Assembly: GCA_008011715.2 (NCBI GenBank) | Contig: CP136508.1 | Location: forward strand, 4,464,001 to 4,528,000 | Length of the DNA stretch: 64,000 nucleotides | Direction of reading: 5' to 3' | From: [Empedobacter] haloabium | GTDB taxonomy: Bacteria; Pseudomonadota; Gammaproteobacteria; Burkholderiales; Burkholderiaceae_D | In this document: positions 1 through 64,000 of the stretch, piece after piece | Layout of the letters: each line of letters begins with the position of its first letter | Position numbering within the stretch: position 1 is the stretch's first letter | Notes under the pieces: model-generated | Database searches by the model: none | The model's input: the letters and a program-made list of their open reading frames with translations, nothing else | What the model was told of the DNA's origin: nothing | Program-made: the position numbers and the translations under genes

Positions 1-2
1 CC

Positions 3-374
3 GTGTTCAAGGTCGGGGAACGGCAATGCAAGATCGTCGCCAACCATCCGATCGTGATCGAGGAAGGCGACGAGGTGATCCTGTCCGGCGCGCAGCGCAG
101 CGACAACCTGTTCATCGCGCTGGCGCACCGCAACGTCACGCGCCGCGTCGAGGGCCACGAAGGCTGGGCCACCCGGCTGGTGCTGACGGTGCTGCTGGTG
201 GCGGCCGGCATCTGGCTCGGCACCGTGCTGCTGGGCGGCGGCTACGCGACGGTGCTGAGCGTGGCGCTGCTGGGGGCCGGCGTGCTGATGGCGTGGCGCT
301 CGGTGCAGGTGGTGCTTTCCATCCTGGCCTTGCGGCCGCAAACGAAGCGCAAACCGAAAGGAAAACGGAAATGA
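3..374 (+). CDS. C-terminal part of a two-helix membrane protein (5' end probably outside window)
   Basis: The frame is open from the window edge. The GTG at position 3 may be internal, so the real start is probably upstream. The visible 123 residues begin with a beta-rich stretch (FKVGERQCKIVANHP) that looks like a small OB- or SH3-like fold. Two hydrophobic helices follow at about residues 58-78 and 81-105, and the tail is strongly basic (QTKRKPKGKRK) and probably cytoplasmic. I do not recognise the family. It overlaps the next gene by four bases (ATGA), so the two are probably translationally coupled. Confidence 0.6.
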   Translation: MFKVGERQCKIVANHPIVIEEGDEVILSGAQRSDNLFIALAHRNVTRRVEGHEGWATRLVLTVLLVAAGIWLGTVLLGGGYATVLSVALLGAGVLMAWRSVQVVLSILALRPQTKRKPKGKRK

Positions 375-973
375 CGATCATGGTCGTGACGGTGGATGGC
401 GTGCAGGCCGCCGCGGTGGATCTGGCGCAGGTGGACATGCTGGCCGTGCACGTCAACGGCGACCTGACCCGGCCAGGGCTGGCCAACCTGTCCTGCCATG
501 GCGGCACTTATCCGCCCGACGGGGGCGAGTCGACCTTCCGCATCTGGGCGGAACAGGACCTGGACGGGCCTGCCGGCACGGTTACCGTAACGATGCTGGA
601 ACAGCCATGGGCCGGCACGCCCACGCAGGGCAAGACGGTCGCCGAGCTGTTTCCGGACGAGCCGCCATGCGAGCGCACCGACTTCACGCCGACGGCGGCG
701 GAACGCGAGGAGCTGCGCAGCCGGCCGCGCCTGCGCGATGCGTTCTCGTGGTCGCTGCATGCGCCCGACGGCGCGCGGCTGCAGGGGCGCAACGGCCCGG
801 ACGACGACTCGTTCGCCTTTGCCGTTCTGTGGACGGCCGACCGCCCGGCGCTGGCGCGTGTGTACGGCTCGACCACCAATATCGACAACGTGCTTGCGCA
901 CCGCCACGGCTCCAGGCTGTACGAAGGCAGCCTGGCCATCGGTGAAAGCGTGACGTTCGGCTGCGGCGAATGA
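371..973 (+). CDS. Hypothetical protein, first of two tandem paralogs
   Basis: This 200-residue protein of unknown function has no signal peptide or membrane helix. The ATG at 371 overlaps the upstream stop; the same frame is open further 5' but enters the overlapping gene. It resembles the next gene along its length: an N-terminal VDGV-x-AAVD...ML-x-VHV block, LSC-x-GG, a central (F/Y)R(I/V)W strand followed by VTV-x-M, and a C-terminal SLAIGESVTFGCGE that matches LLRGDSVTIRCGD in the paralog. The pattern of short beta strands suggests an all-beta domain. A duplication is the simplest explanation; function cannot be inferred. Confidence 0.7.
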   Translation: MTIMVVTVDGVQAAAVDLAQVDMLAVHVNGDLTRPGLANLSCHGGTYPPDGGESTFRIWAEQDLDGPAGTVTVTMLEQPWAGTPTQGKTVAELFPDEPPCERTDFTPTAAEREELRSRPRLRDAFSWSLHAPDGARLQGRNGPDDDSFAFAVLWTADRPALARVYGSTTNIDNVLAHRHGSRLYEGSLAIGESVTFGCGE

Positions 974-989
974 ACCGGGAGAAAAGGCG

Positions 990-1598
990 ATGACGATCTT
1001 CAGCATAGCGGTGGACGGCGACGTGGTGGCCGCCGTCGACAACGACGGCCTGGCGATGCTGTCCGTGCACGTGCGCGGCAGCGTGACGGAGCCGCATGCG
1101 GCCGTGCTGTCTTGCGACGGCACCTTGACCGCCGGCCATGCGGATGGCTACCGCGTCTGGCTGCAAGAGCTGCAGCTGCGGGCGGGTCAGGTGGTGACGG
1201 TACGCATGGGCGACAGCGGCGCGGCCGTGACACCGGCACAGGACCCGCCCGGGCCGCACCATGGCCTGTCGCCCGAATCGGTCGCCACGCTGGGCCGCAC
1301 CCATCCGCCGCCCGGCGCGCTGGACGTGGCGGCGGCGCGCAGCCATGCGCGGGTGCGGCCCGGTTTCTCGTTCGCGCTGGACCTGTCCAACGGCAAGGGC
1401 TGCGACGTGCGCAGCGACCCGGCCGACGAGATGTTCCAGTGCCTCGTCATCTGGACGCTGGACTGGGAGCCGGAATGCGCGCGCGTCCAGGCCAGCGCGT
1501 CGAGCCGCGAACGCATCCTGCGCGGCGAGCGCGAGACGCCGGCGTTCGAGGGCCGCCTGTTGCGCGGCGACAGCGTCACGATCCGCTGCGGCGACTGA
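990..1598 (+). CDS. Hypothetical protein, second of two tandem paralogs
   Basis: This 202-residue protein is a diverged copy of the gene just upstream. Shared landmarks are VDGDVVAAVD near the N-terminus, ML-x-VHV-x-G, LSCDGTL, YRVW...VVTVRM in the middle, FSFALDLSNGKG, CLVIWTLD and the ending SVTIRCGD. The middle (about residues 68-105) is proline- and histidine-rich and differs from the partner. The start is the ATG at 990, with GGGAGAAAAGG about 8 bases upstream as ribosome-binding site. The spacer to the upstream gene is 16 bp, so one operon is likely. No catalytic signature is visible. Confidence 0.7.
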   Translation: MTIFSIAVDGDVVAAVDNDGLAMLSVHVRGSVTEPHAAVLSCDGTLTAGHADGYRVWLQELQLRAGQVVTVRMGDSGAAVTPAQDPPGPHHGLSPESVATLGRTHPPPGALDVAAARSHARVRPGFSFALDLSNGKGCDVRSDPADEMFQCLVIWTLDWEPECARVQASASSRERILRGERETPAFEGRLLRGDSVTIRCGD

Positions 1599-1601
1599 GC
1601 C

Positions 1602-1994
1602 ATGATTTCGCACGTCTTCCTGGGGGTGACCGATTTTGGGCGCGCGTTCGCGTTTTACGCGCCGCTGATGGCGGCGCTGGGCCAGCCGCTGCGCTTTCGC
1701 GACGACAGCCGGCCATGGGCGGGCTGGATGCCGGCCGACGCGCCACGCCCGCTGCTGCTGATCGGCGCGCCGCACGATGGCGCTCCGGCCAGTGTCGGCA
1801 ACGGCGCGATGACGGCGCTGCTGGCGCGCGACCGCGCTTCGGTCGATGCCGCGTACGCCGCGGCGCTGACGCATGGCGGCAGCTGCGAGGGACCGCCCGG
1901 CCTGCGGCCGGAATACCATGCCAACTACTACGGTGCCTATTTCCGCGACCCGGATGGGAACAAGCTGTGTGTTTGTTGTCACGAGCCTGGCTGA
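1602..1994 (+). CDS. VOC-family (glyoxalase/bleomycin-resistance fold) protein
   Basis: The 130-residue product has the layout of a single VOC module: it starts ISHVFLGVTDFGRAFAFYAPL and ends YYGAYFRDPDGNKLCV, where FRDPDGN is the typical closing strand-turn of the family. An early His (residue 4) and a late Glu/His region could hold a metal, but the full metal triad is not certain. It begins 3 bp after the second paralog stops, so it probably belongs to the same transcription unit. The substrate cannot be predicted; members range from lactoylglutathione lyases to antibiotic-binding proteins. Confidence 0.8.
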   Translation: MISHVFLGVTDFGRAFAFYAPLMAALGQPLRFRDDSRPWAGWMPADAPRPLLLIGAPHDGAPASVGNGAMTALLARDRASVDAAYAAALTHGGSCEGPPGLRPEYHANYYGAYFRDPDGNKLCVCCHEPG

Positions 1995-2028
1995 GTCCTA
2001 CCTGAGTGCCTGTAGAACCAAACCCAGT

Positions 2029-2081
2029 GGTGTCAGGCACCTGTCTTGGGGTCTAAGACCCCAAGACAGGTGCCTGACACC
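2029..2081. repeat. 53-bp palindrome, copy 1 (GGTGTCAGGCACC ends)
   Basis: This is a perfect inverted repeat with 26-bp arms (2029-2054 and 2056-2081) around a single centre base. The outer 13 bp read GGTGTCAGGCACC; the inner stem is TGTCTTGGGGTCT. The same architecture and length recur at 5378, 43738 and 50729. It lies between the VOC gene and the convergent GNAT gene. Confidence 0.9.
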
Positions 2082-2120
2082 GGGGGTCTTGTCCATGCTA
2101 TCAAAGCGCCGACGAACTTC

Positions 2121-2150
2121 GGGGTCAGTCCCTGCGCAGGGCCAGACCCC
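2121..2150. repeat. Short palindrome of the GGGGTC...GACCCC family
   Basis: The arms GGGGTCAGTCCCTGC and GCAGGGCCAGACCCC pair with two mismatches. The flank plus left arm (AACTTCGGGGTCAGTCCCTG, 2116-2135) matches, in reverse complement, the element at 11286-11390. It sits just 3' of the GNAT gene end. Confidence 0.75.
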
Positions 2151-2167
2151 AGCGGCGCCACGCTCCG

Positions 2168-3136
2168 CTACAGGCGCTTGCCGAAACAGACCGCGGCATC
2201 CATGCCGACGTACTTGCCATAGTTGTCGATGCGCCGGTAGCCATGCTTCTCGTAGAAGCGCACGGCGCGCACGTTGACCTTGCGCGTCTCCAGCCATACC
2301 TCGGCATACCCCAGCGCCGCAGCGCGCGCCTCCAGGTGCGCCAGCAGCGCGGCGCCGACGCCGGCATGGCCGGGCCGCGCATACATGCGCTTCAGTTCCG
2401 CGACCTGCGCCGTCAGCGGCCGCAGCGCCCCGCAGCCCACCGCCGCGCCATCGACGCTGGCCAGCACGAAGCACGCGCGCGGGTCGCGCACGTCGGCAAC
2501 GTCGAACGAGGCGTTGCCGCTGTCGCCCGTCAGCGCGCACAGGGCCGCGGACAGCTCGCCCAGCAGCGCGGCCGCCTGGGCGCCCGACGGGTCGGCCCGG
2601 GCGATCGCCAGGCGCGGCGCCAGCAGCTTGTACATCACCGTGGTCGCACCCAGGCTGCCGTCCGCCAGCCGGGCAAAGGCGGGAATCGCGCCGCAGACTT
2701 CGAAGCCGAGCCGGCGGTACAGGTGTTCGGCGCCGCTGCCCGTCCAGGTATCCAGCACGAGCAAGCTGCGGCCCAGCTCCCGCGCGCGCGCTTCGGCCGC
2801 GGTCATCAAGCCCAGCGCGATGCCGCGCCGGCGCGCCCGCGTGTGCACCAGCATCTTGTTGACCTCGGCCCGGTGCGCGCCGTTGGCCGGCATCGCCAGC
2901 GCCAGCTGCACGGTGCCGCAGATGCCTTCGGCGTCGCGCGCGACGAACACCGTGCGCGCGCCGGCGTCGACCTGCTGCGCGATGCCCAGCCACCAGCGCC
3001 GTGCGGCACTGACGTCGAACGGTGGCAGGAATCCGACGCTGGCGCCATGCGTCACGCAGTCGTGCAGCACGTCGGCCAGCGCGGCGACGTGGGCACGTAT
3101 GCCGTCGCCGTGCAATTCTTCGATGGCGGTGTTCAT
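2168..3136 (-). CDS. Tandem GNAT-family N-acetyltransferase (two GNAT domains)
   Basis: The 322-residue protein contains two GNAT acetyltransferase modules. The first spans about residues 1-170 and has the acetyl-CoA loop region around NKMLVHTRARRRGIALGLM, followed by LYRRLGFEVCG. The second spans about residues 185-322, with LKRMYARPGHAGVGAALLAHLEARA and VRFYEKHGYRRI. The first resembles GNATs that act on small amines or antibiotics, but the substrate is unknown. The frame stays open far upstream; the ATG at 3136 is chosen because it overlaps the stop of the XRE-cupin gene by four bases (ATGA), indicating coupled translation and probable control by that regulator. Confidence 0.85.
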   Translation of the reverse strand: MNTAIEELHGDGIRAHVAALADVLHDCVTHGASVGFLPPFDVSAARRWWLGIAQQVDAGARTVFVARDAEGICGTVQLALAMPANGAHRAEVNKMLVHTRARRRGIALGLMTAAEARARELGRSLLVLDTWTGSGAEHLYRRLGFEVCGAIPAFARLADGSLGATTVMYKLLAPRLAIARADPSGAQAAALLGELSAALCALTGDSGNASFDVADVRDPRACFVLASVDGAAVGCGALRPLTAQVAELKRMYARPGHAGVGAALLAHLEARAAALGYAEVWLETRKVNVRAVRFYEKHGYRRIDNYGKYVGMDAAVCFGKRL

Positions 3137-3696
3137 GGTTCGATGACGGCGATGAGGTAACGGGCCGGCTGCGGGCCGGGACAGACGAAGCGCGTCGGAC
3201 CGAACAGCCGGAAGCGCAGGCAGTCGCCCGCCTCCAGCCGGTATTCGACGCCTTCCAGCGTGTAGTGCAGCACGCCGGACAGCATCCACAGATGCTGTTC
3301 CATGCCACGCACGGCCGGCTGCTCGTAGTCGATCACGGCGCCTGCTGGCAGCGTGCCCTCCACCAGTTCGGCGCGCAGGCCTTGCGCCGGCGGCGAGACC
3401 ATGCGGCGCACGAAGCCGCTGGCCGGATCGGTCCAGACGGCCTGCTCGGCCGCGCGGATCAGCTGCGCGCCCTGCTCCTCGACCGCGGCGATCAGGCGGG
3501 ACATCGGCAGGCCGTAGACGGTGCACAGCTTGCCCAGCAATGCCGCCGTCGGGCTGCTTTCGCCCCGCTCCAGCCGCGACAGGGTAGCGCGGCTGATGCC
3601 GCTTGCATTGGCCAGCTCTTCCAGCGACAGTCCACGTTGTTCGCGCAGGGCGGCCAGGCGGCGCACGAGACGCGCCTCGAAGTGATCTTCTCTCAT
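3133..3696 (-). CDS. XRE-family transcriptional regulator with C-terminal cupin domain
   Basis: This 187-residue regulator has an N-terminal helix-turn-helix (about residues 10-65; LEELANASGISRATLSRLERGESSP) and a C-terminal cupin sensor domain (about 105-185; EQHLWMLSGVLHYTLEGVEYRLEAGD). Such proteins usually sense a small ligand and control a neighbouring metabolic gene. Its stop overlaps the start of the double-GNAT gene, so the target is probably that gene plus itself. GAGA/TCTC-type palindromes at 3701-3724, directly before the start codon, are candidate autoregulatory sites. No Shine-Dalgarno sequence is evident before this ATG. Confidence 0.9.
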   Translation of the reverse strand: MREDHFEARLVRRLAALREQRGLSLEELANASGISRATLSRLERGESSPTAALLGKLCTVYGLPMSRLIAAVEEQGAQLIRAAEQAVWTDPASGFVRRMVSPPAQGLRAELVEGTLPAGAVIDYEQPAVRGMEQHLWMLSGVLHYTLEGVEYRLEAGDCLRFRLFGPTRFVCPGPQPARYLIAVIEP

Positions 3697-3700
3697 GGAA

Positions 3701-3724
3701 GAGAATATATCTCATTTTCGAGAT
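3701..3724 (-). promoter_or_regulatory. Candidate operator/promoter of the XRE-cupin gene
   Basis: Two overlapping dyads, GAGAATATATCTC (3701-3713) and ATCTC-attttc-GAGAT (3709-3724), begin 4 bp upstream of the XRE start. On the minus strand TATATT (3711-3706) resembles a -10 hexamer only about 9 bases from the ATG, so the mRNA may be leaderless or nearly so. This is inference from position and symmetry. Confidence 0.45.
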
Positions 3725-3933
3725 ACGGGGGAGGACTGAATGGCCGGCTTTTTGCTGGCCTGTCCAGCTTGACTTTGGACGCACCGTGCACAAAAGTGTA
3801 AATAGCCGCTCACATGAAGAAGGTGGCAGCCTTCTCGCGACACCTCTTCCGCCAGCCGGCGCGGACGCCGCTCGGGCGGCAGATGACAACGAAGACGGTA
3901 TGCCGCCGGATGGGCGCGTGAAAGGAGCGTACG

Positions 3934-4242
3934 ATGAAAAGCAATTCGCTTTGCCTGCTGATCGTGCTGGCCGGCACCCTGGCGGCCTGCGCCGGGTCGA
4001 ACAGGGATGGCGCTGGCCGCGCACAGCCGCATGAGGACCTCTATATGACGCAGACGACCTCGTCCGGCACCTCCGCCACCATGGACGACATCGTCAAGGA
4101 CATGCCGTGCTCCCGGCACCGGCATACGCACAGTGTCCCGGACGAACAGGCACGACGGGCGCTGAAGGAAGGGGATACGCAGTCGATGTCGCCGTCGATG
4201 CGCGCGCAGCACATGGCAATGCTGGGTCAGCATTGCCAGTGA
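3934..4242 (+). CDS. Small putative lipoprotein
   Basis: The 102-residue product starts with a lipoprotein signal: a positively charged start (MKSN), a hydrophobic stretch, and a lipobox LAAC with Cys at residue 19. The mature part is polar and contains CSRHRHTHSVPDEQARRALKEGD and two later Met-rich stretches (SMSPSMRAQHMAMLGQH), so metal binding is conceivable but unproven. AGGAG precedes the ATG. I recognise no family. It stands alone between a leftward regulator and a leftward transporter. Confidence 0.7.
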   Translation: MKSNSLCLLIVLAGTLAACAGSNRDGAGRAQPHEDLYMTQTTSSGTSATMDDIVKDMPCSRHRHTHSVPDEQARRALKEGDTQSMSPSMRAQHMAMLGQHCQ

Positions 4243-4346
4243 CGACGGCGCCGCTCGCCCACGGCCAGGCATACGACGGTCGCGCACGCGCCCGGGCGGG
4301 CTGCGCGGCGGATCGACCTTGCCGCGCAGCCGACGGGCGGCACCCG

Positions 4347-5327
4347 TCAGTCGGCGCGGCGCGCGAAGCGCTGCGCCAGCACGGCGCACACCATCAGCTG
4401 GATCTGGTGGAACAGCATCACGGGCAGGATGATCATGCCCAGCGACGACGTGGCAAACAGCACCTTGGCCATCGGCACGCCCGAGGCCAGGCTTTTCTTC
4501 GAACCGCAGAACACGATCGTCACCTCGTCCGCGCTGGAAAAGCCCAACCGCCGGCTGGCCCAGAACGACAGCCCCAGCACCACGGCCAGCAGCACGCAGC
4601 AGATCAGGCCCAGGGTCACGAGCAGCTGCGGCGACAGCTTGTGCCACAGCCCTTCGGACACGGCTTCGGAAAACGCCGTATACACGACCAGCAGGATCGA
4701 GCCCTGGTCGACGTATTTCAGCATCGGCTTGTGGCGGTCGACCCACGCGCCGATCCAGCGCCGGCACACCTGCCCCGCAATGAACGGCACCAGCAGTTGC
4801 AGCACGATGGCCAGCACGGCATCGAGCGACGAGCGTCCCGCCTGGCCCTGCACGATGAAGGCGCCGACCAGCAGCGGCGTGATGAAGATGCCAAGGAAGT
4901 TCGACGCGGACGCGCTGCAGATCGCCGCCGGCACATTACCGCGCCCCATCGCCGTCATCGCGATGGACGACTGCACGGTGGACGGCAGCATGCACAGGAA
5001 CAGCAGGCCCAGATACAGGTCCGGTGTCAGCACCGCCAGCGCGACCGGCTTCAAGGCCAGGCCGAGGATGGGGAACAGCACGAAGGTGCAGGCCAGCACC
5101 AGCAAGTGCAGGCGCCAGTGCGTCAGGCCGGCCACGATCGCCTCGCGCGACAGCTTGGCGCCGTGCAGGAAGAACAACAGGCCGATGGCGAAGGTGGTGA
5201 TGTCGCCGAAGACGACGGCGGTTTGCCCGGTGCAGGGCAGCACCGACGCGATGGCGACGGTGCTCAGGAGGGCAAGCGTGAAATTGTCAGGCTTGAGGCG
5301 GGACAGCAGTGCGGATGCGGAAGACAT
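4347..5327 (-). CDS. Bile acid:sodium symporter family (SBF-like) transporter
   Basis: The 326-residue integral membrane protein has about ten hydrophobic segments and the layout of the SBF-like/YfeH group of the bile acid:Na+ symporter superfamily. It includes FGDITTFAIGLLFFLHGAKLSREAI near the N-terminus and MLPSTVQSSIAMTAMGRGNVPAAICSASASNFLGIF in the middle, where the polar and Gly/Pro-broken helix resembles the substrate crossover region. It is expected in the inner membrane; the natural substrate is unknown, and bile acids are unlikely for an environmental bacterium. It is monocistronic, followed by no close same-strand gene. Confidence 0.85.
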   Translation of the reverse strand: MSSASALLSRLKPDNFTLALLSTVAIASVLPCTGQTAVVFGDITTFAIGLLFFLHGAKLSREAIVAGLTHWRLHLLVLACTFVLFPILGLALKPVALAVLTPDLYLGLLFLCMLPSTVQSSIAMTAMGRGNVPAAICSASASNFLGIFITPLLVGAFIVQGQAGRSSLDAVLAIVLQLLVPFIAGQVCRRWIGAWVDRHKPMLKYVDQGSILLVVYTAFSEAVSEGLWHKLSPQLLVTLGLICCVLLAVVLGLSFWASRRLGFSSADEVTIVFCGSKKSLASGVPMAKVLFATSSLGMIILPVMLFHQIQLMVCAVLAQRFARRAD

Positions 5328-5377
5328 CGGGCCATTTTAGCCCAGCATCGGAATGATTGCTTGAAGCAGGAACCCAT

Positions 5378-5430
5378 GGTGACAGGCACCGATCTTCGAG
5401 TCGAGGACTCGAGGATCGGTGCCTGTCACC
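5378..5430. repeat. 53-bp palindrome, copy 2 (GGTGACAGGCACC ends)
   Basis: The 13-bp ends GGTGACAGGCACC / GGTGCCTGTCACC enclose the inner arms GATCTTCGAGTC and GACTCGAGGATC with a 3-base centre and one mismatch. Flanks AACCCAT and TGCGGGTT extend the symmetry. It lies between the transporter start and the pit stop. Confidence 0.9.
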
Positions 5431-5455
5431 TGCGGGTTTGACACCTGCGGCTGTG

Positions 5456-6466
5456 TTACATGATGTGGCGACCCAGCCACCAGGCGATGGCGGCCACGAA
5501 CGCGGAAGCGGGAATCGTGAAGATCCATGCCCACACGATATTGCCGGCCACGCCCCAGCGCACGGCCGACAGGCGCTGCGCCGAGCCGACGCCGACGATG
5601 GCGCCCGTGATCGTGTGCGTCGTCGAGACGGGCACGCCCCAGAACGACGCCATGATCAGGGTCAGCGCGCCGCCGGTCTCGGCGCAGAAGCCGCCGACGG
5701 GTTTGAGCTTCGTGATCTTCTGGCCCATGGTTTTCACGATGCGCCAGCCGCCGAACAGCGTGCCGAACGAGATCGTCGCGTAGCAGGCGATGATGACCCA
5801 CAGCGGCGGCTCGGCATCGGTCGCGGCCACGTGGCCGGAGGCGATCAGCAGCATCCAGATGATGCCCATGGTCTTCTGCGCGTCGTTGCCGCCGTGACCC
5901 AGGCTGTAGGCGGCGGCGGAAGCCAGCTGCAGGCGGCGGAACCAGCCGTCGATCTTGCGTGGCGTCGATTTGACGAACACCCACGAGACGATCAGCATGA
6001 TGATGGAACCCAGCACGAAGCCCAGGAGCGGTGCCAGCACGATGAACATGACGGTCTTCATCAGGCCGCCGGCGATCAGCGCGCCGGTACCGGACTTGGC
6101 GACGGCCGCGCCCACCAGGCCGCCGATCAGCGCGTGCGACGACGACGACGGAATGCCGTAGTACCACGTGATCAGGTTCCAGACGATGGCGCCGACCAGC
6201 GCGCCGAAGATGACGTAATGGTCCACCACGTGCGGATCGATGGTGCCCTTGCCGATGGTCTGGGCCACTTTCAGCCCGACGATGAAGATCGCGATGAAGT
6301 TGAAGAAGGCGGCCATCGCCACCGCCGACTGCGGCTTCAGCACGCCCGTCGACACCACCGTCGCGATCGCGTTGGCGGCGTCGTGGAAGCCGTTCATGAA
6401 GTCGAAGACGAGTGCCAGGAAGATCAGTACAGCCAGCGCGTAGATGCTGATTTGTAGGGTCTGCAT
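5456..6466 (-). CDS. pit: Inorganic phosphate transporter, Pit family
   Basis: The 336-residue protein has the two internally repeated signature regions of Pit/PiT carriers: DFMNGFHDAANAIATVV near residue 22 and GHGGNDAQKTMGIIW near residue 195, each in a helix-rich context. Pit carriers import metal-phosphate complexes with protons. It follows the DUF47 gene by 27 bp on the same strand. That is the standard pairing of Pit with a PhoU-like accessory protein, so the two almost certainly form an operon. Length is shorter than the E. coli PitA (about 500), but usual for the DUF47-linked form. Confidence 0.95.
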   Translation of the reverse strand: MQTLQISIYALAVLIFLALVFDFMNGFHDAANAIATVVSTGVLKPQSAVAMAAFFNFIAIFIVGLKVAQTIGKGTIDPHVVDHYVIFGALVGAIVWNLITWYYGIPSSSSHALIGGLVGAAVAKSGTGALIAGGLMKTVMFIVLAPLLGFVLGSIIMLIVSWVFVKSTPRKIDGWFRRLQLASAAAYSLGHGGNDAQKTMGIIWMLLIASGHVAATDAEPPLWVIIACYATISFGTLFGGWRIVKTMGQKITKLKPVGGFCAETGGALTLIMASFWGVPVSTTHTITGAIVGVGSAQRLSAVRWGVAGNIVWAWIFTIPASAFVAAIAWWLGRHIM

Positions 6467-6493
6467 ATTGTTGTAGTTTCTATCGCTGGCGCT

Positions 6494-7120
6494 TTACGCG
6501 TTTTCGACGATGATGCCTTCGATGATGTTGGCCACGTCCTCGCAGCGGTCCGTCACGGTTTCCAGGATCTCGTAGATCGCCTTCATCTTGATCAGGTTGC
6601 GCACGTCCGGTTCGTCGCGGAACAGCTTCGACATGGCGGCGCGCATCACGTGGTCGGCATCCGATTCCAGGCGGTCGATCTCTTCGCAGATGGCGACGAT
6701 GTCGCGCGCGTTGTCCATGTTCGACAGCAGCGCCACGGCGTCCTTGACCTTCTCGCAGCAGGCCAGCACCAGTTCGGCCAGGCGTTTCGCTTCCGGCGTC
6801 ACGGCATGCAGGTCGTACAGCGACACGGTCTGGCCGGCGTCTTCCATCATGTCCAGGATGTCGTCCATCTTGGTGATCAGCTTGTGGATGTCGTCGCGGT
6901 CGATCGGCGTGATGAACGTCTTGTGCAGCAGGTCGACGGTGGTGTAGGTGATCTTGTCGGCCTGCTTCTCGATGCTCTCGATCGCGTGCACGCGATTTTC
7001 CAGGTCGTCGAAGTTGGTCATCAGGCCAAGCATTTCTTTCGCGCCTTTGACGCACAGCTCCGCATGCTGGTTGAACAGGTCAAAGAATTTGCCCTCGGTG
7101 GGCATCAAGCGTCCAAACAT
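6494..7120 (-). CDS. DUF47 (PhoU-like) phosphate transport accessory protein
   Basis: The 208-residue, mostly helical cytoplasmic protein begins MFGRLMPTEGKFFDLFNQHAE, the typical start of the DUF47/YkaA family. It contains repeated acidic metal-binding-type helices (MDDILDMMEDAGQ, EEIDRLESDADHVMR) as in PhoU. It is probably a regulator or partner of the downstream Pit transporter. The start at 7120 has GGAGAAC upstream. It is the first gene of the two-gene unit. Confidence 0.93.
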   Translation of the reverse strand: MFGRLMPTEGKFFDLFNQHAELCVKGAKEMLGLMTNFDDLENRVHAIESIEKQADKITYTTVDLLHKTFITPIDRDDIHKLITKMDDILDMMEDAGQTVSLYDLHAVTPEAKRLAELVLACCEKVKDAVALLSNMDNARDIVAICEEIDRLESDADHVMRAAMSKLFRDEPDVRNLIKMKAIYEILETVTDRCEDVANIIEGIIVENA

Positions 7121-7201
7121 TTTGTTCTCCGTTGGTTGATTCGGTGGTGCTGCGGGGCCCTCGCGCGCGGAAGGCCCGGTGGCAACCGTCGATGAGCTTC
7201 G

Positions 7202-8590
7202 TCAGTCGCCCTGGTAGATCGACAGGTTGCCGGTGTAGTTGCCAAACTTGGTGTACATGCCCATCCACGTGAGGCGGATCGCGCCGATGGGACCGTTACG
7301 CTGCTTGCCGATGATGATCTCGGCGGTTCCCTTGTCCGGCGAGTCGGGGTTGTAGACCTCGTCGCGGTACAGGAAGATGATCACGTCCGCATCCTGTTCG
7401 ATAGCGCCGGATTCGCGCAGGTCGGACATGACGGGACGCTTGTTCGGGCGCTGTTCCAGCGAGCGGTTCAGCTGGGACAGCGCGATCACGGGGCAGTGCA
7501 ATTCCTTCGCCAGCCCTTTCAGCGACCGTGAGATCTCGGAGATCTCGGCGGCGCGGTTGTCGCCCGGCTGGGAGCCCTGCATCAGCTGCAGGTAGTCGAC
7601 GATGATGAGACCGAGCTTGCCACACTGGCGCGCCAGGCGGCGCGCCCGCGCGCGCATCTCGATCGGGTTCAGCGCCGGCGTCTCGTCGATGTAGAGCTGG
7701 GCTTCGTTCATCTTCTGGATGGCGTGCGTCAGGCGCGGCCAGTCCTCGTCGTTCAGCTTGCCCGTACGAAGCCTGTGCTGGTCCAGCTGGCCGACCGAGC
7801 CCAGCATACGCATGGCCAGCTGGGCGCCGCCCATCTCCATCGAGAACACGGCCACGGGCAGGCCCGCTTCGATCGCCACGTTCTCGCCGATGTTGACGGA
7901 GAACGCGGTCTTGCCCATCGACGGACGGCCAGCCACGATGACCAGGTCGCCCGGCTGCAGGCCGGAGGTCATTCGGTCCAGGTCGATGAAGCCGGTCGGC
8001 ACGCCGGTGATCTCGCTGGTGCTTTCGCGGCTGTACAGCTCGTCGATGCGCTCGACCACCTGCGTCAGCAGGGGCTGCACGGCAGTCCAGCCGGACGAAC
8101 CGCGCGAGCCCGCTTCGGCGATGGCGAAGATCTTCGACTCCGCCTCGTCCAGCATCTGCTTGACTTCCTTGCCCTGCGGGCTGAAGGCGTTGCCGGAGAT
8201 TTCGTCGGCCACGGTGATCAGCTTGCGCAGCACGCCGCGGTCGCGCACGATCTCGGCATAGCGGCGGATGTTGGCCGCGGACGGCGTGTTCTGCGCCATC
8301 GCGTTCAGGTACTGCAGGCCGCCCACTTCGTCGGCCTTGCCCAGCATCGTCAGCGCCTCGTAGACGGTGATGACGTCGGCCGGCTTGCCCGCGTTAATCA
8401 GGCGCACCATCTGCTCGAAGATGATGCGGTGGTCGTAGCGGTAGAAATCCTCCGGGTTCATGAAGTCGGCAATGCGGTCCCACGCGGCGTTATCGCGCAG
8501 CAGGCCGCCGATGACGGACTGTTCTGCCTCGATGGAATGCGGCGGGATGCGTAGGGAGTCGACTTGCGGGTCGGATGGGGCGGCGTTCAT
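7202..8590 (-). CDS. dnaB: Replicative DNA helicase DnaB
   Basis: This is the 462-residue hexameric helicase that unwinds DNA at the replication fork. The N-terminal DnaB domain (about residues 10-110, SIEAEQSVIGGLL) is followed by a RecA-like ATPase with Walker A GRPSMGKTAFS, and IIVDYLQLM as Walker B/H3. The GAIEQDADVIIFLYR segment lies near the C-terminus. The frame is open to 8653, but the ATG at 8590 (MNAAPSDPQ) gives the usual length. It lies downstream of rplI, separated by a terminator, as in other betaproteobacteria. Confidence 0.97.
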   Translation of the reverse strand: MNAAPSDPQVDSLRIPPHSIEAEQSVIGGLLRDNAAWDRIADFMNPEDFYRYDHRIIFEQMVRLINAGKPADVITVYEALTMLGKADEVGGLQYLNAMAQNTPSAANIRRYAEIVRDRGVLRKLITVADEISGNAFSPQGKEVKQMLDEAESKIFAIAEAGSRGSSGWTAVQPLLTQVVERIDELYSRESTSEITGVPTGFIDLDRMTSGLQPGDLVIVAGRPSMGKTAFSVNIGENVAIEAGLPVAVFSMEMGGAQLAMRMLGSVGQLDQHRLRTGKLNDEDWPRLTHAIQKMNEAQLYIDETPALNPIEMRARARRLARQCGKLGLIIVDYLQLMQGSQPGDNRAAEISEISRSLKGLAKELHCPVIALSQLNRSLEQRPNKRPVMSDLRESGAIEQDADVIIFLYRDEVYNPDSPDKGTAEIIIGKQRNGPIGAIRLTWMGMYTKFGNYTGNLSIYQGD

Positions 8591-8704
8591 GGCGCGAATT
8601 ATACCTGCTTCGGGTTTGCGAAGTTCATTAAAGAAAGGCACCGACCTGAGCAAAACGTTGCATTTTCAACGCTTTGCGGGCAATCGTGCCATCTTCACAA
8701 TGCA

Positions 8705-8733
8705 ATAAAAAAGCCGGGCGAACCCGGCTTCTT
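8705..8733 (-). terminator. Rho-independent terminator after rplI
   Basis: On the minus strand an 8-bp stem (AAGCCGGG / CCCGGCTT, 8711-8718 and 8723-8730) with loop TTCG is followed by a run of six U. It ends the rpsF-priB-rpsR-rplI unit before dnaB. Confidence 0.88.
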
Positions 8734-8777
8734 CAAAGCTAAGACAGTCTGACCGTGGAATAAATTCCCGGCGCGAC

Positions 8778-9230
8778 TTAGGCTGCGTCGCCCACGACGG
8801 CCACGGTCACTTCGACCACGACGTCGGTGTGCAGCGACACGGAGACCGGGTGCTCGCCCACGGTCTTCAGCGGGCCGGTCGGCAGGCGTACGGCAGCCTT
8901 TTCGACTGCGAAACCAGCCTTCGTCAGCGCTTCGGCGATGTCGTAGTTGGTCACGGAACCGAACAGACGGCCATCCACGCCGGCCTTCTGCGACACGGTC
9001 ACGGTCATGCCGTTCAGCTTTTCGCCTTGGCCTTGTGCGGCAGCCAGCTTTTCAGCGGCGGCTTTTTCCAGTTCGGCGCGCTTGGCTTCGAACTCGGCCA
9101 CGGCGGCCGTCGTGGCACGACGTGCCAGCTTTTGCGGGATCAGGAAGTTACGTGCGTAGCCGTCCTTGACCTTCACGACGTCGCCCAGGTTGCCGACGTT
9201 GATGACTTTTTCCAACAGAATGATTTGCAT
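8778..9230 (-). CDS. rplI: 50S ribosomal protein L9
   Basis: The 150-residue protein begins [21 protein letters not shown] and continues with [12 protein letters not shown], the signature of L9, which binds 23S rRNA domain V. A long central helix (about residues 45-75, [18 protein letters not shown]) joins the N- and C-terminal domains. It is the last gene of the rpsF-priB-rpsR-rplI group. The gap from rpsR is 30 bp and the ATG is preceded by GGAGAG. Confidence 0.98.
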
Positions 9231-9260
9231 AGTTCTCTCCAGGATCTATCTGAACCGCGA

Positions 9261-9551
9261 TTAAGCGTGGTGCAGATCGGTGTAAGGCAGCAGGGCCAGG
9301 TAGCGGGCGCGCTTGATGGCGGTGTCGACTTGACGCTGGTAGTGCGCCTTCGTGCCGGTCAGGCGTGCTGGCATGATCTTGCCGTTTTCTTGGATGAAAT
9401 CTTTCAGCGTGTCTACGTCTTTGTAGTCCACTTGCTCAACGCCAGCGGCGGTGAAGCGGCAGAACTTCTTGCGCTTGAACAGAGGGTTTTGCTGTTTGCG
9501 CTTCTCTTTCAGCTTTGCTTTGTTTTTGTCGAACTTTTTACCGAATGCCAT
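9261..9551 (-). CDS. rpsR: 30S ribosomal protein S18
   Basis: The 96-residue basic protein contains [25 protein letters not shown] and [14 protein letters not shown], the core of S18, which pairs with S6 on the 30S platform. The N-terminus is very lysine-rich. It begins 1 bp after priB ends, so translation is probably coupled. GGAGCC lies just upstream, within the end of priB. Confidence 0.98.
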
Positions 9552-9552
9552 T

Positions 9553-9873
9553 TTAGGCTCCTGTATCTAAATGTTGTGCTGTCATGACAGCACGGAAATC
9601 AATGATGTGAAATACCAGGCTCTTGCTGTGGCGGTTCTTCTTGGCCAGGAATCCCGTGAACTCGTACGTGCCTCCCAGTGGCGCCGTGCTGAAGCGGTTG
9701 GAGATCTCTCCCGCGGCTACCGCGGCAATCTCGAACTCGGTCAGGCGGGCAATGCCGGCTTCCATCTGCTGCGAACTGTGCTGCAATACTGCATTCACCA
9801 GTGGCAGACCGGCTGGCGTGTATCGCAACACTTCCCGCTCGGTGATGAGGCCGACAAACTGGAGCTGGTTCAG
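9553..9873 (-). CDS. priB: Primosomal replication protein N (PriB), probable CTG start
   Basis: The product is a single-strand DNA-binding OB-fold protein of replication restart, located between rpsF and rpsR as in most betaproteobacteria. An internal GTG at 9831 would remove the first OB strand. Reading upstream, the same frame continues as [13 protein letters not shown], which fits the family N-terminus, back to a CTG at 9873-9871. An in-frame TGA lies five codons earlier, and no ATG, GTG or TTG lies between. GGGAG sits 5 bases before the CTG. Start at CTG gives 106 residues, a normal PriB length. C-terminal part: [18 protein letters not shown]. Confidence 0.85.
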
Positions 9874-9906
9874 CGAAACTCCCGATCAGAACTTACGCCG
9901 ACCAGC

Positions 9907-10293
9907 TTAGGCCGCAGCGGCTGGGGCGGCTGCTGGTGCTTCGGCGCGGTGGCTCTTGGCCGCGTCTTCACGCTGGACCGACTTCATCATCGGCGAAGGA
10001 GCGGTTTCCGCTTTCTTCATCTTGACGGTCAGGTGACGCAGCACGGCATCATTGAATTTGAATGCGGTTTCCAGTTCGACCAGGGTGTCGTTGTCGCACT
10101 CGATGTTCATGCAGATGTAGTGTGCCTTGGCCAGTTTCTGGATCGAGTACGCCATCTGACGGCGGCCCCAATCTTCCACGCGGTGCACGTTACCGCCGCG
10201 CGAGGTCACGCTGGCTTTGTAACGTTCGATCATCGCGGGCACTTGCTCGCTCTGGTCCGGATGGACGATAAATACGATTTCATAGTGACGCAT
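9907..10293 (-). CDS. rpsF: 30S ribosomal protein S6
   Basis: The 128-residue protein begins [25 protein letters not shown] and contains [16 protein letters not shown] and [10 protein letters not shown], all typical of S6. After about residue 100 there is an Ala-rich tail ([14 protein letters not shown]) longer than in enterobacteria, but common in Burkholderiales. It is the first gene of the rpsF-priB-rpsR-rplI group; the gap to the CTG start of priB is 33 bp. Confidence 0.98.
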
Positions 10294-10447
10294 GCAAACT
10301 CCCTTAAGGACTGTTGATAGCCCACCCCGGCGTCAAGACGGGTGTGGGAAGAGGTAAGCCCGCGACTATAGCAGCATTTTGTCGATAAATCCAGCACCCC
10401 GACCGCCTGAGGTCGGCTGCCCGCGCGCTACGCGCGCATGATGCATT

Positions 10448-10476
10448 GGGGACTGTCCCCAGAGGGGACTGTCCCC
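10448..10476. repeat. Direct pair of GGGGACTGTCCCC palindromes
   Basis: Two identical 13-bp palindromes lie at 10448-10460 and 10464-10476, separated by AGA. They belong to the short GGGG-C-G-CCCC repeat family found in many spacers of this window. Confidence 0.8.
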
Positions 10477-10551
10477 GGTTTTCACCCAAGAGCAGCCGAA
10501 GTCAAGAATATTTCGGCCAAAACAACAATTTCCCTTGCAATCCCGCGGACA

Positions 10552-10567
10552 CTGTACAAAAATACAG
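10552..10567. promoter_or_regulatory. LexA (SOS) box 1
   Basis: CTGTACAAAAATACAG fits CTG-N10-CAG exactly. It lies 28 bp before the lexA start and is expected to bind the LexA dimer for autoregulation. Confidence 0.9.
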
Positions 10568-10568
10568 A

Positions 10569-10584
10569 CTGTCTATATAAACAG
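10569..10584. promoter_or_regulatory. LexA (SOS) box 2
   Basis: CTGTCTATATAAACAG is a second exact CTG-N10-CAG site, 1 bp after box 1 and 11 bp before the lexA ATG. It overlaps a TATATAA that could be the -10 hexamer. Confidence 0.9.
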
Positions 10585-10595
10585 CCCATCGCACC

Positions 10596-11264
10596 ATGAT
10601 CAAGCTCACCGCAAGACAGGAACAAATTCTCAATCTGATCAGGGATGCCATCGAGAACACCGGCTTCCCTCCGACCCGCGCGGAAATCGCGGCCGAGCTG
10701 GGCTTCAAATCCGCCAACGCGGCCGAAGAGCACCTGAAGGCGCTCGCGCGCAAGGGTGCGATCGAGATCACCGCCGGCACGTCGCGCGGCATCCGCCTGC
10801 TGGGCGAGCGCCCGGCCCCGGCGTCCGCCGCCAAGCCGGCCGACCTGGGCCCGCTGCCGCAGGTCCCGGCCGGCATGCTGATGTCGCTGCCGCTGATCGG
10901 CCGCGTGGCCGCCGGCTCGCCCATCCTGGCACAGGAAAACCTGGAGACGAGCTACAGCGTCGACCCGGCCCTGTTCTCGGCCAAGCCGGACTTCCTGCTG
11001 AAGGTGCGCGGCGAATCGATGCGCGACATCGGCATCATGGATGGCGACCTGCTGGCCGTGAAGAAGGTGGACAGTGCCAAGAACGGCCAGATCGTCGTGG
11101 CCCGCATCGGCAGCGAAGTGACCGTCAAGCGCTACCGGCGTACCGGCTCGACCGTCGAGCTGCTGCCGGAAAACCCGGACTTCAAGGTCATCACCGTCGA
11201 TCCGGAGACCGACGAGTTCGCGCTGGAAGGCCTGGCGGTCGGGTTGCTGCGGACCTGGCACTAA
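10596..11264 (+). CDS. lexA: SOS repressor LexA
   Basis: The 222-residue repressor and self-cleaving protease has an N-terminal winged helix-turn-helix (residues 1-70, [24 protein letters not shown]). The cleavage site is Ala106-Gly107 in RVAAGSP. The catalytic Ser141 is in VRGESMRD and the general-base Lys178 in TVKRY. An Ala/Pro-rich linker (about 72-92) lengthens it relative to E. coli LexA (202). The two tandem LexA boxes overlapping the promoter indicate tight autoregulation. It is transcribed alone and away from the ribosomal gene group. Confidence 0.98.
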
Positions 11265-11285
11265 GCCGATTCACTGGTCTGGCCT

Positions 11286-11390
11286 GGGGTCTGTCCCTGC
11301 ACAGGGACTGACCCCGAAGTTTGAACAGATGCATCAACAGCTGGCTGAACGCGAGCAAACTTCGGTGTCAGTCCCAAAGGGACAGACCCC
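11286..11390. repeat. Compound palindromic element between lexA and the PLP enzyme
   Basis: There is a left hairpin at 11286-11315 (GGGGTCTGTCCCTGC / ACAGGGACTGACCCC) and a right hairpin at 11364-11390 (GGTGTCAGTCCC-aaa-GGGACAGACCCC). They are joined by a middle piece whose ends CCGAAGTTTG (11314-11323) and CAAACTTCGG (11355-11364) are complementary. The outermost 13 bp of the whole element also pair with each other, so several alternative folds are possible. Confidence 0.8.
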
Positions 11391-11396
11391 AACCCA

Positions 11397-12644
11397 TCAA
11401 ACGTCCAAGGCCGCCCGGAAATCCTCCACCAGATCCGCCGTATCCTCGATCCCGACCGACACCCGGATCAGCGACTCGGCAATCCCCATCGACGCCCGGC
11501 GCTCCGCCCCCATCTCGTAGAAAATCGTGTGCGCCACCGGAATCACCAGGGTGCGCGTATCGCCCAGGTTGGACGCTGGCACCGCGATCCTCAAGCGGTT
11601 CAGGTAGTCGAAGCAGTCGATCCCATCCTTCAGCTCGAAGCTGAACAGCGAACCGTAGGCTTTGAACAGCTCGCTGGCGATGCCATGCTGCGGATGCGAC
11701 GGCAGGCCCGGGTAATGCACGGCCGCCACGCGCTCGTCGGCCGCCAGCATTTGCGCCAGCGCCTTGGCATTGGCGCAGGTGCGCTCCATGCGCAGCGCCA
11801 GCGTTTCCGCGCCCACGGCGATATGGTGCGCCGCCTCCGGTCCCAGTGAGGCGCCGAAGTCGCGCAAGCCCTTGGCGCGGATCTGCGTGATGCCCCACAT
11901 CGGCTGCGCCGCCTTTTTATAGTTCTCGAAGATGTTCGGGAATCGGCTCCAGTCGTACACCCCGGTATCCGTCAGTGCGCCGCCCAGCGCATTGCCGTGG
12001 CCGCCGATCGACTTCGTCAGCGAGTTGACGACCAGGCCGGCCCCCACCGCCTTCGGCTGGAACAAGTAAGGCGTCGTCATCGTGTTGTCCATAAGAGCGA
12101 TGTACAGGATGCCCCGCTCGGCGCACAGCTGGCCGATGCGCGCCAGGTCGGCGATCTGCGTGCGCGGGTTGGCGATCGTCTCGACAAACACGATGCGCGT
12201 GTTCTCCTTCAGCGCCGCGGCCACGTTGGCCATGTCGGTCGCGTCGACGAAATCGACGCCCACGCCCTGCCCCGCCACCGTCTGCCACAGCGAGTTCGTA
12301 TTCCCGAACAGGAACGACGACGACACCACGTGGTCGCCCGCGCGCAGCAGCGCCTGGAACACGGCGCCAATCGCCGCCATGCCGGTGGCAAAGCACAACG
12401 TGGCGATACCGCCTTCCATCTTGGTGATCTTCTCTTCCAGCGCCGACACGGTCGGGTTGCCCTGGCGGCCGTAGCGGAAGCCCGGCTCGCGGCCCTGGAA
12501 CACGGAGGCAAGCTGGCGCGCGTCCGTATAGCCGAACGCGACGGAAGTATGGACGGGCTTGTGCAGCGAACCCTGCTCGATGGGCTTCTGGCGGTCGCCG
12601 TGCAGGATCGTCGTCGTGAAGCCGTAGGTTTTTTTATCGGTCAT
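11397..12644 (-). CDS. PLP-dependent Cys/Met metabolism enzyme (cystathionine gamma-synthase / O-acylhomoserine sulfhydrylase family)
   Basis: This 415-residue fold-type I PLP enzyme is of the trans-sulfuration group. YGRQGNPTVSALEEKITKMEGG carries the phosphate-binding Tyr/Arg of the neighbouring subunit, MDNTMTTPYLFQP the cofactor-stacking Asp, and NSLTKSIGGHGNALGG the Schiff-base Lys. The end, ERRASMGIAESLIRVSVGIEDTADLVEDF, is typical. Position after purF matches the place of metZ (O-succinylhomoserine sulfhydrylase) in Burkholderiales. The sequence belongs to the longer family branch often named only cystathionine gamma-synthase family, so the exact reaction (sulfhydrylase, synthase or methionine gamma-lyase) is uncertain. 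Confidence 0.88.
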   Translation of the reverse strand: MTDKKTYGFTTTILHGDRQKPIEQGSLHKPVHTSVAFGYTDARQLASVFQGREPGFRYGRQGNPTVSALEEKITKMEGGIATLCFATGMAAIGAVFQALLRAGDHVVSSSFLFGNTNSLWQTVAGQGVGVDFVDATDMANVAAALKENTRIVFVETIANPRTQIADLARIGQLCAERGILYIALMDNTMTTPYLFQPKAVGAGLVVNSLTKSIGGHGNALGGALTDTGVYDWSRFPNIFENYKKAAQPMWGITQIRAKGLRDFGASLGPEAAHHIAVGAETLALRMERTCANAKALAQMLAADERVAAVHYPGLPSHPQHGIASELFKAYGSLFSFELKDGIDCFDYLNRLRIAVPASNLGDTRTLVIPVAHTIFYEMGAERRASMGIAESLIRVSVGIEDTADLVEDFRAALDV

Positions 12645-12652
12645 GTCAGCAG

Positions 12653-12712
12653 AATCCGGGACTGTCCCGGATTTTTGAAGTAGGCGTCAGAAAAGTCCGG
12701 GACTGTCCCCGA
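12653..12712. repeat. Two direct short palindromes (TCCGGGACTGTCCC core)
   Basis: One palindrome runs 12653-12673 (AATCCGGGAC...GTCCCGGATT). A near-identical second at 12696-12712 (TCCGGGACTGTCCCCGA) is followed by the same ATTTTTG tail. They lie in the spacer downstream of purF and upstream of the PLP enzyme start at 12644. Confidence 0.8.
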
Positions 12713-12723
12713 TTTTTGGAAAT

Positions 12724-12749
12724 AAAAAAAGGGCCCGCTGGGGGCCCTT
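12724..12749 (-). terminator. Rho-independent terminator of purF
   Basis: On the minus strand AAGGGCCC-ccagc-GGGCCCTT forms an 8-bp stem (12742-12749 with 12729-12736), followed by a U run and AUU. It begins 6 bp after the purF stop. Confidence 0.88.
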
Positions 12750-12755
12750 GCCGGG

Positions 12756-14279
<1,524 letters not shown>

Positions 14280-14317
14280 ACTGTGCTCCTGGATTGGGTG
14301 CTACGGATTTAAGAAAT

Positions 14318-14806
14318 CTAAAATTGCACGTGCTGCGCGACGGCAGCGGGCAGAAAGGGTTTCACGGTGCGGGCGCCGCTCTCGGCCAGGGGGCTGAGCA
14401 GCGCCTGCCGCCAGAAATCCTGCTGGGGGATCGACGTCATGCCGCACAATATGACGGCGGCCAGCACGATCACAAGGCCCCGGCCCAGTCCGAACAGGCC
14501 GCCCAGGCCCCGGTCCGCCAGGGTCAGGCCACCGGCCTCGACCAGTGCCGATATCGCCATCGACAACAAGCCCATCAGGATACGCACGCCGATGAACAGC
14601 ACGATGAACGCGACGATCAGGCGCACGACCTCGCCTGGAATCGCGGCCGGCAGCAGCGCGGCCAGTGCCGCGCTATAGGTATTGGCGACAACAAACGCGA
14701 CGATCCAGCCCAGCAGCGACAACATCTCCTTCACCAGCCCTCGCAGCGTACTGACAATGATGGAAGCGCCCAGCACGAACAGCACGAGGTAATCGAAAAT
14801 CGTCAC
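14318..14806 (-). CDS. cvpA: CvpA family inner-membrane protein
   Basis: The 162-residue protein has four predicted membrane helices, beginning MTIFDYLVLFVLGASIIVSTLRGLVKEMLSLLGWIVAF. The early D-x-x-(V/I)...RG-x-x-(K/R)E motif is diagnostic of the CvpA (colicin V production) family. It is linked to envelope function and lies upstream of purF in many proteobacteria. The spacing to purF is 38 bp and to the upstream SPOR gene 25 bp, so a folC-SPOR-cvpA-purF operon is likely. The molecular role is not established. Confidence 0.93.
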   Translation of the reverse strand: MTIFDYLVLFVLGASIIVSTLRGLVKEMLSLLGWIVAFVVANTYSAALAALLPAAIPGEVVRLIVAFIVLFIGVRILMGLLSMAISALVEAGGLTLADRGLGGLFGLGRGLVIVLAAVILCGMTSIPQQDFWRQALLSPLAESGARTVKPFLPAAVAQHVQF

Positions 14807-14831
14807 GTTGCCGCGTCAGCTGCTGCAGGGT

Positions 14832-15893
14832 TCAGACGGGAACCAGGCTGCCGGACAAGCCGATCTTCTGCAGCTTCGCCTTGGCCTTTTCCGCCTCTTC
14901 CCGGCTGCCGAACGGGCCCACCTTGACGCGGGTCAGCTCGCCCGACGGCGACTTCTGCGTAAACGACTTGATGCCGGCCGCCTGCAGCTTGCCCTGCAGC
15001 TCATCCACCTTGTCTTTGGCGGACAAGGCGGCGACCTGGATCACGTAACGGCTGGCGCCTTCGGCCTCGGCCGGCTTGGCGGCGCCCTTGCCTTCCAGGA
15101 TCGCCATGGCGCGCGCGGCGTCGTCCGGCTTCGCTTCGTGCTTCGGCTCCGGTTTCGTTTCGGCCTTGGCTTCGCGCCTTGCCTTCGCTTCCGCCTCTGC
15201 CTCGACCTTGGCCTTCGCCTCCGCCCGCGCCTTGGCTTTCGCTTCGGCCTCCGCCTCGGCCTTGGCCTCGGCCTTGGCCCGGGCTTTGGCTTTCGCTTCG
15301 GCCTCGGCCAGGCGGGTATCCGTCTTCGGTTCAGGCTTGCTGTCCGGCTTGTGCTCGGGCTTCACCTCTTTCGGCTCGGTCCAGGCGATCGGCTCCTTCG
15401 GCTCCGCGCGCGCGGCTGGCGCAACGGCGGCAGTCTTCGGCGCCGGCTCGGCCGGCTCGACGATCTCCTCGCTCTGGTCCAGCGCCTCGTCCTGCTGGAC
15501 GGGCTTGGCCGGCGCGGCGGCGACGGTGGTTTCCTCGGCCGGCTTGTCGTCGGCCGGTTTGTCCTTGGCGGGAATCTGGATGGCGATGTCGTTGGCCAGC
15601 GGCTTCGGCTCGGAGTCGAGGATCATCGGCAGGCCGATGGCGACGGCCAGCGCCAGCGCGATGGCGCCCACCAGGCGGCGGCGCGCGCGTTTCTTTTCGG
15701 GCAACACGGGATCGGGCACATCGCGCCCGGCGGCACGGCCGCGGCCACGGGCGGCGGCGGCCTCGGCGCCGGCATGCGCCGCGCGCTTGGCGCGGGCACG
15801 TTCGGCGAGATTCCTGTCGTCGGCGGCCCGGTAATAGCCGCTGTCTTCAACAGACTCCTGCTTGTTTTTACCAAATTTCGAGAACAAGCCCAT
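14832..15893 (-). CDS. SPOR-domain cell-division protein (DedD-like)
   Basis: The 353-residue single-pass protein has a basic cytoplasmic N-terminus. One membrane helix at about residues 73-92 (LVGAIALALAVAIGLPMIL) is followed by a long periplasmic linker. The linker includes a very repetitive Ala/Lys/Glu segment (about residues 195-265, with repeated AEAKAKARA units). It ends in a C-terminal SPOR domain (about 280-353: YVIQVAALSAKDKVDELQGKLQ...VKVGPFGSREEAEKAKAKL). SPOR domains bind denuded glycan strands at the septum. Position between folC and cvpA equals that of dedD. Confidence 0.92.
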   Translation of the reverse strand: MGLFSKFGKNKQESVEDSGYYRAADDRNLAERARAKRAAHAGAEAAAARGRGRAAGRDVPDPVLPEKKRARRRLVGAIALALAVAIGLPMILDSEPKPLANDIAIQIPAKDKPADDKPAEETTVAAAPAKPVQQDEALDQSEEIVEPAEPAPKTAAVAPAARAEPKEPIAWTEPKEVKPEHKPDSKPEPKTDTRLAEAEAKAKARAKAEAKAEAEAEAKAKARAEAKAKVEAEAEAKARREAKAETKPEPKHEAKPDDAARAMAILEGKGAAKPAEAEGASRYVIQVAALSAKDKVDELQGKLQAAGIKSFTQKSPSGELTRVKVGPFGSREEAEKAKAKLQKIGLSGSLVPV

Positions 15894-15904
15894 GCGTGAA
15901 TTTC

Positions 15905-17194
15905 TCAGTGGAGTGAGGATTTACGTGCGGCCATGACGCCGGCAACGGTCAGGAACGATCCAAAGACCACAATTCTATCATTCTCCCCAGCCCTACTCAT
16001 TGCATTTGCAAAAGCCGCGGCGGGATCGTCGAACACGTTGACGGTGCGGTCCTGCTGCTCCTGGCCCGCCAGCATCTGCACTTTCGCCGCCAGTTCGGAG
16101 GCGCTCGCCGCACGAGGCGACGGCAGCGTCGTCAGGCACCAGTGATCGACGTGCTCGGACATCGCCTTGATGACGCCATCGATGTCCTTGTCGTGCATCG
16201 AGCCGAACACGGCGAACGTATAGGGGTGGTAGCCCATATTCCCCAGGTTCTGGTTGAGCGCGGCGGCCGCGTGCGGGTTGTGCGCCACGTCGAGGATGAC
16301 GGTGGGGCGGCCCGGCAGTACCTGGAAGCGGCCCGGCAGCTCGACGGTGACGAGACCGTGGCGCACTTCCTGCGCGCCCACCGGCAGCTCGTTCTTCAGC
16401 ACTTCCAGCGCCGCCAGCGCGGCCGAGGCGTTCAACAACTGGTTGGCGCCACGCAGGCTCGGGTAGGCCAGCGAATTGCGCCGCTGCGAGCGGCCGCCGT
16501 AGTTCCACTGCTGCTTGTCGCCCGCGTAGTTGAAGTCGCGGCCCATCAGCCACAGGTCGGCACCGATGGCGGCGGCGTGGTCGATCAGCGCCTGCGGCGG
16601 CACCGGGTCGCTGCAGATGGCGGCCTTGCCCGCGCGGAAGATGCCTGCCTTCTCGAAGCCGATCTGCTCGCGCGTGCCGCCCAGGTAGTCGACGTGGTCG
16701 ATGTCGACGCTGGTGACGATGGCAACGTCCGCATCGACGACATTGACGGCATCCAGGCGCCCGCCCAGGCCCACCTCGAGGATCACGACGTCCAGCGGCG
16801 CCTTGCTCATCAGGTGCATGATCGCCAGCGTGGTGAACTCGAAATACGTCAGCGGCGTATCGCCGCGCACAGCCTCGACGGCATCAAAAGCCTCTACCAG
16901 CTGCGCGTCGCTGGCCAGGTCGCCGTTCAGGCGGGCACGCTCGTTGAAGTCGAGGAAGTGCGGCTTGATGTACAGGCCCACCCGGTAGCCCGCGCGCAGC
17001 AGGATCGATTCCAGCATCGCGCAGGTGGAACCCTTGCCGTTGGTGCCGGCCACCATGATGACGGGGCAGGAGAACCGCAGCTGCAGGCGCTCCTTGACGG
17101 CGCGCACGCGCTCCAGGCCCATGTTGATGACGGTTTCGGCATGGCGCGACTCGAGCAGCGCCAGCCAGGCTGGGAGGGTGGTGGGAGTGGACAT
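15905..17194 (-). CDS. folC: Bifunctional dihydrofolate synthase / folylpolyglutamate synthase
   Basis: The 429-residue Mur-ligase-like enzyme adds glutamate to dihydropteroate and to folates. The P-loop is VAGTNGKGSTCAMLESIL (near residue 47). DVVILEVGLGGRLDAVNVVD and TSVDIDHVDYLGGTREQIGFEKAGIFR carry the conserved metal and substrate residues, and the C-terminal domain contains LDVAHNPHAAAAL. The length fits the family (about 420). It lies between accD and the SPOR gene on the same strand. The start is ATG at 17194, with a weak ribosome-binding site. Confidence 0.97.
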   Translation of the reverse strand: MSTPTTLPAWLALLESRHAETVINMGLERVRAVKERLQLRFSCPVIMVAGTNGKGSTCAMLESILLRAGYRVGLYIKPHFLDFNERARLNGDLASDAQLVEAFDAVEAVRGDTPLTYFEFTTLAIMHLMSKAPLDVVILEVGLGGRLDAVNVVDADVAIVTSVDIDHVDYLGGTREQIGFEKAGIFRAGKAAICSDPVPPQALIDHAAAIGADLWLMGRDFNYAGDKQQWNYGGRSQRRNSLAYPSLRGANQLLNASAALAALEVLKNELPVGAQEVRHGLVTVELPGRFQVLPGRPTVILDVAHNPHAAAALNQNLGNMGYHPYTFAVFGSMHDKDIDGVIKAMSEHVDHWCLTTLPSPRAASASELAAKVQMLAGQEQQDRTVNVFDDPAAAFANAMSRAGENDRIVVFGSFLTVAGVMAARKSSLH

Positions 17195-17245
17195 GACTTC
17201 AGGAATGCGAGGAAAGGCGCCATTCTATCAGCGCCCGGTGACACT

Positions 17246-17265
17246 GGGGACAGGCACCTGTCCCC
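17246..17265. repeat. Perfect 20-bp palindrome GGGGACAGGCACCTGTCCCC
   Basis: It lies between accD and folC. It combines the GGGGAC arm of the short repeat family with the ACAGGCACC segment of the 53-bp family, so it links the two. Confidence 0.85.
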
Positions 17266-17288
17266 GCGGGTTGAACCCTGCTGACGGC

Positions 17289-18161
17289 TCAGGCCAGCAC
17301 TTCGGCAGCCTGGTTCTGCAGCAGCGCCAGCAGGCGCGCGATTTCCTCGCGCATCTTGCGGCGGTCGACGATCATGTCGATCGCGCCCTTGGTCAGCAGG
17401 AACTCGGAGCGCTGGAAGCCTTCTGGCAGCTTCTCGCGCACGGTGTTCTCGATGACGCGTGGGCCGGCAAAGCCGATCAGCGCCTTCGGCTCGGCCATCA
17501 CGACATCGCCCATGAAGGCGAACGAGGCGGACACGCCACCCATCGTCGGGTCGGTCAGCACGCTGATGAACGGCAGTTTCTTTTCCGACAGCTTGGTCAG
17601 CATCGCGGTGGTTTTCGCCATCTGCATCAGCGACAACAGGCCTTCCTGCATGCGCGCGCCACCGGTGGCGGTGATGCAAATGAACGGCACCTTCTGCTCG
17701 ACGGCCACCTGGGCCGCGCGGGCGAAGCGTTCGCCGACGACGGAGCCCATCGAGCCGCCCATGAATTCGAATTCGAAGCACGCGACGACGACAGGCAGGC
17801 TCATGATCGAACCGCCCATGCAAATCATCGCATCGGTCTCGCCGGTGGCTTCCATCGCCTGCTTCAGGCGATCGGGGTATTTCTTGCTGTCCTTGAATTT
17901 CAGGGTGTCGACCGGCAGGCTTTCCTGGCCGATTTCATAGCGGCCGCCGGCGTCGAGCAGCGCATCGAGGCGCTCGCGGGCGCGGATGCGCATATGGTGG
18001 TCGCACTTGGGGCAGACGTGCAGGTTCGATTCCAGATCGGTCCGGTACAGGACGGCCTCGCAGGAGGGGCACTTGACCCACAGACCCTCGGGCATCGTCT
18101 TGCGAGCGGCAGCTTCCGAGCGCTGAATGCGCGGTGGCAGCAATTTTTCCAACCAGCTCAT
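17289..18161 (-). CDS. accD: Acetyl-CoA carboxylase carboxyltransferase subunit beta
   Basis: The 290-residue subunit forms the carboxyltransferase with AccA in fatty acid synthesis. A four-Cys zinc ribbon is visible at Cys31, Cys34, Cys50 and Cys53 ([10 protein letters not shown] and HVCPKCDHH). The crotonase-like core follows, with [15 protein letters not shown] and [12 protein letters not shown]. The frame is open further upstream, but the ATG at 18161 ([10 protein letters not shown]) has GGAGAAAAT before it and matches the family start. It lies between trpA and folC. Confidence 0.97.
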
Positions 18162-18286
18162 ATTTTCTCCTGTTGCTCTGACTGAGGGGCGAAGTGTAGC
18201 CTGTTCCGCCACACCTGTCGAACATTCCAATTTGCCAACTTTTCGCACGACCGTCAGATTTTATGCGGCTTCCAGGCCCTATAACG

Positions 18287-18340
18287 GCCGAGCCCGTGTT
18301 CCACATCGGTACCAGTCACCATATGCGACACGGGCTCGGC
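18287..18340. other. Long-arm hairpin between trpA and accD
   Basis: Perfect 13-bp arms GCCGAGCCCGTGT (18287-18299) and ACACGGGCTCGGC (18328-18340) enclose a 28-bp loop. There is no U run, so it is not an ordinary terminator. It could be a 3' stabiliser of the trp transcript or a leader structure for accD. Confidence 0.6.
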
Positions 18341-18351
18341 TGTGTTAGCGC

Positions 18352-19149
18352 TTACTCGTCCAGCGCGCGGCGGATGCCGGCCACGAAGCCCTGGACGGCG
18401 GCCGGGGCGTTTTCGGGCGTGCTGGCCTCGATTTCCTGGATGACACGGCTACCGATGACGACCGCATCCGCCACCTTGGCCACTGCCTTGGCCGTGGCGG
18501 CGTCGCGAATGCCGAAGCCGACGCCGATCGGCAGGCTGACGTGCTGGCGAATCGCCGCAATGCGCTCGGCCACCTGGGCCGTATCGATATTGCCGGCGCC
18601 CGTCACGCCCTTCAGTGACACGTAATACGAGAAGCCGCTGCCCACCTTGGCGACCTGGGCGATGCGCGCATCCGTGGATGTGGGCGCCAGCAGGAAGATG
18701 ACGTCAAGCCCGGCAGCGCGCATCTTGCCGGCGAATTCCTCGCACTCTTCCGGCGGGTAGTCGACGACGATGGCGCCGTCCGCCCCCACCTCTTTCGAGG
18801 CGGCGATAAAGGCGTCGACGCCGATCCGTTCGATCGGGTTGGCATAGCCCATCAGTACGACCGGCGTGGTCTGGTTGGTCTGGCGGAACTCACGCACGTG
18901 CTCGAACACGTGGCGGATGCCGACACCCTGGGCAAGTGCGCGCTCACACGCGCGCTGGATGACGGGCCCCTCGGCCATCGGGTCGGAAAACGGCACCCCC
19001 AGCTCCAGCACATCGGCGCCGCCGGCGACGAGCGCGTGCAGCAGGGGCACGGTGAGCGCTGGCGACGGATCGCCGGCGGTAATGAAGGTCACGAGACCGG
19101 TCTTGTTCTGTTCTTTCAGGGTGGCGAAGGTTTGGGCGATACGGGACAT
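18352..19149 (-). CDS. trpA: Tryptophan synthase alpha chain
   Basis: The 265-residue TIM-barrel subunit cleaves indole-3-glycerol phosphate. The catalytic Glu lies in [18 protein letters not shown], and Asp in [18 protein letters not shown] is the phosphate loop. A TTG five codons upstream could also start it, but the ATG at 19149 (MSRIAQTF) matches the usual N-terminus. It follows trpB after 112 bp occupied by a palindromic repeat, an unusually long gap for an otherwise coupled pair. Confidence 0.97.
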
Positions 19150-19202
19150 TTTTATTCTCGGCAAAGTTTCTCAATGAATGGGACAGCCGGTGCGCCGGAC
19201 CG

Positions 19203-19261
19203 CCCCAATTTTCAGGCAATGTTTCTGAAAAAATGGGGTCTGTCCCCATTTTTCAGGCAAC
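19203..19261. repeat. Palindromic repeat between trpB and trpA, touching the trpB stop
   Basis: It contains AAAATGGGG-tctgt-CCCCATTTTT (around 19230-19253), ends in CAGGCAAC directly beside the trpB TAA, and includes GGCAATGTTTCTGAA. Read on the minus strand it aligns over about 60 bp with the element at 30982-31063. Confidence 0.8.
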
Positions 19262-20506
19262 TTAGCCAAAGTTCAGCCCCATCCGCTCGGCCACCGTGTG
19301 CATGTCCTTGTCGCCCCGCCCGGACAGGTTGGCCAGCACGATCTTGTCCTTGGGCAGCGTGGCGGCCAGCTTGGCCGCGTATGCCAGCGCGTGCGACGAT
19401 TCCAGCGCCGGGATGATGCCCTCGATGTGGCAGCAGTCGTGGAAGGCCTGCAGCGCCTCCTCGTCCGTGACGGACACGTATTGTGCGCGGCCCGAGTCCT
19501 TCAGCCAGGCGTGTTCCGGGCCCACGCCGGGATAGTCGAGGCCGGCGGAGACCGAGTGCGTCTCGATGATCTGGCCGTCGTCGCTTTGCAGCAGGTAGGT
19601 GCGGTTGCCGTGCAGGACGCCCGGGTAGCCCTTCGTCAGCGACGCCGCGTGCTTGCCGGAATCGAGCCCCTCGCCCGCCGCCTCCACGCCGATCAGCTGC
19701 GTTTCCTTCTGGTCGATGTATGGGTAGAAGATGCCCATTGCGTTCGAGCCGCCACCGATGCATGCCAGCACGTAGTCGGGCTGGCGGCCCGTCATTTCCG
19801 GCATCTGCACCAGGCATTCCTCGCCGATCACGGACTGGAAGTCGCGCACCAGCATCGGGTACGGGTGCGGTCCCGCCACCGTGCCGATGATGTAGAACGT
19901 GTTTTCGATATTCGTGACCCAGTCGCGCATCGCCTCGTTGAGCGCGTCCTTCAGGGTCTTCGAACCGGACTCGACAGGCACGACGGTGGCACCCAGCAGC
20001 TTCATCCGGTAGACGTTCTGGGCCTGGCGCTTGACGTCCTCGCTGCCCATGTAGACCACGCATTCCAGGCCGAAGCGGGCGCAGATCGTTGCCGTGGCGA
20101 CGCCGTGCTGGCCGGCGCCCGTCTCGGCGATGATGCGCGGCTTGCCCATCCGCTTCGCCAGCAGGGCCTGGCCGATGACGTTGTTGATCTTGTGCGCGCC
20201 CGTATGGTTCAGGTCCTCGCGCTTGAAGTAGATCTGGGCGCCACCCGCCATCTCGGACCAACGGCGGGCGTGATAGATCGGCGAAGGACGGCCGACGAAG
20301 TGCTTCAGCTCGTAGCGGAACTCTTCCAGGAACTCGGGGTCTCGGCTGTAGCGCGCATACGCTTCGTTCAGCTCGGCCAGCGCGTAAGTCAGCGTCTCGG
20401 CGACAAAGGAACCGCCGTACGGGCCGAAGTGGCCGGTCGGGTCGGGCAGGTGGTAATCGGTGGCGTGAAACAGGGCGGCTGGGCCGTTGGCGATCGGGGA
20501 TTTCAT
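19262..20506 (-). CDS. trpB: Tryptophan synthase beta chain
   Basis: The 414-residue PLP enzyme condenses indole with serine. [27 protein letters not shown] carries the Schiff-base Lys, [12 protein letters not shown] the substrate carboxylate loop, and [10 protein letters not shown] the PLP phosphate loop. The reading frame is open to 20554, but the ATG at 20506 ([10 protein letters not shown]) with GAGAGCTTGCC upstream fits best. It lies between trpF and trpA. The other trp genes are not in this window, as usual for Burkholderiales, where trpEGDC are elsewhere. Confidence 0.97.
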
Positions 20507-20572
20507 GGCAAGCTCTCTCGTCTTGGACCTCGCCTGCCGGTGGCGGCGCCCCACGGGCGCATGGATGAGTGG

Positions 20573-21244
20573 CTAGGCGGAGGTCGCGGTATCGTCGGCT
20601 GCCCGCACCGCGGCAACGAATTGCGCGATCAGGCGGGCATCTTTGATGCCCTTCGCGGCCTCGACGCCACTGCTGACGTCAACCGCGTAAGGGCGCACGC
20701 TGGCTACGGCGCCAGTCGCGTTGTGTACGCTCAAGCCACCACTCAAAACGGCCCGATGCGCGAGATCTTTTGGAATGAGAGACCAATCGAAAACCTTTCC
20801 TGCGCCGCCATAGGCATCGACAAACGTATCGAGCAGCACGCCCGCGAACAGGCGGGACGATGCGCGGCATTCTGTCTCGTATTCTAGCAGCTCATTCCCG
20901 GCCGTGTCCCCTTTTACGCGGAACACGCGCAGGAACGGCCGGTTCGCGGCCGCCGCCGCCGCAGCGCACTGCGCGGCCGTCTCGTCGCCATGGAACTGCA
21001 GCAGGCCGACCGGTGCCACGGCCACCGTCGCGGCCACTTCCTCGGCCGTGGCGTTGACGAACAGCCCGACCGCCGTGACGAACGGCGGCAGCAGCGCGAT
21101 CAGCTCGGCGGCGCGCGCCGGCGTCACGTAGCGCGGGCTTTTCGGGTAGAACACGAAGCCGACGGCGTCCGCGCCGGCGGCCACTACCGCCCGCACGTCC
21201 TCCTCGCGGGTCAGGCCACAGATCTTGATGCGGGTGCGCTGCAT
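20573..21244 (-). CDS. trpF: Phosphoribosylanthranilate isomerase
   Basis: The 223-residue TIM-barrel enzyme of tryptophan synthesis contains TRIKICGLTREEDVRAVVAAGADAVGFVFYPKSPRYVT at its start, with catalytic Cys in KICGLT. Near the end VDVSSGVEAAKGIKD contains the phosphate-binding loop. ATG at 21244 is used because the longer frame runs into the end of truA. The gap to truA is 11 bp. It is separate from trpC, as in Burkholderiales. Confidence 0.96.
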   Translation of the reverse strand: MQRTRIKICGLTREEDVRAVVAAGADAVGFVFYPKSPRYVTPARAAELIALLPPFVTAVGLFVNATAEEVAATVAVAPVGLLQFHGDETAAQCAAAAAAANRPFLRVFRVKGDTAGNELLEYETECRASSRLFAGVLLDTFVDAYGGAGKVFDWSLIPKDLAHRAVLSGGLSVHNATGAVASVRPYAVDVSSGVEAAKGIKDARLIAQFVAAVRAADDTATSA

Positions 21245-21255
21245 GATGGTCCTCG

Positions 21256-22080
21256 TCAGAAAGCGGGCAGGATGCGTGGGGTCTCCTGCGGCAGGCCCCA
21301 CTTGGCATCGTATTCGATATTGGCCAGGTACAGGCCATCGGGCATGAACGTGGGCGCCGCCAGCGTGCGGTCGCGCCCCGCCAGCAGTTCGCCCAGCCAG
21401 GTCGTGTCCTCGCGGCCCTGGCCCACGTAGATCAGCGCGCCGACCAGGTTGCGCACCATGTGGTGCAGGAAGGCGCTGGCGCGCAAGGTGAACAGGATCA
21501 TGTCGCCGTGGCGCTCGATGGTGATCTCCTGCATGTCCTTGACAGGTGTTTTCGCCTGGCAGCCGGAGGCACGGAAGGCCGAGAAGTCGTGCGTGCCGAT
21601 CAGTGGCGCGACAGCCGCGCGCATGCGCGCCACGTCCAGCGGCCGGTGCGTGAAACCGGCGCGCCCGGCCAGCAGCGGCGCACGCACGGCGTGGTTGTAC
21701 AGCAGGTAGTGATAAGTGCGCGAGCGCGCCGAGAAGCGCGCGTGGAAGTCGGCCGCCGGGTCGAACTCGGCCTCGCCATACGCGACGACCTCATGCAGCT
21801 CCTTGGCCCAGCGCACGCCGATCGAATCGGGCAGGAAGGCGTTGATGCCTCGCACCCAGGCGTGCGGCTCGCGCTGCAGGTCCGTGTCGAAATGGACCAC
21901 CTGCCCCAGCGCGTGCACGCCCGCATCGGTGCGGCCGGCGCACGTGGTGCCGATACGCACGCAGGCGAACTTCTCGATCGCCTGCTCCAGCTTGTCCTGC
22001 ACCGTGCAGCCGTGCGGCTGCACCTGATAGCCCTGCCAGTCGGCGCCGTTGTACTGGACTCCCAATGCGATGCGTTTCAA
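21256..22080 (-). CDS. truA: tRNA pseudouridine(38-40) synthase TruA
   Basis: This 274-residue enzyme modifies the anticodon arm of tRNAs. It begins [19 protein letters not shown]; the catalytic Asp lies in [20 protein letters not shown] (near residue 53). Motifs [13 protein letters not shown] and [22 protein letters not shown] follow. Its length fits the family. It lies between fimV and trpF, a conserved Burkholderiales order. Confidence 0.97.
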
Positions 22081-22143
22081 TGCCTGCTCTTTATTAGCTG
22101 ATGTGCGGAGCCGGCATTATACGCGCCGTGGCCCGGCCGGGCT

Positions 22144-25089
22144 TCAGCCCAGCTGCGCCAGCATCTGGTTGGCGCGTGCCACCTGGTCGTCCGTGCCACC
22201 GCGGATGACTTCGTCGAGCAGCTCGCGCGCGCCTTCCTTGTCGCCGATCTCCTGGTAGGCGATGGCCAGGTCCAGCTTGGTGTCCATCTCCATCTGCAGC
22301 GCCGACATCGGTTCGGCCGTCGGCGCCTCGATGGCTTCGGCTTCGGCCGCGGCGGCTTCCGCTTTCGCCTGGGCGGAGGTCGCATACGGGTCCGGCGCGG
22401 CCGTCTTGTCCTCGTCCAGGTCCAGGTCGATGCCGGACAGGTCGAACTCCGGCGGCGGCGCGGCCGTCACGGCTTCCTCGGCCTGCGGCAGGTCGGGCAG
22501 CGCGAAGTCCTGCTCGTCCAGGCCCAGCGTCGGCTCCTGCGCCGGTTGTGCCGCGGCCTGGCCCGGCGGCACGTCGGCCGGCAGGTCGAAGTCCATCAGG
22601 TCCAGTTCGGCCAGCGGATCGGCTGGAGCGGGTGCCGCTGCTGTTGCCTGCACTGCGGGCTGGTCCGCGCCCGGCAGGTCCAGGTCGAAATCCATGCCCA
22701 GTTCGTCCAGCCTGGACGGCGTGGCCGTTTCGGCGGCCGGTGGCGTGTCGCTGGCGTCGAACGCCAGGTCGAGGTGATCGGGCGCGGCTTCCTCGGCCGC
22801 CTGCGCCTGCGGCGTACCAGCCGCGGGACGCTCGTCCGCCAGGCCGCCCAGGTCGAAGTCGAGCAGGTGATCGCCATCGCTTTCGGCCACGGTGGGCGCC
22901 GGCGCTGGGGCCAAGGCCGAGGCCGAGGCCGGAGTCGCCGTGCGTTCGTCGGCGAAGTCGAAGTCCATCAGGTTGGCCGCCGGTTCCTGTTCCGCGTGCG
23001 CGGCCGGCTTGTCGTCGGCGAAGTCGAAATCGAGTGGGTCGGCCGTGACGTCGTCCGTGCGGGCCGGCGGCGGGCTGGCCAGGTCCAGGTCCAGGCCTTC
23101 GTCGGGCGCTTGGGCATCGCGTGCCTCGCGCCGCTCGTCCAGCATGCTGCCGAAGTCGGACATGCGGTCCGCCTCGCCAGCCGCATACGCCGCGGCGCCC
23201 GCCGCCACCGCGGCCGCACCGGCCGCCGCGGCATACCCGCCGCCGATGGCAGCGTCGCCGCCCGCGTACAGCGGATTGCGCGGGTCGATCGTGCGGCCCA
23301 GTGCCGCCGCCTGGGCCCAGTCCTCGCCCTGCCCCTTCGTCATGCCATACAGCTCGCTGGCCTGCGCTTCGAACGCGCGCGTATCCTTGCGCGTCGCGTA
23401 GATCTCCATCAGCTTCAGGCGCACCGCGTGACGCTCGGGATGCGTGCGCAGCGCTTCCTTCAGAATCTCCTCGGCCTGCAGGTCGCGGCCGTAGGCGATG
23501 TAGACATCCGCTTCCGCCACCGGGTCCACCTCGTTGGTGTCGAGCTGGCTCGCCGACGGCGCGAAGTTCGAATTGAACACGCTGTTGCTGGTGTCGACGC
23601 TCTGGCCGCCCGCCTCCTCGTGCAGCGGCTGCGCCGGGATGCCTGGGTCGGCCAGCGCCGCCACTTCCTGCTTGGCGACGACGACCTTCTTCTCCTGCGC
23701 CTTGCGGCGGCGCGACAAGGCCAGGCCGACGGCCGCCAGCAAGGTGGCCAGCGCCACGCCGATCAGCGGCATGTTTTCCGTCACGGTGTCCATCAGGCCC
23801 GGCTCGGGCTTGGCAGGCACGGTCGGCGGTGTCACCGGTGCCTTGACCGGCGCCTGCGGCGTCAGGTCGACCGGTGGCGGCACCGGCGGCGCGGCGGCCG
23901 GCTTGTCCGCCTGGGCCACGGCGGCCTTGCCTTGCGCATCGGCGGCCGGCTCGTTCTTCACCGTCATCAGCTTTTCCAGGTCGCTGACGTTCTTCTCCAG
24001 TTCCTTGACGCGCGCGGCGGCATCGGCCACCTGCTGGTCCTTGGCGATCTTGTCCTCCACGGCAGCGGCGGCGCCGCTCTTGCCGGAGCCCTCGCCCGCC
24101 TTCGACAGCTTCAGCTGGTCCTTGGCCTCGTTGACGGCGGTCGGGCGCTCCTCCACCTTGGTGGTGATCTTGCCCGTCGCGCTTTGTGCCGCTTCCGGCT
24201 TCTTCGTCGGCGTGCTGGCGGCGACCTGGCCGGCCAGGCGCTCGCGATAGGCATTGAAGTCGGCCGCGTGGGCGACGACGATGCGGCGGGCCTCGCGCGC
24301 GGTGGTGCTGCGCACGGCGTCCGCCCCCGGCACAGACAGGATCGTGCCGGACTTCAGCCGGTTCATATTGTTGCCGCTGAACGCTTCCGGATTGGCGCGG
24401 AACAGCGCTACCAGCATCATGTCCAGCGAGACGCCGGCCGGCTTGATGTCGGTGGCGATCTCGCTCAGCGTGTCGCCGCGCTTGACGCGCACGTCCGGCT
24501 GGTTCTGTTCCTCGCGGCGCTGCTGCGCCGTCGGCGCCGCCGGCTGTGTCGCCGGCTGCGCTGGCGCGGCCGTGCTGCTGCCCGGCGTGGTCGTGCCCTG
24601 GCGGGCCTGGCCGCCGCGAGCGACGTCCACCGGCGCTGCCACCTGCGGTGCCTGCGTCGCGCGCATCTCGGCGGGATCGAGCAGGAAGGTGTATTCGCGC
24701 ACCAGGCGGCCCTTGGCCCAGGTCAGCTCCAGCAGCATGTCGACGAAGGGCTCGTTGACGGGCTGGGTGGACGTGACGCGGATGAAGTGCCGCCCGCCGC
24801 GCTGCTCGATCTCGAAGCGCAGGTTCAGCAGCGCGGGATTGAAGTCGATATTGGCGGCCTTGAAGGCCTCGGCCGGCGCCAAGCGCGCCGTCAGGTCGGC
24901 CGCTTCTTCCGGCGTGACGGCGCTCAGCTCGATCTCCGCCCGCAGCGGCTGGCCCAGCGCGGACAGCACCGTCAGCTTGCCAAGGCCGGCCGCATCGGCC
25001 GCAGGGCCCAGCAGTGCCGTGCCGAGCACGGCGCAAGTCATGGTGTGCAGCGCGAACGAGGCGATCCGGGAGCGTTTTTGTGCGGGCAT
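22144..25089 (-). CDS. fimV: FimV/HubP-family polar peptidoglycan-binding protein
   Basis: The 981-residue bitopic protein has a signal-like N-terminus (MPAQKRSRIASFALHTM). A conserved FimV N-terminal domain follows (GLGKLTVLSALGQPLRAEIELSAV, about residues 34-150). A LysM domain lies at about residues 195-250 (VRVKRGDTLSEIATDIKP). After a coiled-coil/Ala-Pro linker comes one membrane helix (PLIGVALATLLAAVGLAL, about 433-450). The cytoplasmic part has a TPR-like section and many acidic D-x-(D/M)-D-F-D repeats. It ends in the FimV C-terminal motif (TKLDLAIAYQEIGDKEGARELLDEV). The family organises cell poles and type IV pili and twitching. Confidence 0.95.
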   Translation of the reverse strand: MPAQKRSRIASFALHTMTCAVLGTALLGPAADAAGLGKLTVLSALGQPLRAEIELSAVTPEEAADLTARLAPAEAFKAANIDFNPALLNLRFEIEQRGGRHFIRVTSTQPVNEPFVDMLLELTWAKGRLVREYTFLLDPAEMRATQAPQVAAPVDVARGGQARQGTTTPGSSTAAPAQPATQPAAPTAQQRREEQNQPDVRVKRGDTLSEIATDIKPAGVSLDMMLVALFRANPEAFSGNNMNRLKSGTILSVPGADAVRSTTAREARRIVVAHAADFNAYRERLAGQVAASTPTKKPEAAQSATGKITTKVEERPTAVNEAKDQLKLSKAGEGSGKSGAAAAVEDKIAKDQQVADAAARVKELEKNVSDLEKLMTVKNEPAADAQGKAAVAQADKPAAAPPVPPPVDLTPQAPVKAPVTPPTVPAKPEPGLMDTVTENMPLIGVALATLLAAVGLALSRRRKAQEKKVVVAKQEVAALADPGIPAQPLHEEAGGQSVDTSNSVFNSNFAPSASQLDTNEVDPVAEADVYIAYGRDLQAEEILKEALRTHPERHAVRLKLMEIYATRKDTRAFEAQASELYGMTKGQGEDWAQAAALGRTIDPRNPLYAGGDAAIGGGYAAAAGAAAVAAGAAAYAAGEADRMSDFGSMLDERREARDAQAPDEGLDLDLASPPPARTDDVTADPLDFDFADDKPAAHAEQEPAANLMDFDFADERTATPASASALAPAPAPTVAESDGDHLLDFDLGGLADERPAAGTPQAQAAEEAAPDHLDLAFDASDTPPAAETATPSRLDELGMDFDLDLPGADQPAVQATAAAPAPADPLAELDLMDFDLPADVPPGQAAAQPAQEPTLGLDEQDFALPDLPQAEEAVTAAPPPEFDLSGIDLDLDEDKTAAPDPYATSAQAKAEAAAAEAEAIEAPTAEPMSALQMEMDTKLDLAIAYQEIGDKEGARELLDEVIRGGTDDQVARANQMLAQLG

Positions 25090-25295
25090 ATTGTGTCGTA
25101 TAAAGTTGGCAACGGGAAAAAAGTTACTTTCCCAGACGTCTCAACATAACACCATGCCCCCTCGGCGCGCAAGTTCCGCACCTCTGCGGTGAGCGCCCGG
25201 TGTGGACGGCTCGACAACACCGAACGAGGGAGGCCGCATCGACCTTTGCTCCTGTTCGCGCCGTCGAACCGCCTCGACTGTGCATAGGGCGGGAA

Positions 25296-26054
25296 TCAGC
25301 CCTGCTTGCGGCGCCGTGCCACGGCGGTCGTCAACAAGAGGCCGGCAACCAGCATGGCGTAGGTCGCCGGTTCCGGAACCGGGGCGATCGTACCCGCCGC
25401 GCCGACGTCCACATTGAAGCGGCCATACAGGTCGGTATCGCCGTTATTGAAAAACTCGAGGCGCACGCGCTCGTTCATGGTATCGACCGGCACAGGCGTA
25501 TAGCTGTAGACCCCACTGCTGTAATAGACCTGTTGGTTATAGGGTCCCGTGAACTGGTTGTCGAGCAAGCTCACGTACACGTAGGCGCTGCCATAATCTT
25601 TTGGGTAGTCAGCACCGAAGCCGGTATAGCTGGCTGAGGCCGTACCAGTGAAGATCAGCTTGGTGTGGGCGCTCAGCGTAAAGTTGGCCCCCCAGTGGGT
25701 GTTCGCGTAAAACTCCCCGTCGCCCTCGACGGCACCACGCGAGATGATTTCGCCGTCGATAACGCTGCCGGATGCCTTGGCATTGCGCGCGCTCGCCTGG
25801 GCAAGAATGTCGCCGTACCAAGTCGACCAAGCGTGGTCGTATTGCATCAAGCCTTCACCAGCGATCGGCGCCACCCCTGCATAGCTGTGCGCCTCTGCGC
25901 TCGTGAACGTAATCGAGGGTGCGATACCGTCGTAGGGGTTCAGGTCGACGAGGCGAAAGCCGTAGTCGCTCAGGGTGGCAACCGAACTGGCGGCCTGGAC
26001 GGCGCCACTGGACAGTGCGGCAAGTGCAAGGGAAAGGGCAGCGAAGCGTTTCAT
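25296..26054 (-). CDS. PEP-CTERM exported protein, copy A of a local paralog family
   Basis: The 252-residue protein has a signal peptide (MKRFAALSLALAALSSGAVQAA) and a C-terminal sorting tail: VPEPATYAMLVAGLLL followed by ARRRKQG. Such proteins are processed by exosortase and usually placed on the surface or in matrix. The mature part begins YGFRLVDLNPYDGIAPSITF, which resembles the protein at 63119 (LVDLAPDDGIAPSLTF). The ATG at 26054 has GAGGATGTC before it. It interrupts the usual asd-fimV adjacency, so it is probably an insertion into a conserved block. No enzyme motif is visible. Confidence 0.88.
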   Translation of the reverse strand: MKRFAALSLALAALSSGAVQAASSVATLSDYGFRLVDLNPYDGIAPSITFTSAEAHSYAGVAPIAGEGLMQYDHAWSTWYGDILAQASARNAKASGSVIDGEIISRGAVEGDGEFYANTHWGANFTLSAHTKLIFTGTASASYTGFGADYPKDYGSAYVYVSLLDNQFTGPYNQQVYYSSGVYSYTPVPVDTMNERVRLEFFNNGDTDLYGRFNVDVGAAGTIAPVPEPATYAMLVAGLLLTTAVARRRKQG

Positions 26055-26114
26055 GACATCCTCTGTGATTGTGATTTTTGAATTATCAGAATAACAGTTT
26101 CTTTTATTCTGGGC

Positions 26115-26149
26115 AATAAAAAAGGCCGAGCCCCGAAGAGCCCGGCCTT
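26115..26149 (-). terminator. Rho-independent terminator of asd
   Basis: On the minus strand AAGGCCGGGCTC-ttcg-GGGCTCGGCCTT forms a stable stem with a UUCG-type loop. A U run follows at 26123-26118. It starts about 20 bp after the asd stop. Confidence 0.85.
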
Positions 26150-26168
26150 GCGCTTCCACCCCGCCGGA

Positions 26169-27296
26169 TTACTTGTCCAGCACGATGCGCAGCATGCGGC
26201 GCAGCGGTTCGGCGGCGCCCCACAGCAGCTGGTCGCCCACCGTGAACGCGGAGATGTATTCCGGGCCCATCGACATCTTGCGCACGCGGCCCACCGGGAT
26301 CGTCAGGCTGCCGGTGACGGCGGCCGGCGTCAGGTCGCGTACCGACGCTTCGCGCGTGTTCGGCACGAACTTCACCCACTGGTTGTCGTTCGCGATGATG
26401 TCGTTGATCTCGTCCAGCGGCACGTCTTTTTTCAGCTTGATCGTCAGCGCCTGCGAGTGGCAGCGCATCGCGCCGATGCGCACGCACAGGCCGTCCACCG
26501 GAATCACCGAGGAGCCGAAATCGGCGCCGCGGCCCAGGATCTTGTTGGTCTCGGCGCCGCCCTTCCACTCTTCCTTCGACTGGCCGTTGTTCAGGTCCTT
26601 GTCGATCCAGGGGATCAGGTTGCCGGCCAGCGGCACGCCGAACTGCTTGGTTTCTTCAGCCGACAGGCCGTGCTGGGTGGCCAGCACCTGGCGGTCGATC
26701 TCGAGGATCGCGGAAGCCGGGTTGTCCAGCAGGCCCTTGACGGCGCCGTTGATGGTGCCGAACTGCGTCAGCAGCTCGCGCATGTGCTGCGCGCCGCCGC
26801 CGGAAGCGGCCTGGTAGGTCATCGACGTCATCCACTCGACCAGGTCCTGCTTGAACAGGCCGCCCAGGCCCATCAGCATGCACGACACGGTGCAGTTACC
26901 GCCGATGAAATTCTTCACGCCCTTCGTCATCGCGTCCTTGATGACGTTCAGGTTGACGGGGTCCAGCACGATCACGGCGTCCTTCTCCATGCGCAGCGTG
27001 GAGGCGGCGTCGATCCAGTAGCCGTTCCAGCCGGCCGCGCGCAGCTGCGGGAACACCGCGCTGGTGTAGTCGCCGCCCTGGCAGGAGATGATGATCTCGC
27101 AGCGTTTCAGCTCGTCGATGTCCATCGCATCCTTCAGCGTGGTTTCGTTCTTCGCCATCGCCGGGGCCTTGCCGCCCGTGTTCGACGTCGAGAAGAACAC
27201 CGGCTCGATGTGATTGAAGTCGCCCTCTTCCTGCATGCGTTGCATCAGGACCGAACCGACCATGCCGCGCCAACCTACCAGACCTACTAGTTTCAT
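26169..27296 (-). CDS. asd: Aspartate-semialdehyde dehydrogenase
   Basis: The 375-residue enzyme reduces aspartyl phosphate on the lysine/threonine/methionine pathway. The N-terminal nucleotide fold is [21 protein letters not shown]; the catalytic Cys lies in [17 protein letters not shown] (near residue 135). [16 protein letters not shown] carries the substrate-binding residues. It is the gammaproteobacterial-type, longer Asd. It follows leuB by 87 bp and ends at a strong terminator. Confidence 0.97.
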
Positions 27297-27383
27297 TTGG
27301 AATCCCTCGGATTATTTTGTGTGTTCTCGTGTAACGCCGCGCGGGTCCGTCCGGCTGACCGGAACGGGCCCGCGGCGCTCAAA

Positions 27384-28457
27384 TTATTTCGCCAGTGCGG
27401 CGACCACCGCGTCGCCCATCTGCTCGGTGCCCACCTTGGTGGTGCCTTCTTCGAAGATGTCCGGCGTACGCAGGCCCTGTGCCAGCACGGCCTTGACGGC
27501 GTGCTCGATGCGGTCGGCCTGCTCGGCGCGGCCCAGCGAGTAGCGCAGCATCATGGCGGCGGACAGGATCGTCGCCAGCGGATTGGCGATGCCCTTGCCG
27601 GCGATGTCCGGTGCCGAGCCGTGCGACGGCTCGTACAGGCCCTTGTTGTTCGCGTCCAGCGAGGCCGATGGCAGCATGCCGATGGAGCCCGTCAGCATGG
27701 CGGCGGCGTCGGACAGGATGTCGCCGAACATATTGCCGGTGACGATGACGTCGAACTTCTTCGGTGCCCGCACCAGCTGCATGGCGGCGTTGTCGACGTA
27801 CATATGATCCAGCGCCACGTCCGGATACTCCTTGTGCACATCGGTGACGATGTCCTTCCAGAACTGGAACGTCTCCAGCACATTGGCCTTGTCCACGGAA
27901 GTCAGGCGCTTGCCGCGCTTTTGCGCCGCCTGGAATGCCACGTGGGCGATGCGGCGGATCTCGCCTTCGGCGTAGCGCATCGTGTCGAAGCCTTCGCGCT
28001 GGCCCTGGAACGGGCCATCCGGGCATGTGCGCACGCCGCGCGGCTGGCCGAAATAGATGTCGCCGGTCAGTTCGCGGATGATCAGGATGTCCAGGCCCGA
28101 CACCACTTCGGGCTTCAGCGTGGAGGCGCCGGCCAGTTCCGGATACAGGATGGCGGGACGCAGGTTGGCGAACAGGCCGAGGTTCTTGCGCAGGCCGAGG
28201 ATGGCCTGCTCGGGACGCAGCGGACGGTCCAGCGTGTCGTACTTCCAGTCGCCCACGGCGCCGAACAGCACGGCGTCGGCGGCCTTGGCCAGCGCCAGTG
28301 TGGCTTCCGGCAGCGGGTGGCCGGCGGCCTCGTAGCCGGCGCCGCCGACCGGCGCGGTCTCGAGTTCGAACTGTTCGTCCAATGCGTTCAGGACCTTGAC
28401 GGCCTGGGCGACGATCTCGGGGCCGATGCCGTCGCCCGGCAGGATTGCGATTTTCAT
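27384..28457 (-). CDS. leuB: 3-isopropylmalate dehydrogenase
   Basis: This 357-residue NAD-dependent enzyme carries out the third step of leucine synthesis. [20 protein letters not shown] starts the protein. Near residue 240 [27 protein letters not shown] holds the metal-binding aspartates, and [20 protein letters not shown] is the family signature for cofactor binding. It lies 8 bp after leuD on the same strand, so the leuC-ent-leuD-leuB genes form a probable operon. Confidence 0.98.
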
Positions 28458-28465
28458 AGTTGTTC

Positions 28466-29113
28466 TCAGATCGAGTTGGCCAGCCAGGGCTGGCTTGCCA
28501 GATGACGCTCCTCGAAGGCGCGGATGCTGTCGGCATGACGCAGGGTCAGGCCGATGTCGTCGAGGCCATTCATCAGGCAGTATTTACGGAAGGCGTCGAC
28601 CTGGAAGGGGTAGGAGATCTTGCCGTCCTGGGAGCGGATGACTTGCTGCTCAAGGTCCACCACCAGGCGGTAGCCGGGGAAGGCCTTGACTTCGTCGAAC
28701 AGATGATCGATCTGCGCTTCGGTGAGCACGACGGGCAACAGGCCGTTCTTGAAGCAGTTGTTGAAGAAGATGTCGGCGAAACTGGGCGCCAGGATCGCGC
28801 GAAAGCCGTACTGCTCCAGCGCCCACGGCGCGTGCTCGCGCGAGGAGCCGCAACCGAAGTTCTTGCGCGTCAGGAGGATCGAGGCGCCCTGGTAGCGCGG
28901 CTGGTTCAGCACGAAGTCGGGATTGACGGGGCGGCGCTCGTTGTCCATGCCCGGCTCGCCGTGATCCAGGTAGCGCCACTCGTCGAACAGGTTGGGGCCG
29001 AAACCGGTGCGGCGGATCGACTTCAGGAATTGCTTGGGAATGATGGCATCGGTATCGACGTTGGGACGGTCGAGTGGAGCGACGAGGCCTTCATAGACTG
29101 TGAATTTTTCCAT
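28466..29113 (-). CDS. leuD: 3-isopropylmalate dehydratase small subunit
   Basis: The 215-residue subunit of isopropylmalate isomerase works with LeuC. It contains [17 protein letters not shown] near the start and [43 protein letters not shown] in the swivel domain, all canonical. The start is ATG at 29113. It is separated from leuC by a short entericidin-like gene and a palindromic repeat. Confidence 0.98.
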
Positions 29114-29165
29114 GGTGCTCTGCTGGTGGGCGGCGGCGCTGCCGTACGGGCGCGCCGCCGCGGTG

Positions 29166-29288
29166 TTATTTTCTGCCGGCGCCTTCGACGACCTGGCCGA
29201 CCTTCTGCACGTCCTTGCCGATGCCGGCGATGGTGTTGCAGCCGGTTAGGATGAGGGTGGTGAGGGCGATGGCGAAGATGGTTTTCAT
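29166..29288 (-). CDS. Entericidin A/B-like small lipoprotein
   Basis: This 40-residue peptide begins [17 protein letters not shown], with a lipobox whose Cys is residue 17. The short mature part [23 protein letters not shown] is the entericidin pattern (NT-x-x-GxGxDx-x-x-GxxxE). Entericidins are tiny outer-membrane-linked lipoproteins, first described as an antidote/toxin pair. Its position between leuC and leuD is a known Burkholderiales arrangement. It ends in TAA, 52 bp before leuD. Confidence 0.85.
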
Positions 29289-29345
29289 GGTTGCTGTTTA
29301 TGCTTGAGTGTCCGGGCCCGATAACGAACCCAAAGGCGTAAATCT

Positions 29346-29372
29346 GGGGTCAGACCCGGCGGGTCTGACCCC
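29346..29372. repeat. 27-bp palindrome GGGGTCAGACCC-ggc-GGGTCTGACCCC
   Basis: It has perfect 12-bp arms around GGC, between leuC and the entericidin-like gene. It belongs to the short GGGG-C-G-CCCC repeat family. Confidence 0.85.
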
Positions 29373-29425
29373 GGCCTGTCGCCGTTGGGTGAAACGGCAA
29401 ACCTGCCCCTTACTTAATACAACGT

Positions 29426-30826
29426 TCAGCGGATCGCGCGCACGTCGACAAAATGGCCGGCGATACCGGCGGCGGCCGCCATGGCAGGCGATACCAGGTG
29501 GGTACGCCCGCCCTGGCCCTGGCGGCCTTCGAAATTACGGTTCGACGTCGAGGCGCAGCGCTCGCCCGGCTCCAGCCGGTCGGCGTTCATCGCCAGGCAC
29601 ATCGAGCAGCCCGGCTCGCGCCATTCGAAGCCGGCCGCCTTGAAGATGGCGTCCAGCCCCTCGCGCTCGGCCTGCTCCTTGACCAGTCCCGAACCCGGCA
29701 CCACCATGGCCAGGCGCACGTTCGACGCGCGCCGCTTGCCGCGCACGACGGCGGCCGCGGCGCGCAGGTCCTCGATGCGCGAGTTGGTGCACGAGCCGAT
29801 GAAGACCTTGTCGATGCGGATGTCCTCGATCGGCGTGTTCGGCTTCAACGCCATATAGGTCAGCGCCTTTTCCATCGCGTCGCGCTTGACCGGATCTTTT
29901 TCGTGATCGGGATCGGGCACGCGGCCGTCGATCGACGTCACCATCTCGGGCGACGTGCCCCAGGTGACCTGCGGCTTGATCTCGGCCGCGTTGAGCGTGA
30001 CCACCATGTCGAACCTGGCGCCCGGGTCGCTGTGCAGGGTGCGCCAGTAGGCCACGGCCTGGTCCCAGTGCGGGCCGGCGGGCGCGAACGGACGGCCCTT
30101 GATGTAATCGATCGTGGTGTCGTCGACGGCGACCATGCCGGCGCGCGCGCCCGCCTCGATCGCCATGTTACAGACCGTCATGCGGCCTTCCATCGACAGC
30201 GAACGGATCGCCGAGCCGGCGAATTCGATCGCGTAGCCGGTACCGCCGGCCGTGCCGATGACGCCGATCACCGCCAGCACGATGTCCTTGGCGGTGACGC
30301 CCGGCGGCAGCGCGCCGTCCACCTGCACCAACATCGATTTCGATTTCTTCGCCAGCAGCGTCTGCGTGGCCAGCACGTGCTCCACTTCGGAGGTGCCGAT
30401 GCCGTGCGCCAGCGCGCCGAAGGCGCCGTGGGTCGACGTGTGCGAGTCGCCGCACACCACCGTCATGCCCGGCAGGGTCGCGCCCTGCTCCGGGCCGATC
30501 ACGTGGACGATGCCCTGGCGCTTGTCGTTCATGTTGAAGTACGTCAGGCCGTACTCTTTCGCGTTGCCGTCCAGGGTTTCGACCTGCAGGCGGGAGACCG
30601 GGTCGGCGATGCCGTGCGAGCGGTCGGTGGTGGGCACGTTGTGGTCGGCCACGGCCAGGTTGGCGGACAGGCGCCATGGCTGGCGGTTGGCCGCGCGCAG
30701 GCCGTCGAAGGCTTGCGGGCTGGTGACTTCGTGCAGGAGGTGGCGGTCGATGTACAGGATGGCGGTGCCGTCTTCCTCCGTCCGCACCACGTGGGATTCC
30801 CAGAGTTTGTCGTAAAGCGTCTTCAT
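29426..30826 (-). CDS. leuC: 3-isopropylmalate dehydratase large subunit
   Basis: The 466-residue aconitase-like enzyme binds a [4Fe-4S] cluster. [51 protein letters not shown] and [11 protein letters not shown] contain the conserved substrate residues and the three cluster cysteines. It is the first gene of the leuC-ent-leuD-leuB unit. The spacer upstream carries a double repeat but no recognisable leucine leader peptide. Confidence 0.98.
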
Positions 30827-30981
30827 GATTGCTGCTTACTGCCTGTGTGTGAGAAGTTCCATTTTGATTATGCCACAGTTTGTGCGCTGCAAAACAAGCC
30901 GACTTTCCGCCTTGTGGGCCGATGCCTCTTGATTGGGTGCGGCGCGCCGCTGGCGCCCGTTTCTGCAATGTCCTGCCAAAA

Positions 30982-31063
30982 GTTGCCTTAAAAATGGGGA
31001 CAGACCCCATTTTAAGGGAAACATTGCCAAATAATTGGGGTCTGTCCCCATTTCCGTGGCAAC
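30982..31063. repeat. 82-bp double-hairpin repeat between cheA and leuC
   Basis: Outer ends GTTGCC (30982) and GGCAAC (31063) are inverted. Inside are AAAATGGGG-acaga-CCCCATTTT and ATTGGGG-tctgt-CCCCATTT, joined by AAGGGAAACATTGCC. About 60 bp of it aligns with the reverse complement of 19203-19261. Confidence 0.85.
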
Positions 31064-31099
31064 AAAAAAAAAGCCTGCGAGGCGGTCGCAGGCTTTTTT
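31064..31099 (-). terminator. Terminator of cheA (stem flanked by A and T runs on both sides)
   Basis: AAGCCTGCGA and TCGCAGGCTT (31071-31080, 31086-31095) form a 10-bp stem with a 5-base loop. Runs of A and T flank it, so it could work in both directions. It follows the cheA stop by about 20 bp. Confidence 0.88.
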
Positions 31100-31120
31100 A
31101 CTACTTGCTTGGCAACTTGC

Positions 31121-33028
31121 TTATGCTGCCATGCGCACCGCGCCCCTGCAACCATCCATCAGGAACGATAGGCCCACGACCAGCACCAGCTCGCCTTCGG
31201 CGGAGCGGGCCGTACCCGTGATACCTTCCACGGCAATCGCCGTCATCGGCTTGATGACGAGGTCGGCGGTGCCGTCCACGGCGCCCACGGCCAGGATGTA
31301 CGGTTGCGGCGAATTGATGACGATGCCAACGCGTTCCGGCGACAGCTCGTAACCCAGCGCGCCGGCCAGCGAACGCACCGGCAGCGGACGGCCCTGGTCC
31401 TTCAGCACCGGCGCGCCGCCCACTTCCATGAACGTTTCCGGCAGCTCGACCACGCGCTGGACCACCGCCATCGGCAGCGCCAGCAGCGCGCCCGACGTGG
31501 AGACCAGCATCGTCGGCACGATCGACAGCTCGATCGGCAGGCGGATGGCAAACTTGGTGCCCTTGCCCAGCATCGATTCGATGTGGATCGCGCCGCGGTT
31601 CTTCTCGACGGCGGTCTTCACCACGTCCATGCCGACGCCGCGGCCGGAGACGGACGAAGCCACTTCCTTGGTCGAGAAGCCCGGCAGGAACACCAGCTGG
31701 TACGACTCGTCGTCCGTCATGTTGGCGGACGGCGAGATCAGGCCCTTCTCGGCGGCCTTCTTGCGCAGCGCCATCGGGTCCATGCCCTTGCCGTCGTCCT
31801 GCAACACGATCATGACGCTGTTGGCTTCCTGCCATGCCTTCAGCAGAATGGTCGCCTTCGGGTTCTTGCCGGCGGCGACACGCGCGTCCGGGCCTTCCAC
31901 GCCGTGGTCCAGCGCGTTACGCAGCATGTGCACCAGCGGGTCGTACAGGCTGTCGACGACGACGCGGTCCACTTCCGTTTCCGCACCCTCGATGACCAGT
32001 TCGACTTCCTTGCCAAGGTCCTTCGCCAGTTCGCGCACCAGGCGCGGGAACTTCTGGAACAGGCGGCCGACCGGCTGCATGCGGGTCGCCAGCGTGGCGC
32101 GCTGCAGCTCGGTGGAGTAACGCGATGCGCGCTCCAGCGTTTCGGTCAGCGCCGACATCAAGGTGGCGGCCTGGCCTTCGAACTTGAACTGCTGCAGGCG
32201 TTCCAGCAACACGGCGGCCTGGTTGGCGGCCTGCACCGATTCGCCAGCCACTTCCAGCAACGCGTCCAGCTTGACCGCGTCGATACGGATGCTTTCTTCC
32301 TTGGCCGGGGCGGCGTGCGCGGCTTTTTCCTCGCGGCGCTCGACGCCATCCCACTTCTTGCCGCCAGCCGCTTCGGCGGCAGGCGCGGCGGCGGGGGCCG
32401 GGGCGGCAGCTTGCGCCGGAGCAGGCGCGGCAGCGGCAACCGGAGCAGCCGCGGGCGCAGGCGCGGCCGAGCGGGTCACGGAGCCAGGCGGCATCACGGC
32501 CTCGTACATGCCTTCCCAATCCAGGCCGTCGGCGGACGGCGCGGCAGCGGCCACTGGCGCGGCGGCGGCAGGTGCCGGCGCGGCGGCAGGGGCTGCGGCC
32601 GGGGCGGCGGCAGGCGCGGCGGCGGCCGGCTTGGCCGACGACACCTTGCCTTCGATCGCATCCGTCAGGATCTTGTCCAGTTCCGGCGGCATGGCCGGCA
32701 GGCTTTCCGGCGCGGCACCGTTGTTCAGCTCCGCCAGCTGGTCGGCCACGAAGCCGGACGCCATCAGCGCCGCCTCGATCGACAGCGGCGTCACCGGCGC
32801 GGCGCCGGTACGCAGGGCGTCGAACAGGTTTTCCGTCAGGTGGCAGGCCGAGACCAGCGCGCCCAGGTTCATGAAGCCGGCGCCGCCCTTGATCGTGTGG
32901 AACGAGCGGAACACGGCGTTCAGCGTTTCTTTGTTGTCGGGGTCGCGTTCGAGGCGCAGCAGATGCTCCTCGACGTTGACCGCCAGGTCCATCGCCTCGA
33001 CGACGAACTCTTTAAGCATATCGTCCAT
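31121..33028 (-). CDS. cheA: Chemotaxis histidine kinase CheA
   Basis: This 635-residue kinase phosphorylates CheY/CheB-type regulators. It has an N-terminal Hpt domain with phospho-His44 (FRSFHTIKGGAGF). A long Ala/Pro-rich linker occupies about residues 130-240, where the P2 CheY-docking domain would normally be. The dimerisation helices start near SIRIDAVKLDALLEVAGESV. The ATPase domain has N box LVHMLRNALDHGVE, G1 DDGKGMDP and G2 GRGVGMDVV, and a CheW-like domain closes the protein. Its start codon overlaps the cheZ stop by one base (TAATG), so the two are co-translated. Confidence 0.95.
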   Translation of the reverse strand: MDDMLKEFVVEAMDLAVNVEEHLLRLERDPDNKETLNAVFRSFHTIKGGAGFMNLGALVSACHLTENLFDALRTGAAPVTPLSIEAALMASGFVADQLAELNNGAAPESLPAMPPELDKILTDAIEGKVSSAKPAAAAPAAAPAAAPAAAPAPAAAAPVAAAAPSADGLDWEGMYEAVMPPGSVTRSAAPAPAAAPVAAAAPAPAQAAAPAPAAAPAAEAAGGKKWDGVERREEKAAHAAPAKEESIRIDAVKLDALLEVAGESVQAANQAAVLLERLQQFKFEGQAATLMSALTETLERASRYSTELQRATLATRMQPVGRLFQKFPRLVRELAKDLGKEVELVIEGAETEVDRVVVDSLYDPLVHMLRNALDHGVEGPDARVAAGKNPKATILLKAWQEANSVMIVLQDDGKGMDPMALRKKAAEKGLISPSANMTDDESYQLVFLPGFSTKEVASSVSGRGVGMDVVKTAVEKNRGAIHIESMLGKGTKFAIRLPIELSIVPTMLVSTSGALLALPMAVVQRVVELPETFMEVGGAPVLKDQGRPLPVRSLAGALGYELSPERVGIVINSPQPYILAVGAVDGTADLVIKPMTAIAVEGITGTARSAEGELVLVVGLSFLMDGCRGAVRMAA

Positions 33029-33891
33029 TAGAACCCCAGATCGGCAAGAAGATCGTCCACACTGTCCTGGCTCAGCGCCACCGTCGGTGCCGACGGGCCA
33101 CTCATCAATTCCACTTTCTCCACTTCCTTCTGCGCGATCCGCTCGCGCTTGTCCGCCGGCGCGTTGTCCTTCAACAGCTGCGCCAGCTCCTGCTCCACCG
33201 TCTTGGTGATCGTGACGACCTTCTTGATCAGCTGGCCGGTGATGTCCTGGAAGTCCTGGGCCATCATGATTTCCAGCAGGCGTGCCTTCTCGGCCTCGGT
33301 CGCTTCGGACACGGCCTGGGCGAAGGCGCGCGAGTCGCCCGCCAGCACCTTGAACTCTTCAATGCTGAGCTTGCCTTCGAACAGCGCGGCCCAGCGGTCT
33401 TCCATTTCCTTGGACTTCTTCGACAGCACGTCCTGGGCCGGCATGCCGTCGTCCAGCGTGTTGAGCACCTTGTTGGCGGCCTGCTCGGTCAGCGTGGCCA
33501 CGTATTCCAGGCGGTCCTGCGCGTCCATGATCTGGCTCGAGGCCTCGGTCAGGGCCTTGTCGTAACCCAGTTCGCGCAGCGAGTCGTGCAGCAGGCGGAC
33601 AATGCCGCCCAGGCGCTCGAACATCGTGCCATCGTTGGCCTGGCCGTCGCCCGCTTCGGCGGATGCGGCGGCGGGTGCGGCAGGTGCCGGCGCCGCCGGT
33701 GCTACCGCGGCCGCGGCGGGGGCTGCTTGCGCAGGCCCTTTCGCGGCGATCTCGTCGAACAGACTTTCCAGGTCGTCTTCTGCTGCGGCGGTCGGCGCCG
33801 GGGCCGGGGCTGCGGCCGGGGCGGGAGCGCTGGCGCGCTGCGCAGACACTTCCTCGAATAATGCGTCGAAATCATCAGCGGCGTCGGTCAT
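33028..33891 (-). CDS. cheZ: Protein phosphatase CheZ
   Basis: The 287-residue helical protein dephosphorylates CheY-P. It has an Ala/Pro-rich N-terminal part (residues 18-85) and a helical core with AQDFQDITGQLIKKVVTIT, which includes the catalytic Gln-containing QDITGQ motif. The C-terminal CheY-binding peptide reads SQDSVDDLLADLGF, nearly identical to the classical CheZ tail. CheY, CheW and receptors are not nearby; this is a cheZ-cheA pair probably serving a motility or pilus-linked pathway. Confidence 0.93.
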   Translation of the reverse strand: MTDAADDFDALFEEVSAQRASAPAPAAAPAPAPTAAAEDDLESLFDEIAAKGPAQAAPAAAAVAPAAPAPAAPAAASAEAGDGQANDGTMFERLGGIVRLLHDSLRELGYDKALTEASSQIMDAQDRLEYVATLTEQAANKVLNTLDDGMPAQDVLSKKSKEMEDRWAALFEGKLSIEEFKVLAGDSRAFAQAVSEATEAEKARLLEIMMAQDFQDITGQLIKKVVTITKTVEQELAQLLKDNAPADKRERIAQKEVEKVELMSGPSAPTVALSQDSVDDLLADLGF

Positions 33892-34258
33892 ATCCCTGCT
33901 TCTCCATAATCAATAAATTGCTGCCGTCAACGCTGCCTGTAGCGGTACTTTTGATGACGCTCGGCAATATTAACGCACTTCCGCGAGTGTAGCAGGGGCG
34001 TACCTGCTTGTTCAATCACCGATTCGACAAAGCCCGGGCAAAAATGTGCGGCGGCAGCAAAAGGGTGACTTTGTGTTGTATTTGGGCTGCTGGCATTTAT
34101 GCATGCCGTTTGTCATAAACAAACATGGCATTTACTCCAAGTTTGCGCCCCGTCTAATCTACTCTTGAGAAAGATCAAATCTTTACATCCGGACAAGGGG
34201 GTGAAACCCGTTTACAATGAGCTCGTTGGACCGACACTCTGTCGACACGGAGGCAGCG
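33892..34258. other. 367-bp gap between divergent cheZ and the Usp gene
   Basis: No gene is seen. It holds the cheZ promoter region (AT-richer at 33960-33975), an imperfect palindrome ATGCC(G)TTTGT-cataa-ACAAAC(AT)GGCAT at 34103-34131, and an FNR-like box at 34165-34178. Confidence 0.6.
34165..34178. promoter_or_regulatory. FNR/Anr-like box upstream of the universal stress gene
   Basis: TTGAG-AAAG-ATCAA differs from the FNR consensus TTGAT-N4-ATCAA by one base. A TACAAT (34213-34218) could be the -10. A Crp/Fnr gene lies 1.6 kb downstream. Binding is inferred, not shown; the box would be near -53, slightly off the class II position. Confidence 0.55.
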
Positions 34259-34723
34259 ATGTACCGGAAAATCCTGATCACGACTGACGGATCGGCTGTT
34301 TCCCGCATGACCGCCTGCGCCGGCGTGTCGTTTGCTCAGCAGATGGGGGCCGAGGTACTGGCCCTGTTCGTCGCGCCGGAATACCAGTATCCCATATATG
34401 TGGAGATCATTCCGCCCAGTTATCCAAGCGAAAGCGAGTACCGGGCCGCCATGCAACGCGCGGGACGCGAGCACACGCAATCGATCGTCGATGCGTGCGC
34501 CCGCAAGAACGTGCCGTGCACCAGCCTGACGGAGTTCGCGGAAAGCGCGGCATTGAAAATCGTGGAGGTGGCACAGCAGCAGCATTGCGACCTGATCTTC
34601 ATCGGTTCGCACGGGCGCAGCGGCTGGGGCCAGCTGCTGCTGGGCAGCGTGACGAACAAGGTGCTGTCGCACTCGCGCATTCCCGTGCTCGTGCATCGCC
34701 TGCTGAAGGAGCCGGTCGACTGA
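34259..34723 (+). CDS. Universal stress protein (UspA family)
   Basis: The 154-residue single Usp domain starts YRKILITTDGSAVS and has the ATP-binding motif GSHGRSGWGQLLLGSV, then IPVLVHR at the end, so it is of the nucleotide-binding type. An upstream in-frame ATG at 34217 exists, but the one at 34259 has CGGAGG 5 bases before it. Such proteins are often induced under low oxygen or stress; the FNR-like box in front agrees with this. Confidence 0.93.
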   Translation: MYRKILITTDGSAVSRMTACAGVSFAQQMGAEVLALFVAPEYQYPIYVEIIPPSYPSESEYRAAMQRAGREHTQSIVDACARKNVPCTSLTEFAESAALKIVEVAQQQHCDLIFIGSHGRSGWGQLLLGSVTNKVLSHSRIPVLVHRLLKEPVD

Positions 34724-34812
34724 GCCGCCGCCGCATGCGGCCGGCGGTTTGCGCAATACGGGCACTTTTTCCACAGTTATAGTTGCAGTACCAGAAACCG
34801 ACAGCCAAACCT

Positions 34813-35458
34813 ATGATCAGAATAGTCATCGCCGACGACCACACCATCATGCGCGAAGGACTCAAGCGCATCCTCGACGGTGCCCCCGACATCGACATCA
34901 CGGGCGAGGCGGTCGACGGCTTCGAGGTGTTGCGACACGTGCGCCAGGGCGGGTTCGACCTGCTGCTGCTCGACCTGTCGATGCCGGGCCGCAGCGGCGT
35001 CGACCTGATTCGCCAGATCCGCAGCGAGGCGCCCAAGCTGGCCATCCTGATCCTGACGATGCACGAGGAAGAGCAATATGCCGTGCGTGCCATCCGCGCC
35101 GGCGCGCAGGGCTACCTGACCAAGGAAAGCGCCGGCACCCAGCTGGTCGGCGCCATCCGCAAGGTCGCCTCGGGCCGCCCATTATATCAGTACGGAAGTG
35201 GCGGAGCAGCTGGCACTGAACATCATGATGCCGAACGAGACCCTGCTGCACAAGCAGCTGTCCGACCGCGAGTTCGAGGTATTCTCCCTGCTTGTCTCCG
35301 GCAAGTCGATCACCGAGATCGCCAACAACCTGCACCTGTCGGTCAAGACCGTCAGCACCCACAAGACCCGTATCATGCAGAAGATGGGGATGACCTCGCT
35401 TTCGGAAATGGTGCAGTACGCAGTTGCGCATAAGCTACTTTCGCCGTTCAAGGCCTGA
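34813..35458 (+). pseudogene. NarL/FixJ-type response regulator interrupted by a +1 frameshift
   Basis: The N-terminal part (34813 onward, MIRIVIADDHTIMREGL) is a receiver domain with phospho-acceptor Asp54 in LLLLDLSMPG and the conserved Lys in GYLTKESAG. After codon 123 (CCA, 35179-35181) this frame loses homology. Skipping one T (35182) restores YISTEVAEQLALNI and a complete LuxR-type helix-turn-helix (LSDREFEVFSLLVSGKSITEIANNLHLSVKTVSTHKTRIMQKM), ending at 35458. The 646-nt span is one base too long for a 214-residue regulator. Either the gene is broken or there is a sequencing error in CCATTATATC. No Shine-Dalgarno sequence is obvious. Confidence 0.85.
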
Positions 35459-35762
35459 GCCTGGCGGCACACTGTCCTACCCTGCCGCTCACCCCGCTTC
35501 TCACTCTGTGGAGCGGGTACTCCCAGTAGGAGTATTCCTACCTCTCCCCGCCGTCTCCTACGGCATATTCAGCGCATTACCGATATTTTTCACTCGGGGC
35601 CGTTGGCATACTGAAACCACTCCAGTTGCTTTACATCTACGTCGAGAACGTCGCGGGCTGTAACAGCCCGGCAACTGGTTGCCGACAAGCCGAAAACCGA
35701 GACCGCCTTTCTGGTTTGTTATCCGAATAGCCAAAATTCATTGTCCAAACCAGGAGATCAGC
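35459..35762. other. 304-bp gap before the Crp/Fnr gene
   Basis: No gene is seen. It contains the dyad TACTCC-cagta-GGAGTA (35518-35534) followed by TTCCTACC. The region is less GC-rich than the genes around it and should contain the promoter of the Crp/Fnr gene. Confidence 0.55.
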
Positions 35763-36644
35763 ATGCTCCCAACGCAAATGTCCGAAAACCGTGCCGCCGC
35801 GTCGGCCGCCCACACGCCCGCCATGGAAGCGGGCCGCCAGCGCCAGGGGCGGCTGTGGTCGAACCTGAAAGAGGTGTGCGACCTGCTGCACATCCCGTCG
35901 GCCTGCACGATCCAGTCGGAGGAGCTGCTGTTCCAGCACGTGCAATTCAAGACGGGCCAGCGCATCCATACCATCGGCCAGCCGTTCGATACCCTGTACA
36001 TCGTCAATTCCGGCTTCCTGAAAACCGTGCTGATCGACGAATTCGGCAACGAGCAGGTGCTGAGCTTCCCGATGAAGGGCGACATGCTGGGCGTGGACGG
36101 CATCCACAGCCGCCAGTATGCGTCCGAGGCGGTGGCGCTGTCCGACTGCGACCTGATCCTGCTGCCCTTCAAGAAGCTGACGGCGCTGGGCCGCGTGCAT
36201 CTGGAACTGGAAAACATGATGTATGGCGTGATGAGCCGCGAGCTGGTGCGCGAGCAGGCGATGATCGGCATGCTGGGCGCCCTCAGCGCGGAGGCCCGCG
36301 TGGCCCGCTTCCTTGTCTCGCTGGCCGACCGCTTTGCCCAGATGGGCTACTCCAGCAAACTGTTCAACCTGCGCATGACGCGCCACGAGATCGGCAGCTA
36401 CCTGGGCCTGACCCTGGAAACCGTCAGCCGTACCTTGTCCGCCTTTAACGAAATCGGGCTGATTACCGTCGACCAGCGCACCATCGGCATCAAGGACCCG
36501 GACGCGCTGAAAACCCTGCGCCGCCTGCCGCCCTCACGCTCGCGCTCGAAGAGCGGCGCCGGTCGCAAGGCCGCGGCTGTCGAAGCCGCGGAACCCGCCG
36601 CACCCTCGACAGGCCCTTCTGTCCAGCTGATGGCCGCCGTCTGA
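35763..36644 (+). CDS. Crp/Fnr-family transcriptional regulator (FNR-like)
   Basis: The 293-residue regulator has a cyclic-nucleotide-type beta barrel (about residues 45-160; HTIGQPFDTLYIVNSGFLKTV) and an FNR-like winged helix (MTRHEIGSYLGLTLETVSRTLSAFNEIGLI), whose recognition helix E-x-x-SR fits TTGAT half sites. FNR normally has an N-terminal Cys cluster plus one internal Cys. Here only Cys residues in KEVCDLLHIPSACTIQ and SDCDLIL are visible, so the iron-sulfur ligand set is altered. A basic, Ala-rich tail (after residue 255) is unusual. AGGAG precedes the ATG at 35763. A terminator follows. Confidence 0.9.
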   Translation: MLPTQMSENRAAASAAHTPAMEAGRQRQGRLWSNLKEVCDLLHIPSACTIQSEELLFQHVQFKTGQRIHTIGQPFDTLYIVNSGFLKTVLIDEFGNEQVLSFPMKGDMLGVDGIHSRQYASEAVALSDCDLILLPFKKLTALGRVHLELENMMYGVMSRELVREQAMIGMLGALSAEARVARFLVSLADRFAQMGYSSKLFNLRMTRHEIGSYLGLTLETVSRTLSAFNEIGLITVDQRTIGIKDPDALKTLRRLPPSRSRSKSGAGRKAAAVEAAEPAAPSTGPSVQLMAAV

Positions 36645-36688
36645 GCGGTGCGCGCCCTCCCATTCGGGCTCCATCCTCACCCAGCTTG

Positions 36689-36716
36689 GACCCGCCTCGG
36701 CGGGTCTCTTTTTTTG
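36689..36716 (+). terminator. Rho-independent terminator after the Crp/Fnr gene
   Basis: GACCCGCC and GGCGGGTC (36689-36696, 36699-36706) form an 8-bp stem with a 2-base centre, followed by TCTTTTTTTG. Confidence 0.92.
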
Positions 36717-36780
36717 TTGGCCACACACAGCACGGAAAGCACAAAAAGAACTTGCATTTTCGGCAGCGCTATCCAATAAT

Positions 36781-36799
36781 GCAAATGCGAATCATTCTT
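36781..36799 (+). promoter_or_regulatory. Fur-like box upstream of hemP
   Basis: GCAAATGCGAATCATTCTT matches the 19-bp Fur consensus GATAATGATAATCATTATC at 13 positions, including the central AATCATT. It is 18 bp before the hemP ATG. Confidence 0.75.
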
Positions 36800-36816
36800 A
36801 TTTGAGGCCAACCACC

Positions 36817-37008
36817 ATGCCAACCATGACCATGCCAGCCACCCCGGCAACCGCAGCGACCCAACCGTCCGCGCGTCAGCCCCAGCCTGTGCAGCGCTTC
36901 ACTACCGCCGGCCTCATGCAGGACCGGCGCGAAGTGGAAATCGAACACGCCGGCCGCATCTACCGGCTGCGCATCACCCAGCTGAACAAACTGATCCTGA
37001 CCGCCTGA
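36817..37008 (+). CDS. hemP: Hemin uptake protein HemP
   Basis: The 63-residue protein has the HemP/HmuP core near its end: REVEIEHAGRIYRLRITQLNKLILTA. HemP/HmuP proteins are small regulators or accessory factors of heme and iron uptake. The ATG at 36817 is 9 bases after GAGG; a TTG at 36802 is in frame but less likely. The Fur-like box in front indicates iron repression. Unlike in most species, no heme receptor follows; the next genes are of unknown function. Confidence 0.92.
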   Translation: MPTMTMPATPATAATQPSARQPQPVQRFTTAGLMQDRREVEIEHAGRIYRLRITQLNKLILTA

Positions 37009-37089
37009 CCGTCCCGCATCACCCGCCACACCCCACCTCAGCCAGCCAACCGTCCCGGTAGCCAGCCAACGTTCCGAGGAGAGTCCCGA

Positions 37090-37422
37090 ATGGCTATCGA
37101 CCATACCGATCCGATCTACCTGACACCCGGCGCCGGCGGCGCCCAGCCCGAGCTGATGCTCTCCGCCGTGCTGCACCTGATGTCGCACTACACGGCCAGC
37201 GAAGAGTCCGCATGCGTCAAGCTGGCATCCGTCATCGAACGGCACCTGAAGGCCCTGTCCACCCTGCCTGGCATGGCGCCCGTGCTGGCCGCCACGTGCC
37301 AGCAACTGTCCGAGCAATGGGCGACGATCGTCGAGCGCTCGCTGCCGCCGGTGAAGGAAAAGGAAGAAGGCTTCCTCAGCCGCATCATGGGACGGGCGCG
37401 CCCGACGCCGCAGGTGGTATAA
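37090..37422 (+). CDS. Hypothetical helical protein in the hemP operon
   Basis: The 110-residue, predominantly helical cytoplasmic protein contains MLSAVLHLMSHYTASEESACVKLASVIERHLKALS and QQLSEQWATIVERSL. I recognise no named family. CGAGGAGAG precedes the ATG. It is 81 bp after hemP and 3 bp before the DUF2325 gene, so the three probably share the Fur-controlled promoter. It may be a partner of the DUF2325 protein. Confidence 0.78.
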   Translation: MAIDHTDPIYLTPGAGGAQPELMLSAVLHLMSHYTASEESACVKLASVIERHLKALSTLPGMAPVLAATCQQLSEQWATIVERSLPPVKEKEEGFLSRIMGRARPTPQVV

Positions 37423-37425
37423 GCG

Positions 37426-38619
37426 ATGTGCGACAAACATCCGATCGCCCCGCCGCCCGATGCGGCGCAGACCTCGCGCCGCCGCCGCATCTGGGAGCTG
37501 TCGCATACTTGCCACTGCCCGTTGATCGGCGTCTGCATTCCATTGGGCGCCCTGCGCAAGCTGGTCGGCAAGGTCGCGGGCGGCAAGGTGCTGGCCGACG
37601 ACTATGAGGTACACGTGGGCGCCGTCAGCGAATGCGGCACGCGCAACCGCCTGTCCGAAGCCGTGCAGAAGGAACTGGAGCGCCGCTTCGCGACCGTCAT
37701 CGCACGCTTTCGCGCCGCCCGCACGACCGAACAGCTGGCCGAACTGTGGCAGGGTGCGGTAGCGAGCGGCGACGTCGCCGGCGCGTTCTGGGCCGGCCTC
37801 AGCCATCCGCGCTGCGCGCCCGAACTGGAAGAAAAGATGTGCCGCGACCTGCACATGATCCAGCACCAGGCTGGCGCCTGCACGCGCGCCGACCTGCACC
37901 GTTTCAATGCTGTCGTCGACGAGAACGCCAGTTTGACTCGCGAGCTGGCCAAGCTGCAGCAACGCAACGCGGCGATGCAACTGGAGCGCACGGCGGAGCA
38001 GGACAAGCATGCCGCGGCGCTGATGCAATTACGCGCGCAACTGGTCGGGCGCGACAGCATCATCGACTCGTTGCGGCAGGAGCTGGAACAGCTGCGCAAC
38101 GCCATTCCCGGGCTGGAAACCCGCGAACGGCTGGCGCAGCGCCTGGCCCAGACCGACGAGCGCGAGCGCGCCCTGCGCGGCCAGATCGCGGACTTGCGCA
38201 AGCTGCTGCTGCAAGCGCAGGCCCAGCTGGAAGCGGCCACTCCGGCCGCGCCGGCCGAAGAAGTGGACGGGCCGCCGGCCGTGGTGGAGCACATCATCCG
38301 GCTGCCGATCCGGCTGGCCGAGCGCAACGTGCTGTGCGTGGGCGGCCGCAGCGGCAACGTGTCCACTTACCGCGCGGTGATCGAGAAAGCGGGCGCGCAG
38401 TTCGCGCACCACGACGGCGGGCTGGAAGATAACGCCGGCAAGCTGGAAGCCAGCCTGGCGGCGGCCGACCTGGTGATTTGCCAGACGGGCTGCATCAGCC
38501 ACAGCGCCTACTGGCGCGTGAAGGACTTCTGCAAGCGTACCGGCAAGCGCTGCGTGTTTATCGACAATCCCAGCATCTCCAGTCTGCAGCGCGGCTTGCA
38601 GGAACTGCACGAGGCTTGA
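37426..38619 (+). CDS. DUF2325 domain protein with Cys-rich N-terminus and coiled coil
   Basis: The 397-residue protein has three parts. The N-terminus includes a Cys/His motif, ELSHTCHCPLIGVCIPLG, that could bind a metal. A coiled coil occupies about residues 160-270 (LTRELAKLQQRNAAMQLE...). The C-terminal DUF2325 Rossmann-like domain (about 300-395) contains VLCVGGRSGNVSTYRAVIEKAGA, VICQTGCISHSAYWRVKDFCK and CVFIDNPS. The function of DUF2325 is not known; conserved Cys and Gly residues suggest metal or nucleotide sensing. It is the last gene of the hemP unit and converges with the flavoprotein gene. Confidence 0.88.
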   Translation: MCDKHPIAPPPDAAQTSRRRRIWELSHTCHCPLIGVCIPLGALRKLVGKVAGGKVLADDYEVHVGAVSECGTRNRLSEAVQKELERRFATVIARFRAARTTEQLAELWQGAVASGDVAGAFWAGLSHPRCAPELEEKMCRDLHMIQHQAGACTRADLHRFNAVVDENASLTRELAKLQQRNAAMQLERTAEQDKHAAALMQLRAQLVGRDSIIDSLRQELEQLRNAIPGLETRERLAQRLAQTDERERALRGQIADLRKLLLQAQAQLEAATPAAPAEEVDGPPAVVEHIIRLPIRLAERNVLCVGGRSGNVSTYRAVIEKAGAQFAHHDGGLEDNAGKLEASLAAADLVICQTGCISHSAYWRVKDFCKRTGKRCVFIDNPSISSLQRGLQELHEA

Positions 38620-38662
38620 GAGACAGGGGCCGGGCCGCATGGCGGACCGGCTTGCGCGGCGT

Positions 38663-40018
38663 TCAGTACACGTCGCGGCGATAGCGTCCTTGCGCCGCCA
38701 GCGCATCGACGGCGCTGGCGCCCAGGATGTCGCGCAGCGCCGTATCCACGCCACCGGCCATCCCTTCCAGGCTGCCGCACACATAGATCGCCGCGCCCTG
38801 CCGGATCCACTCGCCCAGCGCCGGCGCCTGACGGCGCAGCACGTCCTGCACGTACACCCGTTCGGGCTGGTCGCGCGAGAACGCCAGGTCGAGCCGCTCC
38901 AGCATGCCTGCCTCGTGCAGTGCGTGCAGTTCCTGGCCGTAATGCAGATCGTGTACCGCGTTGCGTTCGCCGAACAGCAGCCAGTTGCGCCCCTGCCGCG
39001 CCAGCACGCGGGCACGCAGGTGGCCGCGCAGTCCGGCGATGCCGCTGCCGTTGCCGATCAAGATCAGCGGGCGCGCGGCATTCTCTTCGAGCCGGAAGCG
39101 GCGGTGCTGGCGCAGCCGCAACGCCACGGTCGCGCCCACGTCGGTCTGTTCGCACAGCCAGCCGGAGGCGACGCCGCTGCTGCCGTCGCCATGGCGCTGC
39201 AGCCGCACCAGCAGGTGCACGCGGCCGTCCGCCGGCACCGAGGCGATCGAGTATTCGCGCGGCCGCTCCGGGTCGCCCGGCGCCGCCACCTGCACCAGGT
39301 CGCCGGACTGCCACGATGGCAGCGCGCCATCGGCCGGCAGCAGTTCCAGATGATAGACGGGCGCACCCGCGCTGCCGGGGTTGAGCAGGCGGCGCTCGGC
39401 CAGCCGCCACGGCGCGAACGCGGGCGCGCTCCAGTCGGGTGCGTCGCTGGTACCGGCCAGGTGGCTCAGTTGCTGGCGCCACTGGCCGATGGCCTGGGCT
39501 GAGCTGCGGTCCACCTCGATGCGGTCGAACAGCGGCTGCGCGCCCTGCTCGCGCAACCATGCATCGAGCGCACGGCCGAAGCCGCAGAACTGGGTGTAGG
39601 CGCGGTCGCCCAGCGCCAGTACCGCGTAGTGCAGGTGCGACAGCGCCAGCCGGCGCGTCATCAGGCTGCTGGCGAACGCGGCGCCCGCGTCGGGCGCGTC
39701 GCCCTCGCCATAGGTGCTGACGACGAACAGGATGCGCTCCGTGCGCTCCAGCGCCTGCTGCGTCACCCCCGCCAGTTCGCAGACGCGCACGCCGATGCCG
39801 GCCAGGCGCAAGGTCGCGGCGGTCTGCTCGGCCAGTTCAAGGCCGTTGCCGGTCTGGCTGGCATGGGCGACGATCCAGCCGTCCGCAGCCTGCGCCGCGG
39901 TGCCGGCGCGCTTGCGCCGCTGGCGCAGCCAGGGCAGCAGGCAGGTGATGCCGTAGGCGACGAAGCCGGCCGCGGTCAGCGCCAGGCGCGTGGTGTCGTT
40001 GGTGACGATATCTGCCAT
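38663..40018 (-). CDS. Membrane-anchored diflavin reductase (sulfite reductase flavoprotein-like)
   Basis: The 451-residue protein has one N-terminal membrane helix (about residues 9-28), then a flavodoxin FMN domain (IVAHASQTGNGLELAEQT; VVSTYGEGDAPDAG; VLALGDRAYTQFCGFG). A FAD domain (PREYSIASVP) and an NADPH domain (LILIGNGSGIAGLRGHL; IYVCGSLEGMAGGVDTAL; final Tyr) follow, in the order of CysJ/P450 reductase. It should pass electrons from NADPH to a membrane partner. It is the last gene of the five-gene redox operon; ATG at 40018, 5 bp after apbE. Confidence 0.9.
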   Translation of the reverse strand: MADIVTNDTTRLALTAAGFVAYGITCLLPWLRQRRKRAGTAAQAADGWIVAHASQTGNGLELAEQTAATLRLAGIGVRVCELAGVTQQALERTERILFVVSTYGEGDAPDAGAAFASSLMTRRLALSHLHYAVLALGDRAYTQFCGFGRALDAWLREQGAQPLFDRIEVDRSSAQAIGQWRQQLSHLAGTSDAPDWSAPAFAPWRLAERRLLNPGSAGAPVYHLELLPADGALPSWQSGDLVQVAAPGDPERPREYSIASVPADGRVHLLVRLQRHGDGSSGVASGWLCEQTDVGATVALRLRQHRRFRLEENAARPLILIGNGSGIAGLRGHLRARVLARQGRNWLLFGERNAVHDLHYGQELHALHEAGMLERLDLAFSRDQPERVYVQDVLRRQAPALGEWIRQGAAIYVCGSLEGMAGGVDTALRDILGASAVDALAAQGRYRRDVY

Positions 40019-40023
40019 CGGGG

Positions 40024-41019
40024 TCAATCGAGCATCGCGGCAAACGCGCTGCTGGTGGATTCGCGCAAGCTGCCGTCGCCCTGGCGCACCAGGTAGCGCA
40101 CCGCGATGCCGCGCCGTTCGGCCAGGCGCAGGCCAGCCTCGACGCCCAGCACCGTCAGCGCGGTGGACCATGCGTCGGCCGCCATGCAGCTGGCATCGAC
40201 GACGGTGACGGATGCGATGCCGCTGTCGATCGGCAGACCGGTGCGGGGATCGATCGTATGGGGGCGCCGGCCGGCGCCATCGACGAAATAGCGGCGGTAG
40301 TCGCCCGACGTGGCGATGGCCAGGCCATGCAAGCCGACGACGATGCCGTCGTCGCCGGCGCTCGCATCCAGCGGCTGTTCCAGCGCCACCCACCAGGGCT
40401 GGCCGTCCGGCTTGACGCCGCCGCCACGCAATTCGCCGCCCACCTCGACGAGATAATTGGCGAAGCCAAGGCTCTCCAGCCGCAGTGCGAGGCGGTCCAC
40501 CGCATAACCTTTGGCGACGGCCGACAGGTCGAGCTGCACGCCGCCGGGCTGCCAGGCCCGCCCCGTTTGCGGGTCGAGCCGCACGTGCGCGCGCCGCGCC
40601 AGCACGGCCTGCACCTGCGCGGGCGTGGGCGGCACGAAGCCGGGTTCGTCGTGGCGGTCGAGGGGCCCGAAGCCCCACAGGTTGACGAGCGCGCCGGCGC
40701 ACGGGTCGCAGGCGCCGCCGGAGGCCTCGCACACGTCCAGCGCGAACGCCAGCACTTCCAGGAACTCGGTCGGCAGCGCGTGCCACGTGCCCGCCGGGGC
40801 GCGGTTGAAACGCCCCAGGTCGGAGGCGGGCTCCCAGTGGCTCATCTGCGCCACCACCAGGTCGAGTTCCGCTTGCAGGAGCGGGGCCAGCTCCGCCGCC
40901 GCGCCGGCGATCCGCGCCGACCAGCTCGTACCCATGCTGGTGCCGCGCAGCTCGTGGATGGCGGCGCCGGCGGGCGGCGCCGCGGACGAGATCGCGTGCG
41001 GCAGCAGGACCCGGCGCAT
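40024..41019 (-). CDS. apbE: FAD:protein FMN transferase ApbE
   Basis: The 331-residue protein has the ApbE landmarks: GTSMGTSWSARIAG at the start, DLSAVAKGYAVDRLALRLESLG, NYLVEVGGELRGGG, HTIDPRTGLPID and MAADAWSTALTVLG. ApbE attaches FMN covalently to a Thr in SGAT-type motifs of exported or membrane redox proteins. A clear signal peptide is not visible at this start. Its likely target is the DUF2271 protein two genes upstream, which carries DGVSGAT. Confidence 0.95.
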   Translation of the reverse strand: MRRVLLPHAISSAAPPAGAAIHELRGTSMGTSWSARIAGAAAELAPLLQAELDLVVAQMSHWEPASDLGRFNRAPAGTWHALPTEFLEVLAFALDVCEASGGACDPCAGALVNLWGFGPLDRHDEPGFVPPTPAQVQAVLARRAHVRLDPQTGRAWQPGGVQLDLSAVAKGYAVDRLALRLESLGFANYLVEVGGELRGGGVKPDGQPWWVALEQPLDASAGDDGIVVGLHGLAIATSGDYRRYFVDGAGRRPHTIDPRTGLPIDSGIASVTVVDASCMAADAWSTALTVLGVEAGLRLAERRGIAVRYLVRQGDGSLRESTSSAFAAMLD

Positions 41020-41021
41020 GC

Positions 41022-41840
41022 TTACTGCGGCAGCACTTCGACGGTGGCCGCGTAGGTCACGCGCAGCGGCGGCATCTGTGGCGGCTGGCCCGGTTGCGCG
41101 GGCGCCTGCGCCGGCCAGCTGCTGCTGACCAGGTACATGCCGGCGGCCGGAATCGTGAACGTGATCTCGCCCTTGGCGTCGGTGCTCTGGCGGATTTCGC
41201 CCAGGGTGCCGCGATAACGCACCCCGCCCGGGATCAGGCTGAAGGCCAGGTTGGCGGCCGGCTTGCCGTCCAGCAGGAAGCGCCAGGTGGCTTTCTCGCC
41301 GGCGCGCATGTCGTTCGGGTGCGTGACGGGCACCAGCTCCAGGCCCTTGCCGGTCGGCTTGAACACGGCGTTATCGGGCTCGTTGGCGCTGACGAAGGTC
41401 TCCAGGCGGCTGTTGGTGCGGCTCACCTTCAGGTCTTCCGCGTTGGCCGGCACTTCCTTGGCCAGGTTGGCTTCCAGGCCGCGCCAGCGCTTGGTCTCGC
41501 CGTTGGCCTTCCAGCTGGCGAAGGCCGTCTGCGAGACCAGCGCGATGCGGTAGGTGCCGTTCTTCGCCATCTTGACATCGAACGTGCTGCGCAGCTTGCC
41601 GGTGCTGGCATTCTCCGGCGTGACGGCGGCGCCATCCGGACCCGTGACGACGATGCCGTCCAGTTTCAGGGGCACGTGGTCGATGTCGAACAGGCCTTCG
41701 GAGATGGCCGCGTCGACGGTTACCCACGGCTCCTTCGCTTCGACCAGCGTGGACGATGGCAGCAGCCACGGCTTGTGCGCGTGCGCGCTGAACGCGGCGC
41801 CGGCCAGTGCCAGCGCGATCAGGGTTTTATGGAGCTTCAT
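41022..41840 (-). CDS. DUF4198 periplasmic protein
   Basis: The 272-residue exported protein has the signal MKLHKTLIALALAGAAFSAHA; the mature part begins with HKPWLLPSSTLV, typical of DUF4198, whose N-terminal His after cleavage could bind a metal. The C-terminal half (about 170-265) looks like an Ig/CNA-type beta domain (KATWRFLLDGKPAANLAFSLIPGG...). Members of the family are linked to nickel/cobalt or iron handling. It lies between DUF2271 and apbE, with 8 and 2 bp spacers. Confidence 0.88.
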   Translation of the reverse strand: MKLHKTLIALALAGAAFSAHAHKPWLLPSSTLVEAKEPWVTVDAAISEGLFDIDHVPLKLDGIVVTGPDGAAVTPENASTGKLRSTFDVKMAKNGTYRIALVSQTAFASWKANGETKRWRGLEANLAKEVPANAEDLKVSRTNSRLETFVSANEPDNAVFKPTGKGLELVPVTHPNDMRAGEKATWRFLLDGKPAANLAFSLIPGGVRYRGTLGEIRQSTDAKGEITFTIPAAGMYLVSSSWPAQAPAQPGQPPQMPPLRVTYAATVEVLPQ

Positions 41841-41848
41841 GGCTGTCC

Positions 41849-42364
41849 TTAAGGTTTGACCTGCACGACGACGTTACCCAGTTCTTCCTTGCCCTTGGCG
41901 GAGAATTCCTGCGCCGACTTCGGCGGCCACGCCACGGGCACCTTGACCAATTCGCGGCCGCCCGCCTCGCGCGCGGCCTCGACCACCAGCTGGTACTGGC
42001 CGGCCGGCAGCTTGTTCAGCGCTTCCTTCGCGACCGGGAAGGTCAGCGTGTGCTCGCCCGGCGCTCGGGTGGCGCCGGAAACGCCGTCCAGCGGCAGGGC
42101 CAGGTCGCGGCCCGTCTTGCGCCACCACTGGCGCATGTCCTTGACCCACTTGGTGCCGGCGTTGTCCTTCTTCTTGGTGTCGTACAACACGGCCAGGTTG
42201 GCGACGACCTTCTGGTCCGCGTTTTCCATCCACGCGGCGATGTAGGGCTTGTGGTACTCGGCCACGTTCAGTTGCGGGATCTCGAGCTTCAGGGCCAGGT
42301 CGGCCGCCATCGCCGATGCGCTGAACAGCGGAATGCTGAGCGCGATGGAATAGCGTAATTTCAT
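41849..42364 (-). CDS. DUF2271 periplasmic protein with ApbE-type flavinylation motif
   Basis: The 171-residue exported protein has signal MKLRYSIALSIPLFSASAMA, then EIPQLNVAEYHKPYIAAWMEN, the DUF2271 signature. Residues 93-99 read DGVSGAT, the D-x-x-SGAT pattern to which ApbE attaches FMN through the Thr (here Thr99). This makes it a probable periplasmic flavoprotein and the electron carrier of the operon. It is encoded 15 bp after the PepSY gene. Confidence 0.88.
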   Translation of the reverse strand: MKLRYSIALSIPLFSASAMAADLALKLEIPQLNVAEYHKPYIAAWMENADQKVVANLAVLYDTKKKDNAGTKWVKDMRQWWRKTGRDLALPLDGVSGATRAPGEHTLTFPVAKEALNKLPAGQYQLVVEAAREAGGRELVKVPVAWPPKSAQEFSAKGKEELGNVVVQVKP

Positions 42365-42379
42365 GGTGTGCCTTAAGTG

Positions 42380-43042
42380 TTAGTGAATGAACAGCAGTGC
42401 GATGACGACGGGAACCAGCACGCCCAGGCCGACCATCGGCCACGTGAACGGCCGGTTCGCCGCATGGAATTTGAGGATCAGGAGGCCCGTGATGCAGAAC
42501 ACCAGGCAGGCGCCGGCAAAGATATCGATGAACCAGTTCCATGCCGTGCCGGTGTTGCGGCCCTTGTGCACGTCGTTGAGCCAGGAAATCCAGCCGCGGT
42601 CCGTATTCTCGAACTCGGCCGCGCCATCCTCGAGGCCGATGCGGACCCAGGCATCCCCGCCGGCCTTCGGCAGCGGCAGGTAGACCTCCTCGGGCGACCA
42701 TTCGGCGGCGCGACCGCCCGCCTTGACGGACCAGGTAGCCAGCAGCCAGTCTTCGGCGGCCGCAGGCAGCGGCACCTTGTCGCCGTCATGCCGCGCCGCG
42801 AAGGTCTTCAGCTGCGCCAGCAGCGGCGCCGGCGCCGTGGCCTCCTTGCGCACGATCGTCGGCTTGGCTTCGATCTGGGAGGCGTGGTTCAACGTGATGC
42901 CGGTAATACTGAACAGGAACATGCCCAGCAGGCACAGCGCGGAGCTGATCCAGTGCCATTGGTGCAGCTGCTTCAGCCACACGGCGCGGCTGGCGCGGGC
43001 GGTGCTGGCGGCCGCCTGGACTGGGTTGACGTCTTCGCTCAC
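42380..43042 (-). CDS. PepSY-associated transmembrane (heme-type) protein
   Basis: The 220-residue protein has a cytoplasmic N-terminus, a membrane helix at about residues 35-55 (SALCLLGMFLFSITGITLNH), a periplasmic PepSY-like loop, and further helices at about 160-180 and 195-218. Paired His residues in LHQWHWIS, TLNHAS and DVHKGRNTG fit heme coordination across the membrane, as in PepSY reductases. It should connect the cytoplasmic flavoprotein to the periplasmic DUF2271 protein. It is the first gene of the operon, 41 bp from a strong Fur-like box. Confidence 0.88.
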   Translation of the reverse strand: MSEDVNPVQAAASTARASRAVWLKQLHQWHWISSALCLLGMFLFSITGITLNHASQIEAKPTIVRKEATAPAPLLAQLKTFAARHDGDKVPLPAAAEDWLLATWSVKAGGRAAEWSPEEVYLPLPKAGGDAWVRIGLEDGAAEFENTDRGWISWLNDVHKGRNTGTAWNWFIDIFAGACLVFCITGLLILKFHAANRPFTWPMVGLGVLVPVVIALLFIH

Positions 43043-43082
43043 TGGTTCTTCCTGCTGCCGGCATTTATATGAATCATCAGAT

Positions 43083-43101
43083 GATAATGATTATCATTTG
43101 C
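43083..43101 (-). promoter_or_regulatory. Fur box upstream of the PepSY redox operon
   Basis: GATAATGATTATCATTTGC is close to the Fur consensus, and the surrounding GATGATAATGATTATCATT is strongly dyadic. It lies about 41 bp before the PepSY start, in promoter position. Confidence 0.85.
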
Positions 43102-43214
43102 GGAGTCAATTATGTAACAGCCGTGGATACAAATCAGGTGTACGCCAGCGTACAGAGTCGCGCCGGGTGCGCGCGTATCGTTGGGCTTTGTTCTGGACAA
43201 TACAGGAGGCCACG

Positions 43215-43712
43215 ATGACGATATTTACCAAGGACGAACTGGACGATCTGACCAAGCGCGTCAAGGATGTGAAGTTCGGGATGTTCACCACGAGCGACGA
43301 CGAGAACCGGATGACGAGCCGCCCGCTGACGCTGCAGCAGATCGACGAGGCCGGCACGATGTGGTTCTTTGTTTCCGACGAGGAGGAGTTCACGACGCAC
43401 CTGGTGAACAACCCCTCCGTCAACGTCAGCTTTGCCGACGTCGACGATCACCTGTACGTATCCGTCGCCGGCCGCGCGGCGCTGGTACGCGACCGCGCCA
43501 AGATGGAGCAGCTGTGGAAGCCCTCCGTCAAGGCCTGGTTCCCGGAGGGTCTGGACGACCCGCACCTGGCGCTGCTGGAAGTGCAGATCCAGTCGGCCGA
43601 GTACTGGGATACGGGCAACAGCAAGATGGTGAGCCTGTTTGCGATGGCGAAGGCGGCGCTGACGGGCAAGCGGCCGACCAATGTTGGCGAGCACAAGCAC
43701 TTGGGGCACTGA
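43215..43712 (+). CDS. Pyridoxamine 5'-phosphate oxidase-like (general stress, FMN-binding split barrel) protein
   Basis: The 165-residue protein has the split-barrel FMN fold of the general stress protein 26 type: FGMFTTSDDENRMTSRPLTLQQIDEAGTMWFFVSDEEEFTTHLVNNPSVNVSFAD, then EVQIQSAEYWD near the end. Such proteins bind flavin and are linked to oxidative stress; they are not PdxH. The open frame extends upstream, but the ATG at 43215 has AGGAGG 5 bases before it. It diverges from the PepSY operon; the 53-bp palindrome lies after its stop. Confidence 0.9.
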   Translation: MTIFTKDELDDLTKRVKDVKFGMFTTSDDENRMTSRPLTLQQIDEAGTMWFFVSDEEEFTTHLVNNPSVNVSFADVDDHLYVSVAGRAALVRDRAKMEQLWKPSVKAWFPEGLDDPHLALLEVQIQSAEYWDTGNSKMVSLFAMAKAALTGKRPTNVGEHKHLGH

Positions 43713-43737
43713 GCCAGACAAACCCGCGGTAACCCGT

Positions 43738-43790
43738 GGTGACAGGCTCCTATCTGGCCGCCGCCGGCGGCCAGATAGGAGCCTGTCACC
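43738..43790. repeat. 53-bp palindrome, copy 3 (GGTGACAGGCTCC ends)
   Basis: The perfect 26-bp arms around one centre base have outer 13 bp GGTGACAGGCTCC and an inner stem TATCTGGCCGCCG. Flanks AACCCGT and TTTGGGT resemble those of copies 2 and 4. It starts 25 bp after the stress-protein stop. Confidence 0.9.
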
Positions 43791-43830
43791 TTTGGGTCTT
43801 GCCGGCGCCGAGAGTAGCTTTGCCTCACCC

Positions 43831-43857
43831 AAAAAAAATCCGCCAACCGGCGGATTT
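43831..43857 (-). terminator. Terminator after the small 76-residue gene
   Basis: AAATCCGCC-aacc-GGCGGATTT (43836-43844, 43849-43857) forms a 9-bp stem. On the minus strand it ends in a run of eight U. Confidence 0.88.
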
Positions 43858-43920
43858 CATTCGACGTCCAGCCCGACTTCGGCCCGCCCCTCACATGCGG
43901 GCCGCGTCGGCGCGTTGCCG

Positions 43921-44151
43921 TCATACGCCGGAACTGGCTTCCGGCCCTGGCGCTCCGCCTTCCGTACCGGGCTGTTCGCCCTGGCGTGCGCCCTGATCCG
44001 TGCTCTGGCGGTTGCCCGGGATCGGCCGGTCGACCCGCCTGACTTCCGTTTCCGGAAAATCGATGTTGCCGATGCCCGGATGCTCGGTGTCCACTAGCAC
44101 GAAATTCTCTTCGCTGCTTTTGTTCTTGCGGGAATTGTCAGATGGAGTCAT
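43921..44151 (-). CDS. Small hydrophilic hypothetical protein
   Basis: The 76-residue polar, low-complexity protein begins TPSDNSRKNKSSEENFVLVDTEHPGIGNIDFPETEVRRVDRPI and has a Gly/Gln/Glu-rich tail. GGAG lies 7 bases before the ATG at 44151; an alternative ATG two codons earlier is too close to this site. I recognise no family. It is probably co-transcribed with the KGG stress protein upstream and may likewise be an intrinsically disordered stress protein. Confidence 0.6.
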   Translation of the reverse strand: MTPSDNSRKNKSSEENFVLVDTEHPGIGNIDFPETEVRRVDRPIPGNRQSTDQGARQGEQPGTEGGAPGPEASSGV

Positions 44152-44183
44152 GCCCATTCTCCTCGACGTGCTTCCTGCGCTGT

Positions 44184-44477
44184 TCAGCCCTGGTTGCCCT
44201 GGTCATTGCCACCGCCGGAATTACCGCCGCGTGCGCTTTGGCGATTGCCGTTCTTGTGGCTCATGGCCCCAGCCCGGCGTGCCTCCTCCGACGTGAACTC
44301 GTGCGCCGTGCCTTTCGCATGCGCGGCACGTCCCCCTTCGGATGCGATCTCGCGCTGACGCTGCGGATCCATCGACGCAAAGCCGCGATTACGCGTTGCG
44401 CTTTGCTTGTTACCCGTATTGCCCTGGGCCTCGCCTTGTCGGTTACCTCGATTATTACCCTGATTCGATGATGCCAT
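44184..44477 (-). CDS. KGG-motif (con-10/YciG-like) stress protein
   Basis: The 97-residue hydrophilic protein has NRGFASMDPQRQREIASEGGRAAHAKGTAHEFTSEEARRAGAMSHKN, the repeated GG-x-(A/S) and GF-x-x-M pattern of the stress-induced KGG family (related to YciG and fungal con-10). Gln/Asn/Gly-rich tails lie on both sides. The start is ATG at 44477 with AGGAG; a TTG two codons upstream is less likely. Members accumulate in stationary phase or under desiccation. Confidence 0.85.
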   Translation of the reverse strand: MASSNQGNNRGNRQGEAQGNTGNKQSATRNRGFASMDPQRQREIASEGGRAAHAKGTAHEFTSEEARRAGAMSHKNGNRQSARGGNSGGGNDQGNQG

Positions 44478-44678
44478 GATCAATTCTCCTGAAGTGATGC
44501 ATTGGGGGATTTTGACGTGGTGGAGTGAGGGAGGAACCCGCGCCCGATCGTTCTCACCGACCAGCGACGATCATTGTTATAACGATCGGGCAACAGGAGT
44601 ACTCATCGTAGTGCAAACACTGAGCAGGAAATATAGGACGCGTACAGGTGTCCCTGTAGGACAGCACCTACCAAAACC

Positions 44679-45335
44679 CTATTTATTTTCCAGTGGGAAA
44701 ATCGCTTCTTCCACCGCCAGGTACAGCCTGTCCTCCGCCGCCGGCTCGATCTCATGGCCGCCCGTGAAGGAACCGAACGACGGCAGGATGGCACGGCGCG
44801 GGCCGACCAGGAAACAAGGCAGGCGCATGGACTCGCGCCCGGCCCGCAGCCGGTAGACGGGATGGACGTGCCCGGCCAACACGTAGCCGTCGCAGGCGAG
44901 GTCGGGGTGGTGGCAGAACGCGAACGGCCCCAGCACGTAAGGCTCGTCCACCAGCGCCAGTCCCAGCTGCGCGGCCGGATCGCCCGCATGCTTGTCGTGG
45001 TTGCCGCGCACCAGTGTCAGCACCAGGTCGGGATGGCGCGCGCGCCAGGCCAGCATCGCCTGCACGGTAGCGGACGCATGCGCCGCTTTCGCATGCAGGA
45101 AGTCGCCCAGGAACAGCACGTGGCGCACGTCGTGCGCCGCCAGCAGCGCATCGAGCGCCTCTAGGTTTTCGGTGGTCGTCCCGCGCGGGACGGGAATACC
45201 CAACGCACGGAACGACGCCGCCTTGCCGAAGTGGATGTCGGCGATCACCAGCATCCGTTCGCGCGGCCAGTACAGGGCTTTCTGCGCCAGCAGCAACACC
45301 GCTTCGCCCGCCAGCTCGGTGGACGCCGCGTTCAT
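44679..45335 (-). CDS. pdeM: Ligase-associated DNA damage response phosphoesterase/endonuclease PdeM
   Basis: This 218-residue calcineurin-like metallophosphoesterase shows the metal-binding motifs in order: [35 protein letters not shown] and LAGHVHPVY. It is the fourth gene of the cassette exonuclease-ligase-helicase-phosphoesterase. The ATG at 45335 overlaps the helicase stop by 4 bases, so the longer open frame (which enters the helicase gene) is rejected. It is probably a DNA-processing nuclease in a repair pathway. Confidence 0.93.
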
Positions 45336-47809
45336 GGTCCGGCCGCCTTCTCGAGTTCGCGCAGCACGCGCGCCACGCGGTCGGACAGCTTCTCCGTCGA
45401 CAGCTTCTCGCGGAAGCGCTCGACCATCAGCGCGAAGCCGAACGGCGTGGCTCTTTTTGTCTCGTGGTAGCTGACGGCGCGCCCCTGCAGCTCCTCCAGC
45501 GTGGCGCGCAACCGGTTCAGTTCCAGTTCCTGCTCCAGCACTTCGCGCTGGGCCTGCGTCAGCAACAGGTTGCCGGCGTCGTGCTTGCGGAACACCTCGA
45601 AGAACAGCGACGACGAGGCCTGGATCTGCCGGTTGCTTTTCGGCTGGCCCGGATAGCCCTGGAACACCAGGCCGGCGATGCGGGCGATCTCGCGGAAGCG
45701 CCGCTGCGACATTTCGGTCGCGTTCAGGCTCGCCATCACGTCCTCCAGCAGGTGCCCGGTGCCGAACAGGCCGACGTCGCGGCCGTGCGCCGGCGCGAAC
45801 ACGGTGGCCCAATCGACGTTGTCCGGCGCCAGCAGCTCGAAGCCGTAGTCGTTGACGGCGATGGAAAAGGTGATCGGCTGCATACGGCCGATGCGGTAGG
45901 CGAACAGCGAGGCCAGGCCGATGTGCACTGCCCGCCCGGCGAACGGATACACGAACAGGTGATGGCCCTCGCGGCTGTGCAGGCTTTCGATGACGGTGCG
46001 CGCCGGCGTCGGCAATGCCGACCAGCGCGCCTGGATCTCCAGCAGTGGCGCGATCGCCAGCATCTCGGGCCCGCTGTAGACGCCTTCGGTGACGCGCTGC
46101 ATCTGCGCCAGCGCCGCATGCGCCAGCTCGGACGACAGCGGCATCTTGCCGCCCTGCCAGCGCGGTACCGCGCCCTTGGCACCCGTGGCACGCTTCACGT
46201 AAGCCGTCATCTCGTGCACGCGGATGAATTCCAGGATGCGGCCACCGAACAGGAAGTTGTCGCCCTTGTTCAGGCGCGCGATGAAGCCCTCCTCCACCGT
46301 GCCGATGCGCCCGCCGCTCTGGTACTTCACCTGGATCATCGCCTCGGACACGATGGTGCCGATGCCCATGCGGTGGCGCCGGCCCAGCGCCACGTCCGGC
46401 ACACGGTAGACGCCTTCCTCGTCCGGCAGCACGCGGCGGTATTCCGGGTAGACGGTGAGGCTCTGGCCGCCGCGCGCGACGAAGTCCAGCGCCCACTGCC
46501 ACTCCTCCTCCGTCAGGTGGCGGTACGACCAGGCGCCACGCACCTCGTCGAACAACGCCTCGGAGCGGAAGCCGCCGCCCAGCGCGATCGTGACGAGGTG
46601 CTGCACCAGCACGTCCAGCGGCTTTTCGGGCACGTGGCGCGCCTCGATGTCGCGGTCCTTGACGGCCTGGATCGCGCCAGCCGCTTCCAGCAGTTCCAGG
46701 CTGTGTGTGGGCACCAGGGTGACGCGCGAGACGCGGCCCGGCGCATGGCCGGAGCGCCCGGCCCGCTGCAGCAGACGGGCGATGCCTTTGGCGCTGCCGA
46801 TCTGCAGCACGCGCTCGACCGGCAGGAAGTCCACGCCCAGGTCCAGGCTGGAGGTGCAGACCACCGCTTTCAGCTCGCCCTTCTTCAGGCCCAGCTCGAC
46901 CCAGTCGCGCACTTCCTTGTCCAGCGAGCCGTGGTGCAGCGCGATGATGCCGGCCCAGTCGGGCCGCGCCTCCAGCATGTTCTGGTACCACAGTTCCGCC
47001 TGCGAGCGGGTATTGCAGAACACCAGCGTGGTGGCGTGCCGCTCGATCTCGCCGATCACGGCGGGCAGCATCTGGATGCCCAGGTGACCGGCCCACGGAA
47101 AGCGCGAGGGATTCGCCGGGATCAGGGTGTCGACCAGGATGTCCTTGCGGATGCTGCCTTCCACCGTGGCGCCGGCCATGCCCGGTCCCAGCAGCACCTC
47201 CTTGGCGCGCGGCAGATTGCCCAAGGTGGCGGAGAGGCCCCACACGACCAGTTCGCCGCCCGCCTGGTGCGCCCAGCGCCGCAGCCGGGCCAGCGCCAGT
47301 TGCGTCTGCACGCCGCGCTTGTTGCCCATCAGCTCGTGCCATTCGTCGATGATGACCATGTCCAGCAGCGCGAACTGGGTGGCGGCATCGGCCTTGGACA
47401 GCATCAAGGTCAGGCTTTCCGGCGTCGTGATCAGGGTGTCCGGCAGATGCTTGGCCTGGCGTGCGCGGGCGGCGGACGAGGTGTCGCCGGTGCGCGCATC
47501 GACCGTCCAGCCGGGCATCAGCTCGGCCGCTGATTCGCTCAGCGCGCGCAGGGTATCGGCCGCCAGCGCGCGCATCGGCGTGATCCACAGCACGCGCAGG
47601 CCGCGCTTCCTGGATGGCTTGGCGCACATGGCCCGCTGCAGCGCGGCGAACCAGACCGCGAACGTCTTGCCGGAGCCAGTCGTGGCATGCAGCAGGCCCG
47701 ATTCGCCCGCCAGCGCGGCCTGCCAGACGGCGCGCTGGAACGGGAAGACCTGCCAGCCGCGCTTGGCATAAAAGGTGCCGACCTGGCGGGCCGCGTCGCG
47801 CCGGTTCAT
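45332..47809 (-). CDS. Ligase-associated DNA damage response DEXH-box helicase (Lhr-like)
   Basis: The 825-residue superfamily 2 helicase has Walker A TTGSGKT (residues 43-49) and Walker B DEWH (residues 155-158, rather than DEAH). [13 protein letters not shown] is motif [41 protein letters not shown] contains motifs V-VI. The C-terminal half is the Lhr-core type domain. It is the third gene of the four-gene repair cassette and starts 10 bp after the ligase stop. Confidence 0.94.
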
Positions 47810-47819
47810 GCGCGCCTGC

Positions 47820-49472
47820 TCATGCGCCGATGCTGGCCTGGGCCAGCAGGCCTTTCAGGGTATCGAGCGTGTCGGCCTCCTCCACGCTCTTGTCGTCGCG
47901 CCGGCGCAGGATGCGCGGGAAGCGCACCGCGATGCCGGATTTGTGGCGGGGCGACGCGGCGATGCCTTCGAACCCGATCTCGAACACCATCGTCGGCCGC
48001 ACGCTGCGCACCGGGCCGAACTTCTCGATCGTGGTGCGGCGGATCGCATTGTCCACCTGCGCGATCTCGGCATCCGTCAGGCCCGAGTAGGCCTTGGCGA
48101 ACGGCACCAGCTGGCGGCCGCCATTGCCGTCGCCGTCCCACACGGCGAACGTGTAGTCGGTGTACAGCGAGGCGCGCCGGCCATGCCCGGCCTGGGCGTA
48201 GATCAGCACCGCATCCACGCTGTAGGGATCGATCTTCCACTTCCACCACGTGCCCACGTCCTTGGTGCGACCCACGCCGTATTGCGCGCTGGCGGCCTTG
48301 ATCATCATGCCCTCGACGCCGCGCGCGCGCGACTCGTCGCGGATGCGCGCCAGGTCGTCCCAGCTGGTCGCATGGACAAGCGGCGAGATGCGCAGGCGCG
48401 GGTTGTCCACGCGCGCCACCAGTTGTTCCAGCAGCGTGCGCCGTTCGCATTGCGGCAGCTGGCGCAGGTCCACGCCATCCAGTTCCAGCAAGTCGTACGC
48501 CACCAGCGCGGCCGGCAGCTCGGCCAGCAGCTTGGCCGACAAGGTCTTGCGGCCGATGCGCTTCTGCAGGTCGGCGAACGGCGACGGATTGCCGCTGTCC
48601 TTGTCGCCGGTCTGCCAGACCAGGATCTCGCCATCGACCACGGTGCCATCGGGCAGCCGGATCGCCGCCAGCTCCGGAAAGCGCTCCGTGATCAGGTCCT
48701 CGCCGCGCGACCACAGCCAGTTGTCGCCGGCGCGCGCGACCAGCTGCGCGCGCATGCCGTCGTATTTCCACTCGACCTGCCAGTCCTTCAGCTCGCCCAG
48801 CGTCTGCGGCGCCGCCTGCAATTGATGCGCCAGGAAGAAGGGGTAAGGCTGGCCGCCGCGCATCGCGTGTTCCTGGTCCGATTGCGCCGCGATCAGTTGC
48901 AGGAAGCCTTGCGCGGTGGGCCGCACGCTGCCGTCCGTCCAGCCCATCAGGCGCTGCGCGATCAGCTTCGAGTCGACCGCCGCGATGGCGGACAACGCGC
49001 GCGTGACGAGGAGCTTCGAGACGCCGACGCGGAAACCGCCGCCGATCAGCTTCATCAAGAGGAAGCGTTCGCGCGTCTCCAGTTCATCCCAGTAGTCGAA
49101 CAGCGCCTGGCGTATCGTCTCCGGCGCCGCGCCACGCAGGGGCGCGATGCGCTGCTCGATCCATACCGCCAGCCCGACGTCGCTGCGCGTCTTCGGCTCC
49201 GGCAGGATGTGGGCGATGGTTTCGGCCAGGTCGCCCACGGCGTCGTAGCATTCGTCGAACAGCCAGTCGTCCAGGCCCGCGTATTCGGTGGCGTACTGGC
49301 GCAGCAGTTTGACGGGCACGGCCTGGCGCGGCTTGCCGCCGGCCAGGAAGTAGACGGCCCATGCGGCGTTCTCCGGCGCGGCGCTGGAAAAGTAAGCCTT
49401 CAGGGCTTCCAGCTTGCGGTTGGTGGCGGTGGTCTCGTCCAGCTCCGCGTACAGGCGGGCGAATTCACGCAT
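47820..49472 (-). CDS. ATP-dependent DNA ligase (ligase-associated DNA damage response)
   Basis: The 550-residue ATP-dependent ligase has an N-terminal helical DNA-binding domain (about residues 1-205). The nucleotidyltransferase domain has active-site Lys236 in [11 protein letters not shown], motif [12 protein letters not shown] and motif V EGMMIKA. The C-terminal OB domain has motif VI near the end. The ATG at 49472 ([13 protein letters not shown]) overlaps the exonuclease stop region by 8 bases; another ATG lies two codons earlier. Bacterial ligases of this type work in repair, not replication. Confidence 0.94.
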
Positions 49473-50619
49473 CGGCATCCTCCCCGCCTGCCTCGTCCAC
49501 CTGGCGACGCGCTTCGGCCGTGCCGGCGGCGCGCGCCGCGTCGGCCTTTTCGCCAACTGCCCAGCGCTGCGCGACGGGGTCCGGCTCGGCTGCCACCACG
49601 CCTTCCGCCGCCGCGCCGGCCGCCGCCGCATTTTCCGCTTCGTCGTCGCCGTATTCGGTGTCGAAGCCCTTGGCATCCAGGCCGTTCTGGCACAGCCAGC
49701 GCACCATCGTGGGAATCGAACCGTGCGTGACGACGACCCGTTCCGCCTCGGTGGCCTTGATGGCGCTCATCAGGCCAGGCCAGTCGGCGTGGTCGGACAG
49801 CACGAAGCCGCGATCGACGCCACGCCGGCGCCGGGCGCCGCGCAACAGCATCCAGCCGCTGGCAAAGGCGTCGCTGAAGTCGCCGAAGCGCTTGACCCAC
49901 GGCGAGCCGCCGGCCGACGGCGGCGCGATGATGATGGAACGCTTGATGTCGGCCTTGTCCACGTCGCTGACCATCTTCGTTTCCGGCAGCGGCACGCCGG
50001 CGGCGCGGTAGACGCGGTTCAGCGGCTCTACGGAGCCGTGGCAGATGATCGGGCCGATCGAGGCATCGAGGCCGGACAGGATGCGCTGCGCCTTGCCGAA
50101 CGAGTAGCACAGCATCAGGCTGGCGCGTCCCTCGGCGGCGTTCTTGCGCCACCATGCGTTGATGTCGTCGAAGGTCTGCTGCTGCGGCTCCCAGCGGTAG
50201 ATCGGCAGGCCGAAGGTCGACTCCGTGATGAAGGTATGGCAGCGCACCGGCTCGAACGGGGTGCAGGTGGCGTCCCCCTCGACCTTGTAGTCGCCCGAGG
50301 CGACCCAGATTTCGCCGCCGCATTCGAGCCGTACCTGGGCCGAACCGAGCACGTGGCCGGCGGGATGCAGCGAGATCCGCACGCCGTTGTGTTCGATGGT
50401 TTCACCGTAGTCGAGACCCTGCACGGTGATCTCGCCCAGGCGCGAGCGCAGGATGCCGACGCCGGGGTTGGCGGCCAGGTAGTGGCCGTGGCCGACGCGC
50501 GCATGGTCGCCGTGGCCATGCGTGATGACGGCGCGCTCGACGGGCCGCCACGGATCGATGTAGAACTGGCCCGGCACACAGTACAGGCCTTCCTTGCGTA
50601 CCACCACCATATCGGACAT
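49465..50619 (-). CDS. Ligase-associated DNA damage response exonuclease (metallo-beta-lactamase/beta-CASP fold)
   Basis: The 384-residue nuclease has the MBL metal motif ITHGHGDHARVGHG near residue 35, then HPAGHVLGSAQVRLE, VASGDYKVEGD, ESTFGLPIYRW and LSDHADWPGLM, as in SNM1-like exonucleases. The core ends at about residue 335. The remaining 50 or so residues are Ala/Glu-rich ([20 protein letters not shown]...), longer than the usual form. It is the first gene of the cassette. Confidence 0.92.
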   Translation of the reverse strand: MSDMVVVRKEGLYCVPGQFYIDPWRPVERAVITHGHGDHARVGHGHYLAANPGVGILRSRLGEITVQGLDYGETIEHNGVRISLHPAGHVLGSAQVRLECGGEIWVASGDYKVEGDATCTPFEPVRCHTFITESTFGLPIYRWEPQQQTFDDINAWWRKNAAEGRASLMLCYSFGKAQRILSGLDASIGPIICHGSVEPLNRVYRAAGVPLPETKMVSDVDKADIKRSIIIAPPSAGGSPWVKRFGDFSDAFASGWMLLRGARRRRGVDRGFVLSDHADWPGLMSAIKATEAERVVVTHGSIPTMVRWLCQNGLDAKGFDTEYGDDEAENAAAAGAAAEGVVAAEPDPVAQRWAVGEKADAARAAGTAEARRQVDEAGGEDADA

Positions 50620-50728
50620 ATGCTTTCCCTCTTCCGGCTTTTGGTCATTCTAGCTAGTGAGGGATTGCTTGTATGTCCGTTGGCGTACAGTGCGCGGGTC
50701 AGCCGCAGGCTGTTCCCGCAAGACCCAT

Positions 50729-50781
50729 GGTGACAGGCACCTATCTGGAGGTCGGAGACCTCCAGATAGGTGCCTGTCACC
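50729..50781. repeat. 53-bp palindrome, copy 4 (GGTGACAGGCACC ends)
   Basis: Outer 13 bp GGTGACAGGCACC / GGTGCCTGTCACC; inner arms TATCTGGAGGTC and GACCTCCAGATA with a 3-base centre. Flanks AGACCCAT and CGGCGGGTTT. It lies between recQ (stop at 50797) and the exonuclease start. Confidence 0.9.
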
Positions 50782-50796
50782 GGCGGGTTTGGCGGA

Positions 50797-52500
50797 TCAC
50801 ACCGGCTGCACGAATTCGGCCATGAACGTCTTCGTCGTATTCTCGGGGAACTCGATGGTGATCTGGTCGCCCGCGACGGAAAGCACGGTGCCGATGTCGA
50901 ACTTCGGCACTTTCACCTGGCTGCCGACCGCGATCACGGGGCCCGGCGGCACCGAGGGCTCCGGCGGCGGCTCGAACAGCACCGCCTCGCCCTCCTCCAC
51001 CTGCACCGACGGCGGCGACACGCAGTTGTCGCAGCAGCCGCAGTGTTCCAGCCCGGCCGAGGCGTCGTTGAAATAGTCCAGCATCAGCTTCCAGCGGCAG
51101 TAGCCGCTCTGCGCATAGCCGACCATCTGCTCCAGCGCCTCGCGATCGCGCTCCTGCTTGTGCTGGTAGATCGCCGAGAGCTGGTCGAAGATCACCGCGT
51201 TGGGGTCCTTGTTGGTCAGCAGGTAATCGAGCTTGCGGTTCTGGCGCAGCAGCTTGCCGTCCTTGAGCAGCTTCAGGCAGACTTTCAGCTTGCTGTCCGC
51301 CATGTCCGGCAGCGCGTCGGCGATCACGCCCGGCTGGCACGGTACCAGCGGCACCACCGCGTCGTAGACCGTGCGCAGCTCGTGCGCCGACGGGTAGTGC
51401 TTGACGAGGAAGAACTGCTGCAGGCGCTTGTCGTCCTGGAAGTACAGCAGCGTGCATTCGGCATTTTCGCCATCGCGCCCGGCGCGGCCGGACTCCTGGT
51501 AGTAGGCCTCCAGGTTGGCCGGCACCTGCAGGTGGATGACGAAGCGGGTGTCGCTCTTGTCGATGCCCATGCCGAAGGCATTGGTGGCCACCATCACGCG
51601 GCGCTCGCCGTTCATGAACAGGTCCTGGTTTTCCTTGCGCTCGCGCGCCGGCAGGCGGCCGTGGTACAGCGCGACGCTTTCGCCGGCTTCCTGCAAGGCG
51701 CGATGCATCTCCTCCGCCGCCTTGACGGTGGCGGCGTAGATGATGCCCACGCCCGCCGTTTCGCGCACCAGGCGCAACGCCTCGGCCGTCTTTTCGGCAG
51801 GATTGGTGATCTGGATGACGCGGTAATGCAGGTTGGGCCGGTAGATGCCCGTGTTCACCACGTGCATGCGCGTGCCCAGCTGGCGGCCGATGTCGTCGAT
51901 CACATCCGGCGTGGCCGTCGCCGTCAATGCCAGCACGGGCGGATTGTCCAGCGCGCGCCGGGCCGCGCCGATCTCCAGGTAAGCCGGGCGGAAATCGTGG
52001 CCCCACTGCGAGATGCAGTGGGCCTCGTCGACGACCAGCAGGGCAATCTCGGTTTCCTTCAGCACGTCCAGGAACTCCGGCGTGACCAGGCGCTCCGGGG
52101 TGCAGAACACGATGTTGCTGAGGTTGTTGCGGATGCTGTCCAGCGCTTCCAGTTCCTCCTCGCGCGACAGGCTGCTGTTCAACTGCGCCGCGCCGATGCC
52201 GATTTCCTCCAGCTTTTCCAACTGGTCCTTCATCAGCGAGATCAGGGGCGAGACAACGACTGTCGTGCCCTTGAAGATCGAGGCGGGAATCTGGTAACAG
52301 AGCGACTTGCCGCTGCCGGTGGGCATGATGGCCAGGGTATCGCGCCCTTCCAGCACGCTGTCGATGACGCGGCGCTGGCCGTCGCGCAACTGGTCCACGC
52401 CGAACACGTTGTGCAGCAGGTTGCGGATCAGGCGCGCGCGCGCGGTGCCGATGCGCACGGCGGCGCGTTTCTCGGCTGCGGAGAGATTTCGGGTTACCAT
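50797..52500 (-). CDS. recQ: ATP-dependent DNA helicase RecQ
   Basis: The 567-residue helicase has Walker A MPTGSGKSLCYQIP, DEAH box VVDEAHCISQWGHDFRPAY (including the aromatic-rich loop), motif VI YYQESGRAGRDG and a zinc-binding region (YCRWKLMLDYFNDASA...HCGCCDNC). The usual C-terminal HRDC domain is missing. Instead there is a Pro-rich linker and a short beta domain (about residues 525-567: GSQVKVPKFDIGTVLSVAGDQITIEFPENTTKTFM). It follows the damage-response cassette on the same strand, beyond a palindrome. Confidence 0.95.
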   Translation of the reverse strand: MVTRNLSAAEKRAAVRIGTARARLIRNLLHNVFGVDQLRDGQRRVIDSVLEGRDTLAIMPTGSGKSLCYQIPASIFKGTTVVVSPLISLMKDQLEKLEEIGIGAAQLNSSLSREEELEALDSIRNNLSNIVFCTPERLVTPEFLDVLKETEIALLVVDEAHCISQWGHDFRPAYLEIGAARRALDNPPVLALTATATPDVIDDIGRQLGTRMHVVNTGIYRPNLHYRVIQITNPAEKTAEALRLVRETAGVGIIYAATVKAAEEMHRALQEAGESVALYHGRLPARERKENQDLFMNGERRVMVATNAFGMGIDKSDTRFVIHLQVPANLEAYYQESGRAGRDGENAECTLLYFQDDKRLQQFFLVKHYPSAHELRTVYDAVVPLVPCQPGVIADALPDMADSKLKVCLKLLKDGKLLRQNRKLDYLLTNKDPNAVIFDQLSAIYQHKQERDREALEQMVGYAQSGYCRWKLMLDYFNDASAGLEHCGCCDNCVSPPSVQVEEGEAVLFEPPPEPSVPPGPVIAVGSQVKVPKFDIGTVLSVAGDQITIEFPENTTKTFMAEFVQPV

Positions 52501-52535
52501 GATTTATCCGGTGACTATCGTAGCAACCAATGTAG

Positions 52536-52629
52536 GCGCCACGGGGCCGGTAATCCATAGGACGCAGCCTACAAAGTGCGTAGGAGAGTAGCGAGAGCTG
52601 AACCCGGTATCGGCGCAGCCCCGTGGCGC
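52536..52629. repeat. Interval with 12-bp perfect inverted ends
   Basis: GCGCCACGGGGC (52536-52547) and GCCCCGTGGCGC (52618-52629) are perfect inverted copies 70 bp apart. In between, GACGCAGCCTACA and nearby GCGTAGG suggest a second, different REP-type repeat. It fills the spacer between MAPEG and recQ. Confidence 0.65.
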
Positions 52630-52632
52630 GCT

Positions 52633-53031
52633 TCAGTAATGGCTCAGGAGCGCGTAAATCACCATGCCCAGGCCTGCCAGCGACACCAGCCAGACCAGCG
52701 ACCGCACCACCGGCACCCCCATTGCATACAACGGCACGTAGACGATGCGCGCGCCCAGGTACAGCCAGCAGCCCCACCACGTCAGCGTGCCCTCGGCGCC
52801 GGCGGCATGCGCCGCCAGCACGGCGGCGGCGAACAGCGGCAGCGTCTCGAACAGGTTCAGTTTCGCGCGTTCGAGGCGCGCCGTCACCTTGCCCGGCGGC
52901 GGCGCCGCGCCATCGCGCGCGCTGGCGTTGTACATGATGCCCGTCTCGCGCGTGCGCAGGGTCGAGTGCAGCAGGATCTGGACAATCGCCAGAACCAGGG
53001 TCCAGCCCAGCAGATACAGTTCCGTGCTCAT
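52633..53031 (-). CDS. MAPEG-family membrane protein
   Basis: The 132-residue protein has four predicted membrane helices and the MAPEG pattern: an N-terminal TELYLLGWTLVLAIVQILLHS, the signature-like region RLERAKLNLFETLPLFAAAVL, and GCWLYLGARIVYVPLYAMGVP. Bacterial MAPEG proteins resemble glutathione S-transferases of the membrane, but their substrates are mostly unknown. It is 12 bp after the sensor kinase gene on the same strand, so it may be in that operon. Confidence 0.9.
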   Translation of the reverse strand: MSTELYLLGWTLVLAIVQILLHSTLRTRETGIMYNASARDGAAPPPGKVTARLERAKLNLFETLPLFAAAVLAAHAAGAEGTLTWWGCWLYLGARIVYVPLYAMGVPVVRSLVWLVSLAGLGMVIYALLSHY

Positions 53032-53043
53032 GATGCCCTTTCG

Positions 53044-56000
53044 TCAGTGTGGATGATCGACCGGCGCTTGCGCGCGTGCCGCGTCCAGCGCGGCCTGCAG
53101 CTCCATCAGGTCATACGGCTTGCGCAGGCAGGCGGCCGGGAAGCCCAGGTGGTCGAGCGCTTCCTTGCCATAGCCGGTCGAGAAGATCACCCGCATCGGC
53201 TTGGCGGCCACCACCCGGCGCGCCAGTTCGATGCCGGACATGCCGGGCAGGCTGACATCCGTGAACAGGATGTCGAAGTCCTGCGTCTGCATCAGCTCCC
53301 AGGCCGCCTCGCCATCGGACACGCCGGACACCGTGTGCCCCAGCATGCCCACCAGTTCGCACACCATCTGTTGCGAATCGAGGTTGTCCTCGACCACCAG
53401 CACGCGCAGGGAGGCGTCGCGCTGGATGGCCGGTGCCGGCTCCAGCAGCTCGCTGGCGCCACCAGCCCGCGCTTCCAGCACGCTGCGCTGGCGCGCCTGC
53501 GCCAGCGTTTGCTGCGCGCGGTTGTTCAGCACGTGGCGCAGCTTGCGCGCCAGCTCCTCGCGCCGGTACGGTTTGCTGAGCAGCTCCAGGCCCTCATCCA
53601 GCCGGCCGCCGTGCACGATCGAATTCTGCGGATAGCCGGACGTGAACAGCACCGCCAGGTCCGGCCGCAGTTGCTGCGCGATGCGTGCCAGCTCGGGACT
53701 GCGCAAGGGACCAGGCATGACCACGTCCGTGAACAGCAGGTCCACCGGCTCGCCCGACTCGATGACGCGCAACGCCTGCTCGCCGTTCTCGGCCTGCAGC
53801 ACGCGGTAGCCCAGCGCCGCCAGCATGTCCAGCACCACGTGGCGCACGCCTTCGTCGTCCTCCACCACGAGGATCGTCTCGCTGCCACCCGTGACCGGCC
53901 CGCTGCGCGGCGCGATGTCGTCCGTTTCCGCCTGCATCGTGCGCGGCAGGTAGATCTTGACGCTGGTGCCCTGCCCCGGTTCGCTGTAGATCTTGATGTG
54001 GCCACGGCTCTGCTTGACGAAGCCATACGCCATCGACAGTCCCAGCCCGGTGCCCTCGCCCTCCGGCTTGGTCGTGAAGAACGGCTCGAAGGCGCGCTGC
54101 AGCACCTCGGGCGTCATGCCGCAGCCGGTGTCCGTCACCGACAGCATCACGTACTGGCCGGACGGCACGTCGACCAGGTTGTTGACGTAGTACTCGTCCA
54201 GCACCGCGTTACCCAGCTCGATGGTCAGGCGCCCCGCGCCCTGCATCGCGTCGCGCGCGTTGATCGCCAGGTTCAGGATCACGTTCTCGATCTGCCCCGG
54301 ATCGACCAGCGTGTTCCACAAGCCGCTGCCGACGACGACGACCAGTTCCACCGCCTCGCCCAATGCGCGGCGCAGCAGTTCGTCCATGTTCGACACCAGC
54401 CGGCCCAGGTCCGCCACCACCGGCTGCAGCGGCTGGCGCCGGGCGAACGCCAGCAGCTGCGACGACAGCTTGGCGCCACGCTCGACGGCGCCGATCGCCA
54501 TCTCCAGCCGGCGCCGCGCCACCTGGTCCGCCTGCACATGCTGCGCCAGCAGGTGCAGGTTGCCCGAGATGATCTGCAATACGTTGTTGAAGTCGTGCGC
54601 GACACCGCCCGTCAGCTGGCCCACCGCTTCCATTTTCTGGGCTTGGCGCAGCGCTTCCTCGGCCTTGTCCCGCTCGGCGATCTCGCGCGCCACGCGCTGC
54701 TCCAGCGTGTCGTTCAGGTCGCGCAGCGCCGCTTCGATGCGGCGCCGCTCCGTGATGTCGATCTTCACGGCGATCAGCGCGACGGGCTGCCCCGCCGCAT
54801 CGTCCAGCCGGCTCATGCTGCTCGAGATCCAGACCCACTCGCCGTCGGGGCGGAAGTAACGCTTCTCCAGCGTGAACGGTGCGCCCGTCGCCACTAGGTG
54901 CGCCACCAGTGCGGTGTTGCCGGCCTTGTCGTCCGGGTGGATCAGGTCGTCCATGTGCAGGCCCAGGATCTGCTCCTCGCCGCGGCCCAGCATGCGGCAC
55001 AGCGCCCCGTTGACGCGCTGGAAGCGCCCGTCCAGGCTCAGTTCCGTCAGGCCGACGGAAGCCTGGCCGAAGATCGCCGCGAGCCGGTCCTGGCTGGTGC
55101 GCAGCTCCTGCTCGATCTGCCGCCGCTGCGTAATGTCGAATGCCACGCCCACGTAGCGCCGCTGCGCCTCCGTCGCCCCCTCGATCACCTCGCCCTGGCG
55201 CGCCACCCAGCGCACTTCGCCGGTATCGGCACGGCGGATGCGGTACTCCGAGTAGGCCAGCGGATTGTCGCTGCCCAGCCGGTTCGGACCGACGCGGTCG
55301 CGGTCCTGCTCGTCGATCATCGCCACCAGCAAGTCTTGCGTCACCTCGACGTCCTCGGCCAGGCCCCACACGCGCCGGAACTGGCCCGACACCATCATCT
55401 TGCCCGTGGCGGGGAACCACTCGAAGCTGCCGATGCCGCCGGCCTGCTGCGCCATGCGCAGGCGCTCCTCCGTGATGATGCGATCGGTGACGTCGACGCC
55501 GTCCACGAACACGCCGGTCACGCTGCCGTCCGGGGCGCGCAGCGGCTGGTAGACGAAGTCCAGGTAGCGCGGTTCCAGCGTGCCGCCCGGCTGCTTCAAC
55601 AGCTCCACTTTCTGCTGCCGGCCGACATAGGGCTGGCCGCTGGCATAGACGCGGTTGAGCAGGTCGATGAAGCCCTGCGAACGCACCTCCGGCAGCGCCT
55701 CGGCCAGGCGCTTGCCGATGATGTCGCGCCCGCCCACCAGCTGCTGGTAGGGCCGGTTGGCCAGCTCGAACACGTGCTCCGGCCCGCGCAGCACGGCCAT
55801 GAAGCTCGGGGCCTGCTCGAACAGCTCGCGCAGCAGCGTCGTCTCTTCGCGCAGCCGGCGGTTCTCCTGGTCCAGTTCGGCGCGGTCCTGCGCGGCCAGG
55901 CGTTCGCGCCGGACCCGCTCCGTCACTTCCACCACGGTGCACAGCACGCCGCCGACGGCGCCGCAGCTGTCGTAGACCGGCGTGTAGAACAGGTCGAACC

Positions 56001-56406
56001 ACACCTCTTCCGGCGCGCCGTTGCGCAGCACGGTGAAGCCGGCGCCCAGGTGCTGGCGTGTCTCGCCGCGCAGGCCCGCGTCGAGGATCGCACGGTTCCA
56101 GTCCCATATCTCGGGCCAGGTGCCGGGAACCGTGCCGCCCAGCGCGGCCGGATGGCGCGCCGCCGCGATTTCCGCGTAGCCGTCGTTGTAGATCATGACG
56201 TGCTCGGTCCCCCACATCAGCACCATCGCGATGGGGGAGTTGAGCACGATGTCGACGGCCGTGCGCAGTGCCGGCGTCCACCCGGCCGGCGCGCCCAGCG
56301 CGGTGGTGCTCCAGTCGAAGGCGCGCACCAGGTCCCCGGTGGCACCGCCGCCACGCGGCACGTACGAGGCGATGCCGCCCAGGGCGGCGCTGTCGGGGCA
56401 GTTCAT
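53044..56406 (-). CDS. Multi-PAS hybrid sensor histidine kinase with two receiver domains
   Basis: This 1120-residue soluble hybrid kinase has, in order, about four PAS/PAC modules (roughly residues 35-160, 195-320, 320-440, 440-570), and then the kinase. The phospho-His lies in TGGVAHDFNNVLQIISGNLHLL. The ATPase region has NLAINARDAMQGAG and DTGCGM-x-PEVL. Two receiver domains follow (IETILVVEDDEGVRHVV region and LRVLVVEDNLDSQQMV region), both with acidic pockets. No membrane helix is seen, so the signal is cytoplasmic or diffusible. The start overlaps the upstream kinase stop by four bases (ATGA). Confidence 0.93.
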   Translation of the reverse strand: MNCPDSAALGGIASYVPRGGGATGDLVRAFDWSTTALGAPAGWTPALRTAVDIVLNSPIAMVLMWGTEHVMIYNDGYAEIAAARHPAALGGTVPGTWPEIWDWNRAILDAGLRGETRQHLGAGFTVLRNGAPEEVWFDLFYTPVYDSCGAVGGVLCTVVEVTERVRRERLAAQDRAELDQENRRLREETTLLRELFEQAPSFMAVLRGPEHVFELANRPYQQLVGGRDIIGKRLAEALPEVRSQGFIDLLNRVYASGQPYVGRQQKVELLKQPGGTLEPRYLDFVYQPLRAPDGSVTGVFVDGVDVTDRIITEERLRMAQQAGGIGSFEWFPATGKMMVSGQFRRVWGLAEDVEVTQDLLVAMIDEQDRDRVGPNRLGSDNPLAYSEYRIRRADTGEVRWVARQGEVIEGATEAQRRYVGVAFDITQRRQIEQELRTSQDRLAAIFGQASVGLTELSLDGRFQRVNGALCRMLGRGEEQILGLHMDDLIHPDDKAGNTALVAHLVATGAPFTLEKRYFRPDGEWVWISSSMSRLDDAAGQPVALIAVKIDITERRRIEAALRDLNDTLEQRVAREIAERDKAEEALRQAQKMEAVGQLTGGVAHDFNNVLQIISGNLHLLAQHVQADQVARRRLEMAIGAVERGAKLSSQLLAFARRQPLQPVVADLGRLVSNMDELLRRALGEAVELVVVVGSGLWNTLVDPGQIENVILNLAINARDAMQGAGRLTIELGNAVLDEYYVNNLVDVPSGQYVMLSVTDTGCGMTPEVLQRAFEPFFTTKPEGEGTGLGLSMAYGFVKQSRGHIKIYSEPGQGTSVKIYLPRTMQAETDDIAPRSGPVTGGSETILVVEDDEGVRHVVLDMLAALGYRVLQAENGEQALRVIESGEPVDLLFTDVVMPGPLRSPELARIAQQLRPDLAVLFTSGYPQNSIVHGGRLDEGLELLSKPYRREELARKLRHVLNNRAQQTLAQARQRSVLEARAGGASELLEPAPAIQRDASLRVLVVEDNLDSQQMVCELVGMLGHTVSGVSDGEAAWELMQTQDFDILFTDVSLPGMSGIELARRVVAAKPMRVIFSTGYGKEALDHLGFPAACLRKPYDLMELQAALDAARAQAPVDHPH

Positions 56407-57521
56407 CGTGGCGGTTCCTGCATAGCCGGCCGCGGCGCACGCGGCAACGTCACCGTCAGCGTGGTGATGCCATGCTCCGATACCGCCGCCACGTCGCCGC
56501 CGTGGGCCCGCACGAAGGTACTGGCCGTGTACAGTCCCAGACCCAGGCCCTGGCCGGACTTGCGGCTGCTGTCACGGTGCTGGAACGGCTCGAAGATGTG
56601 CGCCAGCCGCTCGGCGGCGATGCTGCCACGGTTGACGATGACGATGGCGACACGCTCGGCGCCGCGACCGTCCACGCGCACCTGCACCGGCTGGTCCGCC
56701 TCGCCATGCTGCAGGGCGTTGCCCAGCAGGTTGGACAGGGCCTGCGCGAGCAGGCCGGCGTCCACCGGCGCGACCGGGTCGCCACTGCATTCGACCTGCA
56801 CACGCGAGGGCCGCTCGGCCACGGTGAATTCGTCGGCAATCGCGCGGCACAGCTGCTCGAGGTCGTGCGGCGCCGTTTTCAGGTGCATGTCGCCGCTGCG
56901 GATGCGCGCCAGGTCGAGCAGCTGGTCCACCATCGAGGCCATCCGCTTCGCGCTGCTCTGGATGCGCTGCGCCGTCACGGCCACTTTCGGATGGTCCGTC
57001 ATCATCGGCAGCAGCATGGCGCCGTTCATGACGACCGACAGCGGCGTACGCAGGTCGTGCCCCAGCACGGCGGTGAACATCTCGTTCAGGTGCAGCGCCC
57101 GGCGCAGTTCCTCCAGCTGCTGCGACAGCTGCTTCTTCTGCTGGTACAGCTCGACGAACACGTTGACCTTGCTGACCAGGGCCTTGGCGTCGATCGGCTT
57201 GTACAGGAAATCGACGGCGCCGGCCTCGTAGCCGCGGAAGCTGTAGCTCGGCTCGCGCGAGGCGGCCGTCAGGAAGATCAGCGGGATCGAGCGGGTGCGC
57301 TCGCTGCCGCGGATCAGCTCTGCCAGTTCGAAGCCATCCATGTTCGGCATCTGCACGTCCACCAGCGCCAGCGCCACTTCGTGCGCCAGCAGCAGCTCCA
57401 GCGCCTCCGCGCCGGAGGCCGCCTTCAGCAGGGCGATACCGGGCCGGGCCAGCAAGGCCTCGATGGCGATGAGGTTCTGCGGGACGTCGTCCACGACGAG
57501 GATGTTGATCAAGGCTGTCAC
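56403..57521 (-). CDS. Receiver-linked sensor histidine kinase (REC-HisKA-HATPase)
   Basis: The 372-residue protein has an N-terminal receiver (INILVVDDVPQNLIAIEALL; phospho-Asp in ALVDVQMPNMDGFELAE), then a histidine kinase (AVLGHDLRTPLSVVMNG) and an ATPase domain (NLLGNALQHGEADQ; KSGQGLGLGLYTAS). Although the frame is open further upstream, homology begins at about the GTG at 57521 (VTALINILVVDD), which is used here; a TTG three codons on is an alternative. It is co-translated with the large hybrid kinase, so the two probably form one phosphorelay. Confidence 0.9.
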   Translation of the reverse strand: MTALINILVVDDVPQNLIAIEALLARPGIALLKAASGAEALELLLAHEVALALVDVQMPNMDGFELAELIRGSERTRSIPLIFLTAASREPSYSFRGYEAGAVDFLYKPIDAKALVSKVNVFVELYQQKKQLSQQLEELRRALHLNEMFTAVLGHDLRTPLSVVMNGAMLLPMMTDHPKVAVTAQRIQSSAKRMASMVDQLLDLARIRSGDMHLKTAPHDLEQLCRAIADEFTVAERPSRVQVECSGDPVAPVDAGLLAQALSNLLGNALQHGEADQPVQVRVDGRGAERVAIVIVNRGSIAAERLAHIFEPFQHRDSSRKSGQGLGLGLYTASTFVRAHGGDVAAVSEHGITTLTVTLPRAPRPAMQEPPR

Positions 57522-57686
57522 AGCGGGTCTGTACTCTGGTAACGGTTCGTTTCGACAGGGCGTAACGAGCCGCCGGCCCGGCGGTGGTTCCCGTGGGCCG
57601 GCGGCTCGCTGCGCCCTTTTTCGGCAAGGACGAATGGTACCAGCATTTGTCAAAATGACAGCGCATGGTTGAATCCGGCAGGCCAG

Positions 57687-58664
57687 TCAGGCGTTCAGCC
57701 CCTTCATGCCCTCTGGTGAGTATCGTTCCCCACTGGCAATCCCAGGCGGGAAGGCCGCATCGATCGCCGCCAGGTCGGCGGCATCCAGCCGCACCGCCAG
57801 GGCGCCCAGGTTTTCCAGCAGGCGGTCCGGGCGGCGGGTACCGGGAATCGGCAGCACGTGTGCGCCGCGTGCCAGCAGCCAGGCCAGCGCCAGCTGGGCC
57901 GGCGTGCAGCCCTTGGTCACCGCCAGCGCCCGCACGGCATCGGCCAGGCCGGCATTGGCCCGTGCGTGAGGCCCGGTGAACCGCGGGTTGAAGCTGCGGA
58001 AGTCGCCCGGCGCCAGGCTGGCCGTATCGACACTGCCGGTCAGGAAGCCACGTCCCAGCGGGCTGTACGCACAGAATGCCGTGCCCAGGTCGCGGCAGGC
58101 CTGCAGCACGCCGCCCTCCGGGTCGCGCGTCCACAGCGAATACTCGCTCTGCACGGCGGCGATCGGGTGGATCGCGGCGGCGCGGCGCAGCGTGGCCGGC
58201 GCCACCTCGCACAGGCCGATGGCGCGCACCTTGCCTTGCTCCACCAGGCGCGCGAGCGTGCCGATGGTCTGCTCCAGTGGCGCGGCCGGGTCCAGGCGGT
58301 GCGCGTAATACAGGTCGATCGTCTCCACGCCCAGCCGGCGCAGCGACGCCTCGCAGGCCGCGCGGATGTACGCGGGACTGTTGTCGATGCGGCGCGCGTA
58401 GCTGCCCGGCGTGCGCACCAGGCCGAACTTGGTGGCGATGCGCACGGTGCCATGGCGTCCGCGCAGGAAGCGGCCCAGCAGTTCCTCGTTGTGGCCGCAG
58501 CCATACGTATCGGCCGTGTCGAACAGCGTGACGCCTTCGTCGGCCGCGCGGGCCAGCGTGCGCAGCGACTCGGCATCGTCGCTGGGGCCGTAGAACTCGG
58601 ACATGCCCATGCAGCCCAGGCCCAGGGCCGATACTTCCATCTCCGCCAGTTTGCGTGTCTTCAT
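57687..58664 (-). CDS. Aldo/keto reductase
   Basis: The 325-residue NADPH-dependent TIM barrel has the catalytic Asp and Tyr in TLFDTADTYGCGHNEELLGRF, Lys in VRIATKFGL and His in IDLYYAHRLDPA. The C-terminal cofactor loop PIPGTRRPDRLLENLGA is typical of the AKR family related to YakC/pyridoxal reductases. The ATG at 58664 has GGAGGAAGCG before it; the frame continues upstream into the LysR gene region and is rejected. It is divergent from a LysR gene that probably controls it. Confidence 0.93.
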   Translation of the reverse strand: MKTRKLAEMEVSALGLGCMGMSEFYGPSDDAESLRTLARAADEGVTLFDTADTYGCGHNEELLGRFLRGRHGTVRIATKFGLVRTPGSYARRIDNSPAYIRAACEASLRRLGVETIDLYYAHRLDPAAPLEQTIGTLARLVEQGKVRAIGLCEVAPATLRRAAAIHPIAAVQSEYSLWTRDPEGGVLQACRDLGTAFCAYSPLGRGFLTGSVDTASLAPGDFRSFNPRFTGPHARANAGLADAVRALAVTKGCTPAQLALAWLLARGAHVLPIPGTRRPDRLLENLGALAVRLDAADLAAIDAAFPPGIASGERYSPEGMKGLNA

Positions 58665-58745
58665 CGCTTCCTCCTTGATCGATGCAGGCATTGTGCGGCG
58701 CGGCCGGCAGGGGAGGAATGTCGCAAATCGTGATACCTTTTCGGT

Positions 58746-59657
58746 ATGAGAGCCCTCGATACCCGCGCCCTGGAGCTGTTCGTCGCCGTGGCCACTTGCC
58801 TGAACTTCCGCCAGGCGGCGGAGCGGCTGCACATGACGCAGCCGCCACTGAGCCGCGCCATCCGGCAGCTGGAGGAACGCCTGGGCCAGCGCCTGTTCGA
58901 GCGCGACACCCGGCACGTGGCGCTCACCAGCGCGGGCAAGGCGCTGCTGCCGCGCGCACAGCGCATCCTGGCGCTGCTGGACGAGGCGCTTGGCACCGTG
59001 CGCGCGCTGGGCGACGGCACGGCCGCGCCACTGCGGCTGGGATTGACGACGGCGGTGCAGGCCGGGCTGTTCCGGCCATTCACGGAAGCGCTGGCGCGCG
59101 CGCTGCCGCAGCCGCCGGTGCTGCACGCGGACGCGTCGCCGAAGCTGGTGGCGGCGCTGCGGGCCGGCAGGCTCGATGCCGCCGTCATTGCGCTGCCCAC
59201 CCGCACGTTCGAGCTGGCGGTGGCGCCGCTCGGGCCGCAGCCGCTGCTGGCCGCGCTGCCGGCCGCGCATCCTTTGGCGCGGCGGCGCCAGGTGGCACTG
59301 GCCGACCTGGCGGACGACAAGCTGTTCTGGTTCGAGCGGGCCCGCCAGCCGGCGTTCTTCGATCATTGCCACGCCGTGTTCGCGCGCCATGGCTTCGCCC
59401 CGCGCCTGTTGCGCGAGCCGCAGGACCATCACGTGCTCCTGGCCGGGATCGCGGCCGGCCAGGGCATCGCCTTGCTGCCTGCTTCGTTCGCGGCGTTGCG
59501 CCTGCGCGGTGTCGTCTACCGCCCGCTGCGCGAAGGGATCGAGCTGGCCGTCGGGCTGGGGCTGGCGAGCGGTGCGACATCGCATCCGGCCAGCGCCACG
59601 CTGCGGCGCATCGCCCAGCAGCATCTGGCTCAGGCGCGGGGGCGCAAATCAGGGTAA
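58746..59657 (+). CDS. LysR-family transcriptional regulator
   Basis: The 303-residue regulator has the LysR helix-turn-helix (ALELFVAVATCLNFRQAAERLHMTQPPLSRAIRQLEERLGQRLFER, residues 8-52) and a periplasmic-binding-like effector domain. It is divergent from the aldo/keto reductase gene, 81 bp away, the standard arrangement for a LysR regulator and its target. A T-N11-A-type site is likely in the spacer, but I cannot name one with confidence. Confidence 0.94.
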   Translation: MRALDTRALELFVAVATCLNFRQAAERLHMTQPPLSRAIRQLEERLGQRLFERDTRHVALTSAGKALLPRAQRILALLDEALGTVRALGDGTAAPLRLGLTTAVQAGLFRPFTEALARALPQPPVLHADASPKLVAALRAGRLDAAVIALPTRTFELAVAPLGPQPLLAALPAAHPLARRRQVALADLADDKLFWFERARQPAFFDHCHAVFARHGFAPRLLREPQDHHVLLAGIAAGQGIALLPASFAALRLRGVVYRPLREGIELAVGLGLASGATSHPASATLRRIAQQHLAQARGRKSG

Positions 59658-59690
59658 CATCGCGGCTTTCCCAACATTGCTGCACACGTC

Positions 59691-60200
59691 ATGACTTTCC
59701 ATCTCAGCGACACCACCTACGGCACCGACACGCCGCAAGCCAAACAAGCCATGTATGCCGACCTGCGCTCGCAGCTGGCGGGCCTCGTGCACGGCGAAAC
59801 CGACTGGATCGCCAACACGGCCAATTTCAGCTCCCTCGTGTTCAACACGATGCCGGGCCTGAACTGGGCCGGCTTCTACTTCCTGAAAACGCAGGACGAA
59901 CTGGTGCTGGGCCCGTTCCAGGGCAAGCCGGCCTGCATCCGCATCAAGCGCGGCCGCGGCGTGTGCGGCACGACGGTGGAAAAAGGCGAGGCGATCGTCG
60001 TCGCGGACGTGCATGCCTTCCCTGGCCATATCGCCTGCGACGTCAACTCGCGCTCGGAGCTGGTGGTGCCGGTGTTCTCGAAGGGCGAGATCATCGGCGT
60101 GTTCGACCTGGACAGCCCGCTGCCGAACCGCTTCGACCAGGTGGACGCCGAAGGCATCGGGTCGCTGGTGAAGATCCTCGAGCAGACCCTCGAGGCTTGA
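59691..60200 (+). CDS. msrC: Free methionine-R-sulfoxide reductase (GAF-domain MsrC)
   Basis: The 169-residue GAF-domain enzyme has three Cys residues at 82, 92 and 116 (KPACIRIKRGRGVCGTT; FPGHIACDVNSRSELVVPV), equivalent to the catalytic and resolving Cys of fRMsr. It should reduce free methionine-(R)-sulfoxide with thioredoxin. It starts 33 bp after the LysR gene on the same strand, so it may be co-transcribed. The short repeat follows its stop. Confidence 0.93.
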   Translation: MTFHLSDTTYGTDTPQAKQAMYADLRSQLAGLVHGETDWIANTANFSSLVFNTMPGLNWAGFYFLKTQDELVLGPFQGKPACIRIKRGRGVCGTTVEKGEAIVVADVHAFPGHIACDVNSRSELVVPVFSKGEIIGVFDLDSPLPNRFDQVDAEGIGSLVKILEQTLEA

Positions 60201-60210
60201 TTTTGTTTTC

Positions 60211-60242
60211 CTGAAAACCCGGGTCTGTCCCGGGTTTTTCAG
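60211..60242. repeat. Short palindrome (CTGAAAACCCGGG core) forming the stop of the HDOD gene
   Basis: CTGAAAACCCGGG-tctgt-CCCGGGTTTTTCAG: near-perfect 13-14 bp arms. The final TCA (60239-60241) is the reverse-strand TGA stop of the HDOD gene. It lies between converging genes and could also end transcription. Confidence 0.85.
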
Positions 60243-61078
60243 ACCAGCAGCGCCGCGCTCATCGACTTGGCCTGGTCGGCCGCCTCGTCCAGCAGCGCGG
60301 CCACGTCGGGTTCGTTGAGGTAGCGCGTCAGGGCTGGCGTGCGGGTCAGCGCCAGGTCGTCCGTGTACGGCAGCGGCGACGCCACCGGCGACAGTTGCCG
60401 CGCCAGCAGCAGCGTATCGCGCAGTCCCTGCGGCGGGATGCCGATGGCACCACCGCGCAGCGACACGATGGCGATCGCCACCGGCTCCGGCACCTGCAGC
60501 TTCTTCATGATTTCGCGCGCGATGATCTCCTGCGCCGCGCCCATCCACTCTTCCGGATCGTCCAGCAGGCCGGGCAGCGCATCCGCGCGGCCCAGCAGAT
60601 AGAAGCCGCCCACTTCGTGCATGATGCCAGCGAACAGCGCGGTGTCGGCGTCGATCTTCGTGATGCGCTGGGCGATCACGTAGGCCAGCGCCGCCACGTG
60701 CGCGGTGTAGCGCCACAGCTGCTCGGCCTGGATGCGCAAGGCCGGGTCGGCGATGCGGGCGCCGAACTGGCGCACCACCATCGCGGCGGCCAGCGAATAC
60801 AGGTTGCGATAGCCCAGCCGCATCACGGCCGTGCGCACACTGGTCGCCAGCGCGGCACCGTTCGAACGGAACACGGCCGAATTGGCCAGCGCCACGGCAC
60901 GGGCGGCCAGCACCGGCTCGGCCAGCAGCTTCCTGATGACGTCTTCGTCGTGGCAGGCCGGATCGGCCAGGCACAGCTGCAGCGACAACGCCGCGTTGAC
61001 GCTGGTGGGGAACACCAGCTCACCTCGCTGCGCCTCGGCGACGATGGCGGCGAAATCCTTCAGTTTTTCCTTTTCCAT
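60239..61078 (-). CDS. HDOD-domain protein
   Basis: The 279-residue protein matches the HDOD family: FPTSVNAALSLQLCLADPACHDEDVIRKLLAEPVLAARAVALANSAVF is its N-terminal helical repeat, and TALFAGIMHEVGGFYLLGRAD lies in the HD-like region, where the metal-binding His-Asp pair is not complete. HDOD proteins act as signalling scaffolds rather than enzymes. The ATG at 61078 (MEKEKLKDFAAIV) is chosen; the frame is open further upstream. Its stop codon lies in the palindrome at 60211-60242. Confidence 0.9.
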   Translation of the reverse strand: MEKEKLKDFAAIVAEAQRGELVFPTSVNAALSLQLCLADPACHDEDVIRKLLAEPVLAARAVALANSAVFRSNGAALATSVRTAVMRLGYRNLYSLAAAMVVRQFGARIADPALRIQAEQLWRYTAHVAALAYVIAQRITKIDADTALFAGIMHEVGGFYLLGRADALPGLLDDPEEWMGAAQEIIAREIMKKLQVPEPVAIAIVSLRGGAIGIPPQGLRDTLLLARQLSPVASPLPYTDDLALTRTPALTRYLNEPDVAALLDEAADQAKSMSAALLV

Positions 61079-61244
61079 GGCGCCACTATACCTGTGAATA
61101 CCATCTCTCAAGTAGTGCGCCGAACGAAACAGCGCCAAATCCGCCGGGCACATCCGGTACTGCCATCTATCGCAGATGATTGTTACCAAGAAAAAGTATA
61201 CATTATTGCTTTCAGCAATTTATTTCTTGCTACCAAATCCGCCG

Positions 61245-61925
61245 ATGACTGCAATCCCGCCTTCGCTGCTCCATCGCCTGTACTTTTCCCCGCTGCGCTG
61301 CGTGCCTGGCCACCGTCATTTCATCGCCAGCGGTCTCGTCCTGGCCGCTGGCACGGCAGCGTTATGGCTGGCCGATGCGCAGCGCGGCCGCTGGGGCGGC
61401 GCCGTGGTCGCGCTGCAGGTCGTCGTCACGCTCGGGTATGCGCTGCTGGTACTGATGCGCTATGGCTGGTCGTATCCGGGCACGAACATGATCGCCCACG
61501 GCAACGGCCACCGGCGCTGGACCATCCACATGGGCCCGGCGGTTTCGCTGCTGCCGTGGTACTACGCGCGCCAGCAGCCGGCCTTCATCACGGAAGACAT
61601 TTACCGTATCCTGCATCGCATGGACGACGCCGGCATGACGGCCACGATCAGGCTGGAAAGCCACCTGCTGGCCGATCTCGCCACCCGGCGCGCCGGCGCG
61701 GCCCGGCTGCGGCGAACATTTCCACACTGGCAGGTGACCGATGAACTGAATCCGTCGCCGCTCGCCGCGCTGACGGCATGGCAGCTGACGCGGCTGCATG
61801 CGGCGTTGCGGCGGCGGCGCGGCGAGGGCCGGCCGGCACCGTTCCGGGCCGGGGCGCCGGTGGGGCTGATCGTGCTGGAGGTGCGTACGCGCGCGCGGGA
61901 TGAAAATGGCCGGCAGTTCGGCTGA
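61245..61925 (+). CDS. Hypothetical membrane protein
   Basis: The 226-residue protein has two predicted membrane helices (about residues 28-45 and 55-72), then a cytoplasmic part with EDIYRILHRMDDAGMTATIRLESHLLADLATRRAG and Arg-rich segments. No family is recognised. An earlier ATG at 61176 is in frame, but lies in an AT-rich promoter-like stretch with TATACATTAT, so the ATG at 61245 is preferred; neither has a good ribosome-binding site. Confidence 0.65.
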   Translation: MTAIPPSLLHRLYFSPLRCVPGHRHFIASGLVLAAGTAALWLADAQRGRWGGAVVALQVVVTLGYALLVLMRYGWSYPGTNMIAHGNGHRRWTIHMGPAVSLLPWYYARQQPAFITEDIYRILHRMDDAGMTATIRLESHLLADLATRRAGAARLRRTFPHWQVTDELNPSPLAALTAWQLTRLHAALRRRRGEGRPAPFRAGAPVGLIVLEVRTRARDENGRQFG

Positions 61926-62083
61926 GTCCCGGCCGCGGCGACGCGACGGCCATCGTCGAGTTGTTTAAATGTCGCTGGACCGCTCGAACCGTCCTGCGGC
62001 GCGGCTTCCTGCGGTAGCATGCACGGGCCAGCGCAGCAAGCCCTCGCGCGGGCTCGTTTCCCCATCACCGACCGGAGGCATTG

Positions 62084-62854
62084 ATGAAATCGCCGTTTCG
62101 TCTTCCAGCCGCGCTCGCGGCATCCTGCCTGGCCCTGCTGGCCAGCCCCGTCCTGGCCGATGGCAACGCGGCATCCCGCCTGTCGAACGTGCAGTTCAGC
62201 ACGCTGGACCTGACGCCCGATGACGGTGCCGCCGCAGGCTACGAGATCGTTGCCATCGCCAACTCCCAGGTGTTCGCGTCCTACTCGCAGCGCGGCAATC
62301 CGGGCGAGCAGAATTTCTTCCTGGAGCCTTACCAGCCTGGCGTGGCCCGGGTCGACTACGGTCCGTCGTTCGGCGAAGGCAGCACGAGCGGCGCGATCGG
62401 CGCGCTGGACACGCGCGCCCGTGGCACGGCCGAGCTAGACACCTTCGGCCACGCCGGCGCCCACAGCATCCAGCGCGTCCTGCTGACGTTGCGGCCCAAT
62501 ACAGTGCTGATCGTGGGCGGCCACGTCGATACGCTCGCCACGGCCCATTTCGACCAGATGCGCTACGACGCCGTCAGCAGGGTCGATGTGGGCCTTATCG
62601 ATGCCGCCGGGCGTCGGGTGGACATGGCGCAGATCAGCTACACATCGGTGGATGGCGGAATCGACGAGCTGCACGACGACTTCGCCCTGCGCTACGAGAA
62701 CAGCAGCGCCAACGATCTTGCCGTGACCCTGGACCTGCATGCGCAGGCGGCGGTATTCGCGATTCCCGAGCCGGCAAGCTGGGCCATGCTGTCGGCCGGG
62801 CTGCTGTTGCTGGGCGCGGCAGGCAAACGCCGGACAGCATCCCGCGGCAAGTAA
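62084..62854 (+). CDS. PEP-CTERM exported protein, copy B
   Basis: The 256-residue exported protein has signal KSPFRLPAALAASCLALLASPVLA and C-terminal tail IPEPASWAMLSAGLLLLG followed by KRRTASRGK. The mature part begins LSNVQFSTLDLTPDDGAAAGYE, related to the copies at 25296 and 63119; LRPNTVLIVGGHVDTLATA matches their LS-x-(N/H)T strand. CGGAGG precedes the ATG at 62084; a TTG one codon earlier is less likely. Processing by an exosortase encoded elsewhere is expected. Confidence 0.86.
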   Translation: MKSPFRLPAALAASCLALLASPVLADGNAASRLSNVQFSTLDLTPDDGAAAGYEIVAIANSQVFASYSQRGNPGEQNFFLEPYQPGVARVDYGPSFGEGSTSGAIGALDTRARGTAELDTFGHAGAHSIQRVLLTLRPNTVLIVGGHVDTLATAHFDQMRYDAVSRVDVGLIDAAGRRVDMAQISYTSVDGGIDELHDDFALRYENSSANDLAVTLDLHAQAAVFAIPEPASWAMLSAGLLLLGAAGKRRTASRGK

Positions 62855-63118
62855 TACCCGGGCTGCGGTAATTGCCTGGGATGTGTTTTTCGTGTTCCGT
62901 TGGGACAGCTGCAAAGATGACGGGCGCGCTCGCGCGCGGCAGCGTGGCCCGACGCGTTCCAGCCGAAATCAGCGCCACCAGAAGCGGGCTCCGCCGTGCG
63001 TCGCGACGTTTCGGGGGTCCCAACGGGGAGCATGGGAGGCGTGACGACCTCAACAAAATGAAGCTATACTGCGAAAGGCAGCATTATTTAAATATTAACT
63101 AGTATAAGGCAAGTAATA

Positions 63119-63952
63119 ATGAAAATCCGCGCCAGTTTGTTTGCTACGGTCGCCCTATTGAGCAGCGCATGTCCCGCGATGGCCGAGTCAACCGTACATT
63201 TTTCTGTCGGCCCCGTCACATACACGCTGGTCGACCTGGCGCCAGACGATGGCATTGCGCCATCGCTTACATTCGGCAATTTTGAAACACCACGGATCCG
63301 GGCCGAGTACAGCAAGATCGGCGCAGGTGCATGGGACGGCGTCCTCGCGGGTAGCAGCACGGTCTACGGCGACCCACTGCTGCCGGGAGAGGATGCAACG
63401 TCCTTCAAGAGCAGCGGCAACTCGACAAGTCATGCCGCTATCAGCGACTGGCGCGACCCTGCGACGCTGCGGATTTCACTCGACGGACACATCGATCGCC
63501 GCGGCGAGAAGGCCAGCGCGGAGGCAAAGTTGTATACAGGCGCGATGGTATTCGAGCTCTCGCCCAACACCGCTGTCAGGTTCGCAGTCAAGACCAGGGT
63601 TGACGCGCTTCTGAATGAAGATCCGCAGGCATTGTCAGGCCTGTACACTTACGCCAATCTGGCCGTGCATAGAGCCGGTGAAGACTGGTGGCCGGCCGAA
63701 GACGCGTTCCACGGTTACTACGGCACAAGCGAGAATCCCGTCGTCCATCAATCGGTCACTCTGGTCCAGAGCTTGCACAACGCAAGCGCAGACTTTCTGT
63801 TCGGCGCGGTCGAACTGAACACGGAAATATCGTTGTTCTCACAAGGCCGGGTGCCATCGGTCCCGGAGCCGGCAACCTGGGCAACGCTGGCAGGCGGCTT
63901 GGGCCTGCTCGGCTTGTACCGCCGTCGGGTGCACCGCTCTTCTACTCGCTGA
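63119..63952 (+). CDS. PEP-CTERM exported protein, copy C
   Basis: The 277-residue protein has signal MKIRASLFATVALLSSACPAMA and C-terminal tail VPEPATWATLAGGLGLLG followed by YRRRVHRSSTR. Near the mature start it reads YTLVDLAPDDGIAPSLTFGNF, close to copy A (LVDLNPYDGIAPSITF); LSPNTAVRFAVKTRV matches the strand in both relatives. A 264-bp spacer separates it from copy B; it is AT-rich just before the start. It is probably a surface protein of unknown role. Confidence 0.86.
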   Translation: MKIRASLFATVALLSSACPAMAESTVHFSVGPVTYTLVDLAPDDGIAPSLTFGNFETPRIRAEYSKIGAGAWDGVLAGSSTVYGDPLLPGEDATSFKSSGNSTSHAAISDWRDPATLRISLDGHIDRRGEKASAEAKLYTGAMVFELSPNTAVRFAVKTRVDALLNEDPQALSGLYTYANLAVHRAGEDWWPAEDAFHGYYGTSENPVVHQSVTLVQSLHNASADFLFGAVELNTEISLFSQGRVPSVPEPATWATLAGGLGLLGLYRRRVHRSSTR

Positions 63953-64000
63953 CATCGAGACCGCAGCGCAGGCGCACCCGATCGCACCTGCGCTGCGCGC

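Follow-up and report, generated by a model that had tools for sequence, protein, structure and literature searches.

REPINs are the described elements closest to the palindromes analyzed here. As described by Bertels and Rainey (2011; PMC3116915), their ends are conserved, the spacer is less so but has a set length, and compensatory changes are common. A second group is that of the TIR/TIRYT elements, whose motif is GGGGWSAS (Di Nocera 2013; PMC3733652) and whose likely counterpart is TnpA-REP subclass 2.1 of Quentin 2018 (PMC6006769). For template switching between inverted repeats, the published signature is arm homogenization together with spacer inversion (PMC8604942, PMC8794818). Among the literature matches listed for the letters of the 13-mer end described below, none concerned bacterial repeats by title, and no REP term occurred among those listed for REP/RAYT with Massilia, Duganella, Janthinobacterium, or Oxalobacteraceae. 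Among the matches listed for REP/REPIN and template switching, REP texts lacked template-switch terms and vice versa. The counts of both-sided and one-sided changes at orthologous sites given below are new.

The palindromes share with the REPINs of PMC3116915 inverted conserved ends, a variable spacer of set length, a hairpin, compensatory changes, an excess of doublets over singlets, and a link to RAYT genes. The preliminary description had called inner variation at a fixed length unusual; this claim fails, since conserved ends, a set spacer, and compensatory changes are among the REPIN features published there. Relative to those REPINs, the palindromes differ in a 13-bp end, GGTGWCAGGCWCC, without GTAG, in a length of 53 to 54 bp versus REPIN spacings of 71 and 110 bp, in arms that are perfect up to the loop, in the cognate RAYT not found in their own genome, and in being packed against stop codons. 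TIR/TIRYT elements flank Y1 transposase genes as terminal repeats that often come as dimers and in some cases are self-complementary. Variants of the palindromes headed by GGGGACAG occur at some sites, and a longer Y1 gene of genome G032 carries GGGGTCAGGCACC; unlike TIR/TIRYT elements, strict copies begin GGTGWCAG rather than GGGGWSAS, and a C-terminal helix-turn-helix is absent by eye from the associated RAYT clade. Both arms change together and the spacer can be inverted, as in the template-switch cases, although PMC8604942 and PMC8794818 describe these for yeast coding DNA and for RNA genes rather than for dispersed bacterial repeats. Rho-independent terminators are likewise GC-rich hairpins right behind stops, often common to convergent genes, whereas this family lacks a U tract and its stem sequence is not conserved.

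Structure and position of the palindrome family

The window, that is, the whole stretch of 64,000 nucleotides of [Empedobacter] haloabium DNA that was analyzed, contains four palindromes (Table 1). Their previously described positions, 53-bp length, and ends proved exact, and when the window was shuffled 100 times the pattern matched 0 times. Pairing, said to be kept in every copy, is kept in 99 of 100 pairs because the copy at 5378 has one mispair; the other three copies are perfect over their 25 arm pairs. The folds also pair ACCC of one flank with GGGG or GGGT of the other, forming a flank stem, and copy 1 folded with its flanks as single-stranded DNA reaches -36.9 kcal/mol (z -11). Searches of the window returned 0 Rfam families, no tRNA or tmRNA, and no match in a plasmid collection.

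Table 1. Coordinates, structure, and gene context of the four palindromes; the outer flank stems follow from the flank profile of the 81 copies and from the folds
Copy	Palindrome	With outer flank stem	Structure	Neighboring genes
1	2029..2081	2022..2088 (ACCC / GGGT)	Perfect; T type with arms GGTGTCAGGCACCTGTCTTGGGGTC around a TAA loop	Between convergent genes: 34 bp past stop of + gene 1602-1994 (glyoxalase family), 86 bp past stop of - gene 2168-3136 (GNAT)
2	5378..5430	5371..5437	A type, single T.G mispair at arm column 18	25 bp past stop of - gene 5456-6466 (PHO4 phosphate transporter)
3	43738..43790	43731..43797	Perfect; ends GGTGACAGGCTCC, the exact 13-mer beside the RAYT gene of congener G078	25 bp past + gene 43215-43712 (Pyrid_ox_like)
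4	50729..50781	50722..50788	A type, perfect, + strand loop GGA	15 bp past - gene 50797-52500 (DEAD/RecQ-like helicase); 109 bp upstream of next - gene start

A genome-wide search permitting total lengths of 38 to 68 bp found 81 strict copies in this genome (G000; 6.48 Mb, near Pseudoduganella), comprising 58 of 53 bp, 19 of 54 bp, 3 of 55 bp, and 1 of 45 bp. The family is therefore neither a handful of copies nor as frequent at other lengths as at 53 bp, two possibilities raised in the preliminary description. All but one of the 81 copies (80) are distinct in sequence, and all 25 arm pairs are intact in 70 of them. The spacing of the REPs is set, with 77 of the 81 copies, and 53 of the 57 listed from the related genome G065, being 53 to 54 bp long. 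Exact 13-mer arms lie mostly inside doublets (162 of 186), and the two inverted REP copies fold into a hairpin as single-stranded DNA or RNA, as in REPINs. The GTAG or GTGG tetranucleotide of GTAG REPs is absent from the hairpin foot, the search pattern having set GGTG as the first bases of a copy. In the outer flanks, described earlier as partly shared, position -4 is C in 95% and position +4 is G in 98% of the 81 copies, with the pattern RACCC-NN on the 5' side and NN-GGGTY on the 3' side, either of which can be replaced by AAACACC / GGTGTTT; the full unit is thus about 69 bp.

Apart from the 45-mer, which scores 10 mispairs and was excluded from the count of mispair types, 80 copies contain 14 mispairs; read on the listed strand, the transitions among them are 4 G.T and 5 A.C, without a G.U bias. 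Three-base loops read GNA in 45 of 58 copies, whereas the loop columns predict about 26, a hint that the hairpin is somewhat constrained. By hand count, GNRA matches 13 of the 19 four-base loops on one of the strands. The gene context is skewed: 43 of 78 classed copies lie between convergent and 35 between tandem genes, and none between divergent genes (convergent excess, p 2e-8; divergent lack, p 2e-12, versus shares of intergenic base pairs). The median distance from stop codon to copy is 12 bp.

RAYT genes and distribution among genomes

The resemblance to REP elements moved by RAYTs, suggested earlier, is borne out in congeners, with no RAYT carrying the end 13-mer found in the palindromes' own genome. 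In congeners G078 and G032, RAYT genes are flanked by the exact 13-mer. The G078 gene has four exact GGTGACAGGCTCC nearby, two per side and inverted, the G032 gene has one exact 13-mer and two GGGG variants, and the RAYT of G003 carries the close variant GGTGACAGACACC. These three RAYTs form one clade (support 97/93), and those with the exact 13-mer are of a kind of about 220 amino acids without the C-terminal helix-turn-helix seen by eye in the Y1 genes L017, L019, and L034; the Y1 trees exclude 5 of 25 Y1 translations, which were in a wrong frame, and the RAYT-clade tree also excludes L319 to L321. In G000 itself, none of the five Y1 transposase genes found has the end 13-mer within 1.5 kb, L017 and L019 carry other repeats, and no cognate RAYT was found with PF01797 or by searching proteins with the RAYT of G078. 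The copies are therefore probably immobile now, and most were probably inherited where they stand. A second gene also competes for the RAYT assignment: L034, a second and longer Y1 gene of G032, has GGGGTCAGGCACC twice upstream, one base from the T-type end.

The family is patchy, occurring in 5 of 61 genomes plus G065, which has 113 copies. A class-wide search with the strict pattern was positive in only 1 of 369 genomes, that of the window, so the strict family looks genus-level. In a biased sample, G065 has the family at 21 of 28 examined sites, comprising 18 strict copies and variants at L014, L015, and L053/1919, which indicates that much of the family was inherited in place. Elements headed by GGGGACAG occur at some orthologous sites. 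Eight sites were aligned without proving a clean pair of empty and filled sites or revealing a fresh insertion or excision; those differences that could be classed resemble decay or deletion.

Paired arm changes at orthologous sites

At 18 orthologous sites of G000 and G065, 27 of 216 inner arm pairs had changed on both sides and 6 on one side, with L074 (45 versus 53 bp) set aside and L053/1919 entered manually after padding of one gap. Were the arms to change neutrally and independently, about 2 both-sided and about 62 one-sided changes would be expected. Both-sided change thus affects 12.5% of inner pairs, versus a fourfold-site divergence of 17.2% (1306/7590) between the two genomes. Exactly one both-sided pair change distinguishes the two copies at 6 of the 18 sites, and the sole pair change at L064 and L068 lies at outer-arm column 5. 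Loops are inverted at 2 of the 18 sites (TTC/GAA and TCC/GGA). Of 12 columns, the two arms of one copy differ at 0.13, whereas the difference from copy to copy is 3.95.

Control hairpins, two of which were dropped for gaps, changed differently. Those in genes (n = 42) had 4 both-sided and 42 one-sided changes, versus 32 and 7 in the family (Fisher p 2.5e-12). In a small noncoding set, seven terminator-like hairpins had 0 both-sided and 2 one-sided changes (65 of 67 pairs unchanged), and three others had 0 and 3. Of the two causes that the preliminary description had proposed for a folded structure, selection and copying, it is copying between arms that the orthologous sites favor, and selection on pairing fits less well. 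Arm homogenization with spacer inversion between close relatives, the signature in PMC8604942 and PMC8794818, is what the both-arm changes and inverted loops amount to. Arms are not homogenized everywhere: among the copies listed, the within-copy difference is 4.91 of 12 in G003 and 5.75 of 12 in G032, with 0 of 11 and 0 of 8 copies perfect, and 18 of 53 listed G065 copies have imperfect inner arms. Since the arms differ in G003 and G032, which carry the RAYT, template switching would spare some doublets of this REP or require near-identical arms first.

Origin and maintenance of the palindromes

It is likely that the palindromes are REPIN-type elements once spread by a RAYT and now immobile, with their arms kept identical by template switching and their presence tolerated past stop codons. 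Two inverted 13-bp REPs, GGTGWCAGGCWCC, 27 to 28 bp apart, make up the element, and a RAYT, a Y1 tyrosine transposase, would have spread it by acting on the folded single strand. During replication the strand may fold and DNA synthesis may switch to the other arm; a change in one arm would then either disappear or reach the partner arm as well, and at times the loop would be inverted. As a result, the inner stem would drift at about the neutral rate and yet stay paired. We infer template switching as the process from the inverted loops and the changes shared by both arms; part of the pattern could also arise if selection for a perfect hairpin acted together with conversion from other copies. 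Copies would persist just past stop codons, where harm is least, and their position would reflect tolerance rather than function.

An unlikely alternative is that the palindromes are RNA 3'-end hairpins, either bidirectional terminators or mRNA stabilizers, whose transcribed stems evolve by compensation under selection. The skew toward convergent and tandem genes close behind stops would suit it, as would the great stability of the four window copies when folded as RNA (-53 to -64 kcal/mol), the GNRA fit of four-base loops, and a U-tract hairpin seen by eye in G066 at one orthologous site where G000 has a palindrome. However, no U tract follows the stem in the flank profile, the mispairs lack a G.U bias, L054 sits behind a terminator-like hairpin with a T run, and canonical terminators are neither clearly commoner nor rarer near an element (at 1 of 21 3' ends, compared with 19 of 201). 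Orthologous terminator-like hairpins are moreover conserved without both-sided changes, whereas the family stem changes on both sides at about the neutral rate. Rho-independent termination in particular was considered and is unsupported: there is no U tract, and 110 of 113 gene 3' ends beside elements lack a canonical terminator score.

Both arms would also change together if copies were overwritten by gene conversion or by fresh insertion of family members, which we regard as improbable for the family. Sites with five to six changed pairs (L004, L053/1500, and L056/1500) may be such replacements, and several slots (e.g., L005, L059, and L072) hold other REP families in the other species. At the six sites differing by a single pair, however, the remaining arm is identical, and the column-5 changes would need a donor with the same inner arms. 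Nearly every copy in the genome is also distinct. That new copies start perfect because an active symmetrical REPIN folds back and recopies one arm at each transposition would agree with the patchy spread, set length, and RAYT-type ends, but is very improbable given the cognate RAYT not found in G000, the asymmetrical doublets of G003 and G032 despite their RAYT, and the inheritance in place indicated by the biased G065 sample.

We give an even chance to the proposal that the compensatory changes of REPIN hairpins, which are read as evidence of selection, are mainly mutational and that symmetrical REPINs perfect themselves, their arms evolving in concert by template switching at about the neutral rate, even after loss of the transposase. 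The analysis adds a REP/RAYT set in Oxalobacteraceae, whose 13-mers are mostly of the form GGKGWCAGNC, and a REPIN population seems here to outlive its transposase. Covariation between arms is the usual proof of a functional hairpin. This dispersed family supplies natural replicates, with 18 counted orthologous sites in two species, and if templated copying is true, covariation in REPs, REPINs, and similar palindromes would not alone be evidence of selection, and template switching could readily be assayed in nature with this family.

A palindrome family of set length

The four palindromes of the window lie exactly where the preliminary description placed them, each 53 bp long, and their pattern was absent from 100 of 100 shuffled windows. 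Pairing, described as kept in every copy, is perfect over 25 arm pairs in three of the four, and a single T.G mispair interrupts the copy at 5378. The genome-wide pattern search proposed with that description, run on the host genome (6.48 Mb, one contig), returned 81 strict copies, with 53 bp as the commonest length (58 copies; 19 of 54 bp, three of 55 bp, and one of 45 bp). This total is a lower bound for the family since GGGG-headed variants also exist. The 81 copies comprise 80 distinct sequences and 67 distinct left arms; all 25 arm pairs are intact in 70 of them, and the W at column 5 of the 13-bp outer ends is matched in all 81 (45 T-type, 36 A-type, none mixed). Exact 13-mer arms number 186, of which 162 are inside the 81 doublets. 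The flanks RACCC-NN (5') and NN-GGGTY (3') are conserved, with AAACACC/GGTGTTT replacing one of them in some copies; they belong to the repeat, and the full unit is thus about 69 bp.

Coordinates of the palindromes and associated features
Feature	Location	Description
Family copy	window 2029-2081	
Family copy	window 5378-5430	
Family copy	window 43738-43790	
Family copy	window 50729-50781	
REP-like palindrome	window 2121-2150	GGGGTCAG/GGGGACAG-type core; same convergent spacer as family copy 2029-2081
REP-like palindrome	window 11304-11375	GGGGTCAG/GGGGACAG-type core
REP-like palindrome	window 29328-29390	GGGGTCAG/GGGGACAG-type core
REP-like palindrome	window 30982-31063	GGGGTCAG/GGGGACAG-type core
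A-tract/T-tract hairpin	window 31067-31099	AAAAAAGCCTGCGA..TCGCAGGCTTTTTT; resembles a canonical bidirectional terminator, in contrast to the family
GGGG-headed variant	L129, 9892	host genome
GGGG-headed palindrome	L053, 1920-1973	host genome, behind a gene
Stretch adjoining RAYT gene L018	L018, 998-1016 (G000:C1, about 2099956-2099974)	CTGTCTCTTATACACATCT
Perfect palindrome	L020, 2869-2923	GGGGTCAGGTCTGGCAATCGGACAT; 53 bp inside its outer C/G pair
Repeats at longer Y1 gene L034	L034 (G032), 1202, 1314, 2502-2670	GGGGTCAGGCACC twice upstream, GGGGTCAGGCACG four times downstream
Tandem triplication	G065:C1, 1451436, 1451671, 1451907	three identical family copies, 235-236 bp steps

The GGGGTCAG/GGGGACAG-core palindromes of the window are apparently other families within the same superfamily. 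Passages of an earlier study (PMC3116915) define REPINs as inverted REP doublets in which spacer length and hairpin-forming ability seem important and compensatory changes are common. Inner variation at fixed length, the central surprise of the preliminary description, has thus already been described for REPINs. The family's head motif is also close to the GGGGWSAS motif given for TIRYT elements in portions of two reports (PMC3733652, PMC6006769).

The nearest named relatives in an XseA protein scan of a collection from which the host's own record may be absent were Pseudoduganella buxea (87%) and P. umbonata (86%), which suggests the genus of the host. The strict pattern was found in 5 of 61 genomes (host G000, 81 copies; relatives G003, 21; G032, 16; G028, 3; and G020, 1) and also in the relative G065 (113 copies, about half of which underlie the G065 analyses); in a class-wide sample of 369 genomes, it was found only in the host itself. 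Within-copy differences between inner arms averaged 0.13 of 12 columns in the host and 0.43 in G065 (perfect copies, 69/77 and 35/53), and 4.91 in G003 and 5.75 in G032 (perfect copies, 0/11 and 0/8). Among the copies examined, 54 bp was the length of 11 of 12 in G003 and 8 of 13 in G032. The set length is therefore independent of arm matching, in G003 at least.

Genomic setting and transposase genes

A purpose-written gene caller applied to 1.5-kb flanks sorted the 81 host copies into 43 in convergent spacers, 35 in tandem spacers, none in divergent spacers, 2 inside called frames, and 1 unclassed; the median distance to the closest stop codon upstream is 12 bp (79 copies). Against the intergenic base pair shares (convergent, 25%; divergent, 29%) of 14 stretches of 275,713 bp, some of them picked where elements were expected, the convergent excess has a P value of 2e-8 and the divergent lack one of 2e-12. 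REPs have previously been described as favoring spacers that are unidirectional or convergent (PMC3733652). That copies take the place of terminators is unsupported, as terminators are scarce at 3' ends both without (19/201) and with (1/21) a copy; a canonical terminator was also scored at only 3 of 113 gene 3' ends adjoining copies. Behind a gene that we take from its sequence to be HU-like, the host and G028 carry a GGGG-headed family palindrome (L053; orthologs L212 to L215 compared), which is one base shorter in G065, and G078 and G066 carry an unrelated ACGGCGGTTCA hairpin, so that different hairpins occupy one slot.

Genes for Y1 transposases (PF01797), the class that includes the REP transposases (RAYTs), number 5 in the host, 20 in G003, G032, G028, and G020 together, and 10 in G065, G066, and G078 together. 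The proposed REP/RAYT origin is borne out in part, by the family end beside RAYT genes in G078 and G032, but the exact 13-mer lies within 1.5 kb of none of the five host genes. The G078 RAYT has two GGTGACAGGCTCC copies on each side in inverted orientation, RAYT L045 of G032 has one exact 13-mer copy and two GGGGACAGGCTCC, and RAYT L046 of G003 carries GGTGACAGACACC. These three RAYTs form one clade in a 27-protein tree (support, 97/93), with no member from G000, G065, or G028. Since L034 carries GGGGTCAGGCACC and GGGGTCAGGCACG, which differ from the T-type end by one and two bases, the cognate RAYT is not uniquely assigned. The host copies are read as a RAYT-orphan REP doublet population. A divergent or unrecognized transposase could also serve them, as could a resident Y1 gene acting in trans; four of the five resident genes carry or adjoin other repeats, such as GGGGTCAGACCC, GGTGACTGACACC, GGGGTCAGTCCC, and GGGGTCAGGTCTGG, and the best host match to the G078 RAYT, queried against 74 genomes of the genus, is L018 (54% identity).

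Examined RAYTs often have their own 13-mers of one general form; RAYT L327 of G028 has seven GGGGACAGCCTCC within 450 bp. The L020 palindrome is an inverted dimer of the repeat on both sides of the longer Y1 gene L019, a second family with the same length. The stretch beside L018 is presumably the Nextera transposon end and likely an adapter remaining in the assembly, and the junction there may be false.

Paired arm changes at orthologous sites

With 91% across the full test locus, G065 ranks among the nearest relatives identified. Both flanks of 28 of 83 host elements (the 81 strict copies and GGGG variants in examined loci) were located in examined G065 DNA, with a strict element between them in 18, and both flanks of 32 of 64 G065 elements were located in examined host DNA, with a strict element in 18; these shared fractions are biased, as the DNA compared was partly selected by the presence of elements. 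By eye, the 10 other host sites comprise changed family forms (L014, L015, and L053/1919), other REP families in G065 (L005, L059, and L072), apparent deletions (L069 and L073), and sites without any element (L054 and L070). The 14 remaining reverse sites, likewise judged by eye, include one strict copy cut by the alignment (L004) and some family copies that have changed or decayed (L271/7669, L277, and L283 among them); about half have other REP-type repeats, and the rest have little or nothing.

Arm changes were tallied for 18 sites, namely 17 strict pairs similar in length and L053/1919 by hand, with L074 set aside. Of 216 inner pairs, 183 were unchanged, 27 differed in both arms, and 6 in a single arm; the outer pairs, where the search pattern restricts changes as it does not in the inner ones, gave 222 unchanged, 11 both-sided, and 1 gap. 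For neutral arms changing independently at the fourfold-site divergence of 17.2% (1306/7590), the expectation is about 62 one-sided changes and 2 matching both-sided ones. Both-sided changes reach 12.5% per pair, some 0.7 times the neutral rate per site; theory would predict a far lower rate for neutral double mutants arising via a harmful intermediate. As controls from these alignments, 42 in-gene hairpins had 4 both-sided and 42 one-sided changes, compared with 32 and 7 in the 17 family hairpins (Fisher P = 2.5e-12). The small noncoding control set comprised 7 terminator-like hairpins (0 both-sided, 2 one-sided) and 3 others (0 and 3), two further hairpins with gaps being left out.

The best account is that template switching, in which synthesis jumps to the other arm of the hairpin, keeps the family arms matched. 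Homogenized arms and inverted spacers are named as its two products between inverted repeats in part of one study (PMC8604942), and passages of another propose that it keeps RNA stems paired (PMC8794818). Inverted loops occur at two sites (TTC/GAA and TCC/GGA). Six sites have a single both-sided change in otherwise identical arms; in two of the six it falls in the outer arms, at column 5. Donor replacement and selection may each explain part of the arm changes. As a DNA mini-hairpin, C-GNA-G is very stable. Three-base loops read GNA on one strand in 45 of 58 copies (GGA, 22; GAA, 17; GCA, 6) versus about 45% predicted by the loop columns, and a hand count found a fit to GNRA, again on one strand, in 13 of 19 four-base loops. 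This enrichment is a sign of some constraint and may hint that folding of single-stranded DNA matters to the family.
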